Source: Roseobacter sinensis (GTDB lineage: Bacteria > Pseudomonadota > Alphaproteobacteria > Rhodobacterales > Rhodobacteraceae). Taken from it: a DNA stretch of 64,000 bases. How positions within the stretch are numbered: the stretch's first letter is position 1; every line of letters begins with the position of its first letter. Shown piece after piece: positions 1 through 64,000 of the stretch. The stretch is taken from the NCBI RefSeq assembly GCF_025755255.1, contig NZ_JALIEB010000007.1, forward strand, positions 62,001-126,000, given 5' to 3'. A program made the position numbers and the translations under genes. A model generated the notes under the pieces. It searched no databases. It saw nothing but the letters and a program-made list of their open reading frames with translations, and was not told the DNA's origin.

Positions 1-4
1 CCGC

Positions 5-1138
5 ATGGAGGCGCTGAACGCGATCGAGACGCTGAGTGATGAACAAAAATCGGAGCGGGCCGCGCTGCGTAAAGAAGCGCGCGATCTGGGCCGGGATCTT
101 GAGCTGACCGAGGATTTCACCAACATCACCGCGCGGGACAAGTTCGACTGCTATTTCATCGACGACTTCCCGACGCTCGCCCGGCTGGAGCCGCCAGAGG
201 ACATCACCTATCGTCGCGTGCCGGACGAAGAGGCGATTGCCGCGGGCCGGGAGGGGGCGACCAAGGTGATCGAGCAGATCAAGGACCCGGTCGAGGGCCG
301 CAAGGTCACCATCTTCACCTATTCGGCCGAAAGCATCGACATCTCCATCAACTACCTCCGCGCCCAGTTTGCGGGCGGCTTTGATGCAATGACCAATGTG
401 CTGCGGCAGTCGCTCATTCGGGTCGAGGTGGCCTTCATGCAGACCCCCTGGCTGGTGGTCGCGTTTCTCTTCATCGCGCTCAGTTGGGCCTTCGCGGGGC
501 TCGGTACGACCATTTTCGTAGCGAGTTCCTTGGGTTTCCTTGCGCTCTTCGAGCTCTGGCAGATTGCGATGCAGACCATGGCGCTGGTGGTTGTCTCGAC
601 GGCTGTCTGCGTACTCGTCGGGCTGCCCATCGGTATATGGATGGCCAAGAACAAGTGGTTCCGATGGATCACCGAGCCGATCCTCGATGTGATGCAGACC
701 ATCCCCTCGCTCAGCTATCTGGTGCCTGCCGTGGCTTTCTTTGGCATCTCGCAGCCACCCGCGGTACTTGCCACCGTGATCTTCGCGATGCCGCCGATGA
801 TCAAGCTGACCGCACTTGGCATTCTGCAGGTGCCCGAAAGCACCAAGGAGGCGGCGCTGGCCTTCGGGGCCTCCGAAAAGCAGCTCTTGCGCAAGGTCGA
901 GCTGCCCATGGCGATCCCCTCGATCATGGCGGGGTTGAACCAGACGATCATGCTGGCCCTCTCGATGGCCACCATCTCGGCGTTCATCGGCGCTGAAGGG
1001 CTCGGCGCCATCGTGACCTCTGCCCTCGGCGACGCGCAGGCGGGCAAGGGGCTTTTGGCGGGCATCGCCATCGCGCTCGTTGCGATGATGATCGACCGCA
1101 TCCTCAAAGGGATCCGGAACTCGTTCAGCCGGATCTGA
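5..1138 (+). CDS. Glycine betaine/proline-type ABC importer permease, probably 5'-truncated by the window edge
   Basis: Inner-membrane permease of a quaternary-amine or proline importer (ProW/OpuAB class). The first membrane segment is near residues 146-166 and the MetI-type transport domain fills about 185-377. The EAA loop that contacts the ATPase is at residues 282-284, followed by the usual conserved Gly. The family ending is intact. The first 140 residues are charged and soluble, which is longer than a usual ProW N terminus. The frame is still open at base 2, so the Met at base 5 need not be the true start. The binding-protein gene follows 40 bp downstream. The ATPase gene is presumably upstream, outside the window. 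Substrate is inferred from family only. Confidence 0.85.
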   Translation: MEALNAIETLSDEQKSERAALRKEARDLGRDLELTEDFTNITARDKFDCYFIDDFPTLARLEPPEDITYRRVPDEEAIAAGREGATKVIEQIKDPVEGRKVTIFTYSAESIDISINYLRAQFAGGFDAMTNVLRQSLIRVEVAFMQTPWLVVAFLFIALSWAFAGLGTTIFVASSLGFLALFELWQIAMQTMALVVVSTAVCVLVGLPIGIWMAKNKWFRWITEPILDVMQTIPSLSYLVPAVAFFGISQPPAVLATVIFAMPPMIKLTALGILQVPESTKEAALAFGASEKQLLRKVELPMAIPSIMAGLNQTIMLALSMATISAFIGAEGLGAIVTSALGDAQAGKGLLAGIAIALVAMMIDRILKGIRNSFSRI

Positions 1139-1178
1139 CACCAACACCTCGAACACGTTCATAACAGGGAGACACAAC

Positions 1179-2132
1179 ATGAAACTTTGGACATCCACCG
1201 CCATCGCCGCCGCGCTGGCCTTCAGCGCCGCACCCGGTATCGCGCAGGAAAAGATCACACTCTCGGACCTCAGCTGGAACGGGGCGCAGGCCATCGGCCA
1301 TGTGCTGAGCGCCATCATCGAAGGGGAAATGGGCGGCGAGGCCGAGATCGTCTCTGGTATGAACCAGGCCGCCGTGATCATGGCCGGCATGGACAAGGGC
1401 GACGGCTCGATCGACGTCTACACCGACCTCTGGATGCCCAACCAGCAGGCGCTTTGGGACGAATACATCGACGGGAACCAGACGGTTCTGACCAACAAGC
1501 CCTACAAGGGCACGTCCAACATCTATGTGCCGAGCTACATGGCCGACAAGGTTTCCTCCATCGAGGACCTCAACAACCCCGAGATTGCCGCGATGTTCGA
1601 CACCGACGGCAATGGCAAGGGGGAATACTGGGCCGGGGACGTGACCTGGGCCTCGACCAAGCGCTGGCAGATCAAGTTCAAATCCTACGGTCTCGACGGG
1701 CTTTGGGAGCCGAACATCGTCTCTGCCGATACGTTCAAGGCTGGTCTTGAGGCCGCCTATACCGCGGGCAAACCGCAGCTCTTCTACTACTGGACGCCCG
1801 AGGCGATCCACGTGAAGTACGATCTGACCGCTCTCGAAGAGCCGGAGCGTTTTGATGGCTGCGAGGATGTCGATCTTGATGCGGAAGACTGGCTCGAAGT
1901 GTCCAGCTTTGAATGCGTGATCGCGGCCAACGACATCTTCGTCGCCTACTCCAAGTCGCTGGAAGAGCGGAACCCGGCCGTTGCCAAGATGCTGTCGAAC
2001 GTGCAGTTCACCGGTGATGAGATCAACGGCTGGATCGTCGAGATGTTCGAGAACAAGCGCGACCCGCGCGAGGTGGCCGAGGACTGGATCGCGGACAACA
2101 AGGAAACCGTGAACTCCTGGATCAACGGCTGA
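1179..2132 (+). CDS. Glycine betaine/proline-type ABC transporter substrate-binding protein
   Basis: Periplasmic ligand-binding protein of the OpuAC/ProX family, 317 aa. It has a clear signal peptide (residues 1-22, Lys then an Ala-rich hydrophobic core, cleavage near IA-QE), followed by a full OpuAC domain rich in Trp and Tyr, as expected for cation-pi binding of quaternary amines. A good ribosome site (GGGAGA) lies about 9 bp before the ATG. It is the last gene of the importer operon and is followed by a strong hairpin at 2143-2184. Binding proteins in this family may prefer glycine betaine, choline, carnitine, proline betaine or DMSP; the sequence alone does not decide which. Confidence 0.9.
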   Translation: MKLWTSTAIAAALAFSAAPGIAQEKITLSDLSWNGAQAIGHVLSAIIEGEMGGEAEIVSGMNQAAVIMAGMDKGDGSIDVYTDLWMPNQQALWDEYIDGNQTVLTNKPYKGTSNIYVPSYMADKVSSIEDLNNPEIAAMFDTDGNGKGEYWAGDVTWASTKRWQIKFKSYGLDGLWEPNIVSADTFKAGLEAAYTAGKPQLFYYWTPEAIHVKYDLTALEEPERFDGCEDVDLDAEDWLEVSSFECVIAANDIFVAYSKSLEERNPAVAKMLSNVQFTGDEINGWIVEMFENKRDPREVAEDWIADNKETVNSWING

Positions 2133-2142
2133 TCCCTGGGGA

Positions 2143-2184
2143 CACGTGAACGGCCGCGTCAGATCCGGCGCGGCCTTTCACGTG
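2143..2184 (+). terminator. Hairpin terminator after the betaine importer
   Basis: A 16-bp stem with one mismatch (arms 2143-2158 and 2169-2184) and a 10-nt loop starts 10 bp after the binding-protein stop codon. There is only a short T tract inside the right arm, so it may be a terminator or a 3'-end stabilising stem. Confidence 0.6.
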
Positions 2185-2375
2185 CTCGAAGGCTTTCTTC
2201 CTTCGGGCGGTTGACCCGCGATCAGGCATCGGCACGGCATCGCAGACGGTCCCGAACCAGAGACGCATGAGTCGCAACTGCAACACTCTCGCACCGTTTG
2301 AAATCCCATGTTTTCAAGGCGTCGCCGGATTGCTACCGAGGAAGAACCAGTAAAACAGGGCAGTCTGACGGGCAT

Positions 2376-3428
2376 ATGAAGGCGGGCTTGAACGGCACGT
2401 TTGTAATCTCCTGGTCGCAAACCGAGATCGACGGTCTGGACAGCCCGCCGCTGGACGCGCTGCGCGTGGGGGCAGCATGGTCCTGGCGCGGCGATGCCCG
2501 CCGGGTAGTCGGTTCACAAAGTCAGCAGGACTTCCGGCCAGGCAACCCGCGGTGTCAGGTTAGCACCTCCAGGCGGGGGTCTCTTTCATCCCCGCTGCCG
2601 GAGCATGTTGGCCAGAGCCTGGCGCCAGCCTGTCCCAATCCACCAAGTGACGGCTGTTTTGTCGTGACCGATGGGGCGCAAAGCTACAGCGTGATGCTGC
2701 TGGAGACGGGCTCAGCCTCTGCACCGTACCTGATGTTTCAGGATGAGTTGCCGCCGCGGGGCACCGACCTTTGGGTGATGCGTCAAAGCGGGCAGGCGGC
2801 TCATACCGACGTCCGGCACTCGGGCGACAAAGCCATCATCTGCTTCACCCCGGGCACCCGCCTTGCGACCCTCTCGGGCCAGCGGCGGGTCGAGCAGCTG
2901 CGCATCGGCGATCTGGTGCTGACGCAAGACAACGGGCCGCAACCGGTGCAGTGGATCGGGCGGCGCCACATGAGCGAAGCGCGGCTTTTCGCCGAACCGG
3001 CGTTCCGGCCCGTGCGCATCCGCGCCGGGGCACTTGGGGTGGACCGGCCGGATCAGGAGCTGCTCGTCTCACCGCAGCACCGGATGCTGGTTTCGAGCGA
3101 CGCCGCGCGCGACCTGTTCGATACCACGGATGTGCTAGTGGCGGCCAAGGACCTCATCGACGGCCGCGCGATCACTGTCGATCTCGCCGTGCGGGAGGTG
3201 ACCTATATCCACGTGCTGCTGCCGGGGCACAATATTTTGTGGGCCAACGGCGTGCCGACGGAGAGTTTCCATCCCGCCAGCGCATCGCTTCACTTGCTGA
3301 CTGCCGAAGACCGGTCCGCGCTCTTGGCGGCCCTGCCTGGGCTGGCGGGCGGTGCGGACTGCTACGGAGGCTACGCCCGCCGCAACCTCACGAAAGCCGA
3401 AGCCGCCGTGCTGCGCCACGCGGCCTGA
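2376..3428 (+). CDS. Hint-domain (Hedgehog/intein-like) protein
   Basis: 350 aa if started at the ATG at 2376; an in-frame ATG at 2298 would add 26 residues with no domain support. The C-terminal half is a Hint domain of the type common in Rhodobacteraceae. The nucleophile-like Cys is residue 156 in an ICFTPGTR motif, there is a conserved SPQHRM block (His 235), and the ending contains LLPGHNILWANG. The first 150 residues resemble no domain I know. There is no intein C-terminal extein junction, so this is a stand-alone Hint protein rather than an intein. Such domains can self-cleave, but processing here is inference. Not operonic with its neighbours. Confidence 0.8.
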   Translation: MKAGLNGTFVISWSQTEIDGLDSPPLDALRVGAAWSWRGDARRVVGSQSQQDFRPGNPRCQVSTSRRGSLSSPLPEHVGQSLAPACPNPPSDGCFVVTDGAQSYSVMLLETGSASAPYLMFQDELPPRGTDLWVMRQSGQAAHTDVRHSGDKAIICFTPGTRLATLSGQRRVEQLRIGDLVLTQDNGPQPVQWIGRRHMSEARLFAEPAFRPVRIRAGALGVDRPDQELLVSPQHRMLVSSDAARDLFDTTDVLVAAKDLIDGRAITVDLAVREVTYIHVLLPGHNILWANGVPTESFHPASASLHLLTAEDRSALLAALPGLAGGADCYGGYARRNLTKAEAAVLRHAA

Positions 3429-3434
3429 GCGCGT

Positions 3435-4010
3435 TCAGCCCTCGGCTCCGATCACGGCGGCGATCACCGCCTTGGCGCTGTCACTCGACCAGTTCGCATC
3501 GCCCCGCAACCGGGCAATCTCGCGCCCCTCGGGATCGATCAGGACGGTGATCGGAAGGCCGAAGATGCCCATCTGGCTGGCGAGTGCCTGTTTCGGATCC
3601 TGATGCCGCGGCAGGTTGTCGACACCGATTTCGGCGAAGAACTTCTTGATGCCTTCGGGCGAATTTCGGCCTGTCGCGAGGGTGACGACCTCGAAACTGT
3701 CACCGCCGAATTCCGCCTGCAGCTCAGAGAGTTGCGGCATCTCCTTGCGGCAGGGCGCGCACCACGTGGCCCAGAAATTCAACAGGATGTATTTGCCGTG
3801 GTAGGCTTCAAGCGTCTGTTGCCCCGCGCCATCGGCGAGCTCGAACGCCGCGGTCGAGGTCGCCTCGGGCACCTCATGGAAGACAAGCTTCTTCATGTCG
3901 CCTTCCCGCAGAAGCGCCGCTGCCGCGAGATCGGCTTGCGCCGCGGCCGGAGCCATGATTGCGCCTGCGCCGAGGGCCGTGTAAACGAGCGCCGCAAGTA
4001 TTCTTTTCAT
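3435..4010 (-). CDS. TlpA-like periplasmic thioredoxin-fold protein
   Basis: 191 aa. A signal peptide or N-terminal anchor (residues 1-25) is followed by an AhpC/TSA-thioredoxin domain. The redox motif WCAPC gives Cys 84 and Cys 87, and the cis-proline block GLPITV comes later, as expected for TlpA/ResE-type thiol:disulfide reductases acting in the periplasm, for example in cytochrome c maturation or copper-site assembly. It is transcribed divergently from argH with only 24 bp between the two start codons, so their promoters must overlap each other's coding ends. This argH-tlpA pairing is, to my knowledge, usual in Rhodobacteraceae. The specific substrate is unknown. Confidence 0.88.
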
Positions 4011-4034
4011 TCTCCCTCCGAAGGGTTCAGACCG

Positions 4035-5447
4035 ATGACAGACACGCCCGGTTCTTCCTCTGGCGCCGCCTCCAACCAGATGTGGGGGGGGCGTTTCGCC
4101 GATGGTCCGGATGCGATCATGGAAGCAATTAATGCTTCGATCGGTTTCGACAAACGGATGGCGGCGCAGGATATCGCGGGCTCACGTGCTCATGCCGCGA
4201 TGCTGGGCGCAACCGGCATTTTGGAACCTAGCGATGTGGAAGCGATCCGGGAAGGCCTGCTCACAGTCTTGTCAGAAATCGACGAGGGGCGGTTTGCTTT
4301 CTCGACGGCGCTGGAAGACATCCACATGAACGTGGAGGCCCGGCTCAAGGAAATCATCGGCGAACCGGCGGGCCGTCTGCATACGGCGCGGAGCCGCAAC
4401 GACCAGGTCGCAACAGACTTCAAGCTCTGGGTGCGGGATCAGTTGGACGCCGCCGAGGGCGGGTTGATCGCGTTGATCCAGGCCCTGCTCGAGCAGGCCG
4501 AGGCCGGCGCGGACTGGGTCATGCCCGGCTTCACCCATTTGCAGACCGCACAGCCGGTCACCTGGGGCCATCACATGATGGCCTATGTCGAGATGTTCGG
4601 GCGCGATCTCAGCCGGATGCGGGACGCACGCGCCCGGATGAACACCTCACCGCTCGGGGCCGCGGCACTGGCCGGGACCTCGTTCCCGATCGATCGGCAG
4701 ATGACCGCCGAGGCGCTCGGCTTCGACGCGCCCGCGGCCAATTCGCTCGATGCGGTGAGCGATCGTGACTTTGCGCTCGAATTTCTTGGCGCTGCAAGCA
4801 TCTGTGGCGTGCACCTGAGCCGCTTCGCCGAAGAGCTGGTGATCTGGTCCTCGGCGCAATTCCGGTTCGTCACCCTGTCGGACCGGTTCTCCACGGGCTC
4901 GTCGATCATGCCGCAGAAGAAGAACCCGGATGCCGCCGAACTCATCCGCGCCAAGGTGGGGCGCATCTTCGGCGCCAATGCCGCGCTCACGATGGTGATG
5001 AAAGGGCTGCCGCTGACCTATTCCAAGGACATGCAGGAGGACAAGGAGCAGGTGTTTGACGCGGCCGACACGCTGATGCTGTCCCTGGCCGCAATGGTGG
5101 GGATGGTCGCCGACATGACCGTCAATCGCGATGCTTTGGCCGCCGCCGCCTCCTCGGGCTTCTCAACCGCAACCGATCTGGCCGACTGGCTGGTGCGCGA
5201 GCTGTGCCTGCCGTTCCGGGAGGCGCACCATATCACCGGAACCCTCGTCGCCCTGGCCGAGCGCAAGGGCTGTGATTTGCCTCAGCTCAGCCTGGAGGAT
5301 ATGACATCGGTGCACGCCGGCATCACCGCAGAGGTCTTCGACGTGCTCGGGGTGGAAAACTCCGTCAACAGTCGTACGTCTTACGGGGGAACGGCGCCTG
5401 TGCAGGTCCGGGCCCAGATCGCTCGGTGGAAGGAGATGATCGCATGA
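4035..5447 (+). CDS. argH: Argininosuccinate lyase
   Basis: Last step of arginine synthesis: L-argininosuccinate to arginine plus fumarate, cytosolic homotetramer. 470 aa from the ATG at 4035, the family's normal length. The frame is open much further upstream, but the upstream part overlaps tlpA antisense and is not family sequence. The N-terminal MWGGRF block and the fumarase-superfamily signature [11 protein letters not shown] at residues 288-298 (mobile loop with the catalytic Ser) are intact. The stop codon overlaps the next start (ATGA at 5444), so it heads an operon with two micro-lipoproteins and a DUF2834 gene. Confidence 0.97.
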
Positions 5448-5617
5448 AACATCTGGCTTGGGCGGCTGCCCTCGCTCTGCTGGCAGGATGCGGCGCGGAT
5501 GGTGAGCCCGTCACGCCACAAATCAACGGCGGAGTGACGATCAACCAGAATGGCATCTATCCCCGCGCGTCGGTGGGCGTGGGCAAGGGGCCGCTCTCGG
5601 TCTGGCTGGGGCTATGA
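5444..5617 (+). CDS. Small lipoprotein linked to argH
   Basis: 57 aa, starting at the ATG that overlaps the argH stop. Residues 1-18 are a lipoprotein signal with lipobox LLAGC, so the predicted mature lipoprotein is only about 38 residues (Gly, Val and Asn rich) and attached to a membrane by a lipidated Cys. Its stop overlaps the next ATG in the same ATGA way, so translation of the run argH to 5778 looks coupled. I believe similar mini-lipoproteins sit between argH and lysA in other roseobacters; function is unknown. Confidence 0.75.
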
Positions 5618-5778
5618 TCCGGGGGGTGGCCGTGCTGGTCTGCGTGACCGCGATTGGGGCGTGTACGGGGCAGTCGGGCCAGCGCGCGTTGGAGACGCCC
5701 GTGGCAAAGGACGCGGAGACCGACGCGGGCGTGCGCGTCTCCGGCTATGCCACCTTCGGATACATCAAGGGGCACTGA
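5614..5778 (+). CDS. Second small lipoprotein of the argH operon
   Basis: 54 aa (ATG 5614, stop 5776-5778). Hydrophobic N terminus ending in AIGAC, a plausible lipobox, then a short polar tail finishing in YATFGYIKGH. The start is in an ATGA overlap with the preceding lipoprotein gene, and the stop abuts the GTG start of the DUF2834 gene. Support is the tight packing, the lipobox and the codon usage. No known domain. Confidence 0.65.
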   Translation: MIRGVAVLVCVTAIGACTGQSGQRALETPVAKDAETDAGVRVSGYATFGYIKGH

Positions 5779-6096
5779 GTGGCACGGCTCCGGCTGATAT
5801 GGCTGCTGCTGGCGATTTGGGGTGCAATCCACCCGATGAGCTATTTCCTGCAATGGTTTAACGAGAACAGCTACGACCTGATGGCGATGGTCGATGCCTG
5901 GCACGCCAACCCCGCCACCAGCGGCCTTGTCTGGGATCTGACCATCGCGGCGGTGACGCTGACCGTCTGGGTTTTGGTCGAATGCACACAGAAGCGGGCA
6001 TGGCTCGGGCTGTTGGCGATTCCCGCGACGTTCTGCATCGGCGTCAGCTGCGGGCTGCCTCTTTATCTCTACCTACGGTCGAAGCCTGCGGCATAG
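5779..6096 (+). CDS. DUF2834 family membrane protein
   Basis: 105 aa from a GTG directly after the preceding stop. Three hydrophobic segments (about 5-25, 48-68 and 74-95) and the DUF2834 pattern of an aromatic, Asn-containing stretch after the first helix. Inner-membrane protein of unknown function. It is the end of the argH operon; the 176 bp after it are AT-rich and hold the promoter of the next gene. Confidence 0.75.
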   Translation: MARLRLIWLLLAIWGAIHPMSYFLQWFNENSYDLMAMVDAWHANPATSGLVWDLTIAAVTLTVWVLVECTQKRAWLGLLAIPATFCIGVSCGLPLYLYLRSKPAA

Positions 6097-6272
6097 GCAC
6101 TCTCATAGCGATGAAATTTGCGCTAAAATTTGTGCGAATCTCCCCATTTTTTGCGTTTTTTGATCTTTTCAGTCTGTCTTTCGCTCCGGAAACATGGCAA
6201 AAAACATCGAGAGAACGGTGAGTGGCCGATTTCGGTCGAAGGGATACCGAGTAATTCTTGAAGGAGATGGGG

Positions 6273-6941
6273 ATGAATACCTTTTTGAAAGCCGCTGCGA
6301 TCGCAGCGACAACAGTTGTAGGGGCGCAGGCTGCGTCAGCCGCAACCTTGACGTTGGATTTTGAAGGTCTGACCGCGAACCAGGCGCTGACGTCGGTGAC
6401 GGTGGGGACGACTACGTTTAACATCACAACTTCCGTCAGCGAGGCGATCCTGTTCGATACGCTGGACAACACAACCAGCGATCACGTCGGTGACCCGGAC
6501 ATCATTCCGGCCGTTCAGGGCGAAAATGGTGTTGGTGGCAATGTGCTGATCCTCCGGGAAGACGGCAGCAACCCGCTCGCGAATGACCGCGCTGGCGGTG
6601 GCACGATCACCTTTACTCTGGCGAGTGGTCCTGACCTGGCGCTGATTGGCGCGTCCGGTATCGATGATGACACATGGAATTTCGCTGAATCCTTCGCTGG
6701 TGCGCTCGGCACGCTAACCCTGGGCGGCGAGAGCGAAACCGGCACAGTGAGCTTCTTGCCCAGCTTTATGACCGTTGGCAGCTTCTTCACCATTGAATAC
6801 GAAGGTTCCGGTGCCATTGACTCGCTGGTCTTTGACGATGGTCTCACGCCTGTACCGGTTCCGGCGGCGCTGCCGTTGATGCTGGCAGGTCTGGGCGGCC
6901 TTGGCGTGATGGCACGCCGCCGCAAGACACGCAAAAGCTGA
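6273..6941 (+). CDS. VPLPA-CTERM sorting-domain exported protein
   Basis: 222 aa. The start was chosen at 6273 because AAGGAG lies 6 bp upstream; an in-frame ATG at 6258 precedes that site. Signal peptide residues 1-25 (cleavage near ASA-AT), then a beta-rich Thr/Gly domain of about 170 residues, then a C-terminal sorting tail: VPVPAALPLML, a short hydrophobic helix and a terminal RRRKTRK cluster. This tripartite tail is the VPLPA-CTERM/PEP-CTERM type, processed by an exosortase and usually tied to exopolysaccharide export. No exosortase gene is in this window. The body resembles no domain I can name. It stands alone between an AT-rich promoter region and a clear terminator. Confidence 0.85.
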   Translation: MNTFLKAAAIAATTVVGAQAASAATLTLDFEGLTANQALTSVTVGTTTFNITTSVSEAILFDTLDNTTSDHVGDPDIIPAVQGENGVGGNVLILREDGSNPLANDRAGGGTITFTLASGPDLALIGASGIDDDTWNFAESFAGALGTLTLGGESETGTVSFLPSFMTVGSFFTIEYEGSGAIDSLVFDDGLTPVPVPAALPLMLAGLGGLGVMARRRKTRKS

Positions 6942-6965
6942 TAAGAACTGACATCCGGATTTGAA

Positions 6966-6988
6966 GGGCGGCTCCGGCCGCCCTTTTT
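6966..6988 (+). terminator. Rho-independent terminator
   Basis: A 7-bp perfect GC stem (6966-6972 with 6977-6983), a 4-nt loop and five T residues (6984-6988), 24 bp after the VPLPA-CTERM stop codon. Confidence 0.9.
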
Positions 6989-7017
6989 CGTGGCAGATGA
7001 CCAGACACTTCGGCAGA

Positions 7018-7045
7018 TTGCGTCGCTGCGCCGGTCTGCTATAGG
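7018..7045 (+). promoter_or_regulatory. Candidate sigma-70 promoter for lysA
   Basis: TTGCGT (7018-7023), a 16-bp spacer and TATAGG (7040-7045), 26 bp ahead of the lysA ATG and just after the preceding terminator. Motif match only. Confidence 0.4.
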
Positions 7046-7071
7046 CAAGCACGATCAATCAAGGGCTGGTC

Positions 7072-8337
7072 ATGGACCATTTTCTCTACCGCAACGGCGC
7101 TTTGCACGCCGAAGATGTTCCGGTCGCAGAGATTGCGGCCGCAGTCGGCACGCCGTTCTACGTCTATTCCACCGCCACTCTCTTGCGGCACTTCCAGCTC
7201 TTTGACGAGGCGCTTGAGGGGCTCGACCATCTTGTCTGCTATGCCATGAAAGCGGCGAGCAACCAGGCCATCCTGAAGACGCTCGCCAAGGCCGGTGCGG
7301 GCATGGATGTGGTCTCGGGCGGCGAGTACATGCGGGCCAAGGCTGTTGGCGTTCCAGGTGACAAGATCGTCTTCTCCGGCGTGGGCAAGACGGCGGCGGA
7401 AATCCGGCTGGCCCTCGAAGGCGGGATCCGCCAGTTCAACGTCGAATCCGAACCGGAGATGGAGGTGCTCGACGCCACCGCCCGCGCCATGGGCCAGGTG
7501 GCTCCGATCACGATACGGGTGAACCCGGACGTCGATGCCAGAACTCACGCGAAGATCGCCACCGGCAAATCCGAGAACAAATTCGGCATCCCCATCTCCC
7601 GGGCCAAAGAGGTCTATGCGCTGGCCGCGTCGATGCCGGGCCTCGACGTCGTTGGGATCGATGTGCACATCGGCAGCCAGCTGACCGATCTTGTCCCGTT
7701 CGAGCTGGCCTATCGGAAGGTGGCCGAACTCACCACGCAACTCCGCGCCGAGGGGCACGACATTCGCCGCCTCGATCTTGGTGGCGGGCTTGGCATCCCC
7801 TATGCGCGCGACAATCAGGCGCCACCGCTGCCGTCTGACTACGGCGCGATGGTCAAGCGCACGCTGGGGCATCTGGGCTGCGAAATCGAGATCGAGCCCG
7901 GACGGCTGATCGCCGGAAACGCCGGCATCATGGTCTCGGAAGTGATCTATGTGAAATCCGGCGAAGATCGCGATTTTCTCATCATCGACGGGGCGATGAA
8001 CGATCTGATCCGCCCCGCCATGTATGAGGCCTATCACGACATCGTTCCCGTCGTCGAACCGGCGCCCGGAGCCGAACAGGCGACCTTCGATATCGTGGGC
8101 CCGGTGTGCGAAACCGGCGATACGTTTGCGCGCGGGCGCCAGATGCCGGCAGTAACTGCGGGCGATCTCGTTGCCTTCCGGTCTGCTGGCGCTTATGGCG
8201 CGGTTATGAGCAGCGAGTACAATTCTCGACCGCTCATCCCCGAAGTTCTGGTGAATGGGGATCAATTTGCGGTTATTCGCCGACGTCCGACCTTTGACGA
8301 AATGATAAATCGAGATACCATTCCAGAATGGCTTTGA
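7072..8337 (+). CDS. lysA: Diaminopimelate decarboxylase
   Basis: Last step of lysine synthesis: meso-diaminopimelate to lysine plus CO2, PLP-dependent fold-III decarboxylase in the cytosol. 421 aa, full length. The PLP lysine lies in the CYAMKAASN block near residue 60. Also present are the GAGMDVVSGGE stretch, the HIGSQ motif with the GGGLGIPY phosphate-binding glycines, the EPGR motif, and GPVCETGD, which supplies a catalytic Cys across the dimer. It lies upstream of the TIGR02302 gene with a 40-bp gap, probably one transcript. Confidence 0.97.
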   Translation: MDHFLYRNGALHAEDVPVAEIAAAVGTPFYVYSTATLLRHFQLFDEALEGLDHLVCYAMKAASNQAILKTLAKAGAGMDVVSGGEYMRAKAVGVPGDKIVFSGVGKTAAEIRLALEGGIRQFNVESEPEMEVLDATARAMGQVAPITIRVNPDVDARTHAKIATGKSENKFGIPISRAKEVYALAASMPGLDVVGIDVHIGSQLTDLVPFELAYRKVAELTTQLRAEGHDIRRLDLGGGLGIPYARDNQAPPLPSDYGAMVKRTLGHLGCEIEIEPGRLIAGNAGIMVSEVIYVKSGEDRDFLIIDGAMNDLIRPAMYEAYHDIVPVVEPAPGAEQATFDIVGPVCETGDTFARGRQMPAVTAGDLVAFRSAGAYGAVMSSEYNSRPLIPEVLVNGDQFAVIRRRPTFDEMINRDTIPEWL

Positions 8338-8377
8338 GCCCGTATCCCCGGGGTCATGGACAATCGGAGACGAAGCG

Positions 8378-10963
8378 ATGGCGTCATTTTCCCGGCACGA
8401 TGCGAGTTCTGGCCTTTCGGCGGTGCGTTGGCCGTTGCGCCTGACGTGGCTGGGGATGCTCGCTGAGCGGCTCGTTCAAAGTCTTTGGCCGCTTATTACG
8501 GTGTGTCTGCTCGTTCTTGCAGCACTCATGCTTGGGCTCCAGGATACGATCTCGGTCGAGTTTGTCTGGGCTGTCACGGTTGCGTTCGGGCTTGGGCTGA
8601 TCGGCACGTTCGTCTACGCGATCCGGCGCTTCCGGTTGCCGACTCATGCGGAAGCGCTGGCGCGTCTCGACGCGAGCTTGCCCGGACGGCCGTTGCAGGC
8701 TCTGCTCGATGAGCAGACCATCGGCGCCGACGATGCAGCGTCCACCGCCGTGTGGCGTGCTCACCAGGCGCGCATGGCCGAACGGGCCGCGGAAGCAGAG
8801 GCCGTCCCGGCCGACCTGCGCGTGTCCTCGCGCGATCCTTATGCGCTGCGCTACATCGCCGCGCTGGCGTTTGGTATCGCACTTCTCTTCGGCTCGGTCT
8901 GGCGCGTCGGCTCAGTTGCAGACATGGCCCCCGGCGGGGCCGGGCTTGCCGCTGGGCCCGTCTGGGAAGGCTGGGCGGAAAGCCCCCGATACACAGGCCG
9001 CCCGACGATCTACCTGAACGACATTCCCGAAGGCACGTTGCGGGTGCCGGTGGGCAGCCTGATCACTCTGCGTCTCTACGGAGAGATTGGCGCCCTGACG
9101 CTGTCCGAGACGGTCTCCGGGCGCACGGATGTGCCGCCCGCCTCGGACCCGGCACAGGATTTCACTGTGGTGCAGGATGGAACGGTGTCGATCAGCGGGC
9201 CGGGCGGGCGCAGCTGGGATATCGAAGTGATCGCGGACGCGCCGCCCCAGATTGCCGTGCTCGATGACCCGTCGGCCTCGGCTTTCGGCGAGATGACACT
9301 GCCGTTCGAGGCGAGCGACGACTACGGGGTCGAAGCCGGCGAAGCGCGCTTTGTGCTCGATCTGGCCTCCGTGACCCGCGCGCATGGTCTGACAATCGCC
9401 CCCGAGACGCGACCCGATCTCGTCGTGCCGCTGCCGACCCCCATCGCCGGGAACCGCCGCGCCTTCGAGGAGAACCTGATCGAAGACTTCTCCGAGCATC
9501 CCTGGGCCAATTTGCCCGTTCTGGTGCGGCTCTCCGCGCTCGATGGTGCGGAACAGGAGTTCGAAACCGACCCGCGCGCGATGGTTCTTCCGGGACGCCG
9601 GTTCTTCGACCCTGTCGCCGCCGCGGTGATCGAACAGCGGCGGGATCTGCTCTGGTCGCGGGCCAACAGCGACCGGATCAGCCAGATTTTGCGCGCCACG
9701 GCGTACCTGCCGGAGGAGCTCTTCCGCAAGGAGGTCGATGCGCTTCGGATGCGCAAGGTGATCCGGCAGCTTGAGACCTTCGCCAAATACGGGCTCAGCG
9801 ACGAGATGCAGGACGAGCTGGCCGAGGAGATGTGGGATCTCGCGATTATTCTCGAGGAAGGTGATCTGGCCGATGCGGCCGAGCGGTTGCGCCGGGCGCA
9901 GGAACGGCTGAACGAGGCGATTGAAAACGGTGCCTCCGACGAGGAGATCGCCGAGCTGATGCGCGAGCTGCGGCGCGCCACGGAAGACTACCTGCAACAG
10001 ATGATGCGTCAGGCGGAACGCCAGCGCCAGGACAGCGACGAGAACAACCTCGGCGCGCCGAACCAGGATTCCATGACGATGACGCAGGATGACCTGCAAC
10101 GCATGATGGACCGGATTCAGGAGCTGATGGAGCAGGGGCGCATGGCCGAAGCGCAGCAGGCGCTTCAGGAACTTCAGGAGCTGATGGAAAACATGCAGAT
10201 GGCCCAGGGCCAGCAAGGCCAGGGCGGGCAAAGCCCAGGCGAGCAGGCGATGGAAGGTCTGTCCGAAACGCTGCGCGAACAGCAGGGTCTTTCTGATCAG
10301 GCGTTCCGCGATTTGCAGGAACAGTTCAACCCCGGCGCGCAAGCGGGCGAAAGCCAGGACAATGAGGGCCGCAACGGAGGTCAGGGCCGGGGTGAAAACC
10401 ATGAGGGCCAGGGCGGCGGGCCGGGCGAGCAGCAGGGTGACGGTTCCGCAGGGGATCCGCGGCCAGGTGACGACTCGATTGCCGACCGGCAGCGCGCCCT
10501 GCGCGAAGAGCTGCGCCGACAACAGGGCAACTTGCCGGGAGCCGGCACGCCCGAGGGAGATGCCGCGCGCGACGCGCTGGACCGTGCAGGCCGTGCGATG
10601 GACGGCGCCGAAGAGGCTCTGCGCAACGACGATCTGGCGGGCGCGATCGACGAGCAGGGTCAAGCCATGGAAGCGCTGCGCGAGGGAATGCGGGCGCTTG
10701 GCGAGATGATGGCGCAACAACAGCAGAACCAGCAGCCCGGGCAGGGCTCTCAGCCAGCAGATCGCCAGGCCGAAAACCGCGATCCGCTTGGCCGCGAATC
10801 CGGGAATTCCGGCGCGGATGGCGATACCGGGCCACTGGCGTTGAACGACGACGCTTATGGGCGCGCGCGCGAGCTGCTCGATGAAATCCGGCGGCGGTCT
10901 GGTGAAACAGCTCGACCCGAGGAAGAGCGGAATTACCTCAAGCGGCTGCTGGACCGGTTCTGA
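8378..10963 (+). CDS. TIGR02302 / DUF4175 family large membrane protein
   Basis: 861 aa. N-terminal hydrophobic helices at about 28-50 and 55-78 and another near 155-175, then a periplasm-facing beta-rich part (about 190-420). A long helical region (about 430-640) follows, with a Gln/Met/Glu-rich stretch (QQ, MAQ and GQGGQ runs) from about 560 and a final charged domain. This matches the alphaproteobacterial TIGR02302 family, whose role is not established. Its position directly after lysA is typical of that family. The Gln-rich segment is low-complexity and its alignment would be unreliable. It converges with the zinc-ribbon gene, only 6 bp apart. Confidence 0.85.
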   Translation: MASFSRHDASSGLSAVRWPLRLTWLGMLAERLVQSLWPLITVCLLVLAALMLGLQDTISVEFVWAVTVAFGLGLIGTFVYAIRRFRLPTHAEALARLDASLPGRPLQALLDEQTIGADDAASTAVWRAHQARMAERAAEAEAVPADLRVSSRDPYALRYIAALAFGIALLFGSVWRVGSVADMAPGGAGLAAGPVWEGWAESPRYTGRPTIYLNDIPEGTLRVPVGSLITLRLYGEIGALTLSETVSGRTDVPPASDPAQDFTVVQDGTVSISGPGGRSWDIEVIADAPPQIAVLDDPSASAFGEMTLPFEASDDYGVEAGEARFVLDLASVTRAHGLTIAPETRPDLVVPLPTPIAGNRRAFEENLIEDFSEHPWANLPVLVRLSALDGAEQEFETDPRAMVLPGRRFFDPVAAAVIEQRRDLLWSRANSDRISQILRATAYLPEELFRKEVDALRMRKVIRQLETFAKYGLSDEMQDELAEEMWDLAIILEEGDLADAAERLRRAQERLNEAIENGASDEEIAELMRELRRATEDYLQQMMRQAERQRQDSDENNLGAPNQDSMTMTQDDLQRMMDRIQELMEQGRMAEAQQALQELQELMENMQMAQGQQGQGGQSPGEQAMEGLSETLREQQGLSDQAFRDLQEQFNPGAQAGESQDNEGRNGGQGRGENHEGQGGGPGEQQGDGSAGDPRPGDDSIADRQRALREELRRQQGNLPGAGTPEGDAARDALDRAGRAMDGAEEALRNDDLAGAIDEQGQAMEALREGMRALGEMMAQQQQNQQPGQGSQPADRQAENRDPLGRESGNSGADGDTGPLALNDDAYGRARELLDEIRRRSGETARPEEERNYLKRLLDRF

Positions 10964-10969
10964 TCGGTC

Positions 10970-11854
10970 CTACTGCCCGCCCGAGGTCGTCGTGGCATCG
11001 AGCCAGACCAAAACATCCTTGACCTGTCCGTCGAGCCACACGCGCCATCCGTCGACCAGCCCCACATAGGCGCTCAACCAGGGATCAGCCTGCGGCAGTG
11101 TCTCTGCCACTTGCGGGGCAAAGACGTAGACGAGGGCCAGGATCGCCACCAGCAGAAGCGTTGTGACGAAACCGCGCCCGAAACTCCGCCGCTCGCGCGT
11201 TTCGATCTGTGCCGTCTGACCGGGGTCATCCGCGGCTGATCGGTCGTTGTTCGATCTCAAGGTCGAATTGATCTCCTGGATATCGGGAAGCATGTCGCCG
11301 CTTGCGCCGGAGACGGCCGTCGCCTCCGCCACCGGCAGAGCGGCCTTTTCCCCACGCGCCTTCGCCTTGCGATCAAGCGTTTCGCGCGCGCGTCTGCGCG
11401 TCTCATCGTTGCCGCTGTTCTCGTCCAGGCCGAGGTCGGGCTGACTTTCGACGCTGCCTGCGATCTCGTTCTGCCGGGCCTTCTTCTCCAGCTCGGCCTC
11501 TTCGCGCAGCACGTCCACAACCGCGGGGTCAAGCTCGCGACGGGGCGCGGCCTCAACCTCCGCGTCGGTGTCGGTGTCTTCCGTGTCATCGTCCGGCTCG
11601 GGGGCGCCGTCATCTTCAGGCGCCGCAGCGGTTTCGCCCTCGACCTCCTCCGTATCCGCCGGCCCTTCTTCAGCGGCCTTGACCGTCTCGCTGCCCTGTT
11701 CCACCGCCTCCGATGGCTCTGACTGCTGTGTGTCGGGGTGCACCTGGAACCAGGTCTGTCCACAGTTCGAACACTGCACATCTCGCCCTTCGGGCGGCAT
11801 CACGTCATCGGGCACTTCGTATTGCGCGTCACAATTCGGACAGATCAAGCGCAT
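10970..11854 (-). CDS. Zinc-ribbon (MJ0042-type) single-pass membrane protein
   Basis: 294 aa with the ATG at 11854, chosen because the zinc-ribbon begins at residue 2; upstream in-frame codons carry no family sequence. Cys 5, 8, 28 and 31 form the MJ0042/zinc_ribbon_5 motif common at the N terminus of alphaproteobacterial proteins. The middle (about 40-215) is acidic Glu/Asp/Ala-rich and low-complexity, and a single membrane helix lies near 230-250 followed by about 40 residues. Divergent from ftsE, with 160 bp between the starts. Function is unknown; the genomic link with ftsEX is, as far as I recall, conserved in the group. Confidence 0.8.
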   Translation of the reverse strand: MRLICPNCDAQYEVPDDVMPPEGRDVQCSNCGQTWFQVHPDTQQSEPSEAVEQGSETVKAAEEGPADTEEVEGETAAAPEDDGAPEPDDDTEDTDTDAEVEAAPRRELDPAVVDVLREEAELEKKARQNEIAGSVESQPDLGLDENSGNDETRRRARETLDRKAKARGEKAALPVAEATAVSGASGDMLPDIQEINSTLRSNNDRSAADDPGQTAQIETRERRSFGRGFVTTLLLVAILALVYVFAPQVAETLPQADPWLSAYVGLVDGWRVWLDGQVKDVLVWLDATTTSGGQ

Positions 11855-12014
11855 GTCAGGTCCTGCTTCATAGCTACCCCAGATTATCGTTTTCCCGCAC
11901 CATATTGGCATCATGGTCGTGCGAAAAGCGTTAACTGCGGTCAGCGCCGGCACGTGATGGATTGAAACCGGGCTGGCGTTCAGGCAAAAAAGCGCAACAA
12001 AAAAGGGGGGCTGT

Positions 12015-12692
12015 GTGATCGAGCTGGAAAATGTCGCCTACAGCTACGGCGGCGGAGCATTGCTATCGGAGATTTCGCTCCAGCTGGCGCCCGGTTCGTT
12101 CTACTTTCTGACGGGCCCCTCCGGCGCGGGCAAAACCACCCTTCTGAAGCTCTGCTATGGCGCCCTGCAACCGACGTCCGGTGCTGTCACGCTCTTTGGT
12201 GACGACGTTTCGCGGCTGCAGCGGGATGGCATCGCGGCCTTGCGTCGCCGGATGGGCGTTGTGCATCAGGATTGCAGCTTTCTCGACCACCTGACCGTCA
12301 CCGAGAACATTGCGCTGCCGCTGCGGGTCTCGGGGCGGCAGACAAAGGCCGCGCAGGAGGATCTGACGGAACTGATGGCTTGGGTCGGGCTGACCCATCG
12401 GGCCGAGGCCATGCCCCCGGAGCTGTCGGGCGGAGAACGTCAGCGCGCAGCGCTCGCGCGCGCTGTCATCATGTCGCCGGACGTGGTCCTGGCCGATGAA
12501 CCGACCGGGAACGTCGATTGGGAGATGTCGCAACGATTGCTGCGCTTGCTGGTCGAGTTGAACAAGATGGGCAAGACCGTGCTGATTGCGACCCATGATC
12601 TCAGCCTGATCCGCGCCGCGAAGAGCCAGGTGCAGGCGCGTGTGCTTCGGATCGCCAACCGGCAGGTGCAATTGGCCGGAGCGGATCTGTGA
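12015..12692 (+). CDS. ftsE: Cell-division ATP-binding protein FtsE
   Basis: ABC ATPase of the FtsEX complex, which sits at the division septum and activates peptidoglycan hydrolases through periplasmic partners. 225 aa from a GTG, with a purine-rich ribosome site (AAAAGGGGGG) 4 bp upstream. Walker A GPSGAGKTT near residue 36, Q-loop in VVHQDCSF, ABC signature LSGGERQR, Walker B VVLADEPTGN and the switch His in ATHDL are all intact. Its stop overlaps the ftsX GTG by 4 bp, so the two are co-translated. Confidence 0.95.
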   Translation: MIELENVAYSYGGGALLSEISLQLAPGSFYFLTGPSGAGKTTLLKLCYGALQPTSGAVTLFGDDVSRLQRDGIAALRRRMGVVHQDCSFLDHLTVTENIALPLRVSGRQTKAAQEDLTELMAWVGLTHRAEAMPPELSGGERQRAALARAVIMSPDVVLADEPTGNVDWEMSQRLLRLLVELNKMGKTVLIATHDLSLIRAAKSQVQARVLRIANRQVQLAGADL

Positions 12693-13594
12693 AGATGCGG
12701 CTGGTTGATGTCAAACGACTGGTCTTCGGCGACCGGCAAGCCGACAAGGTCGTCCCGCCGTCGGGGTTCACCGCGCAGCTCACGGTGTTTGCGGCTGGCG
12801 CGATGGCTTTCCTTGCGGTCTTTGCCCTGGCTCTGTCTTTGGCGTCCGGACGTCTCGCGGCGCGCTGGGGGGATGAGCTGGCGCAATCCTCGACGATTCG
12901 CATCGTCGCTCCGATGGATCAGCGCGCGGCGCAGACGGAAGCGGCGCTTGGGATCCTGGAGACCACCGCGGGCGTTGCCTTCGCGCGCGCCCTTGGAGAG
13001 GACGAGCAGCAGGCACTCCTAGCCCCCTGGTTCGGCACGGAGCTCGATTTGCGGGCGTTGCCCGTCCCGCAGCTCATTGAAATCATAGAGGAAGACAGCG
13101 GCTTTGATGCGGCTGGCTTGCGGTTGCGCCTGGCGGCGGAAGTGCCCGGAGCGATCCTTGACGATCACAGCCAGTGGCGCGCGCCACTTGTCGATGCCGC
13201 CAACCGCTTGCGCCTTCTGGGCTGGATTTCGGCCGGGCTGCTGGGGGCGAGCGTCGCTGCGATGGTGACGCTGGCTGCGCATGCCGCGCTGGCCGCAAAT
13301 GCGCAGGTGATCGCGGTGCTGCGGCTGGTGGGCGCGACCGATCGCTACATCGCGCAGGCCTTCATCCGGCGCTTCACCTTGCGCGCCTTTGGCGGTGCCA
13401 TGGTCGGCGCGGTTGTCGCCATGGCGATGGTGGCGCTCCTACCGGATGCCTCGGAGCGTGCGGGGTTCCTGACGGGGCTGAGCTTTCAGGGCTGGCACTG
13501 GTTCCTGCCGTTCCTGATCCCGCTCCTCTCGGCGGTCGTCGCTTTTCTGGCAACCAGCGCCGCGGCGAACCGCACTTTGAAGAGGCTGGCCTGA
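12689..13594 (+). CDS. ftsX: Cell-division permease-like protein FtsX
   Basis: 301 aa, membrane partner of FtsE. One N-terminal membrane helix (about 32-52), a periplasmic loop of about 120 residues that would contact hydrolase activators, then three helices in the C-terminal FtsX domain (about 172-200, 228-252 and 270-292). The RLVGATDRYIAQAF stretch between them is the typical cytosolic coupling region. Start is GTG at 12689 overlapping ftsE; the stop overlaps the ATG of plsC (TGATG), so ftsE, ftsX and plsC form one tight operon. Confidence 0.93.
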   Translation: MKMRLVDVKRLVFGDRQADKVVPPSGFTAQLTVFAAGAMAFLAVFALALSLASGRLAARWGDELAQSSTIRIVAPMDQRAAQTEAALGILETTAGVAFARALGEDEQQALLAPWFGTELDLRALPVPQLIEIIEEDSGFDAAGLRLRLAAEVPGAILDDHSQWRAPLVDAANRLRLLGWISAGLLGASVAAMVTLAAHAALAANAQVIAVLRLVGATDRYIAQAFIRRFTLRAFGGAMVGAVVAMAMVALLPDASERAGFLTGLSFQGWHWFLPFLIPLLSAVVAFLATSAAANRTLKRLA

Positions 13595-14334
13595 TGATCC
13601 AACACATCCGCTCGGTGCTGTTCATCTCGCAGATGTATGTGGCGATGCCGATCTTCGGCCTTGTCTTTGCGCCCTGGGCGCTCTTCAGCCGACGCGGTGC
13701 CTTTGCCGCCTGCAAATCCTATTCGCGCTACGTCTTCTGGACGGCGGGCTGGATGGTCGGGATGCGCTGCGAGGTGCGCGGCACCGTACCCCAGGATGAG
13801 GTCTTGATCGCCGCCAAGCACCAGTCTTTCCTCGACATCATGATGATCTTCACTGCGCTCCCGGCAGCGAAGTTCATCATGAAGAAGGAGATCCTGATGA
13901 CGCCGATCATCGGGCAATACGCGCGCAAGCTCGGATGTGTCCCCGTCGACCGCGGCAAACGTGGTGCGGCAATCGAAAAGATGGTGGCCGACGTCAAGGC
14001 TGGCGGCGCCGCGCCTGGACAGCTTATCATCTACTCGCAAGGGACGCGGGTGGCTCCCGGGGCCAAGCTGCCTTACAAGATCGGAACCGGTATTCTCTAT
14101 GAACAGCTCGGCCAGCCCTGCGTGCCCGTCGCAACAAACGTCGGCGTGCTCTGGCCGAAGCGCGGGCTCTTGCGCAAACCGGGTGTTGCCGTGGTTGAGT
14201 TTCTGCCACCGATCGAGCCGGGCGTGCCGCGCGAGAGGTTCATGGTTCATTTGGAAACTGTGGTGGAAGAGACATCGGATGCCTTGATGGCGGAAGCGGG
14301 GTTTCAGTATGACGGTCAAAGCACAGCCGATTGA
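13594..14334 (+). CDS. plsC: 1-acyl-sn-glycerol-3-phosphate acyltransferase (PlsC family)
   Basis: Acylates lysophosphatidic acid to phosphatidic acid at the inner membrane. 246 aa from the ATG at 13594, which overlaps the ftsX stop; the open frame extends further upstream only antisense to family sequence. The N-terminal helix (about 5-28) anchors it. Block I is KHQSFLD (the HX4D catalytic pair, normally written NHXXXXD), and the substrate block CVPVDRGKRG is present. Block III reads YSQGTR where the family consensus is FPEGTR, so the usual Glu is Gln here. I believe similar Gln forms occur in relatives, so this need not be inactivating. Confidence 0.9.
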   Translation: MIQHIRSVLFISQMYVAMPIFGLVFAPWALFSRRGAFAACKSYSRYVFWTAGWMVGMRCEVRGTVPQDEVLIAAKHQSFLDIMMIFTALPAAKFIMKKEILMTPIIGQYARKLGCVPVDRGKRGAAIEKMVADVKAGGAAPGQLIIYSQGTRVAPGAKLPYKIGTGILYEQLGQPCVPVATNVGVLWPKRGLLRKPGVAVVEFLPPIEPGVPRERFMVHLETVVEETSDALMAEAGFQYDGQSTAD

Positions 14335-14926
14335 GAGTCTAAAGGCGCTGCTGGCGCTCTATGGCACGCCGGGCGCGCCGTCGTTGCGGAAGGTCGCGCA
14401 GCGCCTCACACCCTTGTACCGGAAATGGATCATGGCCTCGCGGTTCTGCGTGCTGAGCACCGTGGGTGCCGAAGGCACGGACGCCAGCCCCCGTGGCGAA
14501 GACGGGCCGGTCGTTATTGAGCTGGATCCCGGCACCCTCGCGATGCCCGACTGGCGCGGCAACAATCGGCTGGATTCCTTGCGCAATATCGTGACCGATG
14601 GGCGCGTTTCCCTGATGTTCGTCGTCCCCGGCAGCAACAATGTCGTGCGGTTGAACGGTCAGGCATGGCTGACTGCAGACCTCGAGCTCAGGCGCCGATT
14701 TGCAAAGGGCGAGCGGCTGCCCGCGACCGTGATCATCATCGAGATCGGTGAGATCTACACCCAATGCGCCCGCGCCATGATGCGGGCCGAGCTTTGGCGC
14801 GGGGTGGGGCGCGCCGCGGATGTTCCGACCGTCGGCCAAATCCTCGCAGAGGTCTCCGACGGCGAAGAAGGCGGAGCGCCTTATGATGCCGCCTGGAGCG
14901 CCCGCGCCGCCAAAACCATGTGGTGA
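14309..14926 (+). CDS. PPOX-class FMN-dependent flavoprotein (MSMEG_1061-like)
   Basis: 205 aa, pyridoxamine-5'-phosphate-oxidase-fold protein. The block CVLSTVGAEGTDASPRGE near residue 47, the DWRGNNRLDSLRNI stretch and the VRLNGQAWLT strand fit the split-barrel FMN or F420-type family often called MSMEG_1061. The substrate is unknown. The ATG at 14309 overlaps the plsC end by 26 bp in another frame, so it is probably co-transcribed with ftsEX-plsC. It converges with lpd across a small hairpin. Confidence 0.82.
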   Translation: MTVKAQPIESLKALLALYGTPGAPSLRKVAQRLTPLYRKWIMASRFCVLSTVGAEGTDASPRGEDGPVVIELDPGTLAMPDWRGNNRLDSLRNIVTDGRVSLMFVVPGSNNVVRLNGQAWLTADLELRRRFAKGERLPATVIIIEIGEIYTQCARAMMRAELWRGVGRAADVPTVGQILAEVSDGEEGGAPYDAAWSARAAKTMW

Positions 14927-14930
14927 ACCC

Positions 14931-14953
14931 GCGGTGGCCTGAAAGCCCACCGC
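14931..14953. terminator. Bidirectional hairpin between convergent genes
   Basis: An imperfect palindrome (outer stem GCGGTGG with CCACCGC) fills the 32-bp space between the PPOX gene and lpd. Its core (14933-14951) is identical to part of the long inverted repeat at 54566-54640, which also separates convergent genes. Confidence 0.6.
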
Positions 14954-14958
14954 GTCGA

Positions 14959-16347
14959 TCACATATGGATCGGCCCGTCTCCGCAGGCAAGCGCGGCCTC
15001 GCGCACCGCTTCGGAGTAGGTCGGGTGCGCATGGCAGGTCATGGCCAGGTCCTCGGCGGAGGCGCCAAACTCCATCGCCACACAGATCTCGTGGATCAGA
15101 TCGCCCGCGGCTGGGCCCATGATATGGGCGCCCAGAATGCGATCCGTTTCCTTGTCCGCGAGGATCTTCACGAAGCCGTCGGCGGCGAAGTTGGCTTTGG
15201 CGCGCCCGTTGCCCATGAAGCTGAACTTGCCAACCTTGTAGGGACGGCCCTGATCTTTCAGCATCTCTTCGGTGGCACCGACATTGGCGACTTCCGGATG
15301 GGTGTAGATCACGCCCGGGATCACCCCATAGTTCACGTGGCCGTGCTTACCCGCGACCTGCTCCGCCGCCGCCATGCCTTCGTCTTCGGCCTTGTGGGCG
15401 AGCATTGGTCCGTCGATCACATCGCCGATGGCATAGATCCCGGGCAGGTTGGTCTCCCATGTCCCGTTCACCGCGATCTGCCCACGCTCGGTCATCTTGA
15501 CGCCGAGCGCGTCGAGCCCCAGCCCCTCGGTGTAGGGCTTGCGCCCCGTCGCCACGAGAACGACATCGGCCTCCAGCACATGCGCGCTGTCGTCCTTGCG
15601 CAGCGTATAGTGCACTTTTGCCTTCGTCTTCGTGGCTTCAGTCTTCTGGACAGCGGCGCCCATGATGAACTCAAGCCCTTGCTTCTTCAGCGTTCTCTGG
15701 AAGGTCTTCTGGATCTCCGCATCCATGCCGGGGGTGATCACCTCCAGGTACTCCACCACGGTGACCTCCGAGCCGAGCCGTGCGTAAACCGAGCCCAGTT
15801 CCAGCCCGATCACACCTGCACCGATCACCACCAGTTTCTTCGGCACCTTGCCGAGCTCCAGCGCACCGGTGGAGGTGACGACCACCTTCTCGTCGACCTC
15901 GACGCCGGGCAGCGAGGCGGGCTCCGACCCCGAGGCGATGATGATATTCTTCGCCTCGTGCACCTCATCGCCCACCTTGACCTTGCCCGCCTCGGGGATC
16001 GATCCCCAGCCCTTGATCCAGTCCACCTTGTTCTTCTTGAACAGGAATTCGATGCCGCTGGTGTTCTGACCGATGGTCTTTTCCTTGTAGGCCAGCATCT
16101 GTTTCCAATCGACCGAGGGGCTTTTGCCCTTCAGACCCATCTCGGCGAAGTTGTGTTCGGCCTCATGCAGCATATGGCTCGCATGCAGCAAGGCTTTCGA
16201 CGGGATACAGCCGACGTTCAGGCAGGTTCCGCCCAGGGTTTCCCGGCCCTCGACGCAGGCCACCTTCAGCCCCAGCTGCGCGCAGCGGATCGCGCAGACA
16301 TAGCCGCCGGGGCCGGAGCCAATGATGATCACGTCGTAGTTTGCCAT
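14959..16347 (-). CDS. lpd: Dihydrolipoyl dehydrogenase (E3)
   Basis: FAD-dependent E3 component that reoxidises dihydrolipoamide with NAD+ in 2-oxoacid dehydrogenase complexes. 462 aa. N-terminal FAD site GSGPGGYV, redox disulfide Cys 42/Cys 47 in [12 protein letters not shown] site [12 protein letters not shown], and the C-terminal active-site His-Pro in HAHPTYSE (His 441). AAGGACCTGACCC before the ATG is a good ribosome site. It lies last in the suc cluster, so it most likely serves 2-oxoglutarate dehydrogenase, though E3 can be shared. Confidence 0.96.
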
Positions 16348-16433
16348 GGGTCAGGTCCTTTGAGATTGGAAGATCGGTTGTGCCTGGGGTCGCCTGGCAG
16401 GCTGCTGGGTATGTCTCGCCATAGTTGCCCCGC

Positions 16434-16844
16434 TCAGACCAAAGCTGCAAGCAGCATCAGAAAGGTTGCGCCGAAGCCCACGAACCAGATGAGCGAGCGC
16501 CAGGGCACCCATCCAAAGGCGTAAGCCGGTACATAGAGCACACGCGCCGCCAGATAGACCCAGGCGCACGCGCGCGTCAGGGTGCTGGACTGATCGCCGA
16601 GGGTGACCACCAGCACGGCGATGGTGAAGAGGATCAGCGCCTCGAAGTGATTGCTGAGCGCCCGGTAGAGCCGCGCCGTTCGGGGCGAGAGCTTGTCGAC
16701 CAGATCACCGCCGAGCTTGTCGCGATCTCGCGGGCTCAGCGTTTCGCCGGGTGCCAGCTCGATGTTGGCGGGCACGGCCATCAGAACGAACTGGACCGCC
16801 TGCAAGAGCGCCGCGAGCGCCAGAACCGTGAGTTCGGTGGTCAC
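16434..16844 (-). CDS. MAPEG family membrane protein (copy 2)
   Basis: 136 aa with four predicted membrane helices. The MAPEG hallmark is visible: an Arg/Asn-rich loop (TARLYRALSNHFEALILF) leading into helix 2 and the final YVPAYAFGW stretch. Bacterial MAPEG proteins relate to microsomal glutathione transferases, but substrates are rarely known. It overlaps the upstream MAPEG gene by 4 bp and shares its layout, so the pair looks like a tandem duplication lying between sucB and lpd. Confidence 0.8.
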   Translation of the reverse strand: MTTELTVLALAALLQAVQFVLMAVPANIELAPGETLSPRDRDKLGGDLVDKLSPRTARLYRALSNHFEALILFTIAVLVVTLGDQSSTLTRACAWVYLAARVLYVPAYAFGWVPWRSLIWFVGFGATFLMLLAALV

Positions 16845-17224
16845 AGCGCCAGCAGGTAGAGCGTGACGGTCGCGACGATACCCACCGTCCAGGCGAGGCT
16901 GCGCAGACCGACGATCCCGAAGGCATAGGAGGGCAGGTAGACAATGCGCGCGATCAGGAAGGCCTGGGCGGCGAGCAGGGTTTCGTTGGTGCTGCTCTCG
17001 GTGACATGGATGAGCAGCACGGCAGGGGCAAAGAGCACCATGGCTGTGACTGAGTTGTTGAGTGCCCGCTCCAGCCGCCCGGCGATGCCGGAGACGGTGC
17101 GCCCCTCATCGCGGGAGCCCAGCAGGTAGCCCATTCCGAGCTGTGTGAGCCCGCCGGTCGCCTGCAGGATCAGGGTCAGGATGACCAGAAGGCCGTAGAG
17201 GGCGAGGATGGTGATTTCGGTCAT
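16841..17224 (-). CDS. MAPEG family membrane protein (copy 1)
   Basis: 127 aa, four helices, with the equivalent loop RLERALNNSVTAMVLFAPAV and a late YLPSYAFGI block. It is clearly related to the next gene (16434-16844) but well diverged, so the duplication is old. The start is 10 bp after the stop of the membrane protein at 17235-18005. Could be a heterodimer or hetero-trimer partner of its neighbour; that is inference from MAPEG trimers. Confidence 0.78.
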   Translation of the reverse strand: MTEITILALYGLLVILTLILQATGGLTQLGMGYLLGSRDEGRTVSGIAGRLERALNNSVTAMVLFAPAVLLIHVTESSTNETLLAAQAFLIARIVYLPSYAFGIVGLRSLAWTVGIVATVTLYLLAL

Positions 17225-17234
17225 GTCCGACTAC

Positions 17235-18005
17235 TTATCTCCGTCTTGCTTCGAGCTGCTTTCGATTGAGCTCCCTACGTTTCTCAACATTACTCAAAAA
17301 TAGCTCGCGGCGAGCGTCCAAACTCAGTCCGCTTGGAACGGCCCTATCGAGCATCTCAATTGTGAACGGCAAGTACGCCATTCCGAAGTATCGCCAAAGT
17401 GGTTCAAAATCTTTGCGGATTTCTCCAGTGAGATAAGGCGAGAGTTGTGCTAGCACCGTTCTTTCATCCGCGACCCTAGTGAAGACAGGGGCAAGAGCGT
17501 TTTCGAGATGGTTGACAAAATCACTAATGATAGATTTCAGAGCGACGGCTTGCTTTTCGCCCAACTTTCCGCTTGCTTCATCAAAAAATGTGTTCTGCTC
17601 TGCTTCCAGCCGATGAGACAATGCGAGTGTCACGACTGGTATCTTCTCATGCGAAACAGTTAGCTTCTTTTCTTTCCAAAGCTGACAGAAGTCTTTCTCA
17701 CACAGCCCGCTTAGAATGTCGCCAAGTGAGTCAAATTCTGGGCGCATACCCTTGTTGAACTCACTTAAGACACTGAGCGCAGCAACGCGTTGTTGTCGGG
17801 CACTTTCGCGTTCGGCTTGTGCTCGTAGTGCCCCAAGTTGTATTCCCGCGAAAAGCGCGCCGAGGCCGGCGATTGCAACTGTGAAATACGCTAGCCAATA
17901 ACTTTCTATTGGTCCTGTGAATTGCGCCGCGTCGGCAAGTCTGCTTGTTTGAGACACAAGTTCACCGAGCTTAGATGAAACACCCTGCAGATATACCTCG
18001 TCCAT
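17235..18005 (-). CDS. Single-pass membrane protein of unknown function inserted between sucB and the MAPEG pair
   Basis: 256 aa, not recognised. An N-terminal polar helix (1-32), one membrane helix (about 36-60), then a long charged, helical, mostly cytosolic domain with a Cys-rich patch (LCEKDFCQLW near residues 101-110) and an Arg/Lys-rich ending. Codon use is visibly more AT-rich than the flanking suc genes, with many TCT, ACT, AAA and AGT-type codons, which suggests recent acquisition. Yet the spacing is tight: 3 bp after sucB and 10 bp before the first MAPEG gene, so it would be co-transcribed. Start ATG at 18005. Confidence 0.7.
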   Translation of the reverse strand: MDEVYLQGVSSKLGELVSQTSRLADAAQFTGPIESYWLAYFTVAIAGLGALFAGIQLGALRAQAERESARQQRVAALSVLSEFNKGMRPEFDSLGDILSGLCEKDFCQLWKEKKLTVSHEKIPVVTLALSHRLEAEQNTFFDEASGKLGEKQAVALKSIISDFVNHLENALAPVFTRVADERTVLAQLSPYLTGEIRKDFEPLWRYFGMAYLPFTIEMLDRAVPSGLSLDARRELFLSNVEKRRELNRKQLEARRR

Positions 18006-18008
18006 GCG

Positions 18009-19577
18009 TCACAAATCCATCAGCAGCCGCCGGGGATCTTCAAGCGCTTCTTTCACGCGCACCAAAAACGTCACCGCGCCCTTGCCGTCGACGATCCGGT
18101 GGTCGTAGCTGAGGGCGAGATACATCATCGGGCGGATTACGATCTCGCCGTTGACCACCATCGGGCGCTCCTGGATCTTATGCATGCCGAGAATGCCCGA
18201 TTGCGGCGGGTTCAGGATCGGTGAGGACATCAGCGAGCCATAGACGCCGCCGTTGGAGATCGTGAAGGTGCCGCCCTGCATCTCGGCCATGCTGAGCTTG
18301 CCGTCCCGCGCCCGCGCGCCTTTCTCTGCAATCGCCTGCTCGATGGCGTGGAAGCTCATCGAATCCGCGTCGCGGATGACCGGCACCACGAGGCCCGTGG
18401 GCGTGCCCGCGGCGATGCCCATATGCACGAAGTTCTTGTAGACAATATCCGTGCCGTCGATCTCGGCATTGACCTCGGGCACCTCTTTCAGCGCGTGGCA
18501 GCAGGCTTTGGTGAAGAAGGACATGAAGCCCAGCTTCACCCCGTGTTTCTTCAGGAAGAGGTCCTTGTACTCACTGCGCAAGGCCATGACTTCGGTCATG
18601 TCCACCTCGTTGTAGGTGGTCAGCATCGCCGCCGTGTTCTGGCTGTCCTTCAGGCGCTTGGCGATGGTCTGCCGCAGGCGGGTCATCTTCACCCGTTCCT
18701 CGCGGGCCGCGTCGTCCGCCGGCACCGGGGCGCGCGGTGTCGGCGCCGGGGCGGGTATGTCGGCGCCCTTGGCGGCGGACCCGGCGGCCGCGATGGCGGC
18801 GGCCACGTCCTCTTTCATCGCGCGGCCGTCACGGCCCGTGCCAGTGACCTGATCGCGGCTGATGCCCGCTTCCGCCATCGCCTTCTTGGCGGAGGGGGCG
18901 TCCTCCACGTCCTTGCCCATGCTGGTGTCCTTGCCGGCGGCGGGGGTGCTGTATTGCGTGTCACCCTCGGGCGCGGCGGGCTCGCTGGCAGCGGGGGCCG
19001 CGCCTTCGCCTTGCGTCATGACCGCAAGCTTGGCGCTCGCATCCACGGTGGTGCCCTCGGGGGCGAGGATCTCGGTCAGCGTGCCGGCGGCGGGCGCGGG
19101 GACCTCGACGCTGACCTTGTCGGTCTCGAGCTCACAGAGCATCTCGTCGGCTGCGACGCTGTCGCCCACGGCCTTGAACCACGTGCTGACCGTCGCTTCG
19201 GTCACGCTCTCACCCAGGGTGGGCACCATCACGTCGATCGTCTCGCCGGTGCCGCCGGAGGCCGTGCGTGCGGCGGAGGAGGGCGCCTCCTCCTCCTTGG
19301 CGGCTTCCTTGCCCTTGGGCGCCGCTTTCGAGCCCGCATCGCCTTCGGCGATATTGGCGAGCAGCGCGTCGACGCCGACGGTGTCGCCTTCAGCGGCCAC
19401 GATCTCGTCCAGCGTGCCTGCGACTGGGCTTGGCACCTCGACCGTCACCTTGTCGGTTTCAAGCTCGCAGAGCATTTCATCGACGGCAACCGTGTCGCCC
19501 GGTTTCTTGAACCAGGTGGCCACGGTGGCCTCGGTCACAGATTCGCCCAGCGTGGGGACGCGAACTTCGGTGGTCAT
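18009..19577 (-). CDS. sucB: 2-oxoglutarate dehydrogenase E2 (dihydrolipoyl succinyltransferase)
   Basis: Core of the 2-oxoglutarate dehydrogenase complex, moving the succinyl group to CoA. 522 aa from the ATG at 19577; the upstream open frame has no family sequence. It has two lipoyl domains (about 1-77 and 115-190; lipoyl lysines 43 and 154 in ETDKV), where most bacterial OdhB has one. Ala/Pro/Glu-rich linkers follow, then a peripheral-subunit binding domain (about 232-268) and the catalytic domain from about 295 with the active-site HRIVDG (His 493). It lies 20 bp downstream of sucA. Confidence 0.95.
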
Positions 19578-19597
19578 GTGTTTTTTCCCTTCGGCGC

Positions 19598-22558
19598 TTA
19601 TGACTTGAGCGTCAGCGCTTCGTCCACGAGCGCTGCCTGTTGTGCTTTGTGCTGGCTTGCAAGCCCAGTGGCGGGGCTGGCGGAGGTGGCGCGGCCGACA
19701 TAGATGGGCCGCGGATGCTTGGCGTTGATCCGGCCCAGCACCCATTCGATATTGGGTTCGATGAAGGTCCAGGCGCCCTGGTTCTTGGGCTCTTCCTGGC
19801 ACCAGACGACCTCGGCCTGTTTGAACCGCTCCAGCTCCTTGACCGCCGACTGCGCCGGGAAGGGATAGAACTGCTCAACCCGCAGCAGGTAGACGTCGTC
19901 GATCCCGCGGGCGTCGCGCTCCTCCAGCAGATCGTAGTAGACCTTGCCCGAGCACATCACGACGCGCTTGATCTTGCTGTCCGCCACCAGCTTGGTGTCG
20001 GAGTTGCCCTCCTGCGCGTCGTCCCACATCAGCCGGTGGAAGCTCGACCCGGTGGTGAATTCCTTCACCGTGCTGACCGCCAGCTTGTGGCGCAGCAGCG
20101 ATTTTGGCGTCATCAGGATCAGCGGCTTGCGGAAAGAGCGGTGGATCTGCCGGCGCAGAATGTGGAAGTAGTTGGCCGGCGTCGTACAGTTGGCCACGAT
20201 CCAGTTGTCTTGTCCACACATCTGCAGGAACCGTTCCAGCCGGGCCGAGGAATGCTCGGGGCCCTGACCCTCAAAGCCATGCGGCAAGAGACACACGAGG
20301 CCAGACATGCGCAGCCACTTCGACTCACCCGATGAGATGAACTGGTCGAACATGATCTGCGCGCCGTTGGCAAAATCGCCGAACTGCGCCTCCCAGAGCG
20401 TCAGCGCATTGGGCTCGGCCATCGAGTAGCCGTATTCGAAGCCCAGCACGGCGTATTCCGACAGCATCGAGTCGATCACCTCGTAATGGGCCTGCCCCGG
20501 CTTGATGTTGTTGAGCGGATAGAACCGCTCTTCGGTGTCCTGGTTCACCAGACCGGAGTGGCGCTGGCTGAAGGTGCCGCGCGTGCTGTCCTGCCCGGCC
20601 AGCCGCACCGGATAGCCTTCGGTCAGCAGCGAGCCGAAGGCCAGGGCCTCGGCGGTCGCCCAGTCGATGCCCTCGCCGGTCTCGAACATCTCCTTGCGCG
20701 CGTCGAGCAGCCGCCCGACCGTCTTGTGCAGCGGATAGCCCTCGGGCACGCTGCTCAGCGCCCGGCCCACCTCCATCAACGCCGCCCTGGAGATCGCGGT
20801 TCGGCCGCGCTGGTATCGCTTCTCCTTCATCTTGTCGAGATGCGACCACTTGCCGTCGAGCCAGTCCGCCTTGTTTGGGCGGTACTCCTTGCCCGCCTCG
20901 AATTCCTCGCTGAGGTAGGCTTGGAAGGCGGCCTTCATATCCTCGATCTCGCCTTCGGGAATCAGCCCGTCCTTGACCAGACGCTCGGTGTAGAGGCTGA
21001 GCGTCGTCTTATGGCTCTTGATCTTCTTGTACATGATCGGGTTGGTGAACATCGGCTCGTCGCCTTCGTTGTGCCCGAACCGCCGGTAGCAGAAGATGTC
21101 GATCACCACGTCCTTGCGGAACTTCTGGCGGAACTCGGTCGCGACCTTGGCCGCATGCACCACCGCTTCCGGGTCATCGCCGTTCACGTGGAAGATGGGC
21201 GCCTCAACCACCAGCGCATTGTCGGTGGGATAGGGGGAGGAGCGGCTGAAGTGCGGCGCTGTGGTGAACCCGATCTGGTTGTTCACCACGATATGGATCG
21301 TGCCGCCCGTCTTGTGGCCGCGCAGGCCAGACAGAGCGAAGCACTCGGCCACCACGCCTTGCCCTGCGAACGCCGCGTCGCCATGCAGCAGGATCGGGAT
21401 ACAGGAGGTGCGGTCAGGATCGTTGTTCTGATCCTGCTTGGCGCGCGCCTTGCCCAGGACCACCGGGTTCACAGCCTCCAGGTGGCTGGGGTTCGCGGTG
21501 AGGCTCAGGTGCACCTCATTGCCGTCGAACTCGCGGTCCGAGGAGGCGCCGAGGTGGTACTTCACATCGCCCGAGCCGTCCACATCCTCGGGCTTGAAAC
21601 TGCCGCCCTGGAATTCGTTGAAGATCGCGCGGTAAGGCTTGGCCATCACATTGGCCAGCACGCTCAGCCTGCCGCGGTGCGGCATGCCGATCACGATGTC
21701 CCGCGCGCCCAAGGCCCCGCCGCGCTTGATGATCTGCTCCATGGCCGGCACCAGGCTTTCGCCGCCATCGAGGCCGAAGCGCTTGGTGCCCATATATTTC
21801 ACATGCAGGAACTTCTCAAAGCCCTCGGCCTCGACCAGCTTCGACAGGATCGCCTTACGCCCTTCGCGGGTGAAGGCAATCTCCTTGCCGAAACCCTCGA
21901 TCCGTTCCTTCAGCCAGCCCGCCTCTTCGGGGTTGGAGATGTGCATGTACTGCAGCGCGAAGGTGCCGCAGTAGGTGCGCTGCACGATGCTCAGGATCTC
22001 GCGCATCGAGGCCGTCTCCAGTCCCAGCACGTTGTCGATGAAGATGGGCCGGTCCATATCGGCCTCGGTAAAACCGTAGGATTTCGGGTCAAGCTCCGGG
22101 TGGGGCGTATTCTCGCGCATGCCCAGCGGGTCGAGATCCGCCACCAGATGCCCCCGGATGCGGTAGGCACGGATGATCATCAGCGCGCGGATACTGTCGA
22201 GCACAGCGCGTTTGATCTGATCGTCGGTCACCTCGACACCCGCAGCGGCGGCCTTCGCCTTGATCTTGTCGCCCGCGCCCTTGACTTCGGCCTCCGGCGC
22301 CCATTCACCGGTGAGCGCTTGCGTCATCTCATCGCCCGGTTGCGGCGGCCAGTCGCTGCGCGCCCAGCTTGGGCCCGAGGCCTCGCGTTTCACCGCAACC
22401 TCATCATCCCCCATCGCCTTGAAGAAGGCCCGCCAGGCATCATCCACCGCATTGGGATCACTGGCGTATCGCGCGTACATCTGTTCGAGGTACTCGGCGT
22501 TGTGCCCCTGCATGAAGGAGGAGGCATGGAACTGGTCGTTGGGGGTGTGTTCGGTCAT
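19598..22558 (-). CDS. sucA: 2-oxoglutarate dehydrogenase E1
   Basis: Thiamine-diphosphate enzyme that decarboxylates 2-oxoglutarate and passes the succinyl group to SucB. 986 aa, normal length. The N-terminal [14 protein letters not shown] segment that anchors E1 to the complex, the [14 protein letters not shown] cofactor motif, the [11 protein letters not shown] block and the C-terminal transketolase-like region ([29 protein letters not shown]) are all intact. Its ATG overlaps the stop of an upstream membrane-protein gene (ATGA at 22555-22558), so initiation is coupled to an unrelated protein. Confidence 0.97.
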
Positions 22559-23076
22559 GGGGTTACCTCATGTGGGTTGGGACCGTATTGGTTGGGGCCA
22601 GGATATGACGGGGCCACCCAGAGATATCGCGCTGCGAAGGTGGCTACACTGCCGACAAAAAAAGTTGCGGCAAAGAACTGTAAGGTAATCTTGTTGTGTT
22701 CAAGATGGACCAAATGGAGTATCGACATCGCCATAAAAAACAGTCCAGCGGCGCATAGACCACTCCGGCCATTCTGATTGGCAAACGGATTGGACGAGAA
22801 AATACTGAATGGATTAATCGGCGGGACGTGCAAAGGGCTAGTGTCGCGATGCCTTTTTGCTGCCACGTTGGCTACGACAAAAACAGCTATGGCGACGCCA
22901 AAAGCGCCTATGATTAGTGAAAGAGCGCCTGAAGCAAACAACGAAAGCGCATTGATCACGATCATCGTTGCCAAGCTGGTAAGATAGCCTGTTCTAAATC
23001 TCTGCGCAGGCATTCGCCCGTGTCTTGAAAAGAGATCAACAAGCAACTGCCTTGCATTTTGCTGAAGGGCGGTCAT
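22555..23076 (-). CDS. Four-helix membrane protein translationally coupled to sucA
   Basis: 173 aa from the ATG at 23076 (a further in-frame ATG upstream lies in a GC-rich palindrome and is less likely). Predicted membrane helices near 31-50, 52-72, 106-125 and 132-150, with a Pro/Asn-rich loop between helices 2 and 3 and a Pro/Tyr/Asn-rich tail. I recognise no family. Codon use is more AT-rich than sucA. The 4-bp overlap with the sucA start means it can set sucA translation. It may be a recent insertion in the sucD-sucA space; the adjacent repeats fit that idea but do not prove it. Confidence 0.65.
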   Translation of the reverse strand: MTALQQNARQLLVDLFSRHGRMPAQRFRTGYLTSLATMIVINALSLFASGALSLIIGAFGVAIAVFVVANVAAKRHRDTSPLHVPPINPFSIFSSNPFANQNGRSGLCAAGLFFMAMSILHLVHLEHNKITLQFFAATFFVGSVATFAARYLWVAPSYPGPNQYGPNPHEVTP

Positions 23077-23107
23077 CTTGCGCGACCTCCCGCCCGGCGG
23101 CACTGCC

Positions 23108-23173
23108 GGGCAGCCCCCGACCGCCCCCCCGGGCGGGGGCTTTCAGCCCCGAGCCCGCGGTCGGGGGCTGCCC
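23108..23173. repeat. Nested palindrome in the sucD-sucA gap
   Basis: Perfect 16-bp inverted arms (23108-23123 and 23158-23173) enclose a second GC-rich hairpin (around 23136-23150). The whole 66 bp could fold into one two-tier stem. No T tract on either side, so it is not an ordinary terminator. Confidence 0.75.
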
Positions 23174-23204
23174 TCATTTCATAGGTCCAGCGGTTGATCA
23201 CAGA

Positions 23205-23415
23205 CCGGGGCTCGGCTTGTCGGGATGGCGTACTATGCCGTCGGGCTTTTACCGCACGCATGCTGAGACAAGGCCGGGGCTCCGCCCGTTCGGACCTCAA
23301 ACGCTCCACTGGAGCGTTTGCCTCGCGTATGCTCGGATCGGACCTGCGCCGGGGCTCCGCCCGTTCGCCGCTCGAAAGCGCCACTGGCGCTTTCGCCTCG
23401 CTTATGCTCGGATCG
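23205..23415. repeat. Tandem ~70-bp hairpin repeat, about three units
   Basis: Two clear 68-bp units, 23273-23340 and 23348-23415, begin with the same 20 bases and end with the same TATGCTCGGATCG. A third, decayed unit can be traced at about 23205-23272. Each good unit has a central 9-bp stem with an ACT loop. The stem bases differ between units but pairing is kept on both sides. The repeat runs up to the sucD stop codon. With the palindrome at 23108-23173 it fills the 343-bp gap, in which I see no gene. Confidence 0.8.
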
Positions 23416-23419
23416 CGGC

Positions 23420-24307
23420 TCACCCCCGTTCAATCGCCTCTTTTACGGCTTCGCCCAGCGTCGCGGGGCTGTCGGCCACCACAATTCCGGCGGCGCGCAT
23501 GGCTTCGATCTTGTCTTCGGCGCCGCCCTTGCCACCGGCGACGATGGCTCCCGCATGGCCCATGCGGCGACCCGGAGGGGCTGTGCGGCCCGCGATGAAG
23601 CCGGCTGTGGGCTTCCAGCGGCCCTTCTTCTTTTCATCTGCCAGGAACTGCGCTGCATCCTCTTCGGCGCTGCCGCCGATTTCTCCAATCATGATAATGC
23701 TTTGCGTCTCATCATCGGCCAGAAACATTTCCAACACGTCAATGTGCTCGGTGCCCTTGATCGGGTCACCGCCGATGCCCACCGCCGTCGACTGGCCATA
23801 ACCCAGATCGGTGGTCTGTTTCACCGCCTCATAGGTCAAAGTGCCCGAGCGCGAGACGACGCCGCAGGAGCCGCGCTTGTGGATGTGGCCGGGCATGATG
23901 CCGATCTTGCAGGCATCGGGCGTGATCACCCCGGGGCAGTTGGGGCCGACGAGCCGCGAGGCGGAGCCTTCCAAAGCCCGCTGCACCTTCATCATGTCCA
24001 AGACCGGTATGCCTTCGGTGATGCAGACGATCAGCTCCATCTCGGCGTCGATGGCTTCGAGGATGGAATCCGCGGCAAAGGGCGGCGGCACGTAGATCAC
24101 GCTCGCATTCGCCTCCGTCTTCGCCTTCGCCTCATGCACCGAGTTGAAGACGGGCAGGTCGAGGTGCGTCTGGCCGCCCTTGCCCGGGGTCACGCCGCCC
24201 ACCATCTGGGTGCCGTACGCAATGGCCTGTTCGGTGTGGAACGTGCCCTGGCTGCCGGTCAGCCCCTGACATATGACTTTGGTGGTTTCATCGATGAGTA
24301 CGGCCAT
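23420..24307 (-). CDS. sucD: Succinyl-CoA ligase alpha subunit
   Basis: 295 aa. Forms, with SucC, the enzyme converting succinyl-CoA to succinate with substrate-level phosphorylation. N-terminal CoA-binding Rossmann domain ([13 protein letters not shown]), [10 protein letters not shown] block, and the phosphorylated His in [10 protein letters not shown] near the C terminus. Normally adjacent to sucC, but here five other genes (24371-27432) lie between them on the same strand. The 63 bp from the glycosyltransferase stop contain no obvious terminator. Confidence 0.97.
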
Positions 24308-24370
24308 GATGTGTCCTTTTGACTTACAAATTTGAGGCGCCGCAGGCGGCGGGCGTTGGGGTGCGAGGGC

Positions 24371-25183
24371 TCATTGCTTGACCTCCGCGGGTTGCGCGAG
24401 AAATGTGATCTGGTGCAGCTTGGCACGGCCCGTAAGCGCGCTGAGCAGGGTCGGAATCGGGTACGCAAGCTCATAGTACGCGCGCTTGAGCTTTTGCCGC
24501 ACCAGCGCCAGCCCCTTGGGCCGGAAGCGGGTCGCGGTCTGGAGTGCCACGCCCTCGGGCTCATTGCCCTGTTCGATGAGTGCGGGCTGTACCTGATAGA
24601 CGCGCATCGTGCGCGCCACGGGCGAGGCATTGAAGTTGAAGAGCAGGTTGTCGATGGTGATGTCGAAGGGCCGTTCGGCCAGAAAGCGTTCCGCCGCATC
24701 GCGGGTCAGCATATAGCCCGCTGCCCCAACGTGCCGCGACAAAAGCCGCGTGATCCGCCGCCCGCGATAGCCTTGCCCCTCGGCGCCCAAGAGCACCTTG
24801 AGGCTGCGGGCGCGCCAGCGTTCGAGCTTGACCATATCCGCATCCGCCGGCCACCAGCTGAGATCCTCCAGCCAGGCGCCCAGCTCGGGCGCGATGAAGA
24901 TATCGTCCTCCATCACCAGGCAAAGCACGGCGTCAGAGGCCAGAAACCGCTCCCAGACCTGCGCGTGGCTGATGGTGATCGCCATATTGCTGTCGTGGAA
25001 GAGGCCCCACGGCCCGTCGGGCCGACAGTGGCGCAGCATCTCCTCGCGCGGATGCTCCGCCATGTCGAAGGCGGGGTGGAACTGGGCCTCGACACCGGCC
25101 TGCGCCAACTCCGCCTGCATCCGTGCCCGGCGTTCCTCTGCGCGGGCGAGGTTGATCATCTCGATATGCAGCCGGGGTGCCAT
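24371..25183 (-). CDS. Glycosyltransferase family 25 (LPS-type)
   Basis: 270 aa. The N terminus INLARAEERRARM and the VMEDDIF motif (a DXD-like acidic pair near residue 92) mark the family-25 transferases that extend lipooligosaccharide or LPS cores. The later GAAGYMLTRDAAERFL block also fits. The C-terminal 60 residues (basic, with PIPTLLSALTG) may be membrane-associated. It is packed 3 bp after the exported-protein gene upstream and precedes sucD, so it would be expressed with TCA genes. Acceptor is unknown. Confidence 0.85.
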   Translation of the reverse strand: MAPRLHIEMINLARAEERRARMQAELAQAGVEAQFHPAFDMAEHPREEMLRHCRPDGPWGLFHDSNMAITISHAQVWERFLASDAVLCLVMEDDIFIAPELGAWLEDLSWWPADADMVKLERWRARSLKVLLGAEGQGYRGRRITRLLSRHVGAAGYMLTRDAAERFLAERPFDITIDNLLFNFNASPVARTMRVYQVQPALIEQGNEPEGVALQTATRFRPKGLALVRQKLKRAYYELAYPIPTLLSALTGRAKLHQITFLAQPAEVKQ

Positions 25184-25186
25184 CTC

Positions 25187-25669
25187 TCAGAGCGCCTCCC
25201 AATCCGCGGGCAGCCGGTCGACGGCCATGAAGGTCTGGCCCGCGCGTGTGCCGACGTGCACGACCGCGACGCGTCCGCGCAGCAGTTCGCGGCCCTCGAT
25301 CAGTGCCGTCCCCGGCTCCGCCTCATGGGTCGCGGGCAGGTCGATGGCAAACCCGAAGACCGGCGGCGTGGACATCTTTTCGCGCAGCGCGGCAATGGCG
25401 GCCTCGGTGTGATCGCCATCGAAGGCCACTTCGCAGCGCCGCTCGATCTCCTCGGGCATACCCGGCGCAGGCGCCAGCGTCTTGTCCCAGAAGATCAGCG
25501 TGTAGGGCAGCGGCGCGCCGTCGCGCGCCTGCATGTTCATCTGCACTTCTTCCGCAGTCTGTCCGGCGGTGAAGCAAAGCGTGGTGAAACTGGCAATCGC
25601 ACTCTCTGCGACCGAGTTCGCTGAAGCCGCGCCGGCGAGGGCCAGGGGTATGAGCGCCGCCCGGATCAT
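25187..25669 (-). CDS. Exported two-cysteine protein, paralogue 1 of 4
   Basis: 160 aa. Signal peptide 1-17 (ends GAASA-NS), then a domain with FTTLCF near residue 31 and a second cysteine in RRCEVAFDG near residue 83. Between and after them the pattern resembles the three following cargo genes. No known domain. The ATG overlaps the stop of the next upstream gene by 4 bp (25666-25669), so the small proteins are made together. Predicted periplasmic, with a possible disulfide between its only two mature cysteines. Confidence 0.72.
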   Translation of the reverse strand: MIRAALIPLALAGAASANSVAESAIASFTTLCFTAGQTAEEVQMNMQARDGAPLPYTLIFWDKTLAPAPGMPEEIERRCEVAFDGDHTEAAIAALREKMSTPPVFGFAIDLPATHEAEPGTALIEGRELLRGRVAVVHVGTRAGQTFMAVDRLPADWEAL

Positions 25670-26184
25670 GTCGCCCCCGGCTGGAAGAGGATCAGCGCAT
25701 AGCGGTACCAGCCAACGCTGACGGTGCGTTCGGTGGCGATGATGGCCGGCGGATCGGTGGGGATGGACCAGGCTTGTTCGATGTTTCGGCCAAGCGGTTC
25801 AGGGTCGATCGCGCGGGCGCCGGGGTAGGTGGCGGCGACATAGTTCTGAAACCGTGTCGTCTGACCAGTGCGGGATTCCGCCTGTACGAGGCACATGGTG
25901 TCGGAGACCGCCACCGCCGGGCGGCTGTCGTCGATCACATAGGCGCGGGCCCCGGGCGTGCGTTCGGGCAGCGGCACATAGCCCGCGGCGCGGAGCGCTG
26001 CATCGTCACGCGGGCCGGTGGTGCAAAACCGATCAAACGCATTGACCATGAGCGCCGGGCTCGACTTGGGCACCAGATTGCCGCGCCACGTGTTCCGCAA
26101 CTCGGCAGTGTCGGGCGAGACGCCTTCGGCAGAGCAGGCCGCGAGACCGGCGCAGAGCGATATGGCGGCCAGCGCGCGGATCAT
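25666..26184 (-). CDS. Two-cysteine lipoprotein, paralogue 2 of 4
   Basis: 172 aa from the ATG at 26184. Lipoprotein signal with lipobox LAAC, so predicted membrane-anchored in the periplasm. The body has AFDRFCTTG near residue 53 and a second cysteine in SDTMCLVQAES near residue 96, with RAAGYVPLPE between them, the same order as in the sister genes. It overlaps both neighbours by 4 bp. The open frame continues upstream, but the lipoprotein signal fixes this start. Function is unknown. Confidence 0.72.
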   Translation of the reverse strand: MIRALAAISLCAGLAACSAEGVSPDTAELRNTWRGNLVPKSSPALMVNAFDRFCTTGPRDDAALRAAGYVPLPERTPGARAYVIDDSRPAVAVSDTMCLVQAESRTGQTTRFQNYVAATYPGARAIDPEPLGRNIEQAWSIPTDPPAIIATERTVSVGWYRYALILFQPGAT

Positions 26185-26693
26185 ACCCGATACGTGCTGT
26201 AGAAGACCGCTGTCCCGTTCTCGGCACAGCCCTGGTCGGTCGCGGAATTCACACCGATGGCGAGGCCGATCGGGTTGGTCGGGTCTTCGTAGGTCACGCA
26301 ATCGGCGCCAGCGCCGGGGATCACGCGGCGCGCGAAACCAGGGAAGATCTGCGGTACCAGACCATCGAGAAGCGCGCTGCCTTGCGTCACGCCCATATGT
26401 CGGGTCGTGACAATGCAATGCTGCGGCATCTCGCCATAGTAGAGCTCGACTTCGACGGTATCGGCGGGTGCGGTGAAGATGTGCGTGGTGTCGGAGTTCA
26501 CGCTGCTGCGCTCGACCCTTTCGCTGAAGCCGGCCTGCCGGAACCACGCGGCGCGCGTTGCCCCCGCGGCCCCTTCGGTGAGGCAGTATTGCAGCGCCAG
26601 ACCGGTATTGGCCCAGACCGCCTCCTCGAAGGTCTGAGGCAGCGCGGGTGTCGCAATGGCCAGCGCGCCTGAAACGATCACAAGACGTGCCAC
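26181..26693 (-). CDS. Exported two-cysteine protein, paralogue 3 of 4
   Basis: 170 aa from a GTG at 26693, chosen because the signal peptide begins there (ARLVIVSGALAIATPAL, cleavage near PALPQ); there is no strong ribosome site, so the start is uncertain. Upstream in-frame ATGs (e.g. 26810) would bury the signal. The body has LQYCLTEG, then FRQAGFSERV, then PQHCIVTTRH, again Cys, an aromatic Ala-Gly motif, and Cys-x-Val. Two further cysteines lie in the C-terminal third. 196 bp separate it from paralogue 4, enough for an internal promoter, though I see none. Confidence 0.65.
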   Translation of the reverse strand: MARLVIVSGALAIATPALPQTFEEAVWANTGLALQYCLTEGAAGATRAAWFRQAGFSERVERSSVNSDTTHIFTAPADTVEVELYYGEMPQHCIVTTRHMGVTQGSALLDGLVPQIFPGFARRVIPGAGADCVTYEDPTNPIGLAIGVNSATDQGCAENGTAVFYSTYRV

Positions 26694-26889
26694 ACCAAGG
26701 CCGCGAGCCAGCAGATCGCGCGCAGGCCGTCCCCGTGGCGCGCCATCAGGATGGTGCTGCCGATATGTCAGCGTGCCGGGCGAGGGCCTATTCACGGCCG
26801 TCGGGCGCATCCCGATTGACACTGCAGAAGCGGTGCGGGGAAGTCCGGCGGTAGTCTTAGTGTCTCTCATGAGCTGCTTCGTGGTCCGC

Positions 26890-27432
26890 TCAGTTGTAGA
26901 TCAACTCAGCGATGTCTTCCTTTGGGACGGGTGGAGAAATCAGAACGATACGGCGCGTCTGGCCGGCACTGCGCCGTACATCATGCGTGAACACGCTGCC
27001 GTTCCTCAGATGATAGGCGGAGTGAAAAAAGGAGCTTGTGAGTTTCTCCCGGGGCTGCCCGCCCGTTCGGCGGACGGCCTCGGTCAGAAACTGCGAGCCG
27101 ACCGCCGCCGCATCGGGCGAGCCCAGAAAAGCGACGCCGCACGCATTCTTGAAACGGTCCGACGCACGCACGGAGGTCAGAGGCTTGTCGCCCGGCGCTC
27201 TGTAGATCGTGCCGACGCTTTCTCGTGTCGCGAGTTGAAGACCACGACGCGTGACCGCTGCTTCGTACCCGCTGAAGCTCGGCAGGGTCCGCAGACAGGT
27301 CTCCGAGAACAGATCGGCCGGCGTCGCGGTTTCGGCGACAGAGAACGTCGCCGCGGCAATCTGCTGCTCAGAAGGCCCGCACGCACCGAGGCCGAGGAGG
27401 CCCGCCAGGACCAGAGGGAAGGTCACGCGCAT
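26890..27432 (-). CDS. Two-cysteine lipoprotein, paralogue 4 of 4
   Basis: 180 aa from the ATG at 27432. Lipobox LGAC near residue 18, then FSETCLRTL, a TRRGLQL segment and NACGVAFLG. The Cys and Cys-x-Val positions match those of the three genes after it. It starts 6 bp after the sucC stop, so it is read with sucC. Predicted periplasmic lipoprotein of unknown role. Confidence 0.72.
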
Positions 27433-27438
27433 CGCTGC

Positions 27439-28632
27439 TCAGCCCTTCACGGCCTTCACGATTTTCTGGGCGCCATCTTTCAGATCGTCGGCGGCGATCA
27501 CGTCCACGTCCGAATTGTTGATGATGTCTTTGCCCTGCTGTACGTTGGTGCCTTCGAGCCGCACCACAAGCGGCACCTTCAGGCCCACTTCTTTCACGGC
27601 GGCCACCACGCCCTCGGCGATCACGTCGCAGCGCATGATGCCGCCGAAGATGTTGACCAGGATGCCCTTCACGTTGGGATCGGAGGTGATGATCTTGAAG
27701 GCCTCCGTCACCTTCTCCTTGGTCGCCCCACCGCCCACGTCGAGGAAGTTGGCGGGCTCCGCCCCGTAGAGCTTGATGATGTCCATGGTCGCCATCGCAA
27801 GGCCCGCGCCGTTCACCATGCAGCCGATCTCACCGTCGAGCGCGATGTAGTTGAGGTCGTACTTGCTGGCCTCCAGTTCCTTGCTGTCCTCCTCGGTTAC
27901 ATCGCGCAACTCGGCAATGTCGGGGTGGCGGTAGATCGCGTTGCCGTCAAAGCTGACCTTGGCATCGAGCACCTTGAGATCGCCGCTGTCGGTCACGATC
28001 AGCGGGTTGATCTCGAGCATCTCCATGTCCTTTTCCAGAAAAGCGTTGTACAGCAGCCCCATCAGCGCCACGCATTGCTTGATCTGCTTGCCCTCCAGCC
28101 CCAGCGCAAAGGCGATGCGGCGGCCGTGATAGGCTTGGTAGCCGGTGGCCGGATCGACGGAGAAGCTGAGGATCTTTTCCGGCGTTTCTGCCGCGACTTC
28201 CTCGATGTCCATGCCGCCCTCGGTGGAGCAGACGAAAGAAATGCGGCTGGTCTGACGATCCACCAGCAGGGCGAGGTAGAGTTCGGTCTCGATCCCCGAG
28301 CCATCCTCGATATAGATCCGGTTGACCTGTTTGCCCGCGGGACCGGTCTGATGTGTGACCAGCGTGCGGCCCAGCATCTTCTTCGCCTCTTCGGCGGCCT
28401 CTTCCACAGATTTCGTCAAGCGCACGCCGCCCTTCTCGCCCGCGTCGGCCTCCTTGAACGAGCCCTTGCCGCGGCCGCCTGCGTGGATCTGTGCCTTGAC
28501 CACCCACATCGGTCCATCCAGCGCACCCGCAGCCGTCTTGGCTTCTTCTGCCCGCAGGACCACCCGACCATCGGAGACCGGCGCGCCGTAGCTGCGCAAC
28601 AATGCTTTTGCCTGATATTCGTGGATGTTCAT
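27439..28632 (-). CDS. sucC: Succinyl-CoA ligase beta subunit
   Basis: 397 aa, full length. N-terminal ATP-grasp fold beginning MNIHEYQAK, the [11 protein letters not shown] nucleotide loop, EINPLIV and the C-terminal [15 protein letters not shown] block. It supplies the nucleotide site of succinyl-CoA synthetase. First gene of the long minus-strand TCA cluster; its promoter region (28633-28888) is shared with a divergent LytTR gene and holds two TGTGATCACA sites. Confidence 0.97.
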
Positions 28633-28746
28633 GGAAAAGAGTCCCGTGCTGTTGGATCGGTGTCCCAGCCGGTATACGACAGGATATTACATCGAGGTAA
28701 AGGGTTTTTGCCTGATATCGCAGATGGGTGCGGGAAATCTGCTTTT

Positions 28747-28777
28747 TGTGATCACAGCATTTTTAGGTGTGATCACA
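28747..28777. promoter_or_regulatory. Paired TGTGATCACA operator, 21 bp apart
   Basis: Two perfect 10-bp palindromes, 28747-28756 and 28768-28777, exactly 21 bp between equivalent bases (two helical turns). They lie 115-145 bp ahead of sucC and 112-142 bp ahead of the divergent LytTR gene. The rest of the 256-bp gap is AT-richer than its surroundings and holds no gene. The same arrangement occurs before sdhC. Confidence 0.75.
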
Positions 28778-28888
28778 AATTTTTCCATCCCGCGCCGACT
28801 CAGGCACCACCGGGGTGCGTATGAACCGGAACCGTCGCGTTTGCGTACACAGTCTCATACCCTCACTGCAACTCTTCAGACGTACAAC

Positions 28889-29674
28889 ATGGCAGACTTG
28901 GCCCAACTCAAAAAGCTTGACCCACGCACCAGTTGGACAGGGTTTCTTCTGGCCAGCGGTGCCGTTCTGACCGTTGTCTTCATCCTGCTGGAGCCCGGCC
29001 CCTCGCGAGGTCTGCCGAAAGCGAAGGTGGTGCTGTTCTGGCTGGCGCATGTGGTGGGGGCGCTCATCTGCCTGCAAGCCGCGCAGCTTGCGCTTCAGCG
29101 CAGCACATGGGTGCGGAGATGGCCGCCCGTGCCGCAAGTGTTTGTCGGAGGACTGACCGGCTCAATCCTCTTTGCCCCGCTGGCGCTCGGCCTCGATTGG
29201 CTGCTTGGGGTCGCGGTGCTGACCGATGACGCGCGTGAGCCGTTCGGGGCGGCGCTCGTTGGAGAACTGGCCGCTCTCACGCCCGTGGTCACGATCACAT
29301 GGCTGGCGCTGAACGCGACGCGGCTTCTCAGGCTTCCGGCCCCCGCTGTGATGGCCCGCCCCGCCGCTGGCTTCTGGGCCAAGGTCCCCCCGCATCTGGG
29401 GCGCGATCTTGTCGCGCTCAGTGCCGAGCTGCATTACCTGCGCGTCTACACTGTGCGGGGTGAGGCGCTCATCCTCTACGGCTTCGGCAAGGCCATTGCC
29501 GAAGCGGATCAGGGGGTGCAGATACACCGGTCGCATTGGGTGGCGCTCGCCCATGTCGAACGGATCGGGCGCGAGGGGCGCGAGGGCGTCTGCCATCTCG
29601 CCGGCGGGCTGCGGCTGCCAATAAGTCGACGGTTTCGCCGTGCGATGGAGGAGAGAGCCGCGGGGGCCACCTGA
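28889..29674 (+). CDS. Membrane-anchored LytTR transcription regulator
   Basis: 261 aa from the ATG at 28889; earlier in-frame Mets lie in the operator region. The N-terminal part has about four membrane helices (about 18-38, 49-66, 84-108 and 120-140). The C-terminal 95 residues are a LytTR DNA-binding domain: ALSAELHYLRVYT, then HRSHWVALAHVERI, ending with LPISRRFR. These membrane-LytTR proteins are found in alphaproteobacteria and may sense membrane or envelope signals. Being divergent from sucC, it is a candidate regulator of the TCA cluster, but that is inference. Confidence 0.85.
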   Translation: MADLAQLKKLDPRTSWTGFLLASGAVLTVVFILLEPGPSRGLPKAKVVLFWLAHVVGALICLQAAQLALQRSTWVRRWPPVPQVFVGGLTGSILFAPLALGLDWLLGVAVLTDDAREPFGAALVGELAALTPVVTITWLALNATRLLRLPAPAVMARPAAGFWAKVPPHLGRDLVALSAELHYLRVYTVRGEALILYGFGKAIAEADQGVQIHRSHWVALAHVERIGREGREGVCHLAGGLRLPISRRFRRAMEERAAGAT

Positions 29675-29779
29675 CCACTCGTGCATCCCGCAGCCCATTT
29701 GTGCAAAACCGCTGGTCCCGTCGATAGACCCGGCCATGCTCTGCCGCATCCCACGAGGCAACATGGAGGTCGGGACCTT

Positions 29780-30412
29780 ATGACATCTTACAACACGATC
29801 CGGGCAGCGGTACTTCTGTCCTGCGCCGCCTTCGGCGCAGAGGCGCAGGAGGATGTGTCGGGCTTTTACGGAGGGCTCTTCGGCGGCCTCTCGGCCTTGC
29901 AGGAGGATGACTTCACCCTCGGCGGCAGCACGACGACGCTGAATTTCGACAGCGGTGCCATGGCAGGGCTGTCGCTGGGCTATGACTACGGCGGCAGCCC
30001 GTGGCGCTCCGAGATCGAATTCGCCTACCGAACGGGGGATGCCACAGATTTTTCGGGCGGGGCGGGAAGCGGCGGCGATCTGGCGTCCACATCGCTGATG
30101 ATCAACGGGTACTACCAGTTCGCGACCCGGTCCGCCTGGCAGCCCTATGTCGGCGCGGGGCTGGGCGTGGCCACGGAAATCGATTTCGACATCGAAGGCG
30201 GAAGTGCTGCCGGTGAGTATTCCGACAGCGGTGTGTTCGCAGCGCAGATCATGGCGGGCGCGCGCTATGCGGTCTCGGACCGGGTGTCTCTTTATGGCGA
30301 GCTGCGTTACTTCACCGCCGGATCGCCCGATCTGGAAACGGATGCCGGGCAGGTGCTGGCGGTCGACTACGACACGCTGGATCTGCTTGCGGGTGTGGTC
30401 TTCCGGTTCTGA
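29780..30412 (+). CDS. Outer-membrane beta-barrel protein
   Basis: 210 aa from the ATG at 29780 (upstream in-frame codons lack a signal). Signal peptide 1-22 (ends GAEA-QE), then alternating aromatic/polar strands: GFYGGLFGG, AGLSLGYDYG, SEIEFAYRTG, MINGYYQF, QPYVGAGLGVA, IMAGARYAV, LYGELRYF. The final residue is Phe, the usual outer-membrane insertion signal. Resembles the OmpA-like/P44 8-strand porin-like group. Followed by a hairpin, then convergent mdh. Confidence 0.82.
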   Translation: MTSYNTIRAAVLLSCAAFGAEAQEDVSGFYGGLFGGLSALQEDDFTLGGSTTTLNFDSGAMAGLSLGYDYGGSPWRSEIEFAYRTGDATDFSGGAGSGGDLASTSLMINGYYQFATRSAWQPYVGAGLGVATEIDFDIEGGSAAGEYSDSGVFAAQIMAGARYAVSDRVSLYGELRYFTAGSPDLETDAGQVLAVDYDTLDLLAGVVFRF

Positions 30413-30419
30413 CACAAAG

Positions 30420-30441
30420 GGGCGGGTCTCCGAGCCCGCCC
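30420..30441. terminator. Hairpin between convergent omp gene and mdh
   Basis: A 7-bp GC-rich stem (30420-30426 with 30435-30441) and an 8-nt loop, in the 50-bp gap between the converging genes. Only a weak T tract (TTGCTT) follows. Confidence 0.6.
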
Positions 30442-30462
30442 TTGCTTCTGACGTCGGCGTGG

Positions 30463-31464
<1,002 letters not shown>

Positions 31465-31594
31465 CTACCGATTCACGCGAGATAGCGCAAGTTTGCTCCG
31501 GCGGTTGTCTTCGCCGCCGGGGTGTCGTGATCTGTGCGAGCCGAATCGCGGGGCAAGAGCCTGCGGACAATGGCGGCGGGAAAGGCCGGGACAA

Positions 31595-32347
31595 TTGACC
31601 CTCGACTGGATGTTCTTTGTGATCGCTGGCCCCGCCGTGATCTTTGCTGGCATATCGAAAGGCGGGTTCGGCTCTGGCGCGGCCTTTGCCTCGGCCAGCG
31701 TGCTGGCGCTTGTCGTTGAACCGGGGTTGGCACTCGGGGTCATGCTGCCGCTTCTGATGCTCATCGACGTGGCGACGCTTGGCCCGTACTGGCGCAAGTG
31801 GGACGGGCAGGGGGTTGTGCTGCTGATACTCGGAGGGCTGCCGGGCGTCGCGCTCGGCGCAGCTCTCTACAAGGTTGCCGAGCCCGATGTCTTCCGGGTG
31901 CTGATCGGCGGGATTTCCCTGGCTTTCGTGCTTTGGCAGCTTGTCTTTGCCAAGCGGGTGGTGGCGCGCCCCGCGCGGCACTTGCCGCGATGGGCGGGGC
32001 TTCTGGCGGGGGTGACGGCCGGGTTCACCAGCTTTGTCAGCCATGCAGGCGGGCCGCCTGCCGCCGTCTATCTGCTGTCGAAGGCTCTGAGCAAGACGCA
32101 ATATCAGGCCACGACGGTTCTGGTGTTCTGGGTGATCAATATCGCGAAATTCATCCCCTATGCCTTTCTGGGGATGTTCACCTACGAAACGGGGCTCGCC
32201 AATCTCGTGTTGGCCCCTTTCGCGCTTCTGGGGGCCTGGTTGGGCGTGCGCGCCCATCGACTGGTGCCCGAAGGTCTCTTCTTCGGACTGACCTATGTGC
32301 TGCTCAGCCTGACGGGGCTGAAGCTGATCTGGGACGGGTTGACCTGA
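31595..32347 (+). CDS. TauE/SafE (TSUP) family permease
   Basis: 250 aa with about seven to eight membrane helices. N-terminal GISKGGFGSGAAFAS and the mid-protein SFVSHAGGPPAAVYLL repeat are the two family half-motifs. TSUP members move sulfite, sulfoacetate or other small anions. The start is most likely TTG at 31595 (AAAGGCCGGG upstream); an ATG at 31610 would lose five residues. Divergent from mdh, with 169 bp between; this gap contains the palindrome-like GCAAGTTTGC near 31484 and no gene. Confidence 0.82.
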   Translation: MTLDWMFFVIAGPAVIFAGISKGGFGSGAAFASASVLALVVEPGLALGVMLPLLMLIDVATLGPYWRKWDGQGVVLLILGGLPGVALGAALYKVAEPDVFRVLIGGISLAFVLWQLVFAKRVVARPARHLPRWAGLLAGVTAGFTSFVSHAGGPPAAVYLLSKALSKTQYQATTVLVFWVINIAKFIPYAFLGMFTYETGLANLVLAPFALLGAWLGVRAHRLVPEGLFFGLTYVLLSLTGLKLIWDGLT

Positions 32348-32411
32348 CCGCGTAGGCTGCGCCTTAAAGAGCCCTGAATATCAGGCGGGCCGATGGCCCA
32401 CCTTGGATCGC

Positions 32412-32744
32412 TCAGGCGTCGTTGCCTTTGGCCGGCAGGGCTTCTGCCAAGGTCTCGTAGGACTGGCCAGAGGCCACCAGGCAGGTCAGACCGTTGGGTG
32501 TGGTCACCGTGATGGTCCAGGTGCCGGTCTCATCGGAGGCAAAGACCTCCACCACGGCGTTGTTGGCGCCGAGCCCCATGGATTGACGGCTTTCGCCGTA
32601 CCCTTCGGCGAGCCGGTCGATAACGGCGTCGCGCGGTGCGCAGTTGCGGGCGTTTTGCGCCGCGGCGTCGGTGGTCGATGCAACATAGAGAGCGGCTGCC
32701 GCGCTGAGTGCTCCCAAATGCAGGATCTTGGTTGTGCGTGTCAT
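32412..32744 (-). CDS. Small secreted protein of unknown function
   Basis: 110 aa from the ATG at 32744. Signal peptide 1-29 (ends DAAAQ-NA), then a compact domain with NCAPRDAVIDRLAEGYGE, VVEVFASDETGTWTI and LTCLVASGQ: two cysteines, likely a disulfide in the periplasm. The fold pattern is one I associate with small conserved roseobacter exported proteins, but no function is known to me. Divergent from mcl2. Confidence 0.75.
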   Translation of the reverse strand: MTRTTKILHLGALSAAAALYVASTTDAAAQNARNCAPRDAVIDRLAEGYGESRQSMGLGANNAVVEVFASDETGTWTITVTTPNGLTCLVASGQSYETLAEALPAKGNDA

Positions 32745-32978
32745 ACTCGTGTCTGCCTTCAATTCAAAAGGCGGCACCCGCTGTCATCTGGCCCAACCGG
32801 TTTTACCGGTGATGACCGGGCGGCCCCGGTTCAGTTTTGTGTCGATCCTATCCCGAACTTGGATGCGATCAGCGGCCGAGCTGTCGCGGTATTTTCCCGA
32901 ATATTCGACGCGGTCACCATCCGCCGTAGGTTTGAAGTAATGGTTAATCGGCCGTCCGGGGATGCAGATAATTCGAAA

Positions 32979-32997
32979 TTTGCTGCATTGCGGCACA
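32979..32997 (+). promoter_or_regulatory. TTGC-N4-TTGC direct-repeat site, mcl2 promoter
   Basis: TTTGC then TTGCGGCAC with TTGC starts 8 bp apart (32980 and 32988), 80-98 bp before the mcl2 ATG. Shared with sdhC, ecm and ccr. Confidence 0.6.
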
Positions 32998-33044
32998 ATT
33001 TCCCTTGCAGTTTGTTTCAAAAAATGCCCCATTCCGCGCAATTT

Positions 33045-33054
33045 TGTGATCATA
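33045..33054. promoter_or_regulatory. Single TGTGATCATA site before mcl2
   Basis: Nine of ten bases match the TGTGATCACA palindrome of the sucC and sdhC promoters, with the same TTT flank. It lies 22 bp before the ATG, a position that would suit repression. No partner 21 bp away. Confidence 0.45.
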
Positions 33055-33076
33055 GCGATGAACCGGATTCACACCG

Positions 33077-33934
33077 ATGCCTCAGCTTCCGCGCCCGTTG
33101 CGCTCTGTTCTTTACATTCCAGCCTCCAGGTCGCGGGCGCTTGAAAAGGCCCGCACATTACAAACCGATGCGATCATTTTTGATCTTGAAGATGCCGTGG
33201 CGCCCGACGAAAAGCCGGCCGCGCGCACCACTCTGGCCGAGGCGCTGGCGGCCGGGGGCTATGGAGAACGCCTAAAAATTGTGCGGATCAACGGGCTCGA
33301 GACCGACTGGGGCGCGGACGACGCGCAGGCAGCTGCAGAGATGGCTGCGGATGCAGTCCTGTTGCCAAAAGTCGACGGCCCTGCACAGCTCGACGCGCTT
33401 GCGCAGATCACAGGGGATACCCCGCTCTGGGCCATGATGGAGACTCCCCAAGGCATGCTCGCGGCCGCCGAGATCGCGGCCCATCCGCTCTGTCAGGGCA
33501 TGGTGATGGGCACAAACGATCTGGCCAAGGACATGGGCACCCGGTTCCGGGCCGACCGTCTGCCGCTGATGACGGGCCTTGGTCTCTGCCTGCTCGCGGC
33601 CAAGACACATGGGGTGGCCATCGTCGATGGGGTCTTCAACGCCTTCAAGGACACCGACGGGCTTGCCGCGGAATGCGCGCAGGGCCGCGACATGGGCTTT
33701 GACGGCAAGACGCTGATCCACCCCGCACAACTCGAGGTCGCCAACGCCGCCTTCTCGCCCACCGAGGAGGAGGTCGACCTCGCACGTCGGCAGATCGCAG
33801 CCTATGATGAGGCGATTGCCGCGGGGCAGGCCGTGGCCGTGGTCGACGGGCGGATCGTCGAGAACCTGCATGTTGCAACCGCGCGGGAAACACTGGCAAA
33901 GATGGACGCGATAGCAGCTCTTAGCGCGGAGTAA
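33077..33934 (+). CDS. mcl2: (3S)-malyl-CoA thioesterase (Mcl2-type, CitE/HpcH-like)
   Basis: EMC-pathway enzyme that hydrolyses (3S)-malyl-CoA to malate plus CoA. 285 aa, HpcH/HpaI-CitE TIM barrel: SVLYIPASR, IIFDLEDAVAPDEK, RINGL, ETPQG and GTNDLAKD, which contain the phosphate and Mg-binding residues. The length fits the thioesterase Mcl2 (about 285) better than the lyase Mcl1 (about 318), and the operon with mch supports the pathway. A malyl-CoA or citramalyl-CoA lyase activity cannot be excluded. No strong ribosome site before the ATG. Confidence 0.85.
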   Translation: MPQLPRPLRSVLYIPASRSRALEKARTLQTDAIIFDLEDAVAPDEKPAARTTLAEALAAGGYGERLKIVRINGLETDWGADDAQAAAEMAADAVLLPKVDGPAQLDALAQITGDTPLWAMMETPQGMLAAAEIAAHPLCQGMVMGTNDLAKDMGTRFRADRLPLMTGLGLCLLAAKTHGVAIVDGVFNAFKDTDGLAAECAQGRDMGFDGKTLIHPAQLEVANAAFSPTEEEVDLARRQIAAYDEAIAAGQAVAVVDGRIVENLHVATARETLAKMDAIAALSAE

Positions 33935-33938
33935 GCCC

Positions 33939-34496
33939 ATGGCCCTCATCATTGCCGGATTGATCCTCTGGACCCTTGCACACTACTTCAAGCGCCTGGC
34001 GCCCGATCGCCGGGCGGCCCTGGGCGATCCGGGCAAGGGGCTGGTGGCGGTTGGCGTTGTTGCCGGGCTGGTGCTGATGATCCTCGGCTATCGCGGCGCC
34101 GAGTTCATCTATGTCTGGCAGCCGCCCACCTTCATGGTGCATGTGAACAACACGCTGATGCTGATCGCCTTCTGGGTCTATGGCTCCAGCGCGGCCAAGA
34201 CGGCCAAGGCCTGGCCTGCGTCAAAGATCCGGCATCCGCAGCTCACCGGTTTCAAGATCTGGGCCGCCGCACACCTGCTGGTGAATGGCGATCTCGCGTC
34301 GATCCTGCTTTTCGGCGGGCTTCTGGGCTGGGCCGTGGGCGAGGTGATCCTGATCAACCGCGCCGAGCCTCACTGGACGCCGCCCGAGCCTGCCGGCACA
34401 GCCACCTATGTACGCCTTGCGGTCATCAGCCTCGTGCTCTTCGGCCTTGTGGCGGCCATTCACAACTGGCTGGGCGTCTGGCCCTTCCCCGTCTGA
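33939..34496 (+). CDS. NnrU family membrane protein
   Basis: 185 aa, about five membrane helices. The HYFKRLAPDRRAALGD block near residue 14, NNTLMLIAFWVYG and the HLLVNGDLASILLFGG stretch match the NnrU family, named from a gene linked with nitrite/nitric oxide reductases and also related to the isoprenoid-type NnrU/NnuR-like enzymes. Here it sits 4 bp after mcl2, so it is co-expressed with the EMC pathway. Its role in this context is unknown. Confidence 0.85.
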   Translation: MALIIAGLILWTLAHYFKRLAPDRRAALGDPGKGLVAVGVVAGLVLMILGYRGAEFIYVWQPPTFMVHVNNTLMLIAFWVYGSSAAKTAKAWPASKIRHPQLTGFKIWAAAHLLVNGDLASILLFGGLLGWAVGEVILINRAEPHWTPPEPAGTATYVRLAVISLVLFGLVAAIHNWLGVWPFPV

Positions 34497-34511
34497 GACC
34501 CGGAGACTGTC

Positions 34512-34715
34512 ATGATCCTCTACCGCTTCCTCTCCGAAGAGGACACCTCGGCCTTCTGTCACAAGGTGACGGATGCGCTCAACAAGGGCTGGGCGCTTTA
34601 CGGCAGCCCGACGCAGACCTGGGATCACGGAGCGGGCGTGATGCGCTGTGGGCAGGCGGTGACGAAAGAGGTCGAGGGCACCTACACGCCAGACACCAGG
34701 CTGGGAGAGCACTGA
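34512..34715 (+). CDS. DUF1737 small protein
   Basis: 67 aa, start preceded by the purine-rich GACCCGGAGACTGTC. The pattern of YRFLSEEDTSAFCHKV, LNKGWALYGSPTQTW and AVTKEV is DUF1737, a short all-alpha/beta domain that usually ends in a variable tail. The stop overlaps the mch ATG (TGATG), so it is co-translated with mch. No known role. Confidence 0.8.
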   Translation: MILYRFLSEEDTSAFCHKVTDALNKGWALYGSPTQTWDHGAGVMRCGQAVTKEVEGTYTPDTRLGEH

Positions 34716-35749
34716 TGGGCGTGAAGACCAATGTGGGCCGGTTCTTCGAGGACTACTCGCTCGGGCAGGTGATCCACCACGCCGTCCCGCGCACGGTCAA
34801 GATGGGCGAGCGCGCACTCTACCACATGCTCTACCCGGCGCGCCACGCGCTCTATTCGTCGGATCAGTTCGCACAGGGCTGCGGGCTGCCGTTCTCGCCG
34901 CTCGATGATATGGTCGCCTTCCACGTGGTCTTCGGCAAGACCGTCCCGGATGTCTCGCTGAATGCCGTGGCAAACCTTGGCTACGCGCAGGGGCGCTGGA
35001 TCACGCCCGTGTGGCCCGGCGACACGCTGCGCGCGGTCTCCGAGGTGATTGGGCTCAAGCAGAACTCGAACGGCAAGACCGGCGTCGTTTGGGTGCGCAC
35101 GACGGGGCTCAACCAGCACGGTGAGACGGTGCTCGAATACGTGCGCTGGGTCATGGTGCGCAAGCGCGACCCCGGGGCCGCTGCGCCCGAGACGGTGGTG
35201 CCGGATCTGCCCGAGGCGGTGGCCGCGGAGGATCTGGTGATCCCCAAGGGCCTCGATTTCACGAACTACGACGTCACGCTGGCGGGCGAGCCGCACCGCT
35301 GGGGCGACTATACGGTGGGCGAACAGATCGACCATGTGGATGGTGTCACCGTCGAGGAGGCCGAGCACATGATGGCCACGCGGCTCTGGCAGAACACGGC
35401 AAAGGTGCATTTCGACACCTCCGCGCGGCCCGATGGGTCCCGCCTGATCTATGGCGGCCACGTGATCTCCATGGCCCGCGCGCTCAGCTTCAACGGGCTT
35501 GCGAACGCGCAGATGGTCGTGGGACTGAACGGTGGCGCGCACGCGAACCCCTGCCTTTCAGGCGATACCATCCGCGCCTGGTCGGAAGTGCTCGACAAGG
35601 CCGAGACACCGGCGCCGGGCGTCGGTGCCCTGCGGCTGCGGCTGGTCGCGACGAAAGGGGGCGACCCGTTCCGTCTGAAAGGGGGGGATGGCAAATACTT
35701 GCCGAATGTTCTGCTCGATCTGGACTACTGGGCGTTGTTGCCCATGTAA
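34715..35749 (+). CDS. mch: Mesaconyl-CoA hydratase (MaoC-like, EMC pathway)
   Basis: Reversible hydration of mesaconyl-C1-CoA to beta-methylmalyl-CoA. 344 aa, the length known for Mch/Mcd, a two-hot-dog MaoC-type protein. The first half has YSLGQVIHHAVPRTV and ALYSSDQFAQ; the second has the DHVDGVTVEEAEHMMATRLWQNTAKVHFD hydratase-like block and LIYGGHVISMARALSFNGL. Fourth gene of the mcl2 operon, overlapping DUF1737 by a TGATG. Together with mcl2, ecm and ccr it gives a large part of the EMC pathway. Confidence 0.9.
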   Translation: MGVKTNVGRFFEDYSLGQVIHHAVPRTVKMGERALYHMLYPARHALYSSDQFAQGCGLPFSPLDDMVAFHVVFGKTVPDVSLNAVANLGYAQGRWITPVWPGDTLRAVSEVIGLKQNSNGKTGVVWVRTTGLNQHGETVLEYVRWVMVRKRDPGAAAPETVVPDLPEAVAAEDLVIPKGLDFTNYDVTLAGEPHRWGDYTVGEQIDHVDGVTVEEAEHMMATRLWQNTAKVHFDTSARPDGSRLIYGGHVISMARALSFNGLANAQMVVGLNGGAHANPCLSGDTIRAWSEVLDKAETPAPGVGALRLRLVATKGGDPFRLKGGDGKYLPNVLLDLDYWALLPM

Positions 35750-35790
35750 ACCAGCGGGCCTTGGTGCCCGTCTGAAGGAAAGATTTGAGT

Positions 35791-36507
35791 ATGCGGATCA
35801 TTTTTCTGAGCCTTTTTTTCGCCTGTACCTCCCTCGTCAGCCCATTGCAGGCGCAGAGCCGTGAGGACACCTTTGTCGAGGCCAACGTGCTTGCCATTCT
35901 CTATCACGAGATGGGCCATGCGCTGATCGACATCCTGCAGTTGCCGGTTTTCGGACAGGAAGAAGACGCCGCCGACGTGCTTAGCGTGTTGCTGATCCAT
36001 GATCTCTACGAGGAAGAGGCCGCGGCGGGCATCATTTATGACGCCGCCTTCGGTTTTCTGGGGGAGGCCGACTCCTACGAAGCGGCGCCTTGGGGGGTGC
36101 ATGGCCTCGACCTGCAGCGGTACTACACTATGATCTGCCTCTTTTACGGCGCCAACCCGGACGCGCGGGAGGACCTCGCAGTCGAGTTGGAGTTGCCGGC
36201 CGAACGCGCGGAGACCTGCCCCGAGGAGTTCCAGCTCGCTTATGACAGCTGGGGGCCGGTGCTCGACGAGATCACCGCGGACGAGCCGGGCACGTCGATG
36301 ACGCTGGAAGGCGCGGGCGACGATGTGATCGGGGTGCTGATGGTCGATGAGGTCGCGGCGCTGAACGAGGACTTCATCCTGCCGGTGGCGCTGACCTTCC
36401 GGGTCGAGGCCTGCGGCGAGGCGAACGGGTTTTATGATCTCGGCACCCGCGAGATCATCATCTGCAGCGAGTTGGACCCCTATCTGCGGAGCCTCGCAGG
36501 GTTCTAG
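35791..36507 (+). CDS. DUF4344 metallopeptidase, exported
   Basis: 238 aa from the ATG at 35791 (an in-frame TTG at 35785 is only 4 bp from the AAGGA box). Signal peptide 1-22, ending LQA-QS. The motif HEMGHALID near residue 40 is a gluzincin-type HEXXH; EED a few turns later is a candidate third ligand. DUF4344 proteins are predicted zinc peptidases in the periplasm. Two cysteine-containing strands close to the C terminus (RVEACGEANG, IIICSELD) may form a disulfide. 41 bp after mch, so possibly read through, but unrelated. Confidence 0.82.
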   Translation: MRIIFLSLFFACTSLVSPLQAQSREDTFVEANVLAILYHEMGHALIDILQLPVFGQEEDAADVLSVLLIHDLYEEEAAAGIIYDAAFGFLGEADSYEAAPWGVHGLDLQRYYTMICLFYGANPDAREDLAVELELPAERAETCPEEFQLAYDSWGPVLDEITADEPGTSMTLEGAGDDVIGVLMVDEVAALNEDFILPVALTFRVEACGEANGFYDLGTREIIICSELDPYLRSLAGF

Positions 36508-36607
36508 ACCAATTGACACCATGGGGATCGAACCAGAGGTCCCGCCCGACCCTGGCTGGGTGAGAAATGCGCTCCTCGTGCCGAACGCGCGCCTTTGGCG
36601 TGACGGG

Positions 36608-36628
36608 GAGGGCCCGAAGCGGGCCTCT
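36608..36628 (+). terminator. Possible terminator before the DUF1194 gene
   Basis: An 8-bp GC stem with one bulged G and a 3-nt loop (about 36608-36628) lies 100 bp after the DUF4344 gene, without a clear T tract. The rest of the 188-bp gap has no gene; a T-loop-like CTGGTTCGATCC on the minus strand near 36525 is not a tRNA. Confidence 0.35.
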
Positions 36629-36695
36629 CAAATCACGGTGCGCCGTTGTAGAAATTCGCCATATCAAATCGGGCCCGATTGCGTAATCTGGCCTC

Positions 36696-37442
36696 ATGAT
36701 ACGCCTGCCCCTGCTCCTACCTCTTCTGTGCTGCCTGGCCGGAGGCCGCTCTGCGCTCGCCTGCCAGCTTGCGCTGGTGCTTGCGGTTGATGTCTCGGGC
36801 TCGGTCGATACGCGGGAGTATGACATCCAGATGCAAGGGCTGGCCGCCGCGCTGCGCGAGGGTGTGATCATCGACGCGCTGATCGAACAGGAGGCGCAGG
36901 TCGCCCTGATCCAATGGACCGGCTCGTCGCGCCAGCGCCAGACCATCCCCTGGACAGCCATCCGCACGGCGGAGGATGTGGCACGGCTCGCGGACGCTGT
37001 TGGTGGGAACCGCCGCGTCTGGCGCAACTACTCCACCGCCATCGGCGAGGCGCTTGTGGCCGCCGAGGAGGCCCTGCGCGCCGTGCCGCAATGCGCGCGC
37101 AAGGTCATCGACGTCTCGGGCGATGGCATCTCCAACGAAGGCATCCACCCGCGCGACCGTCATCCCGCCTTGGCCGAGATGGATGTGACGGTGAATGGGC
37201 TCGCCATCGAGACCGACGAGGAAGACCTGACGGGCTGGTTTTATGAAAACCTGATCCGTGGCGAGGGCGCTTTTGTTATGACCGCCAATGGGTTCGAGGA
37301 CTATCCCGCGCAGATCCGGCGCAAGTTGCAGCGCGAGATCACCCGGCCGCTCAGCGGGTACAGAATTTGTGATCACGGCGCTTTCTCGTGTGATCACAGT
37401 TATCAGTTGATTAACGATTTTCGGTCAAACCGCGCCAAATAA
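36696..37442 (+). CDS. DUF1194 VWA-type secreted protein
   Basis: 248 aa. Signal peptide to about residue 22 (ALAC-QL). The VWA domain has the MIDAS DVSGSVD near residue 30, with Thr/Asp ligands in the VIDVSGDGISNEG segment near residue 140, and fits DUF1194, a family of exported metal-ion-dependent adhesion-type proteins in alphaproteobacteria. The last 25 codons overlap the TGTGATCAC operator pair of sdhC, so the tail (SGYRICDHG...) is constrained by DNA sites and is unlikely to be conserved. Plain single gene. Confidence 0.82.
   Translation: MIRLPLLLPLLCCLAGGRSALACQLALVLAVDVSGSVDTREYDIQMQGLAAALREGVIIDALIEQEAQVALIQWTGSSRQRQTIPWTAIRTAEDVARLADAVGGNRRVWRNYSTAIGEALVAAEEALRAVPQCARKVIDVSGDGISNEGIHPRDRHPALAEMDVTVNGLAIETDEEDLTGWFYENLIRGEGAFVMTANGFEDYPAQIRRKLQREITRPLSGYRICDHGAFSCDHSYQLINDFRSNRAK
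37368..37398. promoter_or_regulatory. Paired TGTGATCAC(A/G) operator ahead of sdhC
   Basis: TGTGATCACG at 37368-37377 and TGTGATCACA at 37389-37398, again 21 bp apart. They lie inside the 3' end of the DUF1194 gene and 127-157 bp before the sdhC ATG. Confidence 0.75.
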
Positions 37443-37449
37443 CCGCGGC

Positions 37450-37467
37450 TTTGCGGCGTTGCGGCAC
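37450..37467 (+). promoter_or_regulatory. TTGC-N4-TTGC direct-repeat site, sdhC promoter
   Basis: TTTGC, GGCG, then TTGCGGCAC (TTGC starts at 37451 and 37459), directly after the DUF1194 stop and 58-75 bp before sdhC. Confidence 0.6.
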
Positions 37468-37524
37468 GTGACAAAGCCGTAATAAGCGGTAAAAAGAGCG
37501 GCAGGGAACCAAAAGGAATCTGCC

Positions 37525-37908
37525 ATGGCCGATGTCAATCGGGGCAATCGCCCCTTGTCGCCACATCTGACGATCTATCGCCCCCAGCTGACCTCAATTA
37601 CCTCGATTCTAACCCGCATCACCGGAAATGCACTGCTGATTTCGGCTTTGCTCGTGGTTTGGTGGTTCCTTGCCGCGGCCACCTCGCCAGAATACTTCGC
37701 CATCGCCAATGGCGTGTTGACCAGCTGGTTCGGCGATCTGGTGATGACGCTCTCGCTCTGGGGGCTGTGGTACCACACGCTCGCGGGTGTGCGGCATCTG
37801 ATCTGGGATCAGGGCATCGGCCTCGATCTGGAGACCGCCTACAAGCTGGGCTACGGGGTGATCGGCGGCTCGGTGCTGTTGACGCTTCTGACCATCGCGA
37901 TTGTTTGA
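37525..37908 (+). CDS. sdhC: Succinate dehydrogenase cytochrome b556 subunit
   Basis: 127 aa, three membrane helices. It begins with NRGNRPLSPHLTIYRP, the quinone-site Pro/His/Tyr pattern, and has HTLAGVRHLIWDQG, where the His is the haem b ligand. Membrane anchor of complex II, which oxidises succinate and reduces ubiquinone. Preceded by AAAAGGAATCTGCC, a good ribosome site. First gene of the sdh operon. Confidence 0.95.
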   Translation: MADVNRGNRPLSPHLTIYRPQLTSITSILTRITGNALLISALLVVWWFLAAATSPEYFAIANGVLTSWFGDLVMTLSLWGLWYHTLAGVRHLIWDQGIGLDLETAYKLGYGVIGGSVLLTLLTIAIV

Positions 37909-37918
37909 GGAGGCTGCC

Positions 37919-38290
37919 ATGAGCTATCTGACAGACCGCAAGCGCGCCGTGGGGATGGGCTCCGCCAAATCAGGTACTGAACATCACTGGTCGATGACCG
38001 TCAGCTCCGGCGCGCTGCTGATCCTGATCCCGCTCTTTGTCTTTACCTTCGGCCCGATGCTAGGCGCCTCCTACGAAGAGGTCACCGCCTATTTCAACCG
38101 CCCGTTCCCGGCGGTTGTGGCGGGCCTGACGATCATCGTGAGCTTCAAGCATTTCGCGGGCGGTGTGCAGGCGCTGCTCGAAGACTATGTGCACGGGCTC
38201 GCGCAGAAGATCTGTATCGTGGCGATGACATGCCTGTCCTACGCGGCCATGGCCGTGGGCCTCTATGCCGTTGTGCGCCTCGCGCTCTGA
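37919..38290 (+). CDS. sdhD: Succinate dehydrogenase hydrophobic anchor subunit
   Basis: 123 aa from the ATG at 37919 (GAGGAGG ribosome site upstream; an in-frame earlier Met is less likely). Three membrane helices. The N-terminal RAVGMGSAKSGTEHHW and the HFAGGVQALLEDYVHG stretch supply the second haem histidine and the Asp/Tyr near the quinone. Pairs with SdhC in complex II. Confidence 0.93.
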   Translation: MSYLTDRKRAVGMGSAKSGTEHHWSMTVSSGALLILIPLFVFTFGPMLGASYEEVTAYFNRPFPAVVAGLTIIVSFKHFAGGVQALLEDYVHGLAQKICIVAMTCLSYAAMAVGLYAVVRLAL

Positions 38291-38335
38291 CCCCAATGAC
38301 GGGCGGTGCGCCGCTCAGATCCAGGAGACTGATCC

Positions 38336-40141
38336 ATGGCTGAATACGAATATGAAACACATGAATATGACGTGGTGGTCGTGGGCGCGGGCGGCGCGGG
38401 CCTGCGCGCGACCCTGGGCATGGCCGAGCAGGGGCTGCGCACCGCCTGTGTGACCAAGGTGTTCCCCACACGTTCGCACACAGTGGCGGCCCAAGGCGGC
38501 ATTGCGGCGTCGCTGAGCAACATGGGCCCGGACCACTGGCAGTGGCACATGTATGACACGGTGAAGGGCTCCGACTGGCTCGGCGACACCGATGCCATGG
38601 AGTACCTCGCGCGCGAAGCACCCAAGGCGGTCTATGAGCTCGAACATTACGGCGTGCCGTTTTCGCGTACCGAGGACGGCAAGATCTACCAGCGGCCCTT
38701 TGGCGGTCACACCACGGAATTCGGTGAAGGTCCCGCTGTGCAGCGCACCTGTGCGGCCGCCGACCGGACGGGCCACGCGATCTTGCACACGCTCTATGGT
38801 CAAAGCCTCAAGAACAATGCGGAATTCTACATCGAGTACTTCGCGATTGATCTCATCATGTCCGAGGACGGCATCTGCCAGGGCGTGCTGTGCTGGAAGC
38901 TCGACGACGGCACGCTGCACCTCTTTGCGTCAAAAATGGTGGTGCTGGCGACCGGCGGTTATGGACGCGCGTATTTCTCCGCGACTTCCGCGCACACCTG
39001 CACGGGCGACGGCGGCGGTATGACGGCGCGCGCCGGCCTCCCGCTACAGGACATGGAATTCGTTCAGTTCCACCCCACAGGCATCTACGGCGCGGGCTGC
39101 CTCATCACCGAAGGTGCGCGCGGTGAGGGCGGGTATCTCACCAATTCCGAAGGCGAGCGCTTCATGGAACGCTATGCGCCGCAGTACAAGGACCTCGCCC
39201 CGCGGGATTATGTCTCCCGCTGCATGACGATGGAGATCCGCGAGGGCCGGGGCGTCGGCAAGAACGGCGACCACATCCACCTCAACCTCAACCACCTGCC
39301 GCCCGAGACGCTGAAACTGCGCCTGCCCGGCATCTCCGAGTCCGCCCGCATCTTCGCAGGCGTGAACCTCAACAAGGAGCCGATCCCGGTGCTGCCCACC
39401 GTGCATTACAACATGGGCGGCATCCCGACGAACTACTGGGGTGAGGTGCTGGCCCCAACGAAGGACGACCCCGACCGCGTGTCGCCGGGCCTCATGGCCG
39501 TCGGCGAGGCCGGTTGCGCCTCAGTGCATGGGGCCAACCGTCTGGGCTCCAATTCGCTCATCGACCTCGTGGTCTTCGGCCGCGCCGCCGCGATCCGCGC
39601 GGGCAAGGTGGTCGACCCCGAGGCGCCCGTGCCGACGCCCAACAAGGCTTCGGTGGAGGCGGCACTCGACCGCTTCGACAACACCCGCCACGCCAAGGGC
39701 CACACGCCAACGGCCGAGTTGCGGCTCGAGATGCAGCAGTGCATGCAGAAAGACGCCGCCGTCTTCCGCGCCAATGACACGCTGGCCGAAGGCAAGAAGG
39801 CGATGGAAGAGGTGGCCGACAAATGGTCGGATGTGGGCGTGACCGACCGCAGCCTGGTGTGGAACTCCGACCTGATGGAGACGCTCGAGCTGGCGAACCT
39901 CATTCCCAACGCGGTCGCCACGATCGTCGGCGCCGAGGCGCGCAAGGAAAGCCGCGGCGCGCACGCCCATGAGGATTTCCCCGAGCGCGACGACCAGAAC
40001 TGGCGCAAGCACTCGCTCATTTGGTTCAAGGGCAACAAGGCGTCCTTGGGCTATCGCGGCGTGCACGAACAGCCGCTCACCAGCCACAACGACGGCGGGA
40101 TCGACCCCAAGAAGATCGCGCCCAAGAAGCGGACCTTCTGA
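38336..40141 (+). CDS. sdhA: Succinate dehydrogenase flavoprotein subunit
   Basis: 601 aa. FAD fold [12 protein letters not shown], covalent FAD-linking His in [13 protein letters not shown] near residue 44, the FHPTG block and active-site RGEGGYL, then [18 protein letters not shown]. The C terminus has the GEHSHAG-like helical domain and ends with the Lys-rich tail. It oxidises succinate to fumarate on the cytosolic side. Its stop overlaps the ATG of a lipoprotein gene (40141) rather than leading straight to sdhB. Confidence 0.97.
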
Positions 40142-40473
40142 TGCGCTTTGCCCTCATCATTGGCGTCACCCTCGCGCTGACCGCTTGCGTCGAGGTGCAG
40201 CAAGCCACCGACCGCGCCGGCCGCGACACGGCGAAGACGATCCTGCCCGAGGCGCTCGCGCTCTACTTCCCGCAGGTGCCAAAGGCGCTGTTTACGCCCT
40301 TTACAAACTGCGTGGTGGATAATGCCGATGCCGCCGAGGTCCAGGCGCTGGCCGCCGACGCGATCACCGGGGTCGATCAGGGCACAGCGGACACGGTTCG
40401 CGCCGTGATCGCGCGCCCCGAGACCCAAAACTGCCTACGCGCTGCCGCTCCGGCCGCGCTTGGCACGTTCTAG
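40141..40473 (+). CDS. Lipoprotein gene inside the sdh operon
   Basis: 110 aa from the ATG at 40141. Lipoprotein signal (RFALIIGVTLALTAC, lipobox LTAC), then an alpha-helical body with two more cysteines (TNCVVD, QNCLRA) that could pair. Translationally coupled to sdhA by the TGATG overlap and 21 bp before sdhB. I recall similar small genes between sdhA and sdhB in related bacteria, but no function. It could be an assembly or stabilising factor of complex II by position only. Confidence 0.75.
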   Translation: MRFALIIGVTLALTACVEVQQATDRAGRDTAKTILPEALALYFPQVPKALFTPFTNCVVDNADAAEVQALAADAITGVDQGTADTVRAVIARPETQNCLRAAAPAALGTF

Positions 40474-40494
40474 ACCGAACAGGAGACCCGAGAC

Positions 40495-41274
40495 ATGGTT
40501 CAATTGACCCTGCCCAAGAACTCCCGCATGACCAAGGGCAAAACCTGGCCCAAGCCCGAAGGTGCGAACAACCTCAAGAAGTTCCAGATCTACCGCTGGA
40601 ACCCCGATGACGGCGAAAACCCCCGGGTCGACACCTACTTTGTCGATCTGGACAGTTGCGGCCCGATGATCCTGGACGCGCTGATCAAGATCAAGAACGA
40701 GATCGATCCCACGCTCACCTTCCGCCGCTCCTGCCGCGAGGGGATCTGTGGCTCCTGTGCGATGAACATCGACGGCATCAATACGCTCGCCTGCATCTAC
40801 GGCATGGACGAGGTCAAAGGCGATGTGCGCATCTATCCGCTGCCGCATATGCCCGTGGTCAAGGACCTGATCCCCGACCTCACCCATTTCTACGCGCAGC
40901 ACGCGTCGATCATGCCGTGGTTGGAGACCAAGACAAACCGCCCCGCGAAGGAGTGGAAGCAATCCATCGAAGACCGCAAGAAGCTCGACGGCTTGTATGA
41001 ATGCGTGATGTGTGCCTCCTGCTCCACCTCCTGCCCCAGCTACTGGTGGAACGGCGACCGTTACCTCGGGCCAGCAGCCCTGCTGCACGCCTATCGCTGG
41101 ATCATCGACAGCCGCGACGAGGCGACGGGCGAGCGTCTGGACGATCTGGAAGATCCGTTCAAGCTCTACCGCTGTCACACGATCATGAACTGCGCCAAGA
41201 CCTGCCCGAAGGGGCTGAACCCGGCGGAAGCGATCGCGAACATCAAGAAGATGATGGTCGAGCGCGCCGTCTGA
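40495..41274 (+). CDS. sdhB: Succinate dehydrogenase iron-sulfur subunit
   Basis: 259 aa. A [2Fe-2S] domain ([16 protein letters not shown] with the fourth Cys in NTLAC), then [18 protein letters not shown] and [17 protein letters not shown] for the [4Fe-4S] and [3Fe-4S] clusters, all with full Cys sets. It passes electrons from SdhA to ubiquinone. ACAGGAGACCCGAGAC before the ATG is a good ribosome site. Last gene of sdh; the 217 bp after it hold no clear terminator, but a 16-bp palindrome at 41349-41364. Confidence 0.97.
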
Positions 41275-41348
41275 CGACCGGCAAGATGGCGTCCCGGCCA
41301 CAGGCGGTCGGGCGCCCGAAAGATGTTCAATTTTATCAACAAACCGTC

Positions 41349-41364
41349 TTGCGCTGAAGCGCAA
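41349..41364. promoter_or_regulatory. 16-bp palindrome ahead of the PLP decarboxylase
   Basis: TTGCGCT-GA-AGCGCAA (7-bp arms, 2-bp centre), 128 bp before the decarboxylase ATG. Possible operator, or a short mRNA stem at the end of the sdh transcript. Confidence 0.4.
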
Positions 41365-41491
41365 AGCGTTCCATATGCGCCGCCAGACGCCAACGCACGC
41401 GCCTCTGTCCGGCGACCGGTTTACGTAGCGACGGTAACGTCTCCTTTTGGAACTCAGCGGCTTTTCGAAGCCGGGTCTACTGGAGATGACC

Positions 41492-42661
41492 ATGAACGCC
41501 TACGTCACCGATTTTGCGGTGCGCATGCCTGCGCATGTGTCCCGTGCCGAAGCCTACATCGCAACCCGCTCGTTTGGCCGACCCACGCTTGTGCTGGATG
41601 TCGATGCTGTCGAGGCGCAGTATCGGGCGCTTGCGACCGGCCTGGGGCACGCGCGGATCCACTACGCCGTCAAGGCAAACCCGCAGGCCGAGATCATTAA
41701 CCGTCTGGTGCGTCTGGGCTCGCATTTCGATGCGGCCTCCCGCGCGGAAATCGAGCTGTGCCTGGATCATGGCGCCGACCCTGCAAGGATCTCCTTTGGC
41801 AACACGGTCAAACGCCCGTCCGACATCGCCTTTGCTCATCGCGCGGGGCTCCGGCTCTTTGCGGCAGATGCGGAGGAAGAGCTTGAAAAGATCGCCAAGC
41901 ATGCGCCGGGCGCGGAGGTCTATATCCGGCTGATCGTGGAGGCCTCGCAGGCCGACTGGCCGCTCAGCCGCAAGTTCGGCTGCAGCAAAGACAAGGCGCT
42001 GGACCTGCTGGGTGTCGCGAAGGCGCTCGGCCTGAACCCGCGTGGCTTCAGCTTTCACGTGGGCAGCCAGACCCGGCAGGCGGCGATGTGGGGCCCGACC
42101 CTCGATCACATCGCGCAGCTTTGGTCTGATGCCCAAGCCGCCGGGTTTGCGCTTGATCTGCTGAATATCGGCGGCGGGTTTCCCGCGTTCTATGGCGAGG
42201 CCATCGACGAGCCAACTGTGTATGCGGCCGCCGTGATGGACCAGATCCGCGCCCGCTTCGGCAATGTGCCCCATGTCATGGCGGAACCGGGGCGCGGCCT
42301 TGTCGCCGAAGCCGGGGTGATCGCCGCGGAGGTCCTTCTGGTCTCGCGCAAGTCGGATCGCGACCTGCATCGTTGGGTGTATCTCGACATCGGGAAGTTC
42401 TCGGGCCTGGCCGAGACCATGGACGAGGCGATCCGCTATCAGTTCGTGACCGCCCGCGGCGACGGCCAGACCGGCCCCTGCATCATGGCGGGCCCGTCCT
42501 GCGACAGTGCCGACGTGCTCTACGAGAAGAAGATGGTCGACCTGCCGCTCGATCTGGCCGGTGGCGACCGTATTCTGATCCGCAATTGCGGTGCCTATAC
42601 CACCACATACGCGACCATCGGTTTCAACGGGTTCCCGCCGCTGGACGTGGTTGTCATTTGA
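41492..42661 (+). CDS. PLP-dependent ornithine/diamino-acid decarboxylase (fold III)
   Basis: 389 aa from the ATG at 41492 (GGAG 6 bp upstream; two earlier in-frame Met codons are poorer). The PLP lysine is in HYAVKANPQAE near residue 57. FHVGSQ, the GGGFPAFY glycines, the AEPGRGLVAEAG motif and CDSADVLYEKK near the C terminus (Cys of the opposite subunit) are as in eukaryote-type ornithine decarboxylases. Most likely makes putrescine; lysine or 2,4-diaminobutyrate are possible. Shares an orientation with the DUF1989 gene after it (59 bp). Confidence 0.87.
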   Translation: MNAYVTDFAVRMPAHVSRAEAYIATRSFGRPTLVLDVDAVEAQYRALATGLGHARIHYAVKANPQAEIINRLVRLGSHFDAASRAEIELCLDHGADPARISFGNTVKRPSDIAFAHRAGLRLFAADAEEELEKIAKHAPGAEVYIRLIVEASQADWPLSRKFGCSKDKALDLLGVAKALGLNPRGFSFHVGSQTRQAAMWGPTLDHIAQLWSDAQAAGFALDLLNIGGGFPAFYGEAIDEPTVYAAAVMDQIRARFGNVPHVMAEPGRGLVAEAGVIAAEVLLVSRKSDRDLHRWVYLDIGKFSGLAETMDEAIRYQFVTARGDGQTGPCIMAGPSCDSADVLYEKKMVDLPLDLAGGDRILIRNCGAYTTTYATIGFNGFPPLDVVVI

Positions 42662-42692
42662 TCTTGAAGCGGCTTGCACAAACTGGCTGAAT

Positions 42693-42720
42693 GGCGGGGC
42701 TCACCAGAATTGGTCCCGCC
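42693..42720 (+). other. Hairpin ending at the DUF1989 start codon
   Basis: GGCGGG (42693-42698) pairs with CCCGCC (42715-42720), extended by G:T and C:G pairs, directly followed by the ATG at 42721. It would bury the ribosome-binding area, and no Shine-Dalgarno is seen. Confidence 0.4.
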
Positions 42721-43566
42721 ATGAACGCTCCTGCCGACGCTGACGCCCGCCGCGCCATCGCACCCGTCATCTGCTATCCGACCGAGGCCTTGCCAGGGCC
42801 GGATATGGCGCTGCTGACCGCGGCGCGACAGACGCTGACAAAGGTGGGCGAGGTCACAGTCCCGCCGCGGGAGGCCCGCTGTTTCGAGGTGCCGGCGGGC
42901 CATTTCTTCCGCATCACCAGCATCGAAGCGCCGCAGGTGGGTGACCTGAACCTGCACAACGCCGCCGACCCGACCGAGCGCTTCTACTCCGGCAAGGCGC
43001 GCGCGCTGCACGGCACTCATCTGAGCACCGGGGACCGGATGTGGTCCTCCTTCCCGCATCTGCGCCCGCTCGCGACGATCACGCACGACACCTTGGACTG
43101 GTATGGCATCGACGACTTCGGTGGGTCGGTCCATGACGTGATCGGCACGCGGTGCGACCCCTATACGCATGCGCTGCTGTCCGACGGCGCGCAGTATCAC
43201 CACTGCTGCCACTCGAACCTGACGCGGTCGCTCGCGGCACATCTCGGCCTCCCGCGCGCGGACGCCGAGCCGCTTGTGCATGACGTGCTGAATGTCTTCA
43301 TGTGCACCGGCTTCACCCGTGACACTGGGCAGTACTTCATGAAGGCCAGTCCCGTCAGGCCCGGGGACTATCTAGAGTTCTTTGCCGAGATCGACCTTCT
43401 CGGCAATCTCTCCGCATGTCCGGGTGGCGACTGCGGTTCTGAACACTCAAGTGATTTCGCACCGTGCGCGCCACTGCTGGTGGAAGTCTTCCGGCCTGCT
43501 GTGGACAGTCTCGCAGGTTGGTCGCCGCCGTCAGTCAATACTTACGACAGAAGCCACGGCCCCTGA
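42721..43566 (+). CDS. DUF1989 (urea carboxylase-associated-like) protein
   Basis: 281 aa from the ATG at 42721; an in-frame ATG at 42691 would add 10 residues and lies in a hairpin. The block PPREARCFEVPAGHFFRI, then VGDLNLHNAADPTERF, and the metal-site-like CHSNLTRSLAAHLG and CPGGDCG stretches fit DUF1989, a family found near urea amidolyase or guanidine genes, but none of those are here. Conserved Cys and His (THLSTGD, YHHCCH) suggest a metal enzyme. Its neighbours suggest nitrogen or polyamine salvage, by context only. Confidence 0.78.
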   Translation: MNAPADADARRAIAPVICYPTEALPGPDMALLTAARQTLTKVGEVTVPPREARCFEVPAGHFFRITSIEAPQVGDLNLHNAADPTERFYSGKARALHGTHLSTGDRMWSSFPHLRPLATITHDTLDWYGIDDFGGSVHDVIGTRCDPYTHALLSDGAQYHHCCHSNLTRSLAAHLGLPRADAEPLVHDVLNVFMCTGFTRDTGQYFMKASPVRPGDYLEFFAEIDLLGNLSACPGGDCGSEHSSDFAPCAPLLVEVFRPAVDSLAGWSPPSVNTYDRSHGP

Positions 43567-43663
43567 CGTTATCTTGCAAGACGGCTTGGATGCTGCGAGC
43601 CCGCCTCAGGCGATCATCAGATGCCTCGGCAGAACGGCGGCTGGTCCTTGCGGTTTGCCTGGG

Positions 43664-44368
43664 TCAGGGAAAGGCCGCCTCAAGAGCGATTTCCACCATA
43701 TCCCCGAAGGTGCGTTCGCGGTCTTCAGATGGAAGCGCCTCCCCCGTTTTCAGATGATCCGACACCGTCAGAACCGCCAATGCGCGGCAGCCGTACCGTG
43801 CTGCGACGGCATACAATTCCGCCGCTTCCATTTCGACCGCGAGAACACCATGGCGGGTCATTTCCTCGTCGAGCCGCGGATGCTCGGAATAGAAGACGTC
43901 CGACGAATAAATCCCGCCGATATGAGTTGTGACGTTCTTCTTTTCAGATGCCACCGCGGCGGCGCGCAGCAATTCGAAATTCGCGCAGGGGGCGAAATTC
44001 AGCGGATGGAAGATATGCGTGGACGGAGTGGAGATCGTACTCGCCGTCATGGCGAGAATAACATCCCGAATTGCAACCGTGTCTTGCATCGCACCACAGG
44101 ATCCAATTCGGATCAGCGTTTTGGCGCCAAAGTCGCGAATGAGCTCATTGGCGTAAATCGAGAGAGAGGGCATTCCCATCCCGGAGCCCTGGATGCTGAC
44201 ACGATGCCCCTTCCAGGTTCCGGTGAAGCCCAGCATGCCGCGCACCTTGTTGATGCATGAGACATCTTCGAGAAAGGTCTCTGCGGCCCATTGCGCGCGA
44301 CTGGGATCGCCGGGCATCAGCACCGTTTCTGCGATATCTCCCGGCGAGGCTCCGATATGCGTCGTCAT
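43664..44368 (-). CDS. deoD: Purine-nucleoside phosphorylase (DeoD type)
   Basis: 234 aa. Phosphorolysis of purine nucleosides to base plus ribose-1-phosphate. The N-terminal [27 protein letters not shown], the Arg-containing [14 protein letters not shown] phosphate block, [17 protein letters not shown] and the late [11 protein letters not shown] with SDH are canonical hexameric DeoD. Convergent with the DUF1989 gene (97 bp). A predicted purine nucleoside ABC importer lies at 56.4-61.2 kb. Confidence 0.95.
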
Positions 44369-44419
44369 GGCGATCTCCCTTTCTTCGCGGCCTTGCCTGT
44401 ACTGTCACCCAGCGGCCAG

Positions 44420-44457
44420 AAAAACAATATGACCCGGCGAGATACCATCGCCGGGTC
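44420..44457 (-). terminator. Terminator of the H-NS-like gene
   Basis: Perfect 10-bp stem (44431-44440 with 44448-44457), 7-nt loop, followed on the minus strand by an AT run ending in five T (44420-44430 as A-rich on plus). 34 bp after the H-NS-like stop. Confidence 0.85.
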
Positions 44458-44490
44458 GCACGCAATTCATCCGATAGGGGCTTCCTTGGA

Positions 44491-44826
44491 TCAGAGCTCC
44501 ATGGATTTTGGGTCTTTGCCTGCTGCTGTCGCCTCTTTGAACCATTTCGGCTGACGGCCTTTGCCGGTCCAGGTCTGAGTGCGATCAGCCGGATTGGCGT
44601 ATTTCGCAACTCCGATCGGTTGCGAAGATTTCCTTTTTACACGCGTCGCGCGGGGTTTGCCATCTGTCAATTCGGACAGAGAGTATCCAAATTTCTGCGC
44701 CGCTTGCTCTGCCGCACGGCGGGCCTCCCGCATTTCTTTGTTGCGCAGGGTTTCCAGCGCCTTCTCAACGTCCTTTTGCAGCTTCTCCAGCTGCTTTTTC
44801 GTCATCGATTTCAGATCTTGGGGCAT
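44491..44826 (-). CDS. H-NS-family nucleoid protein (HvrA/SPB-like)
   Basis: 111 aa. N-terminal coiled-coil oligomerisation region (KKQLEKLQKDVEKALETL), linker with RVKRKSS, and the C-terminal H-NS motif KYANPADRTQTWTGKGRQPKWF, whose TWTGKGRQP loop enters the minor groove. In Rhodobacter the relative HvrA affects photosynthesis and nitrogen genes; here the target genes are unknown. Its own terminator follows. Divergent or tandem with none: 98 bp from ecm stop. Confidence 0.92.
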   Translation of the reverse strand: MPQDLKSMTKKQLEKLQKDVEKALETLRNKEMREARRAAEQAAQKFGYSLSELTDGKPRATRVKRKSSQPIGVAKYANPADRTQTWTGKGRQPKWFKEATAAGKDPKSMEL

Positions 44827-44924
44827 TCTGTTTCTCTTGAGAATTGAATGCCGCCGTGCTTAGAGCAAAAGGCTTGAGATGCAAAGGTCGCATTTTGTGT
44901 CTACTCGTTTAGGCGAATTAGCGT

Positions 44925-46892
44925 CTATTCCGCCGCGACAGCCTGCGGATCTGCAAGGGTCACAATGTCCATCATGATGGTATTGAGCTCGAAATCCTTT
45001 GGCGTATAGACTCGGGCGACGCCCATGGATTTGAGCCGCTCCGCATCGTCATCCGGAATAATGCCGCCGACAATAACGGGAATGTGACCGAGGCCCGCAG
45101 CGCGCATTTGGGTCATCACATCCTCGACCAGGGGAATATGGCTGCCCGACAGGATCGAAAGTCCGACCACATGGGCTTCGTCTTCCTGCGCGGCTGCCAC
45201 GATCTCGGATGGTGTGAGGCGAATGCCTTCGTAGGCGATGTCCATGCCGCAATCGCGGGCGCGCACAGCGATTTGCTCGGCACCATTGGAGTGCCCGTCG
45301 AGGCCCGGCTTGCCGACGAGGAACTTGAGCCGGCGACCGAGCCTGTCGCTGACCGCATCAACGGCATCGCGCAGATCATCAAGCCCTTCGGTCTTGTTGG
45401 AACGCGCACCAGAGACGCCCGTCGGTCCACGATACTCGCCGTGCACCGCGCGCATCTCGGCAGCCCATTCGCCGGTGGTCACCCCGGCCTTGGCGGCGGC
45501 GATCGAGGGGGCCATGACGTTGCGGCCTTCCGCCGCCGCCGCCCGCAGATCGGCCAGGGCGCGGCGGACGGCATCGGCATCGCGTTCTGATCGCCAAGCG
45601 TCGAGGCGCGCGATCTGATCGGCTTCGACCGCCGGATCGACCACCATGATCCCGCCGTCACCCGTCATCAGCGGCGAGGGTTCGCCCTGCTGCCATTTGT
45701 TCACCCCAACGACGATGGTCTCGCCAGCTTCGATCCGGCCCAGACGGTCCGAATTGCTGTCCACAAGACGCGCCTTCATGTAGTCGATGGCCTCAATGGC
45801 GCCGCCCATGCCATCGAGCGTGGCAAGCTCATGCCGCGCGCCCGCCTTCAAGGCTTCGACCTTCGCGTCCACCGCCGGGTTGCCGTCAAAGAGGTCATCG
45901 AACTCCAGAAGATCGGTTTCATAGGCCATGATCTGCTGCATCCGCATCGACCACTGCTGGTCCCACGGGCGCGGAAGGCCGAGCGCTTCGTTCCAGGCCG
46001 GAAGCTGCACCGCCCGCGCCCGCGCCTTTTTCGACAGGGTCACGGCCAACATCTCGATCAGGATCCGGTAGACGTTGTTCTCGGGCTGCTGCTCCGTCAG
46101 ACCCAGCGAGTTCACCTGCACCCCATAGCGGAAGCGGCGAAATTTCGGATCCTCCACGCCATAGCGCTCGCGGCAGATCTCGTCCCAGAGATCCACAAAG
46201 GCGCGCATCTTGCACATCTCGGTGACAAATCGGATGCCCGCGTTCACGAAGAAAGAAATACGCCCCACGAGCACGGGGAAATCCTCTGCCGGGACGCGCG
46301 GTTTCAGCGCATCCAGCACAGCCGTGGCAGTCGCCAGTGCAAAGGCCAGTTCCTGTTCCGGTGTCGCCCCCGCCTCTTGCAGATGGTAGGAGCAGACGTT
46401 CATCGGGTTCCATTTGGGCACGTTGGTATAGCAGTACTCGGCCACATCCGCGATCATCTTGAGGCTGGGCGCGGGCGGGCAGATATAGGTGCCGCGGCTG
46501 AGATACTCCTTGATCAGATCGTTCTGCACCGTGCCTTGCAGCTTGGAGACATCGGCGCCCTGTTCCTCGGCCACCGCGATATAGAGCGCCAGCAGCCAGG
46601 GCGCCGTCGCGTTGATTGTCATGGAGGTGTTCATCTGTTCCAGCGGGATCTGGTCAAACAGCGTGCGCATGTCGCCCAGATGGCTGATCGGCACGCCGAC
46701 CTTGCCGACCTCTCCGCGGGCCAGCACATGGTCGCTGTCATAGCCCGTCTGGGTCGGCAGATCGAAGGCCACGGAGAGCCCCGTCTGGCCCTTTGCGAGG
46801 TTGCTGCGGTAGAGCGCATTCGACGCTTTCGCCGTGGAGTGCCCCGCATAGGTACGAATCAACCAGGGGCGGTCTTTCTGGACGTCGGACAT
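44925..46892 (-). CDS. ecm: (2R)-ethylmalonyl-CoA mutase
   Basis: Coenzyme-B12 enzyme of the EMC pathway: ethylmalonyl-CoA to methylsuccinyl-CoA. 655 aa, the usual length for Ecm, slightly shorter than methylmalonyl-CoA mutase. N-terminal TIM barrel with RPWLIRTYAGHSTAKASN, and a C-terminal B12 domain with DGHSNG for the base-off His ligand. The H-S-N form, not the H-D-R of methylmalonyl-CoA mutase, marks the Ecm clade. The promoter gap has the TTGC direct repeat; luxR, ccr and acyltransferase follow across the region. Confidence 0.95.
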   Translation of the reverse strand: MSDVQKDRPWLIRTYAGHSTAKASNALYRSNLAKGQTGLSVAFDLPTQTGYDSDHVLARGEVGKVGVPISHLGDMRTLFDQIPLEQMNTSMTINATAPWLLALYIAVAEEQGADVSKLQGTVQNDLIKEYLSRGTYICPPAPSLKMIADVAEYCYTNVPKWNPMNVCSYHLQEAGATPEQELAFALATATAVLDALKPRVPAEDFPVLVGRISFFVNAGIRFVTEMCKMRAFVDLWDEICRERYGVEDPKFRRFRYGVQVNSLGLTEQQPENNVYRILIEMLAVTLSKKARARAVQLPAWNEALGLPRPWDQQWSMRMQQIMAYETDLLEFDDLFDGNPAVDAKVEALKAGARHELATLDGMGGAIEAIDYMKARLVDSNSDRLGRIEAGETIVVGVNKWQQGEPSPLMTGDGGIMVVDPAVEADQIARLDAWRSERDADAVRRALADLRAAAAEGRNVMAPSIAAAKAGVTTGEWAAEMRAVHGEYRGPTGVSGARSNKTEGLDDLRDAVDAVSDRLGRRLKFLVGKPGLDGHSNGAEQIAVRARDCGMDIAYEGIRLTPSEIVAAAQEDEAHVVGLSILSGSHIPLVEDVMTQMRAAGLGHIPVIVGGIIPDDDAERLKSMGVARVYTPKDFELNTIMMDIVTLADPQAVAAE

Positions 46893-46967
46893 GGCAACCT
46901 CATGAATCGCTCAAAGCAATTATATTACGCTGAGAGGTTGATATCTGGAACATTATGGCGTTGTCAA

Positions 46968-46985
46968 TTCGCTGCGTTGCGGCGA
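46968..46985. promoter_or_regulatory. TTGC-N4-TTGC-like site, ecm promoter
   Basis: TTCGC, TGCG, then TTGCGGCGA, second TTGC 8 bp after the first (C)GC core; 76-93 bp before the ecm ATG and in the inverse direction relative to ecm. One mismatch in the first half-site. Confidence 0.5.
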
Positions 46986-46989
46986 GAGA

Positions 46990-47583
46990 CTATTCTGCCG
47001 TCACGTGCCAGAGCATCTGCGTCGCTGACCGAAACCGGAACATCACCTCGAACACCCCGGTCTCTTCGACAGCGGTTGCCAGAAAGCCCTTTCGTTCATA
47101 GAGCGCCTTTGCCCGCGGGTTTGTATCGATCACATCGAGGCGAAGCGCGCGCTTGCCCAATCGCTGAACCTTGGCCTTCATCGCATCGAGCAAAACACCA
47201 CCGATCCCCTGGCCGCGCGCATCGCTCCGCACGCAGATGCCATCCATGAGCAGGATGTCCGGGCTGACATCGCGGTCCACCACCGACAGGACGAGCCCGC
47301 GCCAGAGCCCGCCGACATAGCCGTATATGCGTTGAAGGTCGGGCAGATCGCCTCCTACAAGCGCGCCGTCTTCCGTCTTGAACCCGGCGATCCCGAGGAT
47401 TCGTCCTTCGGCATCCCGTGCGACGAGGGCGAACCGCGGGTCCAGCACCGCCGCGAGGAACGTCAGGGCGCGCGCCTCGGGGCCCAGGTATCGCCCCAAC
47501 TTGTGGCCGAAGGCCTGCCAGTAGAGCGCGGCGACCACCGGCCGTTCGTGCGGTTCAAATCCATCGCTCAGGGTGACATCCAT
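46990..47583 (-). CDS. GNAT family N-acetyltransferase
   Basis: 197 aa. The acetyl-CoA-binding V-x-x-x-x-R-G-x-G-x-G stretch is VRSDARGQGIGGVL near residue 118, then LDVIDTNPRAKALYERKGF, the usual C-terminal GNAT strand and helix. Substrate unknown. Same strand as ecm, 97 bp upstream, divergent from the PlsB-like gene (45 bp). Confidence 0.85.
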   Translation of the reverse strand: MDVTLSDGFEPHERPVVAALYWQAFGHKLGRYLGPEARALTFLAAVLDPRFALVARDAEGRILGIAGFKTEDGALVGGDLPDLQRIYGYVGGLWRGLVLSVVDRDVSPDILLMDGICVRSDARGQGIGGVLLDAMKAKVQRLGKRALRLDVIDTNPRAKALYERKGFLATAVEETGVFEVMFRFRSATQMLWHVTAE

Positions 47584-47628
47584 GGATTTGATATTGTCCT
47601 CGCGGGCCGCTCCTGCAAGGGTCTGGCC

Positions 47629-48996
47629 ATGACGCAGGTCGTTGAGATACCGCTTTGGCTCTTTGTGCTGATCGTGCTCTTTGCGGCTGTGACCTTAGCG
47701 TCGCACTTTCTTTTTCCTTCGGTGCGCTGGTTCTTCCGTCGCCGGTTGGAGCGCGCCGTCACCCGCCTCAACCAGCGGCTGACCCGGCCGATCGAGCCTT
47801 TCAAGCTCGCCCGCCGCTACGACATGATCCAGCGGCTGATCTATGATCCCGAGGTCAGCCGGGAGATTGCCAACCACGCAAGGACGAACAACGTCCCGGA
47901 GAATGTGGCCTTCGAGCGGGCCCGCGCCTATGCGCGGGAAATCGTCCCCAGCTTCAGCGCCTTTACCTACTTCAGTCTCGGAACGCGCATGGCGCGGCTG
48001 CTGGTCCGGTCGGTCTATACGGTCTGGACCGGGCCACGCAACGATGTGGTCATCGGCGAGATCCCGAAGGACGCAACGGTGGTCTTTATCATGAACCACC
48101 GGTCCAATATGGATTACGTTCTGGTCACTTATCTGGCCGCGCAGAGCTCGGCACTGTCCTATGCAGTTGGCGAATGGGCACGGGTCTGGCCGCTGAGCCA
48201 GCTTATTCGGATGATGGGGGCGTATTTCATCCGGCGTAAGTCGCGGGGGGGACTCTATCGCAAGATCCTGGCGCGCTATGTGCAGATGGCCATTGCCGGT
48301 GGTGTGGCGCAGGGGATCTTCCCGGAGGGCGGGTTGAGCCTGAACGGGCGCCTGATGCCACCCCGGCTGGGGCTGCTGTCCTATGTGATCGACGGCTATG
48401 ATCCGGAGGGCCGGGACGTGGTGTTCGTCCCCGTCGCCATCAACTACGACCGGGTGCTGGAGGACCGGGTGCTGATCGCTGCGGGCAAGCGGGGGGACCG
48501 GCGGTTCGGGGCACGGATTTCGGTGGCCTTGAAATTCATCCTCAGCAAGTTCTGGCAGGGTTTGCGGGGGCGCGTTACGCGGTTCGGCACAGCAGCGGTG
48601 GTCTTCGGTGCACCACTTTCCTTGCGGGAGTTTGGTGCGGACAGACCCGTCGAGGAGCTGGCGGAGAGCCTGATGGACCGGATCTCCGATGTCATGCCGG
48701 TCCTTGTCGTGCCACTTGTCTGTCACGTCATCGGGGATCAGGAGGCGCCGGTGCCGGAAGCTGCGCTGGTCGAGGCTGTTCGTGATCTCGCCCGCCCGCT
48801 GTCCTCGCGGATGCCCGAAGGCGCGCTCGACACGTTGCCGGAGGCGGTGCGCGACGCGCTGCTGCAATTGCGCAAGCACGGGGTGCTGGAAGAGACAGCG
48901 GTAGGCTGGAAGGCGTCAGCGGATCAGGATGCGGTTGTGCAGTACTACGCCAATTCGGTTGCGCATCAGTTGGAGAACAGCGCAACTGCGGCATAA
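47629..48996 (+). CDS. Glycerol-3-phosphate acyltransferase (PlsB-like)
   Basis: 455 aa from the ATG at 47629; the open frame reaches 300 bp further but runs antisense through the GNAT gene. N-terminal membrane helix (about 7-28), a helical region, then the acyltransferase core with NHRSNMDY (HX4D), the RRKSRGGLYRK G3P-contact block and FPEGGLS. The order and spacing fit the alphaproteobacterial PlsB-like enzymes that attach acyl chains to glycerol-3-phosphate. It lies directly upstream of ccr in the same orientation, as I recall also for other EMC-pathway bacteria. Confidence 0.85.
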   Translation: MTQVVEIPLWLFVLIVLFAAVTLASHFLFPSVRWFFRRRLERAVTRLNQRLTRPIEPFKLARRYDMIQRLIYDPEVSREIANHARTNNVPENVAFERARAYAREIVPSFSAFTYFSLGTRMARLLVRSVYTVWTGPRNDVVIGEIPKDATVVFIMNHRSNMDYVLVTYLAAQSSALSYAVGEWARVWPLSQLIRMMGAYFIRRKSRGGLYRKILARYVQMAIAGGVAQGIFPEGGLSLNGRLMPPRLGLLSYVIDGYDPEGRDVVFVPVAINYDRVLEDRVLIAAGKRGDRRFGARISVALKFILSKFWQGLRGRVTRFGTAAVVFGAPLSLREFGADRPVEELAESLMDRISDVMPVLVVPLVCHVIGDQEAPVPEAALVEAVRDLARPLSSRMPEGALDTLPEAVRDALLQLRKHGVLEETAVGWKASADQDAVVQYYANSVAHQLENSATAA

Positions 48997-49045
48997 AATT
49001 CTGCGTTCGCGAAGTCATAAAATTACAAAAATGACGCTTCAGATG

Positions 49046-49062
49046 TTGCAATGTTGCGCAAC
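49046..49062 (+). promoter_or_regulatory. TTGC-N4-TTGC direct-repeat site, ccr promoter
   Basis: TTGC at 49046 and TTGCGCAAC at 49054, 8 bp apart, 79-95 bp before the ccr ATG. The second half-site is also a TTGCGCAA palindrome. Confidence 0.65.
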
Positions 49063-49140
49063 ACTGCATATCCAAGCCTCAGGCGCCGCGATTCTGCATC
49101 GCGGCATAGTTATCAGTATGTCGTTCAGCAGGAGGCTCAT

Positions 49141-50421
49141 ATGGCACTGGACACCACCATCGCGCACTACGAGGCGCCAGAGAAAGACCTATATGAGATG
49201 GGAGAGATGCCTCCCATGGGTTACGTGCCCAAGCAGATGTACGCTTGGGCCATCCGCCGCGAACGTCATGGCGAGCCTGATACGGCAATGCTGCAAGAAG
49301 TGGTCGACGTGCCGGAACTCGACAGCCAGGATGTGCTTGTCCTCGTGATGGCGGCGGGCGTGAACTACAATGGTGTCTGGGCCGCTTTGGGCGTGCCGAT
49401 CAGCCCGTTCGATGGTCACAAGCAGCCTTATCACATCGCGGGCTCCGATGCCTCTGGGATTGTCTGGGCGGTGGGCGACAGGGTGACCCGCTGGAAGGTG
49501 GGCGACGAGGTCGTGATCCACTGCAACCAGGATGATGGCGATGACGAGCACTGCAACGGCGGCGACCCGATGTATTCGCCCAGCCAGCGGATCTGGGGAT
49601 ATGAGACCCCGGATGGATCGTTCTCGCAGTTCACCCGCGTGCAGAGCCAGCAGCTCATGCCGCGCCCAAAGCATCTGACCTGGGAAGAGGCGGCCTGCTA
49701 TACGCTGACACTGGCGACGGCCTATCGCATGCTCTTTGGTCATGAGCCGCATGACCTCAAGCCGGGCCAGAACGTGCTGGTCTGGGGCGCCTCGGGCGGT
49801 CTTGGCTCTTACGCGATCCAACTGATCAACACAGCGGGGGCCAATGCCATCGGTGTGATCTCGGACGAAAGCAAGCGGCAGTTCGTCATGGATCTGGGCG
49901 CCAAGGGCGTGCTGAACCGCAAAGACTACAACTGCTGGGGGCAGCTGCCGACCGTGAACACACCGGAATATGGCGAGTGGTTCAAGGAAGCGCGCAAGTT
50001 CGGCAAGGCGATCTGGGACATCACCGGCAAGGGTGTGAACGTCGACATGGTGTTCGAGCATCCGGGTGAGGCGACCTTCCCGGTCTCCACATTCGTGGTG
50101 AAGAAAGGCGGCATGGTCGTGATCTGCGCCGGGACCACGGGGTTCAACCTGACGTTCGATGTGCGCTACATGTGGATGCACCAGAAGCGTCTGCAGGGCA
50201 GCCACTTTGCGCATCTGGCGCAAGCCTCGGCCGCGAACAAGCTGATGCTTGAGCGACGACTCGACCCCTGTATGTCCGAGGTCTTCACCTGGGCCGATCT
50301 GCCGCAAGCGCATATGAAGATGATGCGCAACGAGCATAAACCCGGCAACATGTCGGTTCTGGTTCAGGCGCCGACCACGGGACTGCGGACCTTTGAAGAC
50401 GCGCTGGAGGCCGGTCGTTAA
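49141..50421 (+). CDS. ccr: Crotonyl-CoA carboxylase/reductase
   Basis: Key EMC-pathway enzyme: NADPH-dependent reductive carboxylation of crotonyl-CoA to (2S)-ethylmalonyl-CoA. 426 aa from the ATG at 49141 (CAGGAGG ribosome site); a further upstream in-frame Met has no family sequence. MDR-type fold: catalytic-domain AAGVNYNGVW, then the NADP fold WGASGGLGSYAIQ near residue 217, and FEHPGE. Length and the EAACYTLTLATAYRML stretch fit the Ccr clade rather than generic reductases. Marks the organism as using the EMC pathway for acetyl-CoA assimilation. Confidence 0.96.
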   Translation: MALDTTIAHYEAPEKDLYEMGEMPPMGYVPKQMYAWAIRRERHGEPDTAMLQEVVDVPELDSQDVLVLVMAAGVNYNGVWAALGVPISPFDGHKQPYHIAGSDASGIVWAVGDRVTRWKVGDEVVIHCNQDDGDDEHCNGGDPMYSPSQRIWGYETPDGSFSQFTRVQSQQLMPRPKHLTWEEAACYTLTLATAYRMLFGHEPHDLKPGQNVLVWGASGGLGSYAIQLINTAGANAIGVISDESKRQFVMDLGAKGVLNRKDYNCWGQLPTVNTPEYGEWFKEARKFGKAIWDITGKGVNVDMVFEHPGEATFPVSTFVVKKGGMVVICAGTTGFNLTFDVRYMWMHQKRLQGSHFAHLAQASAANKLMLERRLDPCMSEVFTWADLPQAHMKMMRNEHKPGNMSVLVQAPTTGLRTFEDALEAGR

Positions 50422-50603
50422 CCCGCGATCTCTATGGTTTACCGAAGACAGGCGCTCGCGAATCACGTATGTGTTACGCGAGTGTTTCCCGTTATGGTTG
50501 TGACGCTGTTTAGTATCAACGACTTACGATTTTGGGTCTCACCATTTCTGGGGAGTACATAACCGCGAATTTTCAGCAGACGTTCATACATGTTAGAGTT
50601 GTA

Positions 50604-50618
50604 TTAATCTTTCGTTAA
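50604..50618 (+). promoter_or_regulatory. CtrA-type box TTAA-N7-TTAA ahead of luxR
   Basis: TTAA (50604-50607), 7 bp, TTAA (50615-50618), followed by C. It is 21 bp before the small ORF at 50640. Exact match to the full CtrA consensus. The surrounding 218-bp gap (50422-50639) is AT-rich and contains no gene. Confidence 0.6.
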
Positions 50619-50639
50619 CCTTTAAGAGGCGAGTCTGCT

Positions 50640-50855
50640 ATGCGAAGTGATTGGATTTTGGACGTTCTCACGGACTTGAAGACATTTGCGACTGCAAACG
50701 ACCTGCCGGTGCTGGCCGAGCAGTTGGATGACACCGCGATTGTTGCTCTTGCCGAGATCGCCGCCCTTCACGAGAGGACGCAGGGCACGGCACATGGTAG
50801 CGAACACGACGGTGGAGGAAGTTTTGGCGGAGCTGGAGCGGGCGGACACGCTTGA
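50640..50855 (+). CDS. Short helical protein overlapping the luxR start
   Basis: 71 aa (MRSDWILDVLTDLKTF start, TTTAAGAGGC upstream as a ribosome-like site). An amphipathic, acidic helix-rich N-terminal 45 residues (ANDLPVLAEQLDDTAIVALAEIAALH) and a Gly-rich, disordered tail that lies over the luxR 5' end in another frame (62-bp overlap). I recall a very similar small protein upstream of luxR in other roseobacters, which argues that it is real. It may affect luxR translation or be a small partner protein. The tail is probably unconserved. Confidence 0.6.
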   Translation: MRSDWILDVLTDLKTFATANDLPVLAEQLDDTAIVALAEIAALHERTQGTAHGSEHDGGGSFGGAGAGGHA

Positions 50856-51513
50856 ATCCATCGAGGATGCCATCTTCACGCTCAGACAGCACTTCCAGGT
50901 TCAGAACATGGTCTACCACTGGGTGGACAGTGCCGGCGAACAGTACGGCTATGGCACCTACCCGCTGGACTGGGCCGCACGATATCAGGAGCAGAACTAC
51001 ATTCGGATCGATCCGGTCATCGCGGGCTGCTACAAGCGGTTCCACCCGGTCGATTGGAAAAAACTGGACTGGTCAGGCAAGGCGGTCCGGGCGTTCAAGG
51101 CAGAGGCAGTTGAATACGGCATAGGCAATCAGGGCTACTCCATTCCGATTCGTGGACCTAATGGGCAGTTCGCCCTGTTTACCGTGAATCACACCTGCGA
51201 CGACGAGGAATGGGAGGCCTTTACGGAGAAGAACCGGCGCGAACTCATCCTGATCGCGCATTATTTTAACCAAAAGGCGCTCGAGTTCGAACCGAACCGG
51301 GCGCCGGAAGAATCGCAGCCGCTCTCGCCGCGCGAGATCGACGCCATGACCTTGCTTGCGATCGGGTACAGCCGTGCCCAAGTCGCTGAAACGCTTTCGA
51401 TTTCGGAGCATACGCTGCGGGTCTACATCGAAAGCGCGCGGTTCAAACTGGGGGCGTCGAACACCACGCACGCGGTCGCACGCGCCCTCAGCCGCGGATT
51501 GATCGTCGTTTGA
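50794..51513 (+). CDS. luxR: LuxR-family quorum-sensing regulator
   Basis: 239 aa from the ATG at 50794. N-terminal autoinducer-binding domain (about 15-160) has the LuxR-type YPLDWAARYQEQNYIRIDPV (Trp, Tyr, Asp-Pro), FHPVDW, and GYSIPIRGPNGQFALFTV. The C-terminal GerE HTH is SPREIDAMTLLAIGYSRAQVAETLSISEHTLRVYIESARFKL. The frame is open to 50686, but that start has no domain. Partner of the luxI gene that follows; same strand, 115 bp apart. Confidence 0.93.
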   Translation: MVANTTVEEVLAELERADTLESIEDAIFTLRQHFQVQNMVYHWVDSAGEQYGYGTYPLDWAARYQEQNYIRIDPVIAGCYKRFHPVDWKKLDWSGKAVRAFKAEAVEYGIGNQGYSIPIRGPNGQFALFTVNHTCDDEEWEAFTEKNRRELILIAHYFNQKALEFEPNRAPEESQPLSPREIDAMTLLAIGYSRAQVAETLSISEHTLRVYIESARFKLGASNTTHAVARALSRGLIVV

Positions 51514-51540
51514 AACGGCCCTCGTCCCCGCCCTGATCCG

Positions 51541-51575
51541 TTAACGCCACGCGCGTTTCGGTTTGGTGGCGTTAA
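51541..51575. promoter_or_regulatory. Inverted repeat in the luxR-luxI gap
   Basis: Perfect 10-bp arms TTAACGCCAC (51541-51550) and GTGGCGTTAA (51566-51575), 15-bp spacer, 54 bp before luxI. No T tract. Either a luxR terminator-like stem or a regulator site. Confidence 0.6.
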
Positions 51576-51628
51576 ACAAGCTCAAGCTACTCCTTTGGTC
51601 ACGCCTTGCACTGATCAAAGGAAAACAC

Positions 51629-52267
51629 ATGCTTCGTTACATCTACGCTGATCAACTCGCCCGTCATCCGAAACTCGCGGCTTCCATGTTCAAAGACCGC
51701 GCGGATCAGTTCAAGACGCGGTTGGGATGGGAGGTGAGCGTCGACGATACGGGTGCGGAGCGGGATGAATACGACGCGATGAACCCGCTCTACGTGATCT
51801 GGGAGCTTCCCGACGGCACCCACGGCGGTTCGATGCGCTTTCTGCCGACGACCGAGCGCACCATGGTCAACGATCATTTCACCCATCTGATCGGCGGTGG
51901 CACGATCACCAGCCCGCTGATCTGGGAATGCACGCGATTCTGCCTCAACCGCGAAGCGCCGAGCCGTGTCGCAGCCGCGCTGATGCTGGGCGGTGGCGAG
52001 ATCATGAACGGCTTCGGGGTCAGGCACTTCGTCGGCGTGTTCGATGCGCGGATGGTGCGCATCTACCGCATGATCGGATCCTCGCCCGAGGTTCTGGGTA
52101 CCGAAGGCAAGGGGCGTGATGCGATCAGCGTCGGTCTTTGGGAGTTTGCGCCGGAGGCACAGGCCAAGGTCGCGGCGCGGGCGGGTGTTTCGCTGGAACT
52201 CTCACGCCTGTGGTTCGACCGCGCTTTCGGCCGCGGCGTTGCGCGCCAACTGGCCTGCGCCGGCTAA
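51629..52267 (+). CDS. luxI: Acyl-homoserine-lactone synthase
   Basis: Makes N-acyl-homoserine lactone from S-adenosylmethionine and an acyl carrier or acyl-CoA. 212 aa from the ATG at 51629 (AAAGGA upstream). Family residues: Arg 24, Phe 28, Trp 34, Asp 46, Asp 49 and Arg 70 are present in register, and ECTRFCLNR is the acyl-chain/S-AdoMet block. Chain length cannot be told from sequence. With ccr upstream, short-chain acyl-CoA metabolism and signal synthesis are neighbours; this ccr-luxR-luxI order is known from many roseobacters. Confidence 0.95.
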   Translation: MLRYIYADQLARHPKLAASMFKDRADQFKTRLGWEVSVDDTGAERDEYDAMNPLYVIWELPDGTHGGSMRFLPTTERTMVNDHFTHLIGGGTITSPLIWECTRFCLNREAPSRVAAALMLGGGEIMNGFGVRHFVGVFDARMVRIYRMIGSSPEVLGTEGKGRDAISVGLWEFAPEAQAKVAARAGVSLELSRLWFDRAFGRGVARQLACAG

Positions 52268-52295
52268 ACCAGCCAAGGTGACATCTGGCACCTGC

Positions 52296-52320
52296 GGCGC
52301 GGCCCCTGTAGGGTCGCGCC
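52296..52320 (+). other. Hairpin ending at the helicase start codon
   Basis: A 10-bp stem (52296-52305 with 52311-52320, one G:T pair), 5-nt loop, directly against the ATG at 52321. No Shine-Dalgarno; TAGGGT within it resembles a -10 box, so a leaderless mRNA is another reading. Confidence 0.45.
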
Positions 52321-53862
52321 ATGTCCGTTCCGACGCTCACTTTTTCCGACGACCAGGCCGGGGCTTATGACAGCGTCACGGAGGTGCTGCGCAGCGCCGG
52401 TGTCGATCTTGACGATCAACTCCTGACCCCGCCCAAAAGTGCCGCCACGGCGGTCATGGCCATCACCGGCAAGGCCGGATCGGGCAAGACGCTGCTTCTG
52501 GCCGAGCTTTACAAGGCGCTGAAGGCCGCAGGCGTCGAGGTCGTTTCGGGCGATTACGAATCCCGCAAACGCCGTGACAAGCGGACCCTTGCCATACTGG
52601 CGCCAACCAACAAGGCTGCGAGTGTTCTGAGGCTGCGCGGCGTGCCCGCGACCACAATCCACCGCATACTCTACACGCCCGTCTACGATCCGGAATACGA
52701 ACGAATCGCCGAATGGCTGGCCTCCAACGGCGAACGCCCGGAGATCGAGGGGCTCACCGAACAGGCGCTGGACCGGGCCGCGGCCTTCTATGCAGCGAAC
52801 ACCTCGATCCCCGGCGCCTTGGCGGCGGCAGGTCTGCGTGGGTCGGATTTCATCACCGGGTGGAAACGCCGGGAGGAGCCGCTGGATATCGGCTTCGTCG
52901 ATGAATCCTCGATGCTCGATGACAAGCAGTACGAGGATCTGCGCGAGATCTTTCCGACACTCCTGCTCTTCGGTGACCCGGCACAGCTCGCGCCGGTGAA
53001 CCAGTCGGGCGCGATGGTGTTCGACAAGCTGCCGGAGCGCCGGGTGCTCTCGCTGAGCCGCATTCACCGGCAAGACGCGGACAACCCGATATTGGACCTC
53101 GCCCACGCGCTCGGCGACCCCAACCTCGGTTTTGAACAGTTCGAGCGGATGGTCGAACAGGCCGCCGCGCGGGACAGGCGCGTCGTCTGGGGGCACCGCG
53201 TCGAGGTGGATCTCATGGCGCGCAGCCCGGTGCTGGTCTGGCGAAATGCCACGCGCATCCGGCTCATCAATGCCTTTCGCCAGGTCTATGGCGCGCCGCC
53301 TGACGCGCTTCTGGAAGGCGAGCCGCTCATTTGTGACGGGTTAGAGCTGCCGCTCAAGCACCGCAAGAAACGGCTCGACCTCGAGGCGCGCGGGCTGATC
53401 AAGGGCGCGCAGGTGATCTATCTGGGCGAGGGTCGCAAACCCGGCTTCAGCCGCTTGCATGTGATGGGGGCGGAGGAGCCGCAGGTCTCGGCCGCATCCA
53501 TCGTCAAGATCGAGAAACCGGACGAGGAAGAGCCGTTCATCCCCTTCGCGGCCCGGATGGGGGCGACGTTTCTGCACGGCGCGGCGGTCACCATCCACAA
53601 GGCGCAAGGAAGCCAGTGGAACACGGTGCAGGTCTTTGCGCCGGATCTCTACGCTGCAGCCCGGATGGGCCGCTCCGAAGCCGGTCAGCCGCTCTGGAAG
53701 CGCCTGGCCTATGTGGCGATCACCCGTGCGCAGGAGCGCCTGATCTGGGTGGTGCGCAACCGGCTCTCGATGCCGACAGGACCCTTGGGTGTGGACGATC
53801 TGCGCGCCAGCCCGGCGGCACCTTTGACCCTGGAACAACCGCAGCCGGAGGAGCTGTCATGA
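52321..53862 (+). CDS. RecD-like/Dda-type superfamily 1 helicase
   Basis: 513 aa. Walker A GKAGSGKT at residues 50-57, Walker B-like VDESSML near residue 197, LFGDPAQLAPV (motif III), LSRIHRQ (motif IV), and the C-terminal UvrD-like AVTIHKAQGSQWNTV and YVAITRAQERL (V and VI). A DNA or RNA helicase of the RecD2/AAA_30-UvrD_C_2 class, acting in repair or recombination. Stop overlaps the next ATG (ATGA at 53859). Confidence 0.9.
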   Translation: MSVPTLTFSDDQAGAYDSVTEVLRSAGVDLDDQLLTPPKSAATAVMAITGKAGSGKTLLLAELYKALKAAGVEVVSGDYESRKRRDKRTLAILAPTNKAASVLRLRGVPATTIHRILYTPVYDPEYERIAEWLASNGERPEIEGLTEQALDRAAAFYAANTSIPGALAAAGLRGSDFITGWKRREEPLDIGFVDESSMLDDKQYEDLREIFPTLLLFGDPAQLAPVNQSGAMVFDKLPERRVLSLSRIHRQDADNPILDLAHALGDPNLGFEQFERMVEQAAARDRRVVWGHRVEVDLMARSPVLVWRNATRIRLINAFRQVYGAPPDALLEGEPLICDGLELPLKHRKKRLDLEARGLIKGAQVIYLGEGRKPGFSRLHVMGAEEPQVSAASIVKIEKPDEEEPFIPFAARMGATFLHGAAVTIHKAQGSQWNTVQVFAPDLYAAARMGRSEAGQPLWKRLAYVAITRAQERLIWVVRNRLSMPTGPLGVDDLRASPAAPLTLEQPQPEELS

Positions 53863-54560
53863 AATCGATCATCATCACCGGCGCAAGCTCGGGCATCGGC
53901 CACGCGACAGCCGAGGTTTTTCTGGACGCCGGTTGGCGTGTCGGTTTGATCGCGCGGCGGGCCGACCGCCTCGAGGCGCTTGCAGATCGGTATGACAGCG
54001 CCGTGCCGCTGCCCGCCGATGTGACCGATCCGGGAGGGATGCAGGCCGCCTTCGAGGCCTTTGGCCAGCTCGACGTGCTCTTCAACAACGCGGGTCTCTT
54101 TGGTCCCGCCGCAACGATTGACGAGGTCGACCTCGTCGATTGGGCGCAGGTGATGCAGGTCAACATCGGCGGGATGTTCATCGCAGCGCGGCTGGCCTTT
54201 GCTGCCATGCGCGCGCAGGACCCGCAGGGCGGGCGAATCATAAACAACGGCTCTCTGTCGGCCTATGTGCCGCGCCCCAACTCGGTCTGCTACACCACCA
54301 CGAAACATGCCGTGACGGGGCTGACGAAGACGCTCTCGCTCGACGGGCGGCCCTTTGGCATCGCCTGCGGGCAGATCGACATCGGCAACGCCGAAACCGA
54401 CTTGCTGATGCAGCTGAAGAAGACCCAGCCCGACACCGCCACCATGCAGGTCGAGAATGCGGCGCGCTCCGTTCTGCACATGGCGGAGATGCCGGCGGAG
54501 GCCAACGTGCAGTTCATGACGGTGATGGCCACCACGATGCCCTACATCGGTCGGGGGTGA
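53859..54560 (+). CDS. Short-chain dehydrogenase/reductase
   Basis: 233 aa from the ATG at 53859; upstream open frame overlaps the helicase in another frame. Classical SDR: TGASSGIG (residues 7-14), NNAGLFG, the Ser in NGSLSAYVP and the YTTTK catalytic pair. NAD(P) preference and substrate are unknown. Translationally coupled to the helicase. Ends 6 bp before a 28-bp inverted repeat. Confidence 0.9.
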   Translation: MKSIIITGASSGIGHATAEVFLDAGWRVGLIARRADRLEALADRYDSAVPLPADVTDPGGMQAAFEAFGQLDVLFNNAGLFGPAATIDEVDLVDWAQVMQVNIGGMFIAARLAFAAMRAQDPQGGRIINNGSLSAYVPRPNSVCYTTTKHAVTGLTKTLSLDGRPFGIACGQIDIGNAETDLLMQLKKTQPDTATMQVENAARSVLHMAEMPAEANVQFMTVMATTMPYIGRG

Positions 54561-54565
54561 CCAAA

Positions 54566-54640
54566 GGTGGCCTGAAAGCCCACCTTACCTGCCTGTCCCG
54601 CCCGCCAGTGCTGGCAGGTAAGGTGGGCTTTCAGACCACC
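54566..54640. terminator. 28-bp inverted repeat between convergent genes
   Basis: Arms 54566-54593 and 54613-54640 pair at 27 of 28 positions around a 19-nt loop. It fills the 86-bp gap between the SDR and TIGR02186 genes and can act as terminator in both directions. Its outer 19 bases are the same as those at 14933-14951. Confidence 0.75.
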
Positions 54641-54646
54641 CCTTCG

Positions 54647-55405
54647 TCAGGCCCTGAACAGGCGGAAGACGGCTGAGGCGCTCCACCCTGCCGCGATGGC
54701 GATCGCGATCGACATGATGCCGTACAGCAGTGCGTTTTCGCGCGACAACCTGAAGAGCCAGCGCTCCAACCCGACCTTGCGCACATAGATGCTGGTTTCG
54801 TATTTCGAGACGACCTTGCCGCCGCGCGTCAGGAAGATGCGGGTCTGGTAGTCGCCCTCGGTCAGGGCTGCGGGCAGCTCGATTGCGGTGCGGAAGAGGG
54901 TCTGCTCATCCACGCTGACCGTCCCTTCATTCAGCTGGTACTGGTTGGAGCGTGACTTGATCCGGATCAGCGCCTCAGTGAACCGGGTGGCATCTTCGAT
55001 CGTGTCCGGCGCCCCGACCGACCGGATCGCCCGAGGGATGGACACGCGGTGGCGCAGGTCTTCGGTCTCGCTCAGCGAGAGGCCCAGCAGCGTGCTGGTC
55101 GACACGGCGTAGAAGCTTGGGGCGCGGTCGATTTCGACCGCGTCGGTGTTCACCCAGATGCCCAGAACCTTTTCCTTGCGCCGCACGGTGAAGGTCTCGT
55201 CAGGGCCCGCCACGGTCACGATGACCTGCAGCCGCGGATCATCCGGGATCGGAGCTTCGCGTTTCACGGCGCCGAAGATCAGGATTTCCGACCCATCGAA
55301 GCTGGTGTCGATCGAGACGGTGTCCTTGCTCAGGCCCAGCACGATATCTTCCGCTGCGGCGGGGAGTGCGACGAGCAGGGTGAAAAGAAAAGCCAGGGCG
55401 CGCAT
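54647..55405 (-). CDS. TIGR02186 family membrane protein
   Basis: 252 aa. Signal peptide 1-18 (AAA-ED), a periplasmic beta-rich domain (DIVLGLSKDTVSIDTSFDGSE opening), and one C-terminal membrane helix (about 223-245) with a short basic tail. This is the alphaproteobacterial TIGR02186 family, regularly paired with a TSUP permease, as here: its ATG overlaps the stop of the TSUP gene. It may form a complex with that permease; substrate unknown. Confidence 0.85.
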   Translation of the reverse strand: MRALAFLFTLLVALPAAAEDIVLGLSKDTVSIDTSFDGSEILIFGAVKREAPIPDDPRLQVIVTVAGPDETFTVRRKEKVLGIWVNTDAVEIDRAPSFYAVSTSTLLGLSLSETEDLRHRVSIPRAIRSVGAPDTIEDATRFTEALIRIKSRSNQYQLNEGTVSVDEQTLFRTAIELPAALTEGDYQTRIFLTRGGKVVSKYETSIYVRKVGLERWLFRLSRENALLYGIMSIAIAIAAGWSASAVFRLFRA

Positions 55406-56319
55406 CAGTGACCGTCCGCCGCACCGACGGAGTAAAGCTCCGACGGCATCAAAAGCAGATCAAGCGCGAGCTTTCCGCAGACCGCGAGCACCATGATTGC
55501 CAGCAGAATGCGCAGCTGTTCAGCCTTCAGCTTCACGCCGATGCGCGTTCCGACCTGCGCGCCGATGACCCCACCGATCAGCAGCAGCACGGCGAGCACG
55601 ATATCCACCGTGAAGTTCGTGGTGGCGTGCAACAGCGTCGTGAAGGCGGTGACGAAGATGATCTGGAAAAGCGAGGTCCCGACGACCACCTTTGTCGGCA
55701 TGCCCAGAAGATAGATCATGGCGGGCACCATGATAAAGCCGCCGCCGACACCCATGATCGCCGCCAGGATACCGACGCTGACGCCGACGAGCAGCGGCGG
55801 GATGACCGAGATATAGAGCCCCGAGACGCGAAACCGCATCTTGAAGGGCAGGCCGTGCACCCAATTGTGCTTCTTGCGCGCGGGCGCCTTGCCGGATTTC
55901 GTCTTGCGGATGGCGTTCAGGCTTTCGATGAACATCAACCCGCCGATCACGCCGAGGAAGACGACATAGCAGAGCTTGACGAGCAGATCGACCTGACCGA
56001 GCGCCTTGAGGTAGTTAAAGACCACAACCCCCAGTGCCGCGCCGACCAGACCCCCTATGAGCAGCACCGTGCCCATCCTGAGGTCGACCGTTTTTCGCTT
56101 CAGGTGCGCCAGCACGCCGGAAAAGGAGGAGGCAACGATCTGGTTCGCCTCGGTTGCGACGGCCACAGCCGGGGGGATGCCGATGAAGAACAACAGCGGC
56201 GTCATCAGGAAGCCGCCACCAACGCCGAACATACCCGAGAGAACGCCCACGATCCCACCGAGGCCAAGCAACAGGAAGGCATTGACCGAAACTTCGGCGA
56301 TGGGAAGGTAGATCTGCAT
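55405..56319 (-). CDS. TauE/SafE (TSUP) permease linked to TIGR02186
   Basis: 304 aa, about eight to nine membrane helices. Half-motifs GVGGGFLMTPLLFF near residue 30 and GVGGGFIMVPAMIYL near residue 195 are the typical TSUP repeat. A charged cytosolic loop (KTKSGKAPARKKHNWVHG) lies between. Probable exporter or importer of sulfite, sulfonate or other organosulfur anions. The gene overlaps the TIGR02186 gene. Its 96-bp upstream gap holds no other gene and converges with nothing: a divergent or tandem promoter toward 56416. Confidence 0.88.
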   Translation of the reverse strand: MQIYLPIAEVSVNAFLLLGLGGIVGVLSGMFGVGGGFLMTPLLFFIGIPPAVAVATEANQIVASSFSGVLAHLKRKTVDLRMGTVLLIGGLVGAALGVVVFNYLKALGQVDLLVKLCYVVFLGVIGGLMFIESLNAIRKTKSGKAPARKKHNWVHGLPFKMRFRVSGLYISVIPPLLVGVSVGILAAIMGVGGGFIMVPAMIYLLGMPTKVVVGTSLFQIIFVTAFTTLLHATTNFTVDIVLAVLLLIGGVIGAQVGTRIGVKLKAEQLRILLAIMVLAVCGKLALDLLLMPSELYSVGAADGH

Positions 56320-56415
56320 GTCCCCTGTTAGAGCAAAGGGTATTGCAAAATCAATGCCCGTTGCTGCTGTGCAGCAATCAGGACCGACACAATCTCGGCA
56401 ACTGGCCTTATGCCT

Positions 56416-57384
56416 TTAGCGTTCTTTCACGTAGGGTTCGCCTCCCGCGCGAGGTGGGATCGCCTTACCCACGAATCCCGCGAGGATAATCACCGTCATG
56501 ACATAGGGAAGCGCGCCGAGCAGGGCGCCCTGAACTCGGATGCCAAAGAGGGCCTCGATCACATCGGGGCGGGTTTCCAAAGCGCCGAACAGACCGAAGA
56601 GAAGCGTGGCGTAGAGCGCGTACCAGGGCCGCCATTTCGCAAAGATCAGTGCCGCCAGCGCGATGAACCCACGGCCGGCGGACATGTCCTTGACGAACCC
56701 GGCCTGCAGCGCTGTCGACAAATATGCCCCGGCCAGCCCGCAGAGCACGCCGCAGATGATCACCGCCGCATAACGCAGGCCGACAACCGATACGCCGGCG
56801 GTGTCGACCGCGGCCGGGTTCTCGCCCACGGCCCGCAGGCGCAGGCCAAAGCGCGTGCGGAAGAGGATCCACCAGGTCAGGGGCACCATGGCGAAGGCGA
56901 CATAGACCAGGATCGAATGGCCCGAAATCAGCTCGCGGTAGATCGGGCCGAAGATCGGGATGGCTCCGAGGCTCTCGGCGAAGGGCAGGGTGATCGGCTC
57001 AAACCGCGCACCACCCATGAGCGAGGGCGTGCGCCCGCCCTGGCTGAACCAGTCCTGCGCGATCAGCACCGTGAGCCCCGCGGCCAGGAAGTTGATCGCC
57101 ACGCCCGAGATCAGCTGGTTCCCGCGAAAGGTGATTGAGGCGACGCCGTGCAGCAAGCTGAACACCATGGACGACGCGATCCCGGCGAGCAGACCCAGCC
57201 AGACCGACCCGCTCAGCGCCGCAATGGCTGCCGAGAAGAAGGCGGCCGCCAGCATCTTGCCCTCGAGCCCGATGTCAAAGATCCCGGCGCGCTCTGAGAA
57301 GAGCCCGGCGAGACAGGCGAGCAACAGGGGCGTGGCCAGCCGGACCGTGCTGTCGAGCAGTTGGACAAAGGTCAGGAAGTCCAT
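56416..57384 (-). CDS. BMP-type nucleoside ABC importer permease B
   Basis: 322 aa, about nine membrane helices. LFSERAGIFDIGLEGKMLAAAFF near the N terminus and LIFAKWRPWYALYATLLFGLFGAL fit the YufQ/NupQ-like branch of BPD_transp_2. Start codon overlaps the stop of the upstream permease (TGATG at 57382-57386). Last gene of the importer operon; a purine-nucleoside substrate is the family expectation, supported weakly by deoD in the region. Confidence 0.88.
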   Translation of the reverse strand: MDFLTFVQLLDSTVRLATPLLLACLAGLFSERAGIFDIGLEGKMLAAAFFSAAIAALSGSVWLGLLAGIASSMVFSLLHGVASITFRGNQLISGVAINFLAAGLTVLIAQDWFSQGGRTPSLMGGARFEPITLPFAESLGAIPIFGPIYRELISGHSILVYVAFAMVPLTWWILFRTRFGLRLRAVGENPAAVDTAGVSVVGLRYAAVIICGVLCGLAGAYLSTALQAGFVKDMSAGRGFIALAALIFAKWRPWYALYATLLFGLFGALETRPDVIEALFGIRVQGALLGALPYVMTVIILAGFVGKAIPPRAGGEPYVKER

Positions 57385-58484
57385 CAGGCTTCTCTCCGCC
57401 GCAGCATCAGGAACAACCGCTCCAGCGGCATGCGCACCATATTGTCGAGCGCGCCTGTAAAGAGGATGACCAGCGCCTGGATCACCACGATCAGCTCACG
57501 CGGGATCGACGTCCACAGCGCCAGCTCCGCGCCGCCTTGATAGAGGAAGCCGAAGAGGATGGCCGCGAGCAGCACGCCGAACGGGTGGCTGCGGCCCATG
57601 AGTGCGACGGCGATACCGATGAAGCCGGCACCTTCGACCGCATTCAGGACCAAGCGCTCCGCCTCGCCCATCACGTTGTTGATCGCCATCAAGCCAGCCA
57701 GCGCCCCAGAGATCAGCATGGCGATCATTGTGATGACCACGGGCGAGATGCCGGCGTATTTGGCGCCGGGCTCCGATTTGCCATAGCTGCGGATTTCATA
57801 TCCGAGCCAGGTGCGCCACAGCAGGAACCACACCAGAACGCAGGCCAGAAGCGCTATGACAAAGGTCACGTTGGCCGGGGCGGATCTGGAGAAACTGATC
57901 CCCAGCGGCAGCAATATGTCATGTAGCGTTGGCAGATGTGTCACTTCGGGGAAGCGCGCGGTGGCCGGATCCATACTGCCGGGTGGGCGCATCAGGTTGA
58001 CGAGAACATAGTTCAGCACCGCAGCGCCGATGAAGTTGAACATGATCGTGGTAATGACGATGTGACTGCCGCGCTTGGCCTGCAGAAATGCCGGGATTGC
58101 CGCCCAGGCAGCACCGAAGAGGGCGGCAGCCACGGAGGCGCCCAGCAGCGCCAGTGTCCAATGCGGCCAGGGGATGAACAGGCAGGCGAGCGCGACGCCA
58201 AGCCCGCCCAGCATGGCCTGACCTTCACCGCCAATGTTGAACAGCCCGGCGTGGAAAGCGACCGATACGGCCAGCCCGGTGAAGAGGAAGTTGGTCGCGT
58301 AATAGAGCGTATAGCCCCACCCATAGGTGCTGCCCAAGGCGCCGGTGACCATCAGGTTTACGGCCTCCACCGGGTCCTCGCCGATGGCCAGAATGACAAT
58401 GGCCGAGAGGACCGCGGCCAGCACCAGCGAGATCAGCGGCACGAGGATGACCTCGGCCCATTTTGGCATCACGTCCACGCGCAC
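57384..58484 (-). CDS. BMP-type nucleoside ABC importer permease A
   Basis: 366 aa, about ten membrane helices. The motif LFNIGGEGQAMLGGLG near residue 82 and YGKSEPGAKYAGI, MGRSHPFGVLLAAILFGFLYQGG are typical of the YufP/NupP permeases in the BPD_transp_2 family. Begins MRVDVMPKWAE. 106 bp separate it from the ATPase gene, containing a repeat-like GC-rich patch. Confidence 0.88.
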   Translation of the reverse strand: MRVDVMPKWAEVILVPLISLVLAAVLSAIVILAIGEDPVEAVNLMVTGALGSTYGWGYTLYYATNFLFTGLAVSVAFHAGLFNIGGEGQAMLGGLGVALACLFIPWPHWTLALLGASVAAALFGAAWAAIPAFLQAKRGSHIVITTIMFNFIGAAVLNYVLVNLMRPPGSMDPATARFPEVTHLPTLHDILLPLGISFSRSAPANVTFVIALLACVLVWFLLWRTWLGYEIRSYGKSEPGAKYAGISPVVITMIAMLISGALAGLMAINNVMGEAERLVLNAVEGAGFIGIAVALMGRSHPFGVLLAAILFGFLYQGGAELALWTSIPRELIVVIQALVILFTGALDNMVRMPLERLFLMLRRREA

Positions 58485-58525
58485 GCTCCGTTCGTTGAAG
58501 GCCTGCTGCGCAGACGCGAAGTTTC

Positions 58526-58590
58526 AGGGGGTTTCACCCCCGGCGCTGCCGCGCCTCCCCCAGAGTATTTCGGGACGGGTGAAAGGGGGG
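58526..58590. repeat. Rhodobacteraceae-type GC-rich intergenic repeat
   Basis: The stretch has a short hairpin (58526-58541, GGGGGTTTCACCCCC-like), then CGCCTCCCCCAGAGTATTT and an inverse GGGTGAAA copy at 58577-58584. A very similar CGCCTCCCCC-(C/G)(A/G)GAGTATTT string is, from memory, scattered through roseobacter genomes. It sits between the ATPase and permease genes of one operon. Confidence 0.45.
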
Positions 58591-60117
58591 TCATGCGCTG
58601 ACCCCGGCCATCAGCAGGCCAAGTTCTTTCTCATCCGTTTCGGCGGAAAGACGTTCGCCCATGATATGGCCGTCGAACATCACCGCGACGCGGTCGGCGA
58701 GGGCGAGGATTTCTTCCAGTTCCACCGAAACCAGCAGCACCGCCTTGCCCTTGTCGCGCAGCGCGACGATTTGCTGGTGGATGAACTCGATGGCGCCGAT
58801 GTCTACGCCACGTGTGGGTTGGCCGACGAGCAGCAGATCCGGATTGCGCTCGATCTCGCGGGCCAGCACGATCTTCTGCTGGTTGCCGCCCGAGAAGTTC
58901 TTTGCCGCAAGCGCCGGGTTTGGCGGCCGCACGTCGAAGCGGCCCATCTTGGCTTCGGTATCGGCCCGGATGGCGGCGTTGTTGAGCAGCACGCCCGACT
59001 GATAGCCGGGGTCGCGGTGATAGCCGAAGGCGGTGTTCTCCCAGGCGGAGAAATCCATGATCAGCCCTTCGCGCTGCCGGTCCTCGGGCACATGGGCGAT
59101 GCCGCGTGCCCGGCGCGAACGTCCATCGGCATATCTGCCGCTCAGATCCAGCGGCTGGCCATTCACCCGGATCTCTCCGGTGGCCTCTGCGTAGCCGCCG
59201 AGCACCTCCAAAAGCTCGGACTGGCCATTGCCGGCGACGCCGGCGATGCCCACGATCTCGCCGGCGCGCACTTGCAGGTCGATGCCCTTGATGCGCTCCA
59301 CGCCCTTGTCGTCAACGACGCGCAGCCCCTTGATGTCGAGCACCACATCACCGGGCTGTGCCGGTGTTTTATCCACACGCAGCAAGACCTTACGACCCAC
59401 CATCAGCTCGGCCAGTTCCGCCGGTGACGTATCCGATGTCTTCACCGTCGCGGTCATCTCGCCGCGCCGCATCACGCTGACGGTATCCGTCGCCTCCATG
59501 ATCTCGCGCAGTTTGTGGGTGATCAGGATGATGGTTTTGCCTTCCTGCCGCAGCCGGTCGAGGATGCGGAAGAGCTGATCGGCTTCCGCCGGGGTCAGCA
59601 CACCGGTCGGCTCGTCCAGGATCAGGATGTCCGCCTGCCGGTAGAGCGCCTTGAGGATCTCGACGCGCTGCTGCATGCCCACGCCCAGCTCTTCGATCAC
59701 CGCGTCGGGGTCGACGTTCAGCCCGTATTCATGCTCCAGCTCCAGCAGCGTCTTGCGCGCCTTGGCGAGCGAGGGGGTGAGCAGCCCGCCGTCCTCTGCG
59801 CCGAGGATGATGTTTTCCAGCACCGTGAAGTTCTCGACCAGCTTGAAGTGCTGGAACACCATGCCGATGCCAGCGGCAATCGCGGCCTGACTATCCGGGA
59901 TTTCGGTTTTCTTGCCGCTGATGAAGATCTCACCCGCGTCGGCCTTGTAAAAGCCGTAGAGGATCGACATCAACGTCGACTTGCCTGCCCCGTTTTCGCC
60001 GATGATGCCGTGGATCGTGCCGGGCATCACGCGGATGGAGATGTTCTTGTTCGCCTGTACCGGCCCGAAGGCCTTGGAGATGCCCTTGAGCTCAATCGCT
60101 GGTGCTTGTTCGACCAT
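58591..60117 (-). CDS. Nucleoside ABC importer ATPase with two ATP-binding domains
   Basis: 508 aa, fused pair of ABC domains as in sugar/nucleoside importers (RbsA/YufO class). Domain 1: Walker A GENGAGKST near residue 40, signature LGVGMQQRVEI, Walker B ILDEPTGVLTP. Domain 2: Walker A in the usual degenerate form GVAGNGQSELLEVL, signature FSGGNQQKIVL, Walker B LLVGQPTRGVD. Second protein of the operon, 64 bp after the binding protein, with a hairpin in that gap. Confidence 0.93.
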   Translation of the reverse strand: MVEQAPAIELKGISKAFGPVQANKNISIRVMPGTIHGIIGENGAGKSTLMSILYGFYKADAGEIFISGKKTEIPDSQAAIAAGIGMVFQHFKLVENFTVLENIILGAEDGGLLTPSLAKARKTLLELEHEYGLNVDPDAVIEELGVGMQQRVEILKALYRQADILILDEPTGVLTPAEADQLFRILDRLRQEGKTIILITHKLREIMEATDTVSVMRRGEMTATVKTSDTSPAELAELMVGRKVLLRVDKTPAQPGDVVLDIKGLRVVDDKGVERIKGIDLQVRAGEIVGIAGVAGNGQSELLEVLGGYAEATGEIRVNGQPLDLSGRYADGRSRRARGIAHVPEDRQREGLIMDFSAWENTAFGYHRDPGYQSGVLLNNAAIRADTEAKMGRFDVRPPNPALAAKNFSGGNQQKIVLAREIERNPDLLLVGQPTRGVDIGAIEFIHQQIVALRDKGKAVLLVSVELEEILALADRVAVMFDGHIMGERLSAETDEKELGLLMAGVSA

Positions 60118-60138
60118 GCACCCCCCTTTGATCTTGTA

Positions 60139-60167
60139 CAGGCCGCACCTCCCACGGGTGCGGCCTG
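60139..60167 (-). other. Hairpin between binding-protein and ATPase genes
   Basis: A perfect 11-bp GC stem (60139-60149 with 60157-60167) and a 7-nt loop in the 64-bp gap. No T tract, so it is more likely a 3'-stabilising or attenuating stem that lets more binding protein be made than transporter. Confidence 0.7.
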
Positions 60168-60181
60168 CGGATTTTCAGCCT

Positions 60182-61180
60182 TCAGAAGTCCAGCGCGGGG
60201 CAGCTGTCCGTGGCGTAGTAGGAGGCAACTTCAAGATCGCCGGCGATGATTTTCTCGCGCGCCGCATCCACGGCGGCCTTCATCTCGTCGGAGACGAGCG
60301 GGGCGTTGTTGTCGTCCAGCGCGTAGCCAACACCCTCTTCGGCCAGGCCAAACGTGAAAACACCAGTTTCCAGATCGGTACCCGCCTTCAGCGCGTCATA
60401 GACGGCCACATCCACTCGTTTGAGCATGGAGGTCAGCACCTTACCCGGGTGCAGGTGGTTCTGGTTGCTGTCGACGCCGATGGAGAGGATGTCCTCATCC
60501 GCCGCCGTCTGCAGAACACCCACACCGGTGCCGCCTGCCGCGGCATAGATCACGTCGGCGCCTTGGCTGATCTGCGCCTTGGTCAGCTCAGAGCCTTTCA
60601 CCGGATCGTTCCAGGCGGCAGGGGTGGTGCCGGTCATGTTGGCCACGACAGTGGCCTCTGGGTCTACTGCTTTGACACCTTGCGCATAGCCGCAGGCGAA
60701 GTGACGGATCAGTGGGATGTCCATGCCGCCGATGAAGCCGACAGTGCCGCTTTCCGAGGCCATGCCCGCCATCATGCCAACCAGATAGGAGCCTTCATGC
60801 TCGGCAAAGCCGATCTGGCGCACGTTCGGCGCGTCGAGCCATGTCACGTCGATGGCCACGAATTTGGTGTCCGGATAATCGGGTGCCACGGTCGAGAGCG
60901 GATCGGCCATGGCGAAGCCCATTGTGATGATCGGGTTCGCACCGGCTTCGGCAAAGCGGCGCAGGGCCTGTTCGCGTTGCGCTTCGGACTGAAGCTCGAT
61001 CTCGCGGTAGGTCTGGCCTGTCTCCTCGGCCCAGCGTTGCGCGCCATTGTGGGCCGCTTCGTTGAACGACTTGTCGAATTTGCCACCCAGATCGAAGATC
61101 ACAGCCGGCTCGGCCAGAGCGGCACCAGCGGACAGGGCGAGCGCGGCCGCACCGCCGAGAAGTTTGTGCATGAAGGTCAT
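60182..61180 (-). CDS. BMP/PnrA family ABC substrate-binding protein
   Basis: 332 aa. Signal peptide 1-24 (AALALSAGAALAEP). Bmp domain: IFDLGGKFDKSFNEAAHNGA, FVAIDVTW, FIGGMDIPLIRHFACGYAQG and VIYAAAGGTGVGVLQTA. Binds purine nucleosides or related compounds in the periplasm. First gene of the four-gene importer operon. GGGAGACCCCTGA before the ATG at 61180 serves as the ribosome site. An in-frame ATG at 61171 is less well placed. Confidence 0.9.
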   Translation of the reverse strand: MTFMHKLLGGAAALALSAGAALAEPAVIFDLGGKFDKSFNEAAHNGAQRWAEETGQTYREIELQSEAQREQALRRFAEAGANPIITMGFAMADPLSTVAPDYPDTKFVAIDVTWLDAPNVRQIGFAEHEGSYLVGMMAGMASESGTVGFIGGMDIPLIRHFACGYAQGVKAVDPEATVVANMTGTTPAAWNDPVKGSELTKAQISQGADVIYAAAGGTGVGVLQTAADEDILSIGVDSNQNHLHPGKVLTSMLKRVDVAVYDALKAGTDLETGVFTFGLAEEGVGYALDDNNAPLVSDEMKAAVDAAREKIIAGDLEVASYYATDSCPALDF

Positions 61181-61279
61181 TCAGGGGTCTCCCAGATTGT
61201 GATTTTGGGACATGCGGTTGCGGCAAGCCGCCCTGCGCCGTCCAATACGCACAAATTAGGACCCACCGCGCAGGCCGGG

Positions 61280-61729
61280 TCAACCGGTTTTTGAGGGTTT
61301 GGCGGGTGATTCAGCCAGCTGGCGCGGCGGTAATGCCGCCGTCATCAGCACCGCATCGACCGGAGCCGCGCCGTCGCGCCGATAATAGGCCTGTCGCCGG
61401 CCGCTCTCGGCGAATCCATGCTTGCTGTAGAGGGCGCGGGCTGCCTCGTTGTCGGCGGCGACTTCAAGGAAGGCTATGCTGGCTTTGACCGTCTTCAGCC
61501 AATCGGTCACAAGCGCGTCGGCGATGTTTTGGCGTCGGTGGTCCGGGTGGACAGCGAGGGTCAGTAGCTCGCTTTCGTCGGCAACGGTGCGGATCAGCGC
61601 GAAACCATGGTCGCGATGCAGAAGTCGGACATGCGCATCGGCAAGAAGATCGGTGAACTCGCTTGCGGACCACGGCCTTTCAGATGTGAAACTGCGCTCG
61701 TGCAGCGCCGCCAGGCCCTCTGGTGTCAT
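61280..61729 (-). CDS. rimI: Ribosomal-protein-alanine N-acetyltransferase (RimI-like)
   Basis: 149 aa GNAT. LTLAVHPDHRRQNIADALV has the acetyl-CoA R/Q-x-x-G/A-type loop, and the C-terminal LEVAADNEAARALYSKHGFAESGRRQAYY is typical RimI. Acetylates the N terminus of S18 in the best-known cases. It overlaps tsaB by 4 bp (ATGA at 61726-61729), a pairing common in bacteria, which supports the call. A general protein acetyltransferase role is possible. Confidence 0.85.
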   Translation of the reverse strand: MTPEGLAALHERSFTSERPWSASEFTDLLADAHVRLLHRDHGFALIRTVADESELLTLAVHPDHRRQNIADALVTDWLKTVKASIAFLEVAADNEAARALYSKHGFAESGRRQAYYRRDGAAPVDAVLMTAALPPRQLAESPAKPSKTG

Positions 61730-62340
61730 GGCAGGATCACCGGCGCCGCGTCTCTTGCCGGTGCAGCATCCGCCGGCCGCAGATAGAGCGGGGCCGGCCG
61801 GGGCTGGGGTGTGCCGAGGCGCTGGGCGGCAAGGCGGGCGATGGCTTCGGCGGTGGGAGCCAAGGGCTGAACGCCCCCGACACCGATCAGCGGGCCGTCA
61901 TGTGCTGGTATGGCATCTGACGCCACCATCGACGGCGCGCCCGCGCTCTTTCCGTCATGGACTTGCACGTAGAGATGATCGCGACGCGCGCTGATGGCTG
62001 TCGCGCAGGGCCCCGCGTAGCCAAACCGCAGCGCGTCGAAGCCAGAGAGGCCGATGGCAGGTACCTGCAAGCCAAGCGCAAGTCCGCGCGCCGCGGCAAC
62101 CGAGATGCGAATGCCCGTGAAGTTGCCCGGCCCGATGCCAACGCCGATGGCCGCCAGATCCTGAAAGCTAAGTCCGGCGGAGGCGAGCACATCTTCGCAG
62201 AGACCCAGGAGGCGTTCGGCTTGGCCTTTCTGCATCGGTTCTTCGGCCTGCGCCGCAATCCGGTCGCCAACTAGTACCGCAGCGGCGCACCGCGGCGCGG
62301 AGGTGTCGAAGGCCAAAACGATCGGAGACGTGTCAGCCAA
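61726..62340 (-). CDS. tsaB: tRNA threonylcarbamoyladenosine synthesis protein TsaB
   Basis: 204 aa, ASKHA-fold partner of TsaD in making t6A37 on tRNAs that read ANN codons. The opening VLAFDTSAPRCAAAVL and the GVGIGPGNFTGIRISVAAARGLA stretch are the TsaB signature. The C-terminal part is shorter and variable, as usual. 6 bp after the GFA gene; overlaps rimI. Confidence 0.93.
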   Translation of the reverse strand: MADTSPIVLAFDTSAPRCAAAVLVGDRIAAQAEEPMQKGQAERLLGLCEDVLASAGLSFQDLAAIGVGIGPGNFTGIRISVAAARGLALGLQVPAIGLSGFDALRFGYAGPCATAISARRDHLYVQVHDGKSAGAPSMVASDAIPAHDGPLIGVGGVQPLAPTAEAIARLAAQRLGTPQPRPAPLYLRPADAAPARDAAPVILP

Positions 62341-62346
62341 ACCCGA

Positions 62347-62772
62347 TCACCGTCCGCGCAGAGCGTCGCGCGCACTCTGCGCCTGTTGGGGTAGATCATC
62401 GTCAAGGTGCAGCCAGGGCAGGCGGGACTCGGCGTGCGAATGCAGGCTGGGCGGCAGCGCCGCGGCCTGATCGATCAGCCCCAGCGGGACGTAAACCTGA
62501 CCAGGCAGGTAATCATAAGTGGCGGCGAGCGGCGAGCCGCAGCTGCGACAGAACCACCGCATCACACCCGGCGCGTGCGATACCGGCGGGCCCGGGTCGG
62601 GATCGAACCGGACAGCACCGTCACGGAACCCCGCGAACGCGGCGACCGGCGCACCCGAGACGCGGCGGCAATCGCTGCAGTGACAATAGCTTACGACCTC
62701 CGGCGCGCTGTCCGCCGATAGGGTTATGCCGCCGCAATAGCAGCGTCCGGTGATCGGCTCTGTGCTGGCCAT
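62347..62772 (-). CDS. GFA (glutathione-dependent formaldehyde-activating-like) protein
   Basis: 141 aa, Mss4-like zinc fold. CYCGGI near residue 12, CHCSDCRRVSGA near residue 31 and RWFCRSCGSPL near residue 72 give the seven cysteines of the GFA domain that hold two zinc ions. The formaldehyde role for such proteins is doubtful in general. Located between nfu-like and tsaB genes on the same strand, 9 bp after the Nfu gene, so co-transcribed. Confidence 0.87.
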   Translation of the reverse strand: MASTEPITGRCYCGGITLSADSAPEVVSYCHCSDCRRVSGAPVAAFAGFRDGAVRFDPDPGPPVSHAPGVMRWFCRSCGSPLAATYDYLPGQVYVPLGLIDQAAALPPSLHSHAESRLPWLHLDDDLPQQAQSARDALRGR

Positions 62773-62781
62773 AAGTTGCGG

Positions 62782-63345
62782 TCAGGTGGCGACCGGGCGC
62801 ACCTCGGTCACTTCAGGGATGTAGTGGCGCAGGAGGTTCTCGATGCCCATTTTCAGCGTGAGCGTCGAAGACGGGCAGCCCGCGCAGGCGCCCTGCATAT
62901 GCAGATAGACCACGCCGCGGTCGAAACCGTGGAAAGTGATGTCGCCGCCGTCCTGTGCCACCGCAGGGCGCACGCGGCTGTCCAGCAACTCCTTGATCTG
63001 ATCCACGATGGGGCCGTCCTCACCGCTGTGCTCGGCATGCCCCGAGGCAGGTGCGTGATCGCCGGCCATGACCGGCTGACCCGACTGGAAGTGCTCCATG
63101 ATCGCGCCCAGAAGAGCGGGCTTGATGTGATCCCAATCGACGGCATCGGCCTTGGTGACCGTGACAAAATCGGTGCCGAAGAAGACGCCTGTCACGCCCT
63201 CGACCGCGAAGATCCGCGTGGCAAGCGGGGATTTGTCCGCCGTTTCCGCCGTAGGAAAGTCGGCGGTACCCATTTCTAGCACGGTCTGACCGGGCAGGAA
63301 TTTCAGCGTGGCGGGGTTCGGTGTCGATTCTGTCTGGATGAACAT
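62782..63345 (-). CDS. Nfu-type iron-sulfur cluster carrier
   Basis: 187 aa. An N-terminal Nfu_N domain (FIQTESTPNPATLKFLPGQ) and a C-terminal NifU-like domain with the cluster motif CAGCPSS (CXXC) near residue 150. Delivers [4Fe-4S] clusters to apo-enzymes. The linker is poly-charged (HAPASGHAEHSGED). An Irr-box-like palindrome lies 56 bp before its ATG. First gene of an operon with GFA, tsaB and rimI. Confidence 0.93.
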   Translation of the reverse strand: MFIQTESTPNPATLKFLPGQTVLEMGTADFPTAETADKSPLATRIFAVEGVTGVFFGTDFVTVTKADAVDWDHIKPALLGAIMEHFQSGQPVMAGDHAPASGHAEHSGEDGPIVDQIKELLDSRVRPAVAQDGGDITFHGFDRGVVYLHMQGACAGCPSSTLTLKMGIENLLRHYIPEVTEVRPVAT

Positions 63346-63574
63346 GGGCTCTCTCCTGAGGGTCCCTCAGATATGCGGACCGTGGCGGCACAAGTCAAGG
63401 TTTGGAATCGTTCTAAGTTGGGTGGCCTGCGGCGGGGTTGCATACTTTGGGGCCAGGTTTTCAGCCGTGCTCCCCCCCTGCTGACAACCAAAATTCGAGC
63501 TTGCGGGCGGACGCCGCTGGACGGCGCGCGCTTGGTCGGCGCGGGCCAAACGGCCTGCCCGACCTGCGGGTGCC
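63346..63574. promoter_or_regulatory. Nfu promoter region; no gene seen
   Basis: 229 bp. It holds the Irr-box-like site (63401-63417). The part nearer the universal stress gene is GC-rich with short hairpins near 63540-63570, perhaps its terminator. I see no supported coding frame in it. Confidence 0.55.
63401..63417. promoter_or_regulatory. Irr-box / iron-control-element-like palindrome
   Basis: TTTGGAA-TCG-TTCTAAG: the GAA-N3-TTC core is intact and the flanks differ from the alphaproteobacterial iron control element TTTAGAA-N3-TTCTAAA at two positions. 56-72 bp before the Nfu-like ATG. Confidence 0.55.
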
Positions 63575-64000
63575 TCAGGTGATCGCTTCGAGTTTTTCCC
63601 TGCTCAGATTCCCGGGGACGATGGTGATCGGAATCGGCAGGCTGCCCGCGCTCTTGGTAAGTTCCGTGACAAGCGGGCCGGGGCCCTTCTTGTCCGTGCC
63701 CGCCCCCAGCACCAGCACACCGATCTCGGGGTCTTCATGGATCTGCGCCAGGATCTCGTCAACGGGGCGGCCCTCACGGATCACCAGTTCGGGGTCGATG
63801 CCCTGCCGGTCGCGCATCCACTTGGCGAAGACCTCGTAATGCACCTCGATCCGTTCCCGCGCCTCTTCCCGCATGACCTCGCCCACGCCGATCCAATGGT
63901 TGAATTCTTCCGGCGGAACAACCGAGAGGATCTCGACCCCGCCGCCGGTATTCGCCGCCCGCATCGCCGCAAAGCGCATGGCGTTGAGGCATTCGCGACT
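63575..64000 (-). CDS. Universal stress protein, 5'-truncated by the window edge
   Basis: The frame continues beyond base 64000, where residues SRECLNA precede the in-window Met at 63979, matching the Usp family's N-terminal helix (so 63979 is not the start). UspA fold visible: GVEILSVVPPEEF, a long helical middle, then LVLGAGTDKKGPGPLVTEL with the G-2X-G-9X-G-S/T-like ATP loop in altered form (GAGTDKKGPGPLV) and the IPITIVPG ending. Cytosolic stress protein, function unknown in detail. Confidence 0.8.
   Translation of the reverse strand, partial: SRECLNAMRFAAMRAANTGGGVEILSVVPPEEFNHWIGVGEVMREEARERIEVHYEVFAKWMRDRQGIDPELVIREGRPVDEILAQIHEDPEIGVLVLGAGTDKKGPGPLVTELTKSAGSLPIPITIVPGNLSREKLEAIT

Follow-up and report, generated by a model that had tools for sequence, protein, structure and literature searches.

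Three genes of the ethylmalonyl-CoA (EMC) pathway in Roseobacter sinensis, mcl2, ecm and ccr, have a PhaR-type box in their upstream regions, and it is likely that PhaR would control all three through these candidate sites, mainly by a repression that PHB relieves. At low PHB, PhaR is bound to DNA; as PHB builds up, the protein moves onto the granules. An initial annotation of this DNA had proposed a regulatory site common to the EMC genes; such a site is indeed found at mcl2, ecm and ccr and is conserved in relatives, the ccr copy lying at a different position from the one first noted. The window analysed here comprises 64,000 nt of the forward strand (GCF_025755255.1, NZ_JALIEB010000007.1 positions 62,001-126,000).

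Sequences, samples and scoring

Conservation was followed in the window together with one relative per genus, 79 of 119 relatives being taken in descending order of ecm score; some were left out, mostly near contig ends. Counting the window, readable upstream regions numbered 77 for ccr, 80 for ecm, 47 for sdhC and 33 for mcl2, the last after removal of 3 of 36 matches in which the N-terminus was missing; the rest are at least 59% identical, and some may be paralogues. Distances to the start are approximate in the relatives, because the start position is a homologous codon rather than a start codon in 32 of the 80 ecm and 10 of the 33 mcl2 regions. A second, named sample of 80 loci, drawn partly from the same species and contigs as the first, gave 79 readable ccr and 72 readable ecm regions. 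The null model for the motif counts in the first sample was the dinucleotide shuffle (20 rounds).

A PhaR matrix built from 16 Sinorhizobium sites listed as 'Efficient' in EMSA (PMC12542648, Table 3) was scored at 63,980 positions of the window, and the level applied to relatives was set at 95% of random stretches. Such a matrix yields false positives, as with the 12.4-bit match at ccr in G353, where no PhaR was found, so occurrences of the core pattern were used alongside the matrix in counting. The phaR and phaP genes were followed in the 29 best-scoring phaR loci and in R. sinensis itself, with phaP readable in 17; their upstream regions of 200 bp were judged against a matrix level set on 150 bp.

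From a TTGC repeat to a PhaR-type box

The initial annotation had drawn attention to paired TTGC half-sites, their starts 8 bp apart, upstream of mcl2, sdhC, ecm and ccr. All four sites are present, at distances from the start codons that agree with those reported, and TTGC-N4-TTGC is exact at 32980 (mcl2), 37451 (sdhC) and 49046 (ccr); the first half of the ecm copy, at 46969, is TCGC. The exact pattern occurs 8 times in the window against 2.87 expected. Genome-wide, TTGCN4TTGCG is likewise in excess (62 loci, against 23 for the reversed pattern), but of the 30 loci checked 11 are intergenic and 19 intragenic according to a home-made gene caller, so it is not a clean regulon marker. Alignment of orthologous promoters gave a similarly divided answer: a core is kept at mcl2, ecm and ccr, but the sdhC site is not. 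The exact TTGC-N4-TTGC is kept across relatives only at ccr (49/77), and its counts at ecm (1/80), mcl2 (1/33) and sdhC (1/47) do not rise above shuffles; on this distribution the idea of one TTGC-N4-TTGC regulon of four genes was dropped. The pattern that relatives keep at mcl2 and ecm is CYGCRNYGCRG, and TTGC-N4-TTGC captures part of it. The notion of a shared element stands for these two genes in the form of a PhaR-type palindrome, but not for the other two sites first noted, that at ccr being best read as the -35 region and that at sdhC as a probable chance match.

Table 1. Features in and around the mcl2, sdhC, ecm and ccr upstream regions (window coordinates)
Feature	Position	Strand	Basis or remark
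mcl2 PhaR-type box ATTTGCTGCATTGCGGCACAA, core CTGCATTGCGG at 32983-32993	32978..32998	.	Matrix rank 1 of 63,980, 19.2 bits
mcl2, HpcH/HpaI aldolase/citrate lyase family, CitE-like	33077..33934	+	Named by place and by the initial annotation
Paired GTGATCAC palindromes 5' of sdhC, outside the PhaR set	37369..37397	.	GTGATCAC in 45/47 sdhC upstream regions
sdhC site of the initial annotation, weak match	37449..37469	.	5.1 bits, matrix rank 20
ecm, ethylmalonyl-CoA mutase, acyl-CoA mutase family	44925..46892	-	Homology
Putative ecm -35 hexamer TTGACA	46962..46967	-	Sequence and spacing across relatives
ecm PhaR-type box, core at 46972-46982	46967..46987	.	Matrix rank 9 of 63,980, 8.0 bits
ATAAAATTACAAAA-like conserved element, 5' of ccr -35	49017..49031	+	Loose form in 62/77 ccr upstream regions
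ccr site of the initial annotation, TTGCAATGTTGC	49046..49057	+	First TTGC read as -35 hexamer; second TTGC in spacer
Putative ccr -10 hexamer, TATYYC type	49069..49074	+	Alignment of ccr upstream regions
ccr PhaR-type box CGATTCTGCATCGCGGCATAG	49089..49109	.	Matrix rank 3 of 63,980
ccr, crotonyl-CoA carboxylase/reductase	49141..50421	+	TIGR01751, 611 bits, cut-off 378.55

The three boxes have GC-N3-GC cores (CTGCATTGCGG at mcl2, CTGCATCGCGG at ccr and CTGCGTTGCGG at ecm), each differing from the strict CTGCNNNGCAG at a single base. The ecm box scores low, at only 8.0 bits. The mcl2 21-mer is identical in G238, a relative of the same genus. At ecm the box adjoins the -35 hexamer, and its centre lies exactly 10 nt 5' of TTGAC in 67 of the 68 upstream regions that have TTGAC no more than 12 nt past the core. 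The ccr box, overlooked in the initial annotation, is placed at about +19 relative to the putative transcription start. Spacing between box and promoter is nearly constant across genera.

The core is present upstream of mcl2 in 29/33, of ecm in 73/80 and of ccr in 72/77 cases (shuffle maxima 2, 3 and 3), and the named sample gave 76/79 at ccr, including Paracoccus, Cereibacter, Ruegeria and Phaeobacter, and 68/72 at ecm. Scores exceed the matrix level in 72/77 ccr, 65/80 ecm and 30/33 mcl2 regions, compared with 7/47 for sdhC, 2/49 for sdhB, 7/27 for mdh and 1/13 for sucC; counting against the pattern, the core was found in 11 of 27 upstream regions of mdh, a control. Some of the 60 genome-wide box matches examined precede unrelated-looking genes (a urea transporter, lysyl-tRNA synthetase, a transposase).

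As to the genes themselves, the mcl2 product has no exact NCBIfam model above its cut-off, and a second ecm-like match in the genome, 38% identical, was taken as methylmalonyl-CoA mutase. Another motif, C, which resembles GMAAYAWWATTRC, lies near the starts of ecm in 45/80 and of mcl2 in 11/33 cases.

The ccr core promoter and the sdhC upstream region

The TTGC-N4-TTGC at ccr appears to be mainly core promoter, its first TTGC being best read as the -35 hexamer. This TTGC stands 17 bp before the TATYYC-type -10; TTGC[AT]-N18-TA[TC] is found in 60 of 77 ccr upstream regions (shuffle maximum 3), and the spacer is 17 in 45 of the 46 pairs with TA[TC][CT][CT]C. The TTGC pair, with small deviations allowed, occurs in 70/77. 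Set against the PhaR core, the site at 49046 has GC-N6-GC instead of GC-N3-GC and takes matrix rank 24, and its proposed membership in a regulon lapses with its assignment to the -35 region.

At sdhC the PhaR-type core occurs in only 3 of 47 upstream regions, and the 300 bp upstream of the G238 sdhC hold neither the core nor TTGC-N4-TTGC; on these grounds the gene was dropped both from the proposed regulon and as a PhaR target. Pairs of the GTGATCAC palindromes (gap 12-13) number two in the whole 4.9-Mb genome, one of them at sdhC. The sdhC gene of S. meliloti carries a weakly bound PhaR site (PMC12542648).

PhaR, phasin genes and the loss of PHB synthesis

The R. sinensis genome encodes PhaR (TIGR01848, PHA_reg_PhaR, 151 bits against a cut-off of 109.45; one PF07879 match), and the protein was found in 386 of 395 genomes of the family. 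Two cores precede phaP in all 17 readable loci, among them that of R. sinensis, whose phaP is a Phasin_2 match (30 bits, cut-off 24.9), and a box above the matrix level precedes phaR in 26/30.

Among EMC-bearing genomes in which no PHA synthase was detected, the core is present in none of the 6 readable ccr and none of the 5 readable ecm upstream regions, against 9/11 at ccr and 9/11 at ecm in synthase-positive comparison genomes. This comparison covers two of the three genes, ccr and ecm, in three PHB-less lineages; it includes G417-G419, of unstated completeness, and the draft G033, which is 74% complete and whose promoter could not be aligned. In two of the three lineages a remnant of the ccr box is visible with one core GC changed (to AC, to GT), and the -35 and -10 of ccr are still recognisable there. 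Among synthase-positive genomes, the core is missing at ccr in G001 and G057 (diverged PhaR), ccr of G001 having an 18.7-bit matrix site and that of G057 none, and at ecm in G420. The drafts G098 and G420 have an intact ccr box and no PhaR match, probably through assembly gaps, because both carry PHA synthase.

Alternative explanations

That GC-rich promoters throw up such matches anywhere, by chance, is extremely improbable as an account of the boxes. The 19 of 30 raw-pattern loci that fall within genes favour it, as does the probably fortuitous sdhC site, for which the chance reading remains; shuffles reach at most 3/77 at ccr, 3/80 at ecm and 2/33 at mcl2 and speak against chance for these genes, as does spacing nearly fixed across genera. 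It is more conceivable, yet still unlikely, that a different, unnamed PHB-linked regulator with a PhaR-like palindrome binds the boxes: what supports PhaR there is their sequence likeness to PhaR sites, and a motif as short as GC-N3-GC turns up often where GC content is high, as stated for B. diazoefficiens (PMC10888616). Pointing to PhaR itself, the box is doubled at phaP, present at phaR, and missing together with PhaR and PHA synthase.

The sites had originally been assigned to an ScfR-type acyl-CoA regulator, PccR or RamB, an assignment we now regard as very improbable. The genome does carry two ScfR-domain genes, and two TTNC boxes in the ccr promoter (one TTAC-like, one TTGC), 23 bp apart, could be taken for a bipartite ScfR site; the TTGC, however, keeps a fixed 17-bp spacer to the -10. 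The PccR/RamB half-site is reportedly TTTGCAAA, from work of Carter and Alber in 2015. Three copies of TTTGCAAA, with starts 15-16 bp apart, lie just 5' of the reading frame of the better ScfR gene (L032:522-560), an arrangement unlike CYGCRNYGCRG; that gene (G000:C7) has HTH_3 and ScfRs domains and is located ~10 kb from a methylmalonyl-CoA-mutase-type gene. An exact scan of the window for TTTGCAAA found one lone copy, at 14699, and no repeats. An ScfR regulator would also leave unexplained the phaP boxes and the absence of the box where PHB synthase is missing. In P. denitrificans, deletion of Pden_4472 (PccR homologue) or Pden_1350 (MccR homologue) left EMC expression patterns in ccr/icl reporter strains unaffected, and EMC transcripts rise in a ramB mutant (PMC10370305). 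PccR and RamB resemble the regulator sought here in acting on neighbouring acyl-CoA pathways (PMC10370305), but half-site, spacing and gene set differ, and the repeats at the strain's own ScfR gene, together with the published deletions, led us to reject them. A doubtful but less remote proposal, compatible with control by PhaR, is that the ccr TTGC-N4-TTGC is an activator direct repeat overlapping the -35, beyond the promoter hexamer. Conservation of the second TTGC in the spacer and of the upstream ATAAAATTACAAAA element is more than a plain -35 requires, whereas several genera have TTAC or TTTC in place of the second TTGC, and the first sits at the canonical 17-bp spacer from TATYYC.

A proposed model for control by PHB

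PhaR binding, repression and PHB as the signal are steps that we infer from the sequences. With PHB absent, PhaR bound near +19 of ccr and next to the ecm -35 would block transcription, and it would also sit 5' of the mcl2 promoter. As acetyl-CoA-derived C4 units accumulate as PHB, PhaR would be titrated off and the EMC pathway turned on. The fixed distance from box to promoter at ecm and mcl2 could instead mean activation there. Absence of the core at ccr and ecm in the readable relatives where neither PHB synthase nor PhaR was detected suggests that the PHB store may help to set expression of the pathway. We lean, by a small margin of belief, toward the broader proposal that the PHB granule would be an EMC inducer throughout the family, with PhaR titration setting ccr, ecm and mcl2 and loss of PHB freeing the pathway; if true, the storage polymer would be the gauge that decides when acetyl-CoA enters it.

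PHB synthesis and the EMC pathway share phaA and phaB (PMC10370305, Table 1), and a sensor serving both would therefore be metabolically sensible. In P. denitrificans a yet unknown signal turns the EMC pathway down (PMC10370305). The PhaR reading names a protein and the bases it may contact, in a setting where ccr reporter strains exist. Among the matches listed for the open PMC literature, taken by titles and abstract openings (subscription papers and preprints aside), PhaR sites tied to ccr, ecm or mcl2 were not found.

Comparison with known PhaR systems

The PhaR work in Rhodobacter sphaeroides FJ1 and Paracoccus denitrificans is reportedly that of Chou and Yang in 2010 and of Maehara in 2002; Methylorubrum extorquens, also considered here, belongs to another order of Alphaproteobacteria. 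The first two systems, from related hosts, are alike in their CTGCNNNGCAG or TGC-rich site, CTGCNNNGCAG being the R. sphaeroides form as cited in PMC12542648, but the targets named for them are phasin genes, unlike the EMC genes here (via PMC12542648 and PMC10888616). M. extorquens AM1 uses the EMC pathway, and its PhaR is linked to the partitioning of acetyl-CoA flux, with loss rewiring transcription; the passages on PhaR there give no EMC promoter site, unlike the candidate sites here (PMC6520949). The S. meliloti PhaR (AniA) regulon has the same YGCRNYGCR-core palindrome, doubled at phasin genes, and central-carbon targets, although the outer arms of the boxes here are more GC-rich (CTGC...GCGGCA), and the terms ccr and ethylmalonyl do not occur in that paper (PMC12542648). 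Its weakly bound rhaD/rhaR intergenic site (PMC12542648) has a counterpart here in a box that separates rhaD from the gene of a DeoR-type regulator (L152). The geometry of the boxes resembles that of phaP1 in R. eutropha, whose sites, one beside the -35 and one at the start, have been described as a typical repressor arrangement (PMC12849132).

Shared pattern and ccr core promoter

The R. sinensis assembly comprises 4.9 Mb in 77 contigs, to one of which the window belongs, and the window carries mdh and mcl2, a mesaconyl-CoA-hydratase-like gene, the genes from sdhC to sdhB, and ecm and ccr. The label mcl2 was given by position and family (HpcH/HpaI), as the gene reached the cut-off of no exact NCBIfam model. 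Relatives were sampled by seeking ecm in 120 family genomes, one per genus, and retrieving a region of at most 20 kb spanning it in 79 of 119 relatives; with the window counted in, 77 ccr, 80 ecm, 33 mcl2 and 47 sdhC upstreams were readable. A second, named sample of 80 loci overlaps the first in part.

The initial annotation described a TTGC-N4-TTGC repeat common to mcl2, sdhC, ecm and ccr and ascribed it to an ScfR-type regulator. All four sites are legible in the window where they were placed. Across the first sample the exact form is kept at ccr alone (49/77 upstreams), with one occurrence each at ecm (1/80), mcl2 (1/33) and sdhC (1/47), no more than shuffles predict; as written, therefore, the pattern links ccr to no other gene. 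What survives is a conserved regulatory site, real and well kept but, judged by its sequence, pointing to PhaR instead of ScfR and serving a different set of genes.

At ccr the TTGC pair recurs with little deviation in 70 of 77 upstreams, and an alignment anchored on it reveals TATYYC downstream (T and A about 90%) and a purine at the expected start. TTGC[AT]-N18-TA[TC] occurs in 60/77 (shuffled maximum 3), and the spacer from -35 to -10 is 17 in 45 of the 46 pairs showing the full -10 pattern. The first TTGC is thus best read as the -35 hexamer, and the ccr site originally counted in the regulon as core promoter. ATAAAATTACAAAA lies 15-29 bp upstream in the anchored alignment, in loose form in 62/77, and is possibly the site of a ccr activator. 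The conserved second TTGC half and this A-rich element hint at an extra factor. Directly 3' of ccr lie genes for a LuxR-type regulator and an acyl-homoserine-lactone-synthase-like protein (best NCBIfam models, scores below cut-offs).

Predicted PhaR boxes at mcl2, ecm and ccr

A PhaR matrix was built from the 16 Sinorhizobium meliloti sites listed in Table 3 of PMC12542648 as bound 'efficiently' in gel shifts; its ranking of window positions is included in the table. The threshold was set from 6,000 random 150-bp stretches, at their 95% level, and was exceeded by 72/77 ccr, 65/80 ecm and 30/33 mcl2 upstreams, and by 7/47 at sdhC, 2/49 at sdhB, 7/27 at mdh and 1/13 at sucC. The core of the box, CYGCRNYGCRG, gave a similar picture: ccr 72/77, ecm 73/80 and mcl2 29/33 (maxima of 20 shuffles 3, 3 and 2), against sdhC 3/47, sdhB 2/49, sucC 0/13 and mdh 11/27 (maxima 1, 2, 0 and 2). 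In the named sample the core was found at 76/79 ccr and 68/72 ecm upstreams. The mdh excess in relatives may be genuine; the R. sinensis mdh upstream is not within the 25 best matches of the window. Just 5' of the start, an imperfect palindrome resembling GMAAYAWWATTRC occurs in 45/80 upstreams of ecm and 11/33 of mcl2, where shuffles gave at most 3 and 1.

Features in the window and PhaR-type boxes elsewhere in the R. sinensis genome
Feature	Position	Remarks
GTGATCAC pair	28748-28776	palindromes 21 bp apart; upstream of sucC
PhaR-type box, mcl2	32978-32998	1st matrix match, 19.2 bits
Mesaconyl-CoA-hydratase-like gene	34715-35749	PF19315
GTGATCAC pair	37369-37397	palindromes 21 bp apart; upstream of sdhC
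sdhC site	37449	20th, 5.1 bits
GMAAYAWWATTRC-like palindrome, ecm	~46900-46930
PhaR-type box, ecm	46967-46987	9th, 8.0 bits
ATAAAATTACAAAA-like element	49017-49031	conserved, fixed distance upstream of ccr -35
TTGC pair, ccr	49046	24th
PhaR-type box, ccr	49089-49109	3rd, 13.8 bits
LuxR-type and synthase-like genes	50686-52267
Matrix match	56359-56379	2nd, 14.5 bits; upstream of TauE/SafE-family gene (55405-56319, minus strand)
PHA-synthase-like gene and divergent gene of unknown family	among L254, L262, L152, L163	PhaR-type box before
Pyruvate-carboxylase-like gene	among the same four loci	PhaR-type box before
rhaD and DeoR-type regulator	among the same four loci	PhaR-type box before
Xanthine permease	among the same four loci	PhaR-type box before

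The genome encodes one PhaR, adjoining phaP (Phasin_2) and phaC. Two boxes precede phaP here and in 17/17 readable loci, and one box above the 95% level precedes phaR in 26/30 loci (the best 29 relatives' loci and our own). A diverged PhaR, 31-38% identical to that of R. sinensis, occupies 11 of these 30 loci (L174-L184), G001 and G057 among their genomes. Genome-wide, YTGCRNYGCRGCA has 60 matches against 11 for the reversed control, 21 of them intergenic by a home-made gene caller, including those at phaP (two), mcl2, ccr and the last four entries of the table. Others precede genes with no evident link (a urea transporter, lysyl-tRNA synthetase, a transposase), and the intergenic matches are best treated as leads to possible PhaR targets.

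Boxes and PHB synthesis

Of 395 family genomes that are 95% complete or better, 386 have PhaR. Seven of the nine PhaR-less genomes (G090, G133, G144, G252, G279, G321, G411) also lack ecm, compared with 7/120 genus-wide genomes having only a mutase-type second match, so PhaR and the ethylmalonyl-CoA pathway tend to be absent together. The other two, G003 and G353 of one genus, retain ccr and ecm. In the named sample the ccr core is missing from three loci (L296, L302, L303), one lineage given ccr proteins 98-100% identical; they come from genomes with no PhaR match, as does L316, which lacks the ecm core and keeps that of ccr. All 14 other draft genomes have a PhaR match, and the core stands in 13/13 readable at ccr.

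Among 18 genomes searched, PHA synthase (TIGR01838) was found in 12 and not in G003, G353, G033 (74% complete) and G417-G419 (completeness not stated), six genomes that represent three lineages, not six events. The core occurs at 0/6 ccr and 0/5 readable ecm upstreams of these, compared with 9/11 and 9/11 readable ones in synthase-positive genomes. The exceptions are G420, without the ecm core, and G001 and G057, which have the diverged PhaR and neither a ccr core nor a canonical ccr box. An 18.7-bit site lies at another place at ccr in G001, and in both G001 and G057 the ecm sites exceed 20 bits but are positioned differently. Drafts G098 and G420 gave no PhaR match despite ccr boxes; since both have PHA synthase, their PhaR probably lies in an assembly gap. 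Remnants of the ccr box, GATTCTGCGCCACGGC in G003/G353 and GATTCTGCGCCGTGGTC in L296/L302/L303, each have one GC of the core altered, beside a -35 region and -10 that are still present.

The sdhC site and the ScfR reading

The sdhC site probably does not belong with the others: its matrix match is weak, few relatives have the core, and the same-genus genome G238 has none. What the sdhC upstreams do share is GTGATCAC, found in 45/47 (paired, 20-21 bp apart, in 34 of these) and in 13/13 sucC upstreams. The R. sinensis genome has just two such pairs (gap 12-13), one at sucC and one at sdhC, which resemble an operator for an unnamed regulator of the TCA cycle; the motif was absent among the literature matches listed.

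Assignment to an ScfR-type regulator is not supported. The better of the two R. sinensis ScfR genes (G000:C7) has three copies of a different repeat, TTTGCAAA, just 5' of its reading frame, and the window holds a single, isolated exact copy. According to PMC10370305, deleting the PccR or MccR homologue of Paracoccus denitrificans left a ccr reporter unchanged, whereas deleting ramB raised ethylmalonyl-CoA pathway transcripts; in genomes that have RamB, it may therefore act indirectly or in addition. PhaR remains the regulator to which the boxes point, with mcl2, ecm and ccr as new candidate targets of this known protein.

Box geometry and predicted mode of action

The ccr box centre lies 23-29 nt 3' of the -10 in 60/62 upstreams, at about +19. 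At ecm it stands exactly 10 nt 5' of TTGAC in 67 of the 68 upstreams having TTGAC within 12 nt, a spacing that holds although the distance between TTGAC and the start ranges over 60 to 150. The mcl2 box centre is 17 nt 5' of TTG in 21 of 24 upstreams with CTTG nearby. Repression of ccr and ecm by PhaR is favoured because this placement resembles that at phaP1 of Ralstonia eutropha, and accumulating PHB would then free the bound genes. That said, the R. eutropha protein that binds phaP1 activates phaP3 (PMC12849132), and PhaR may instead activate at ecm or mcl2. At phaP1 itself one site is found next to the -35 and another at the start, an arrangement that the same paper considers typical of repression through hindrance, and the boxes predicted here likewise fall beside the -35 (ecm) and near the start (ccr).
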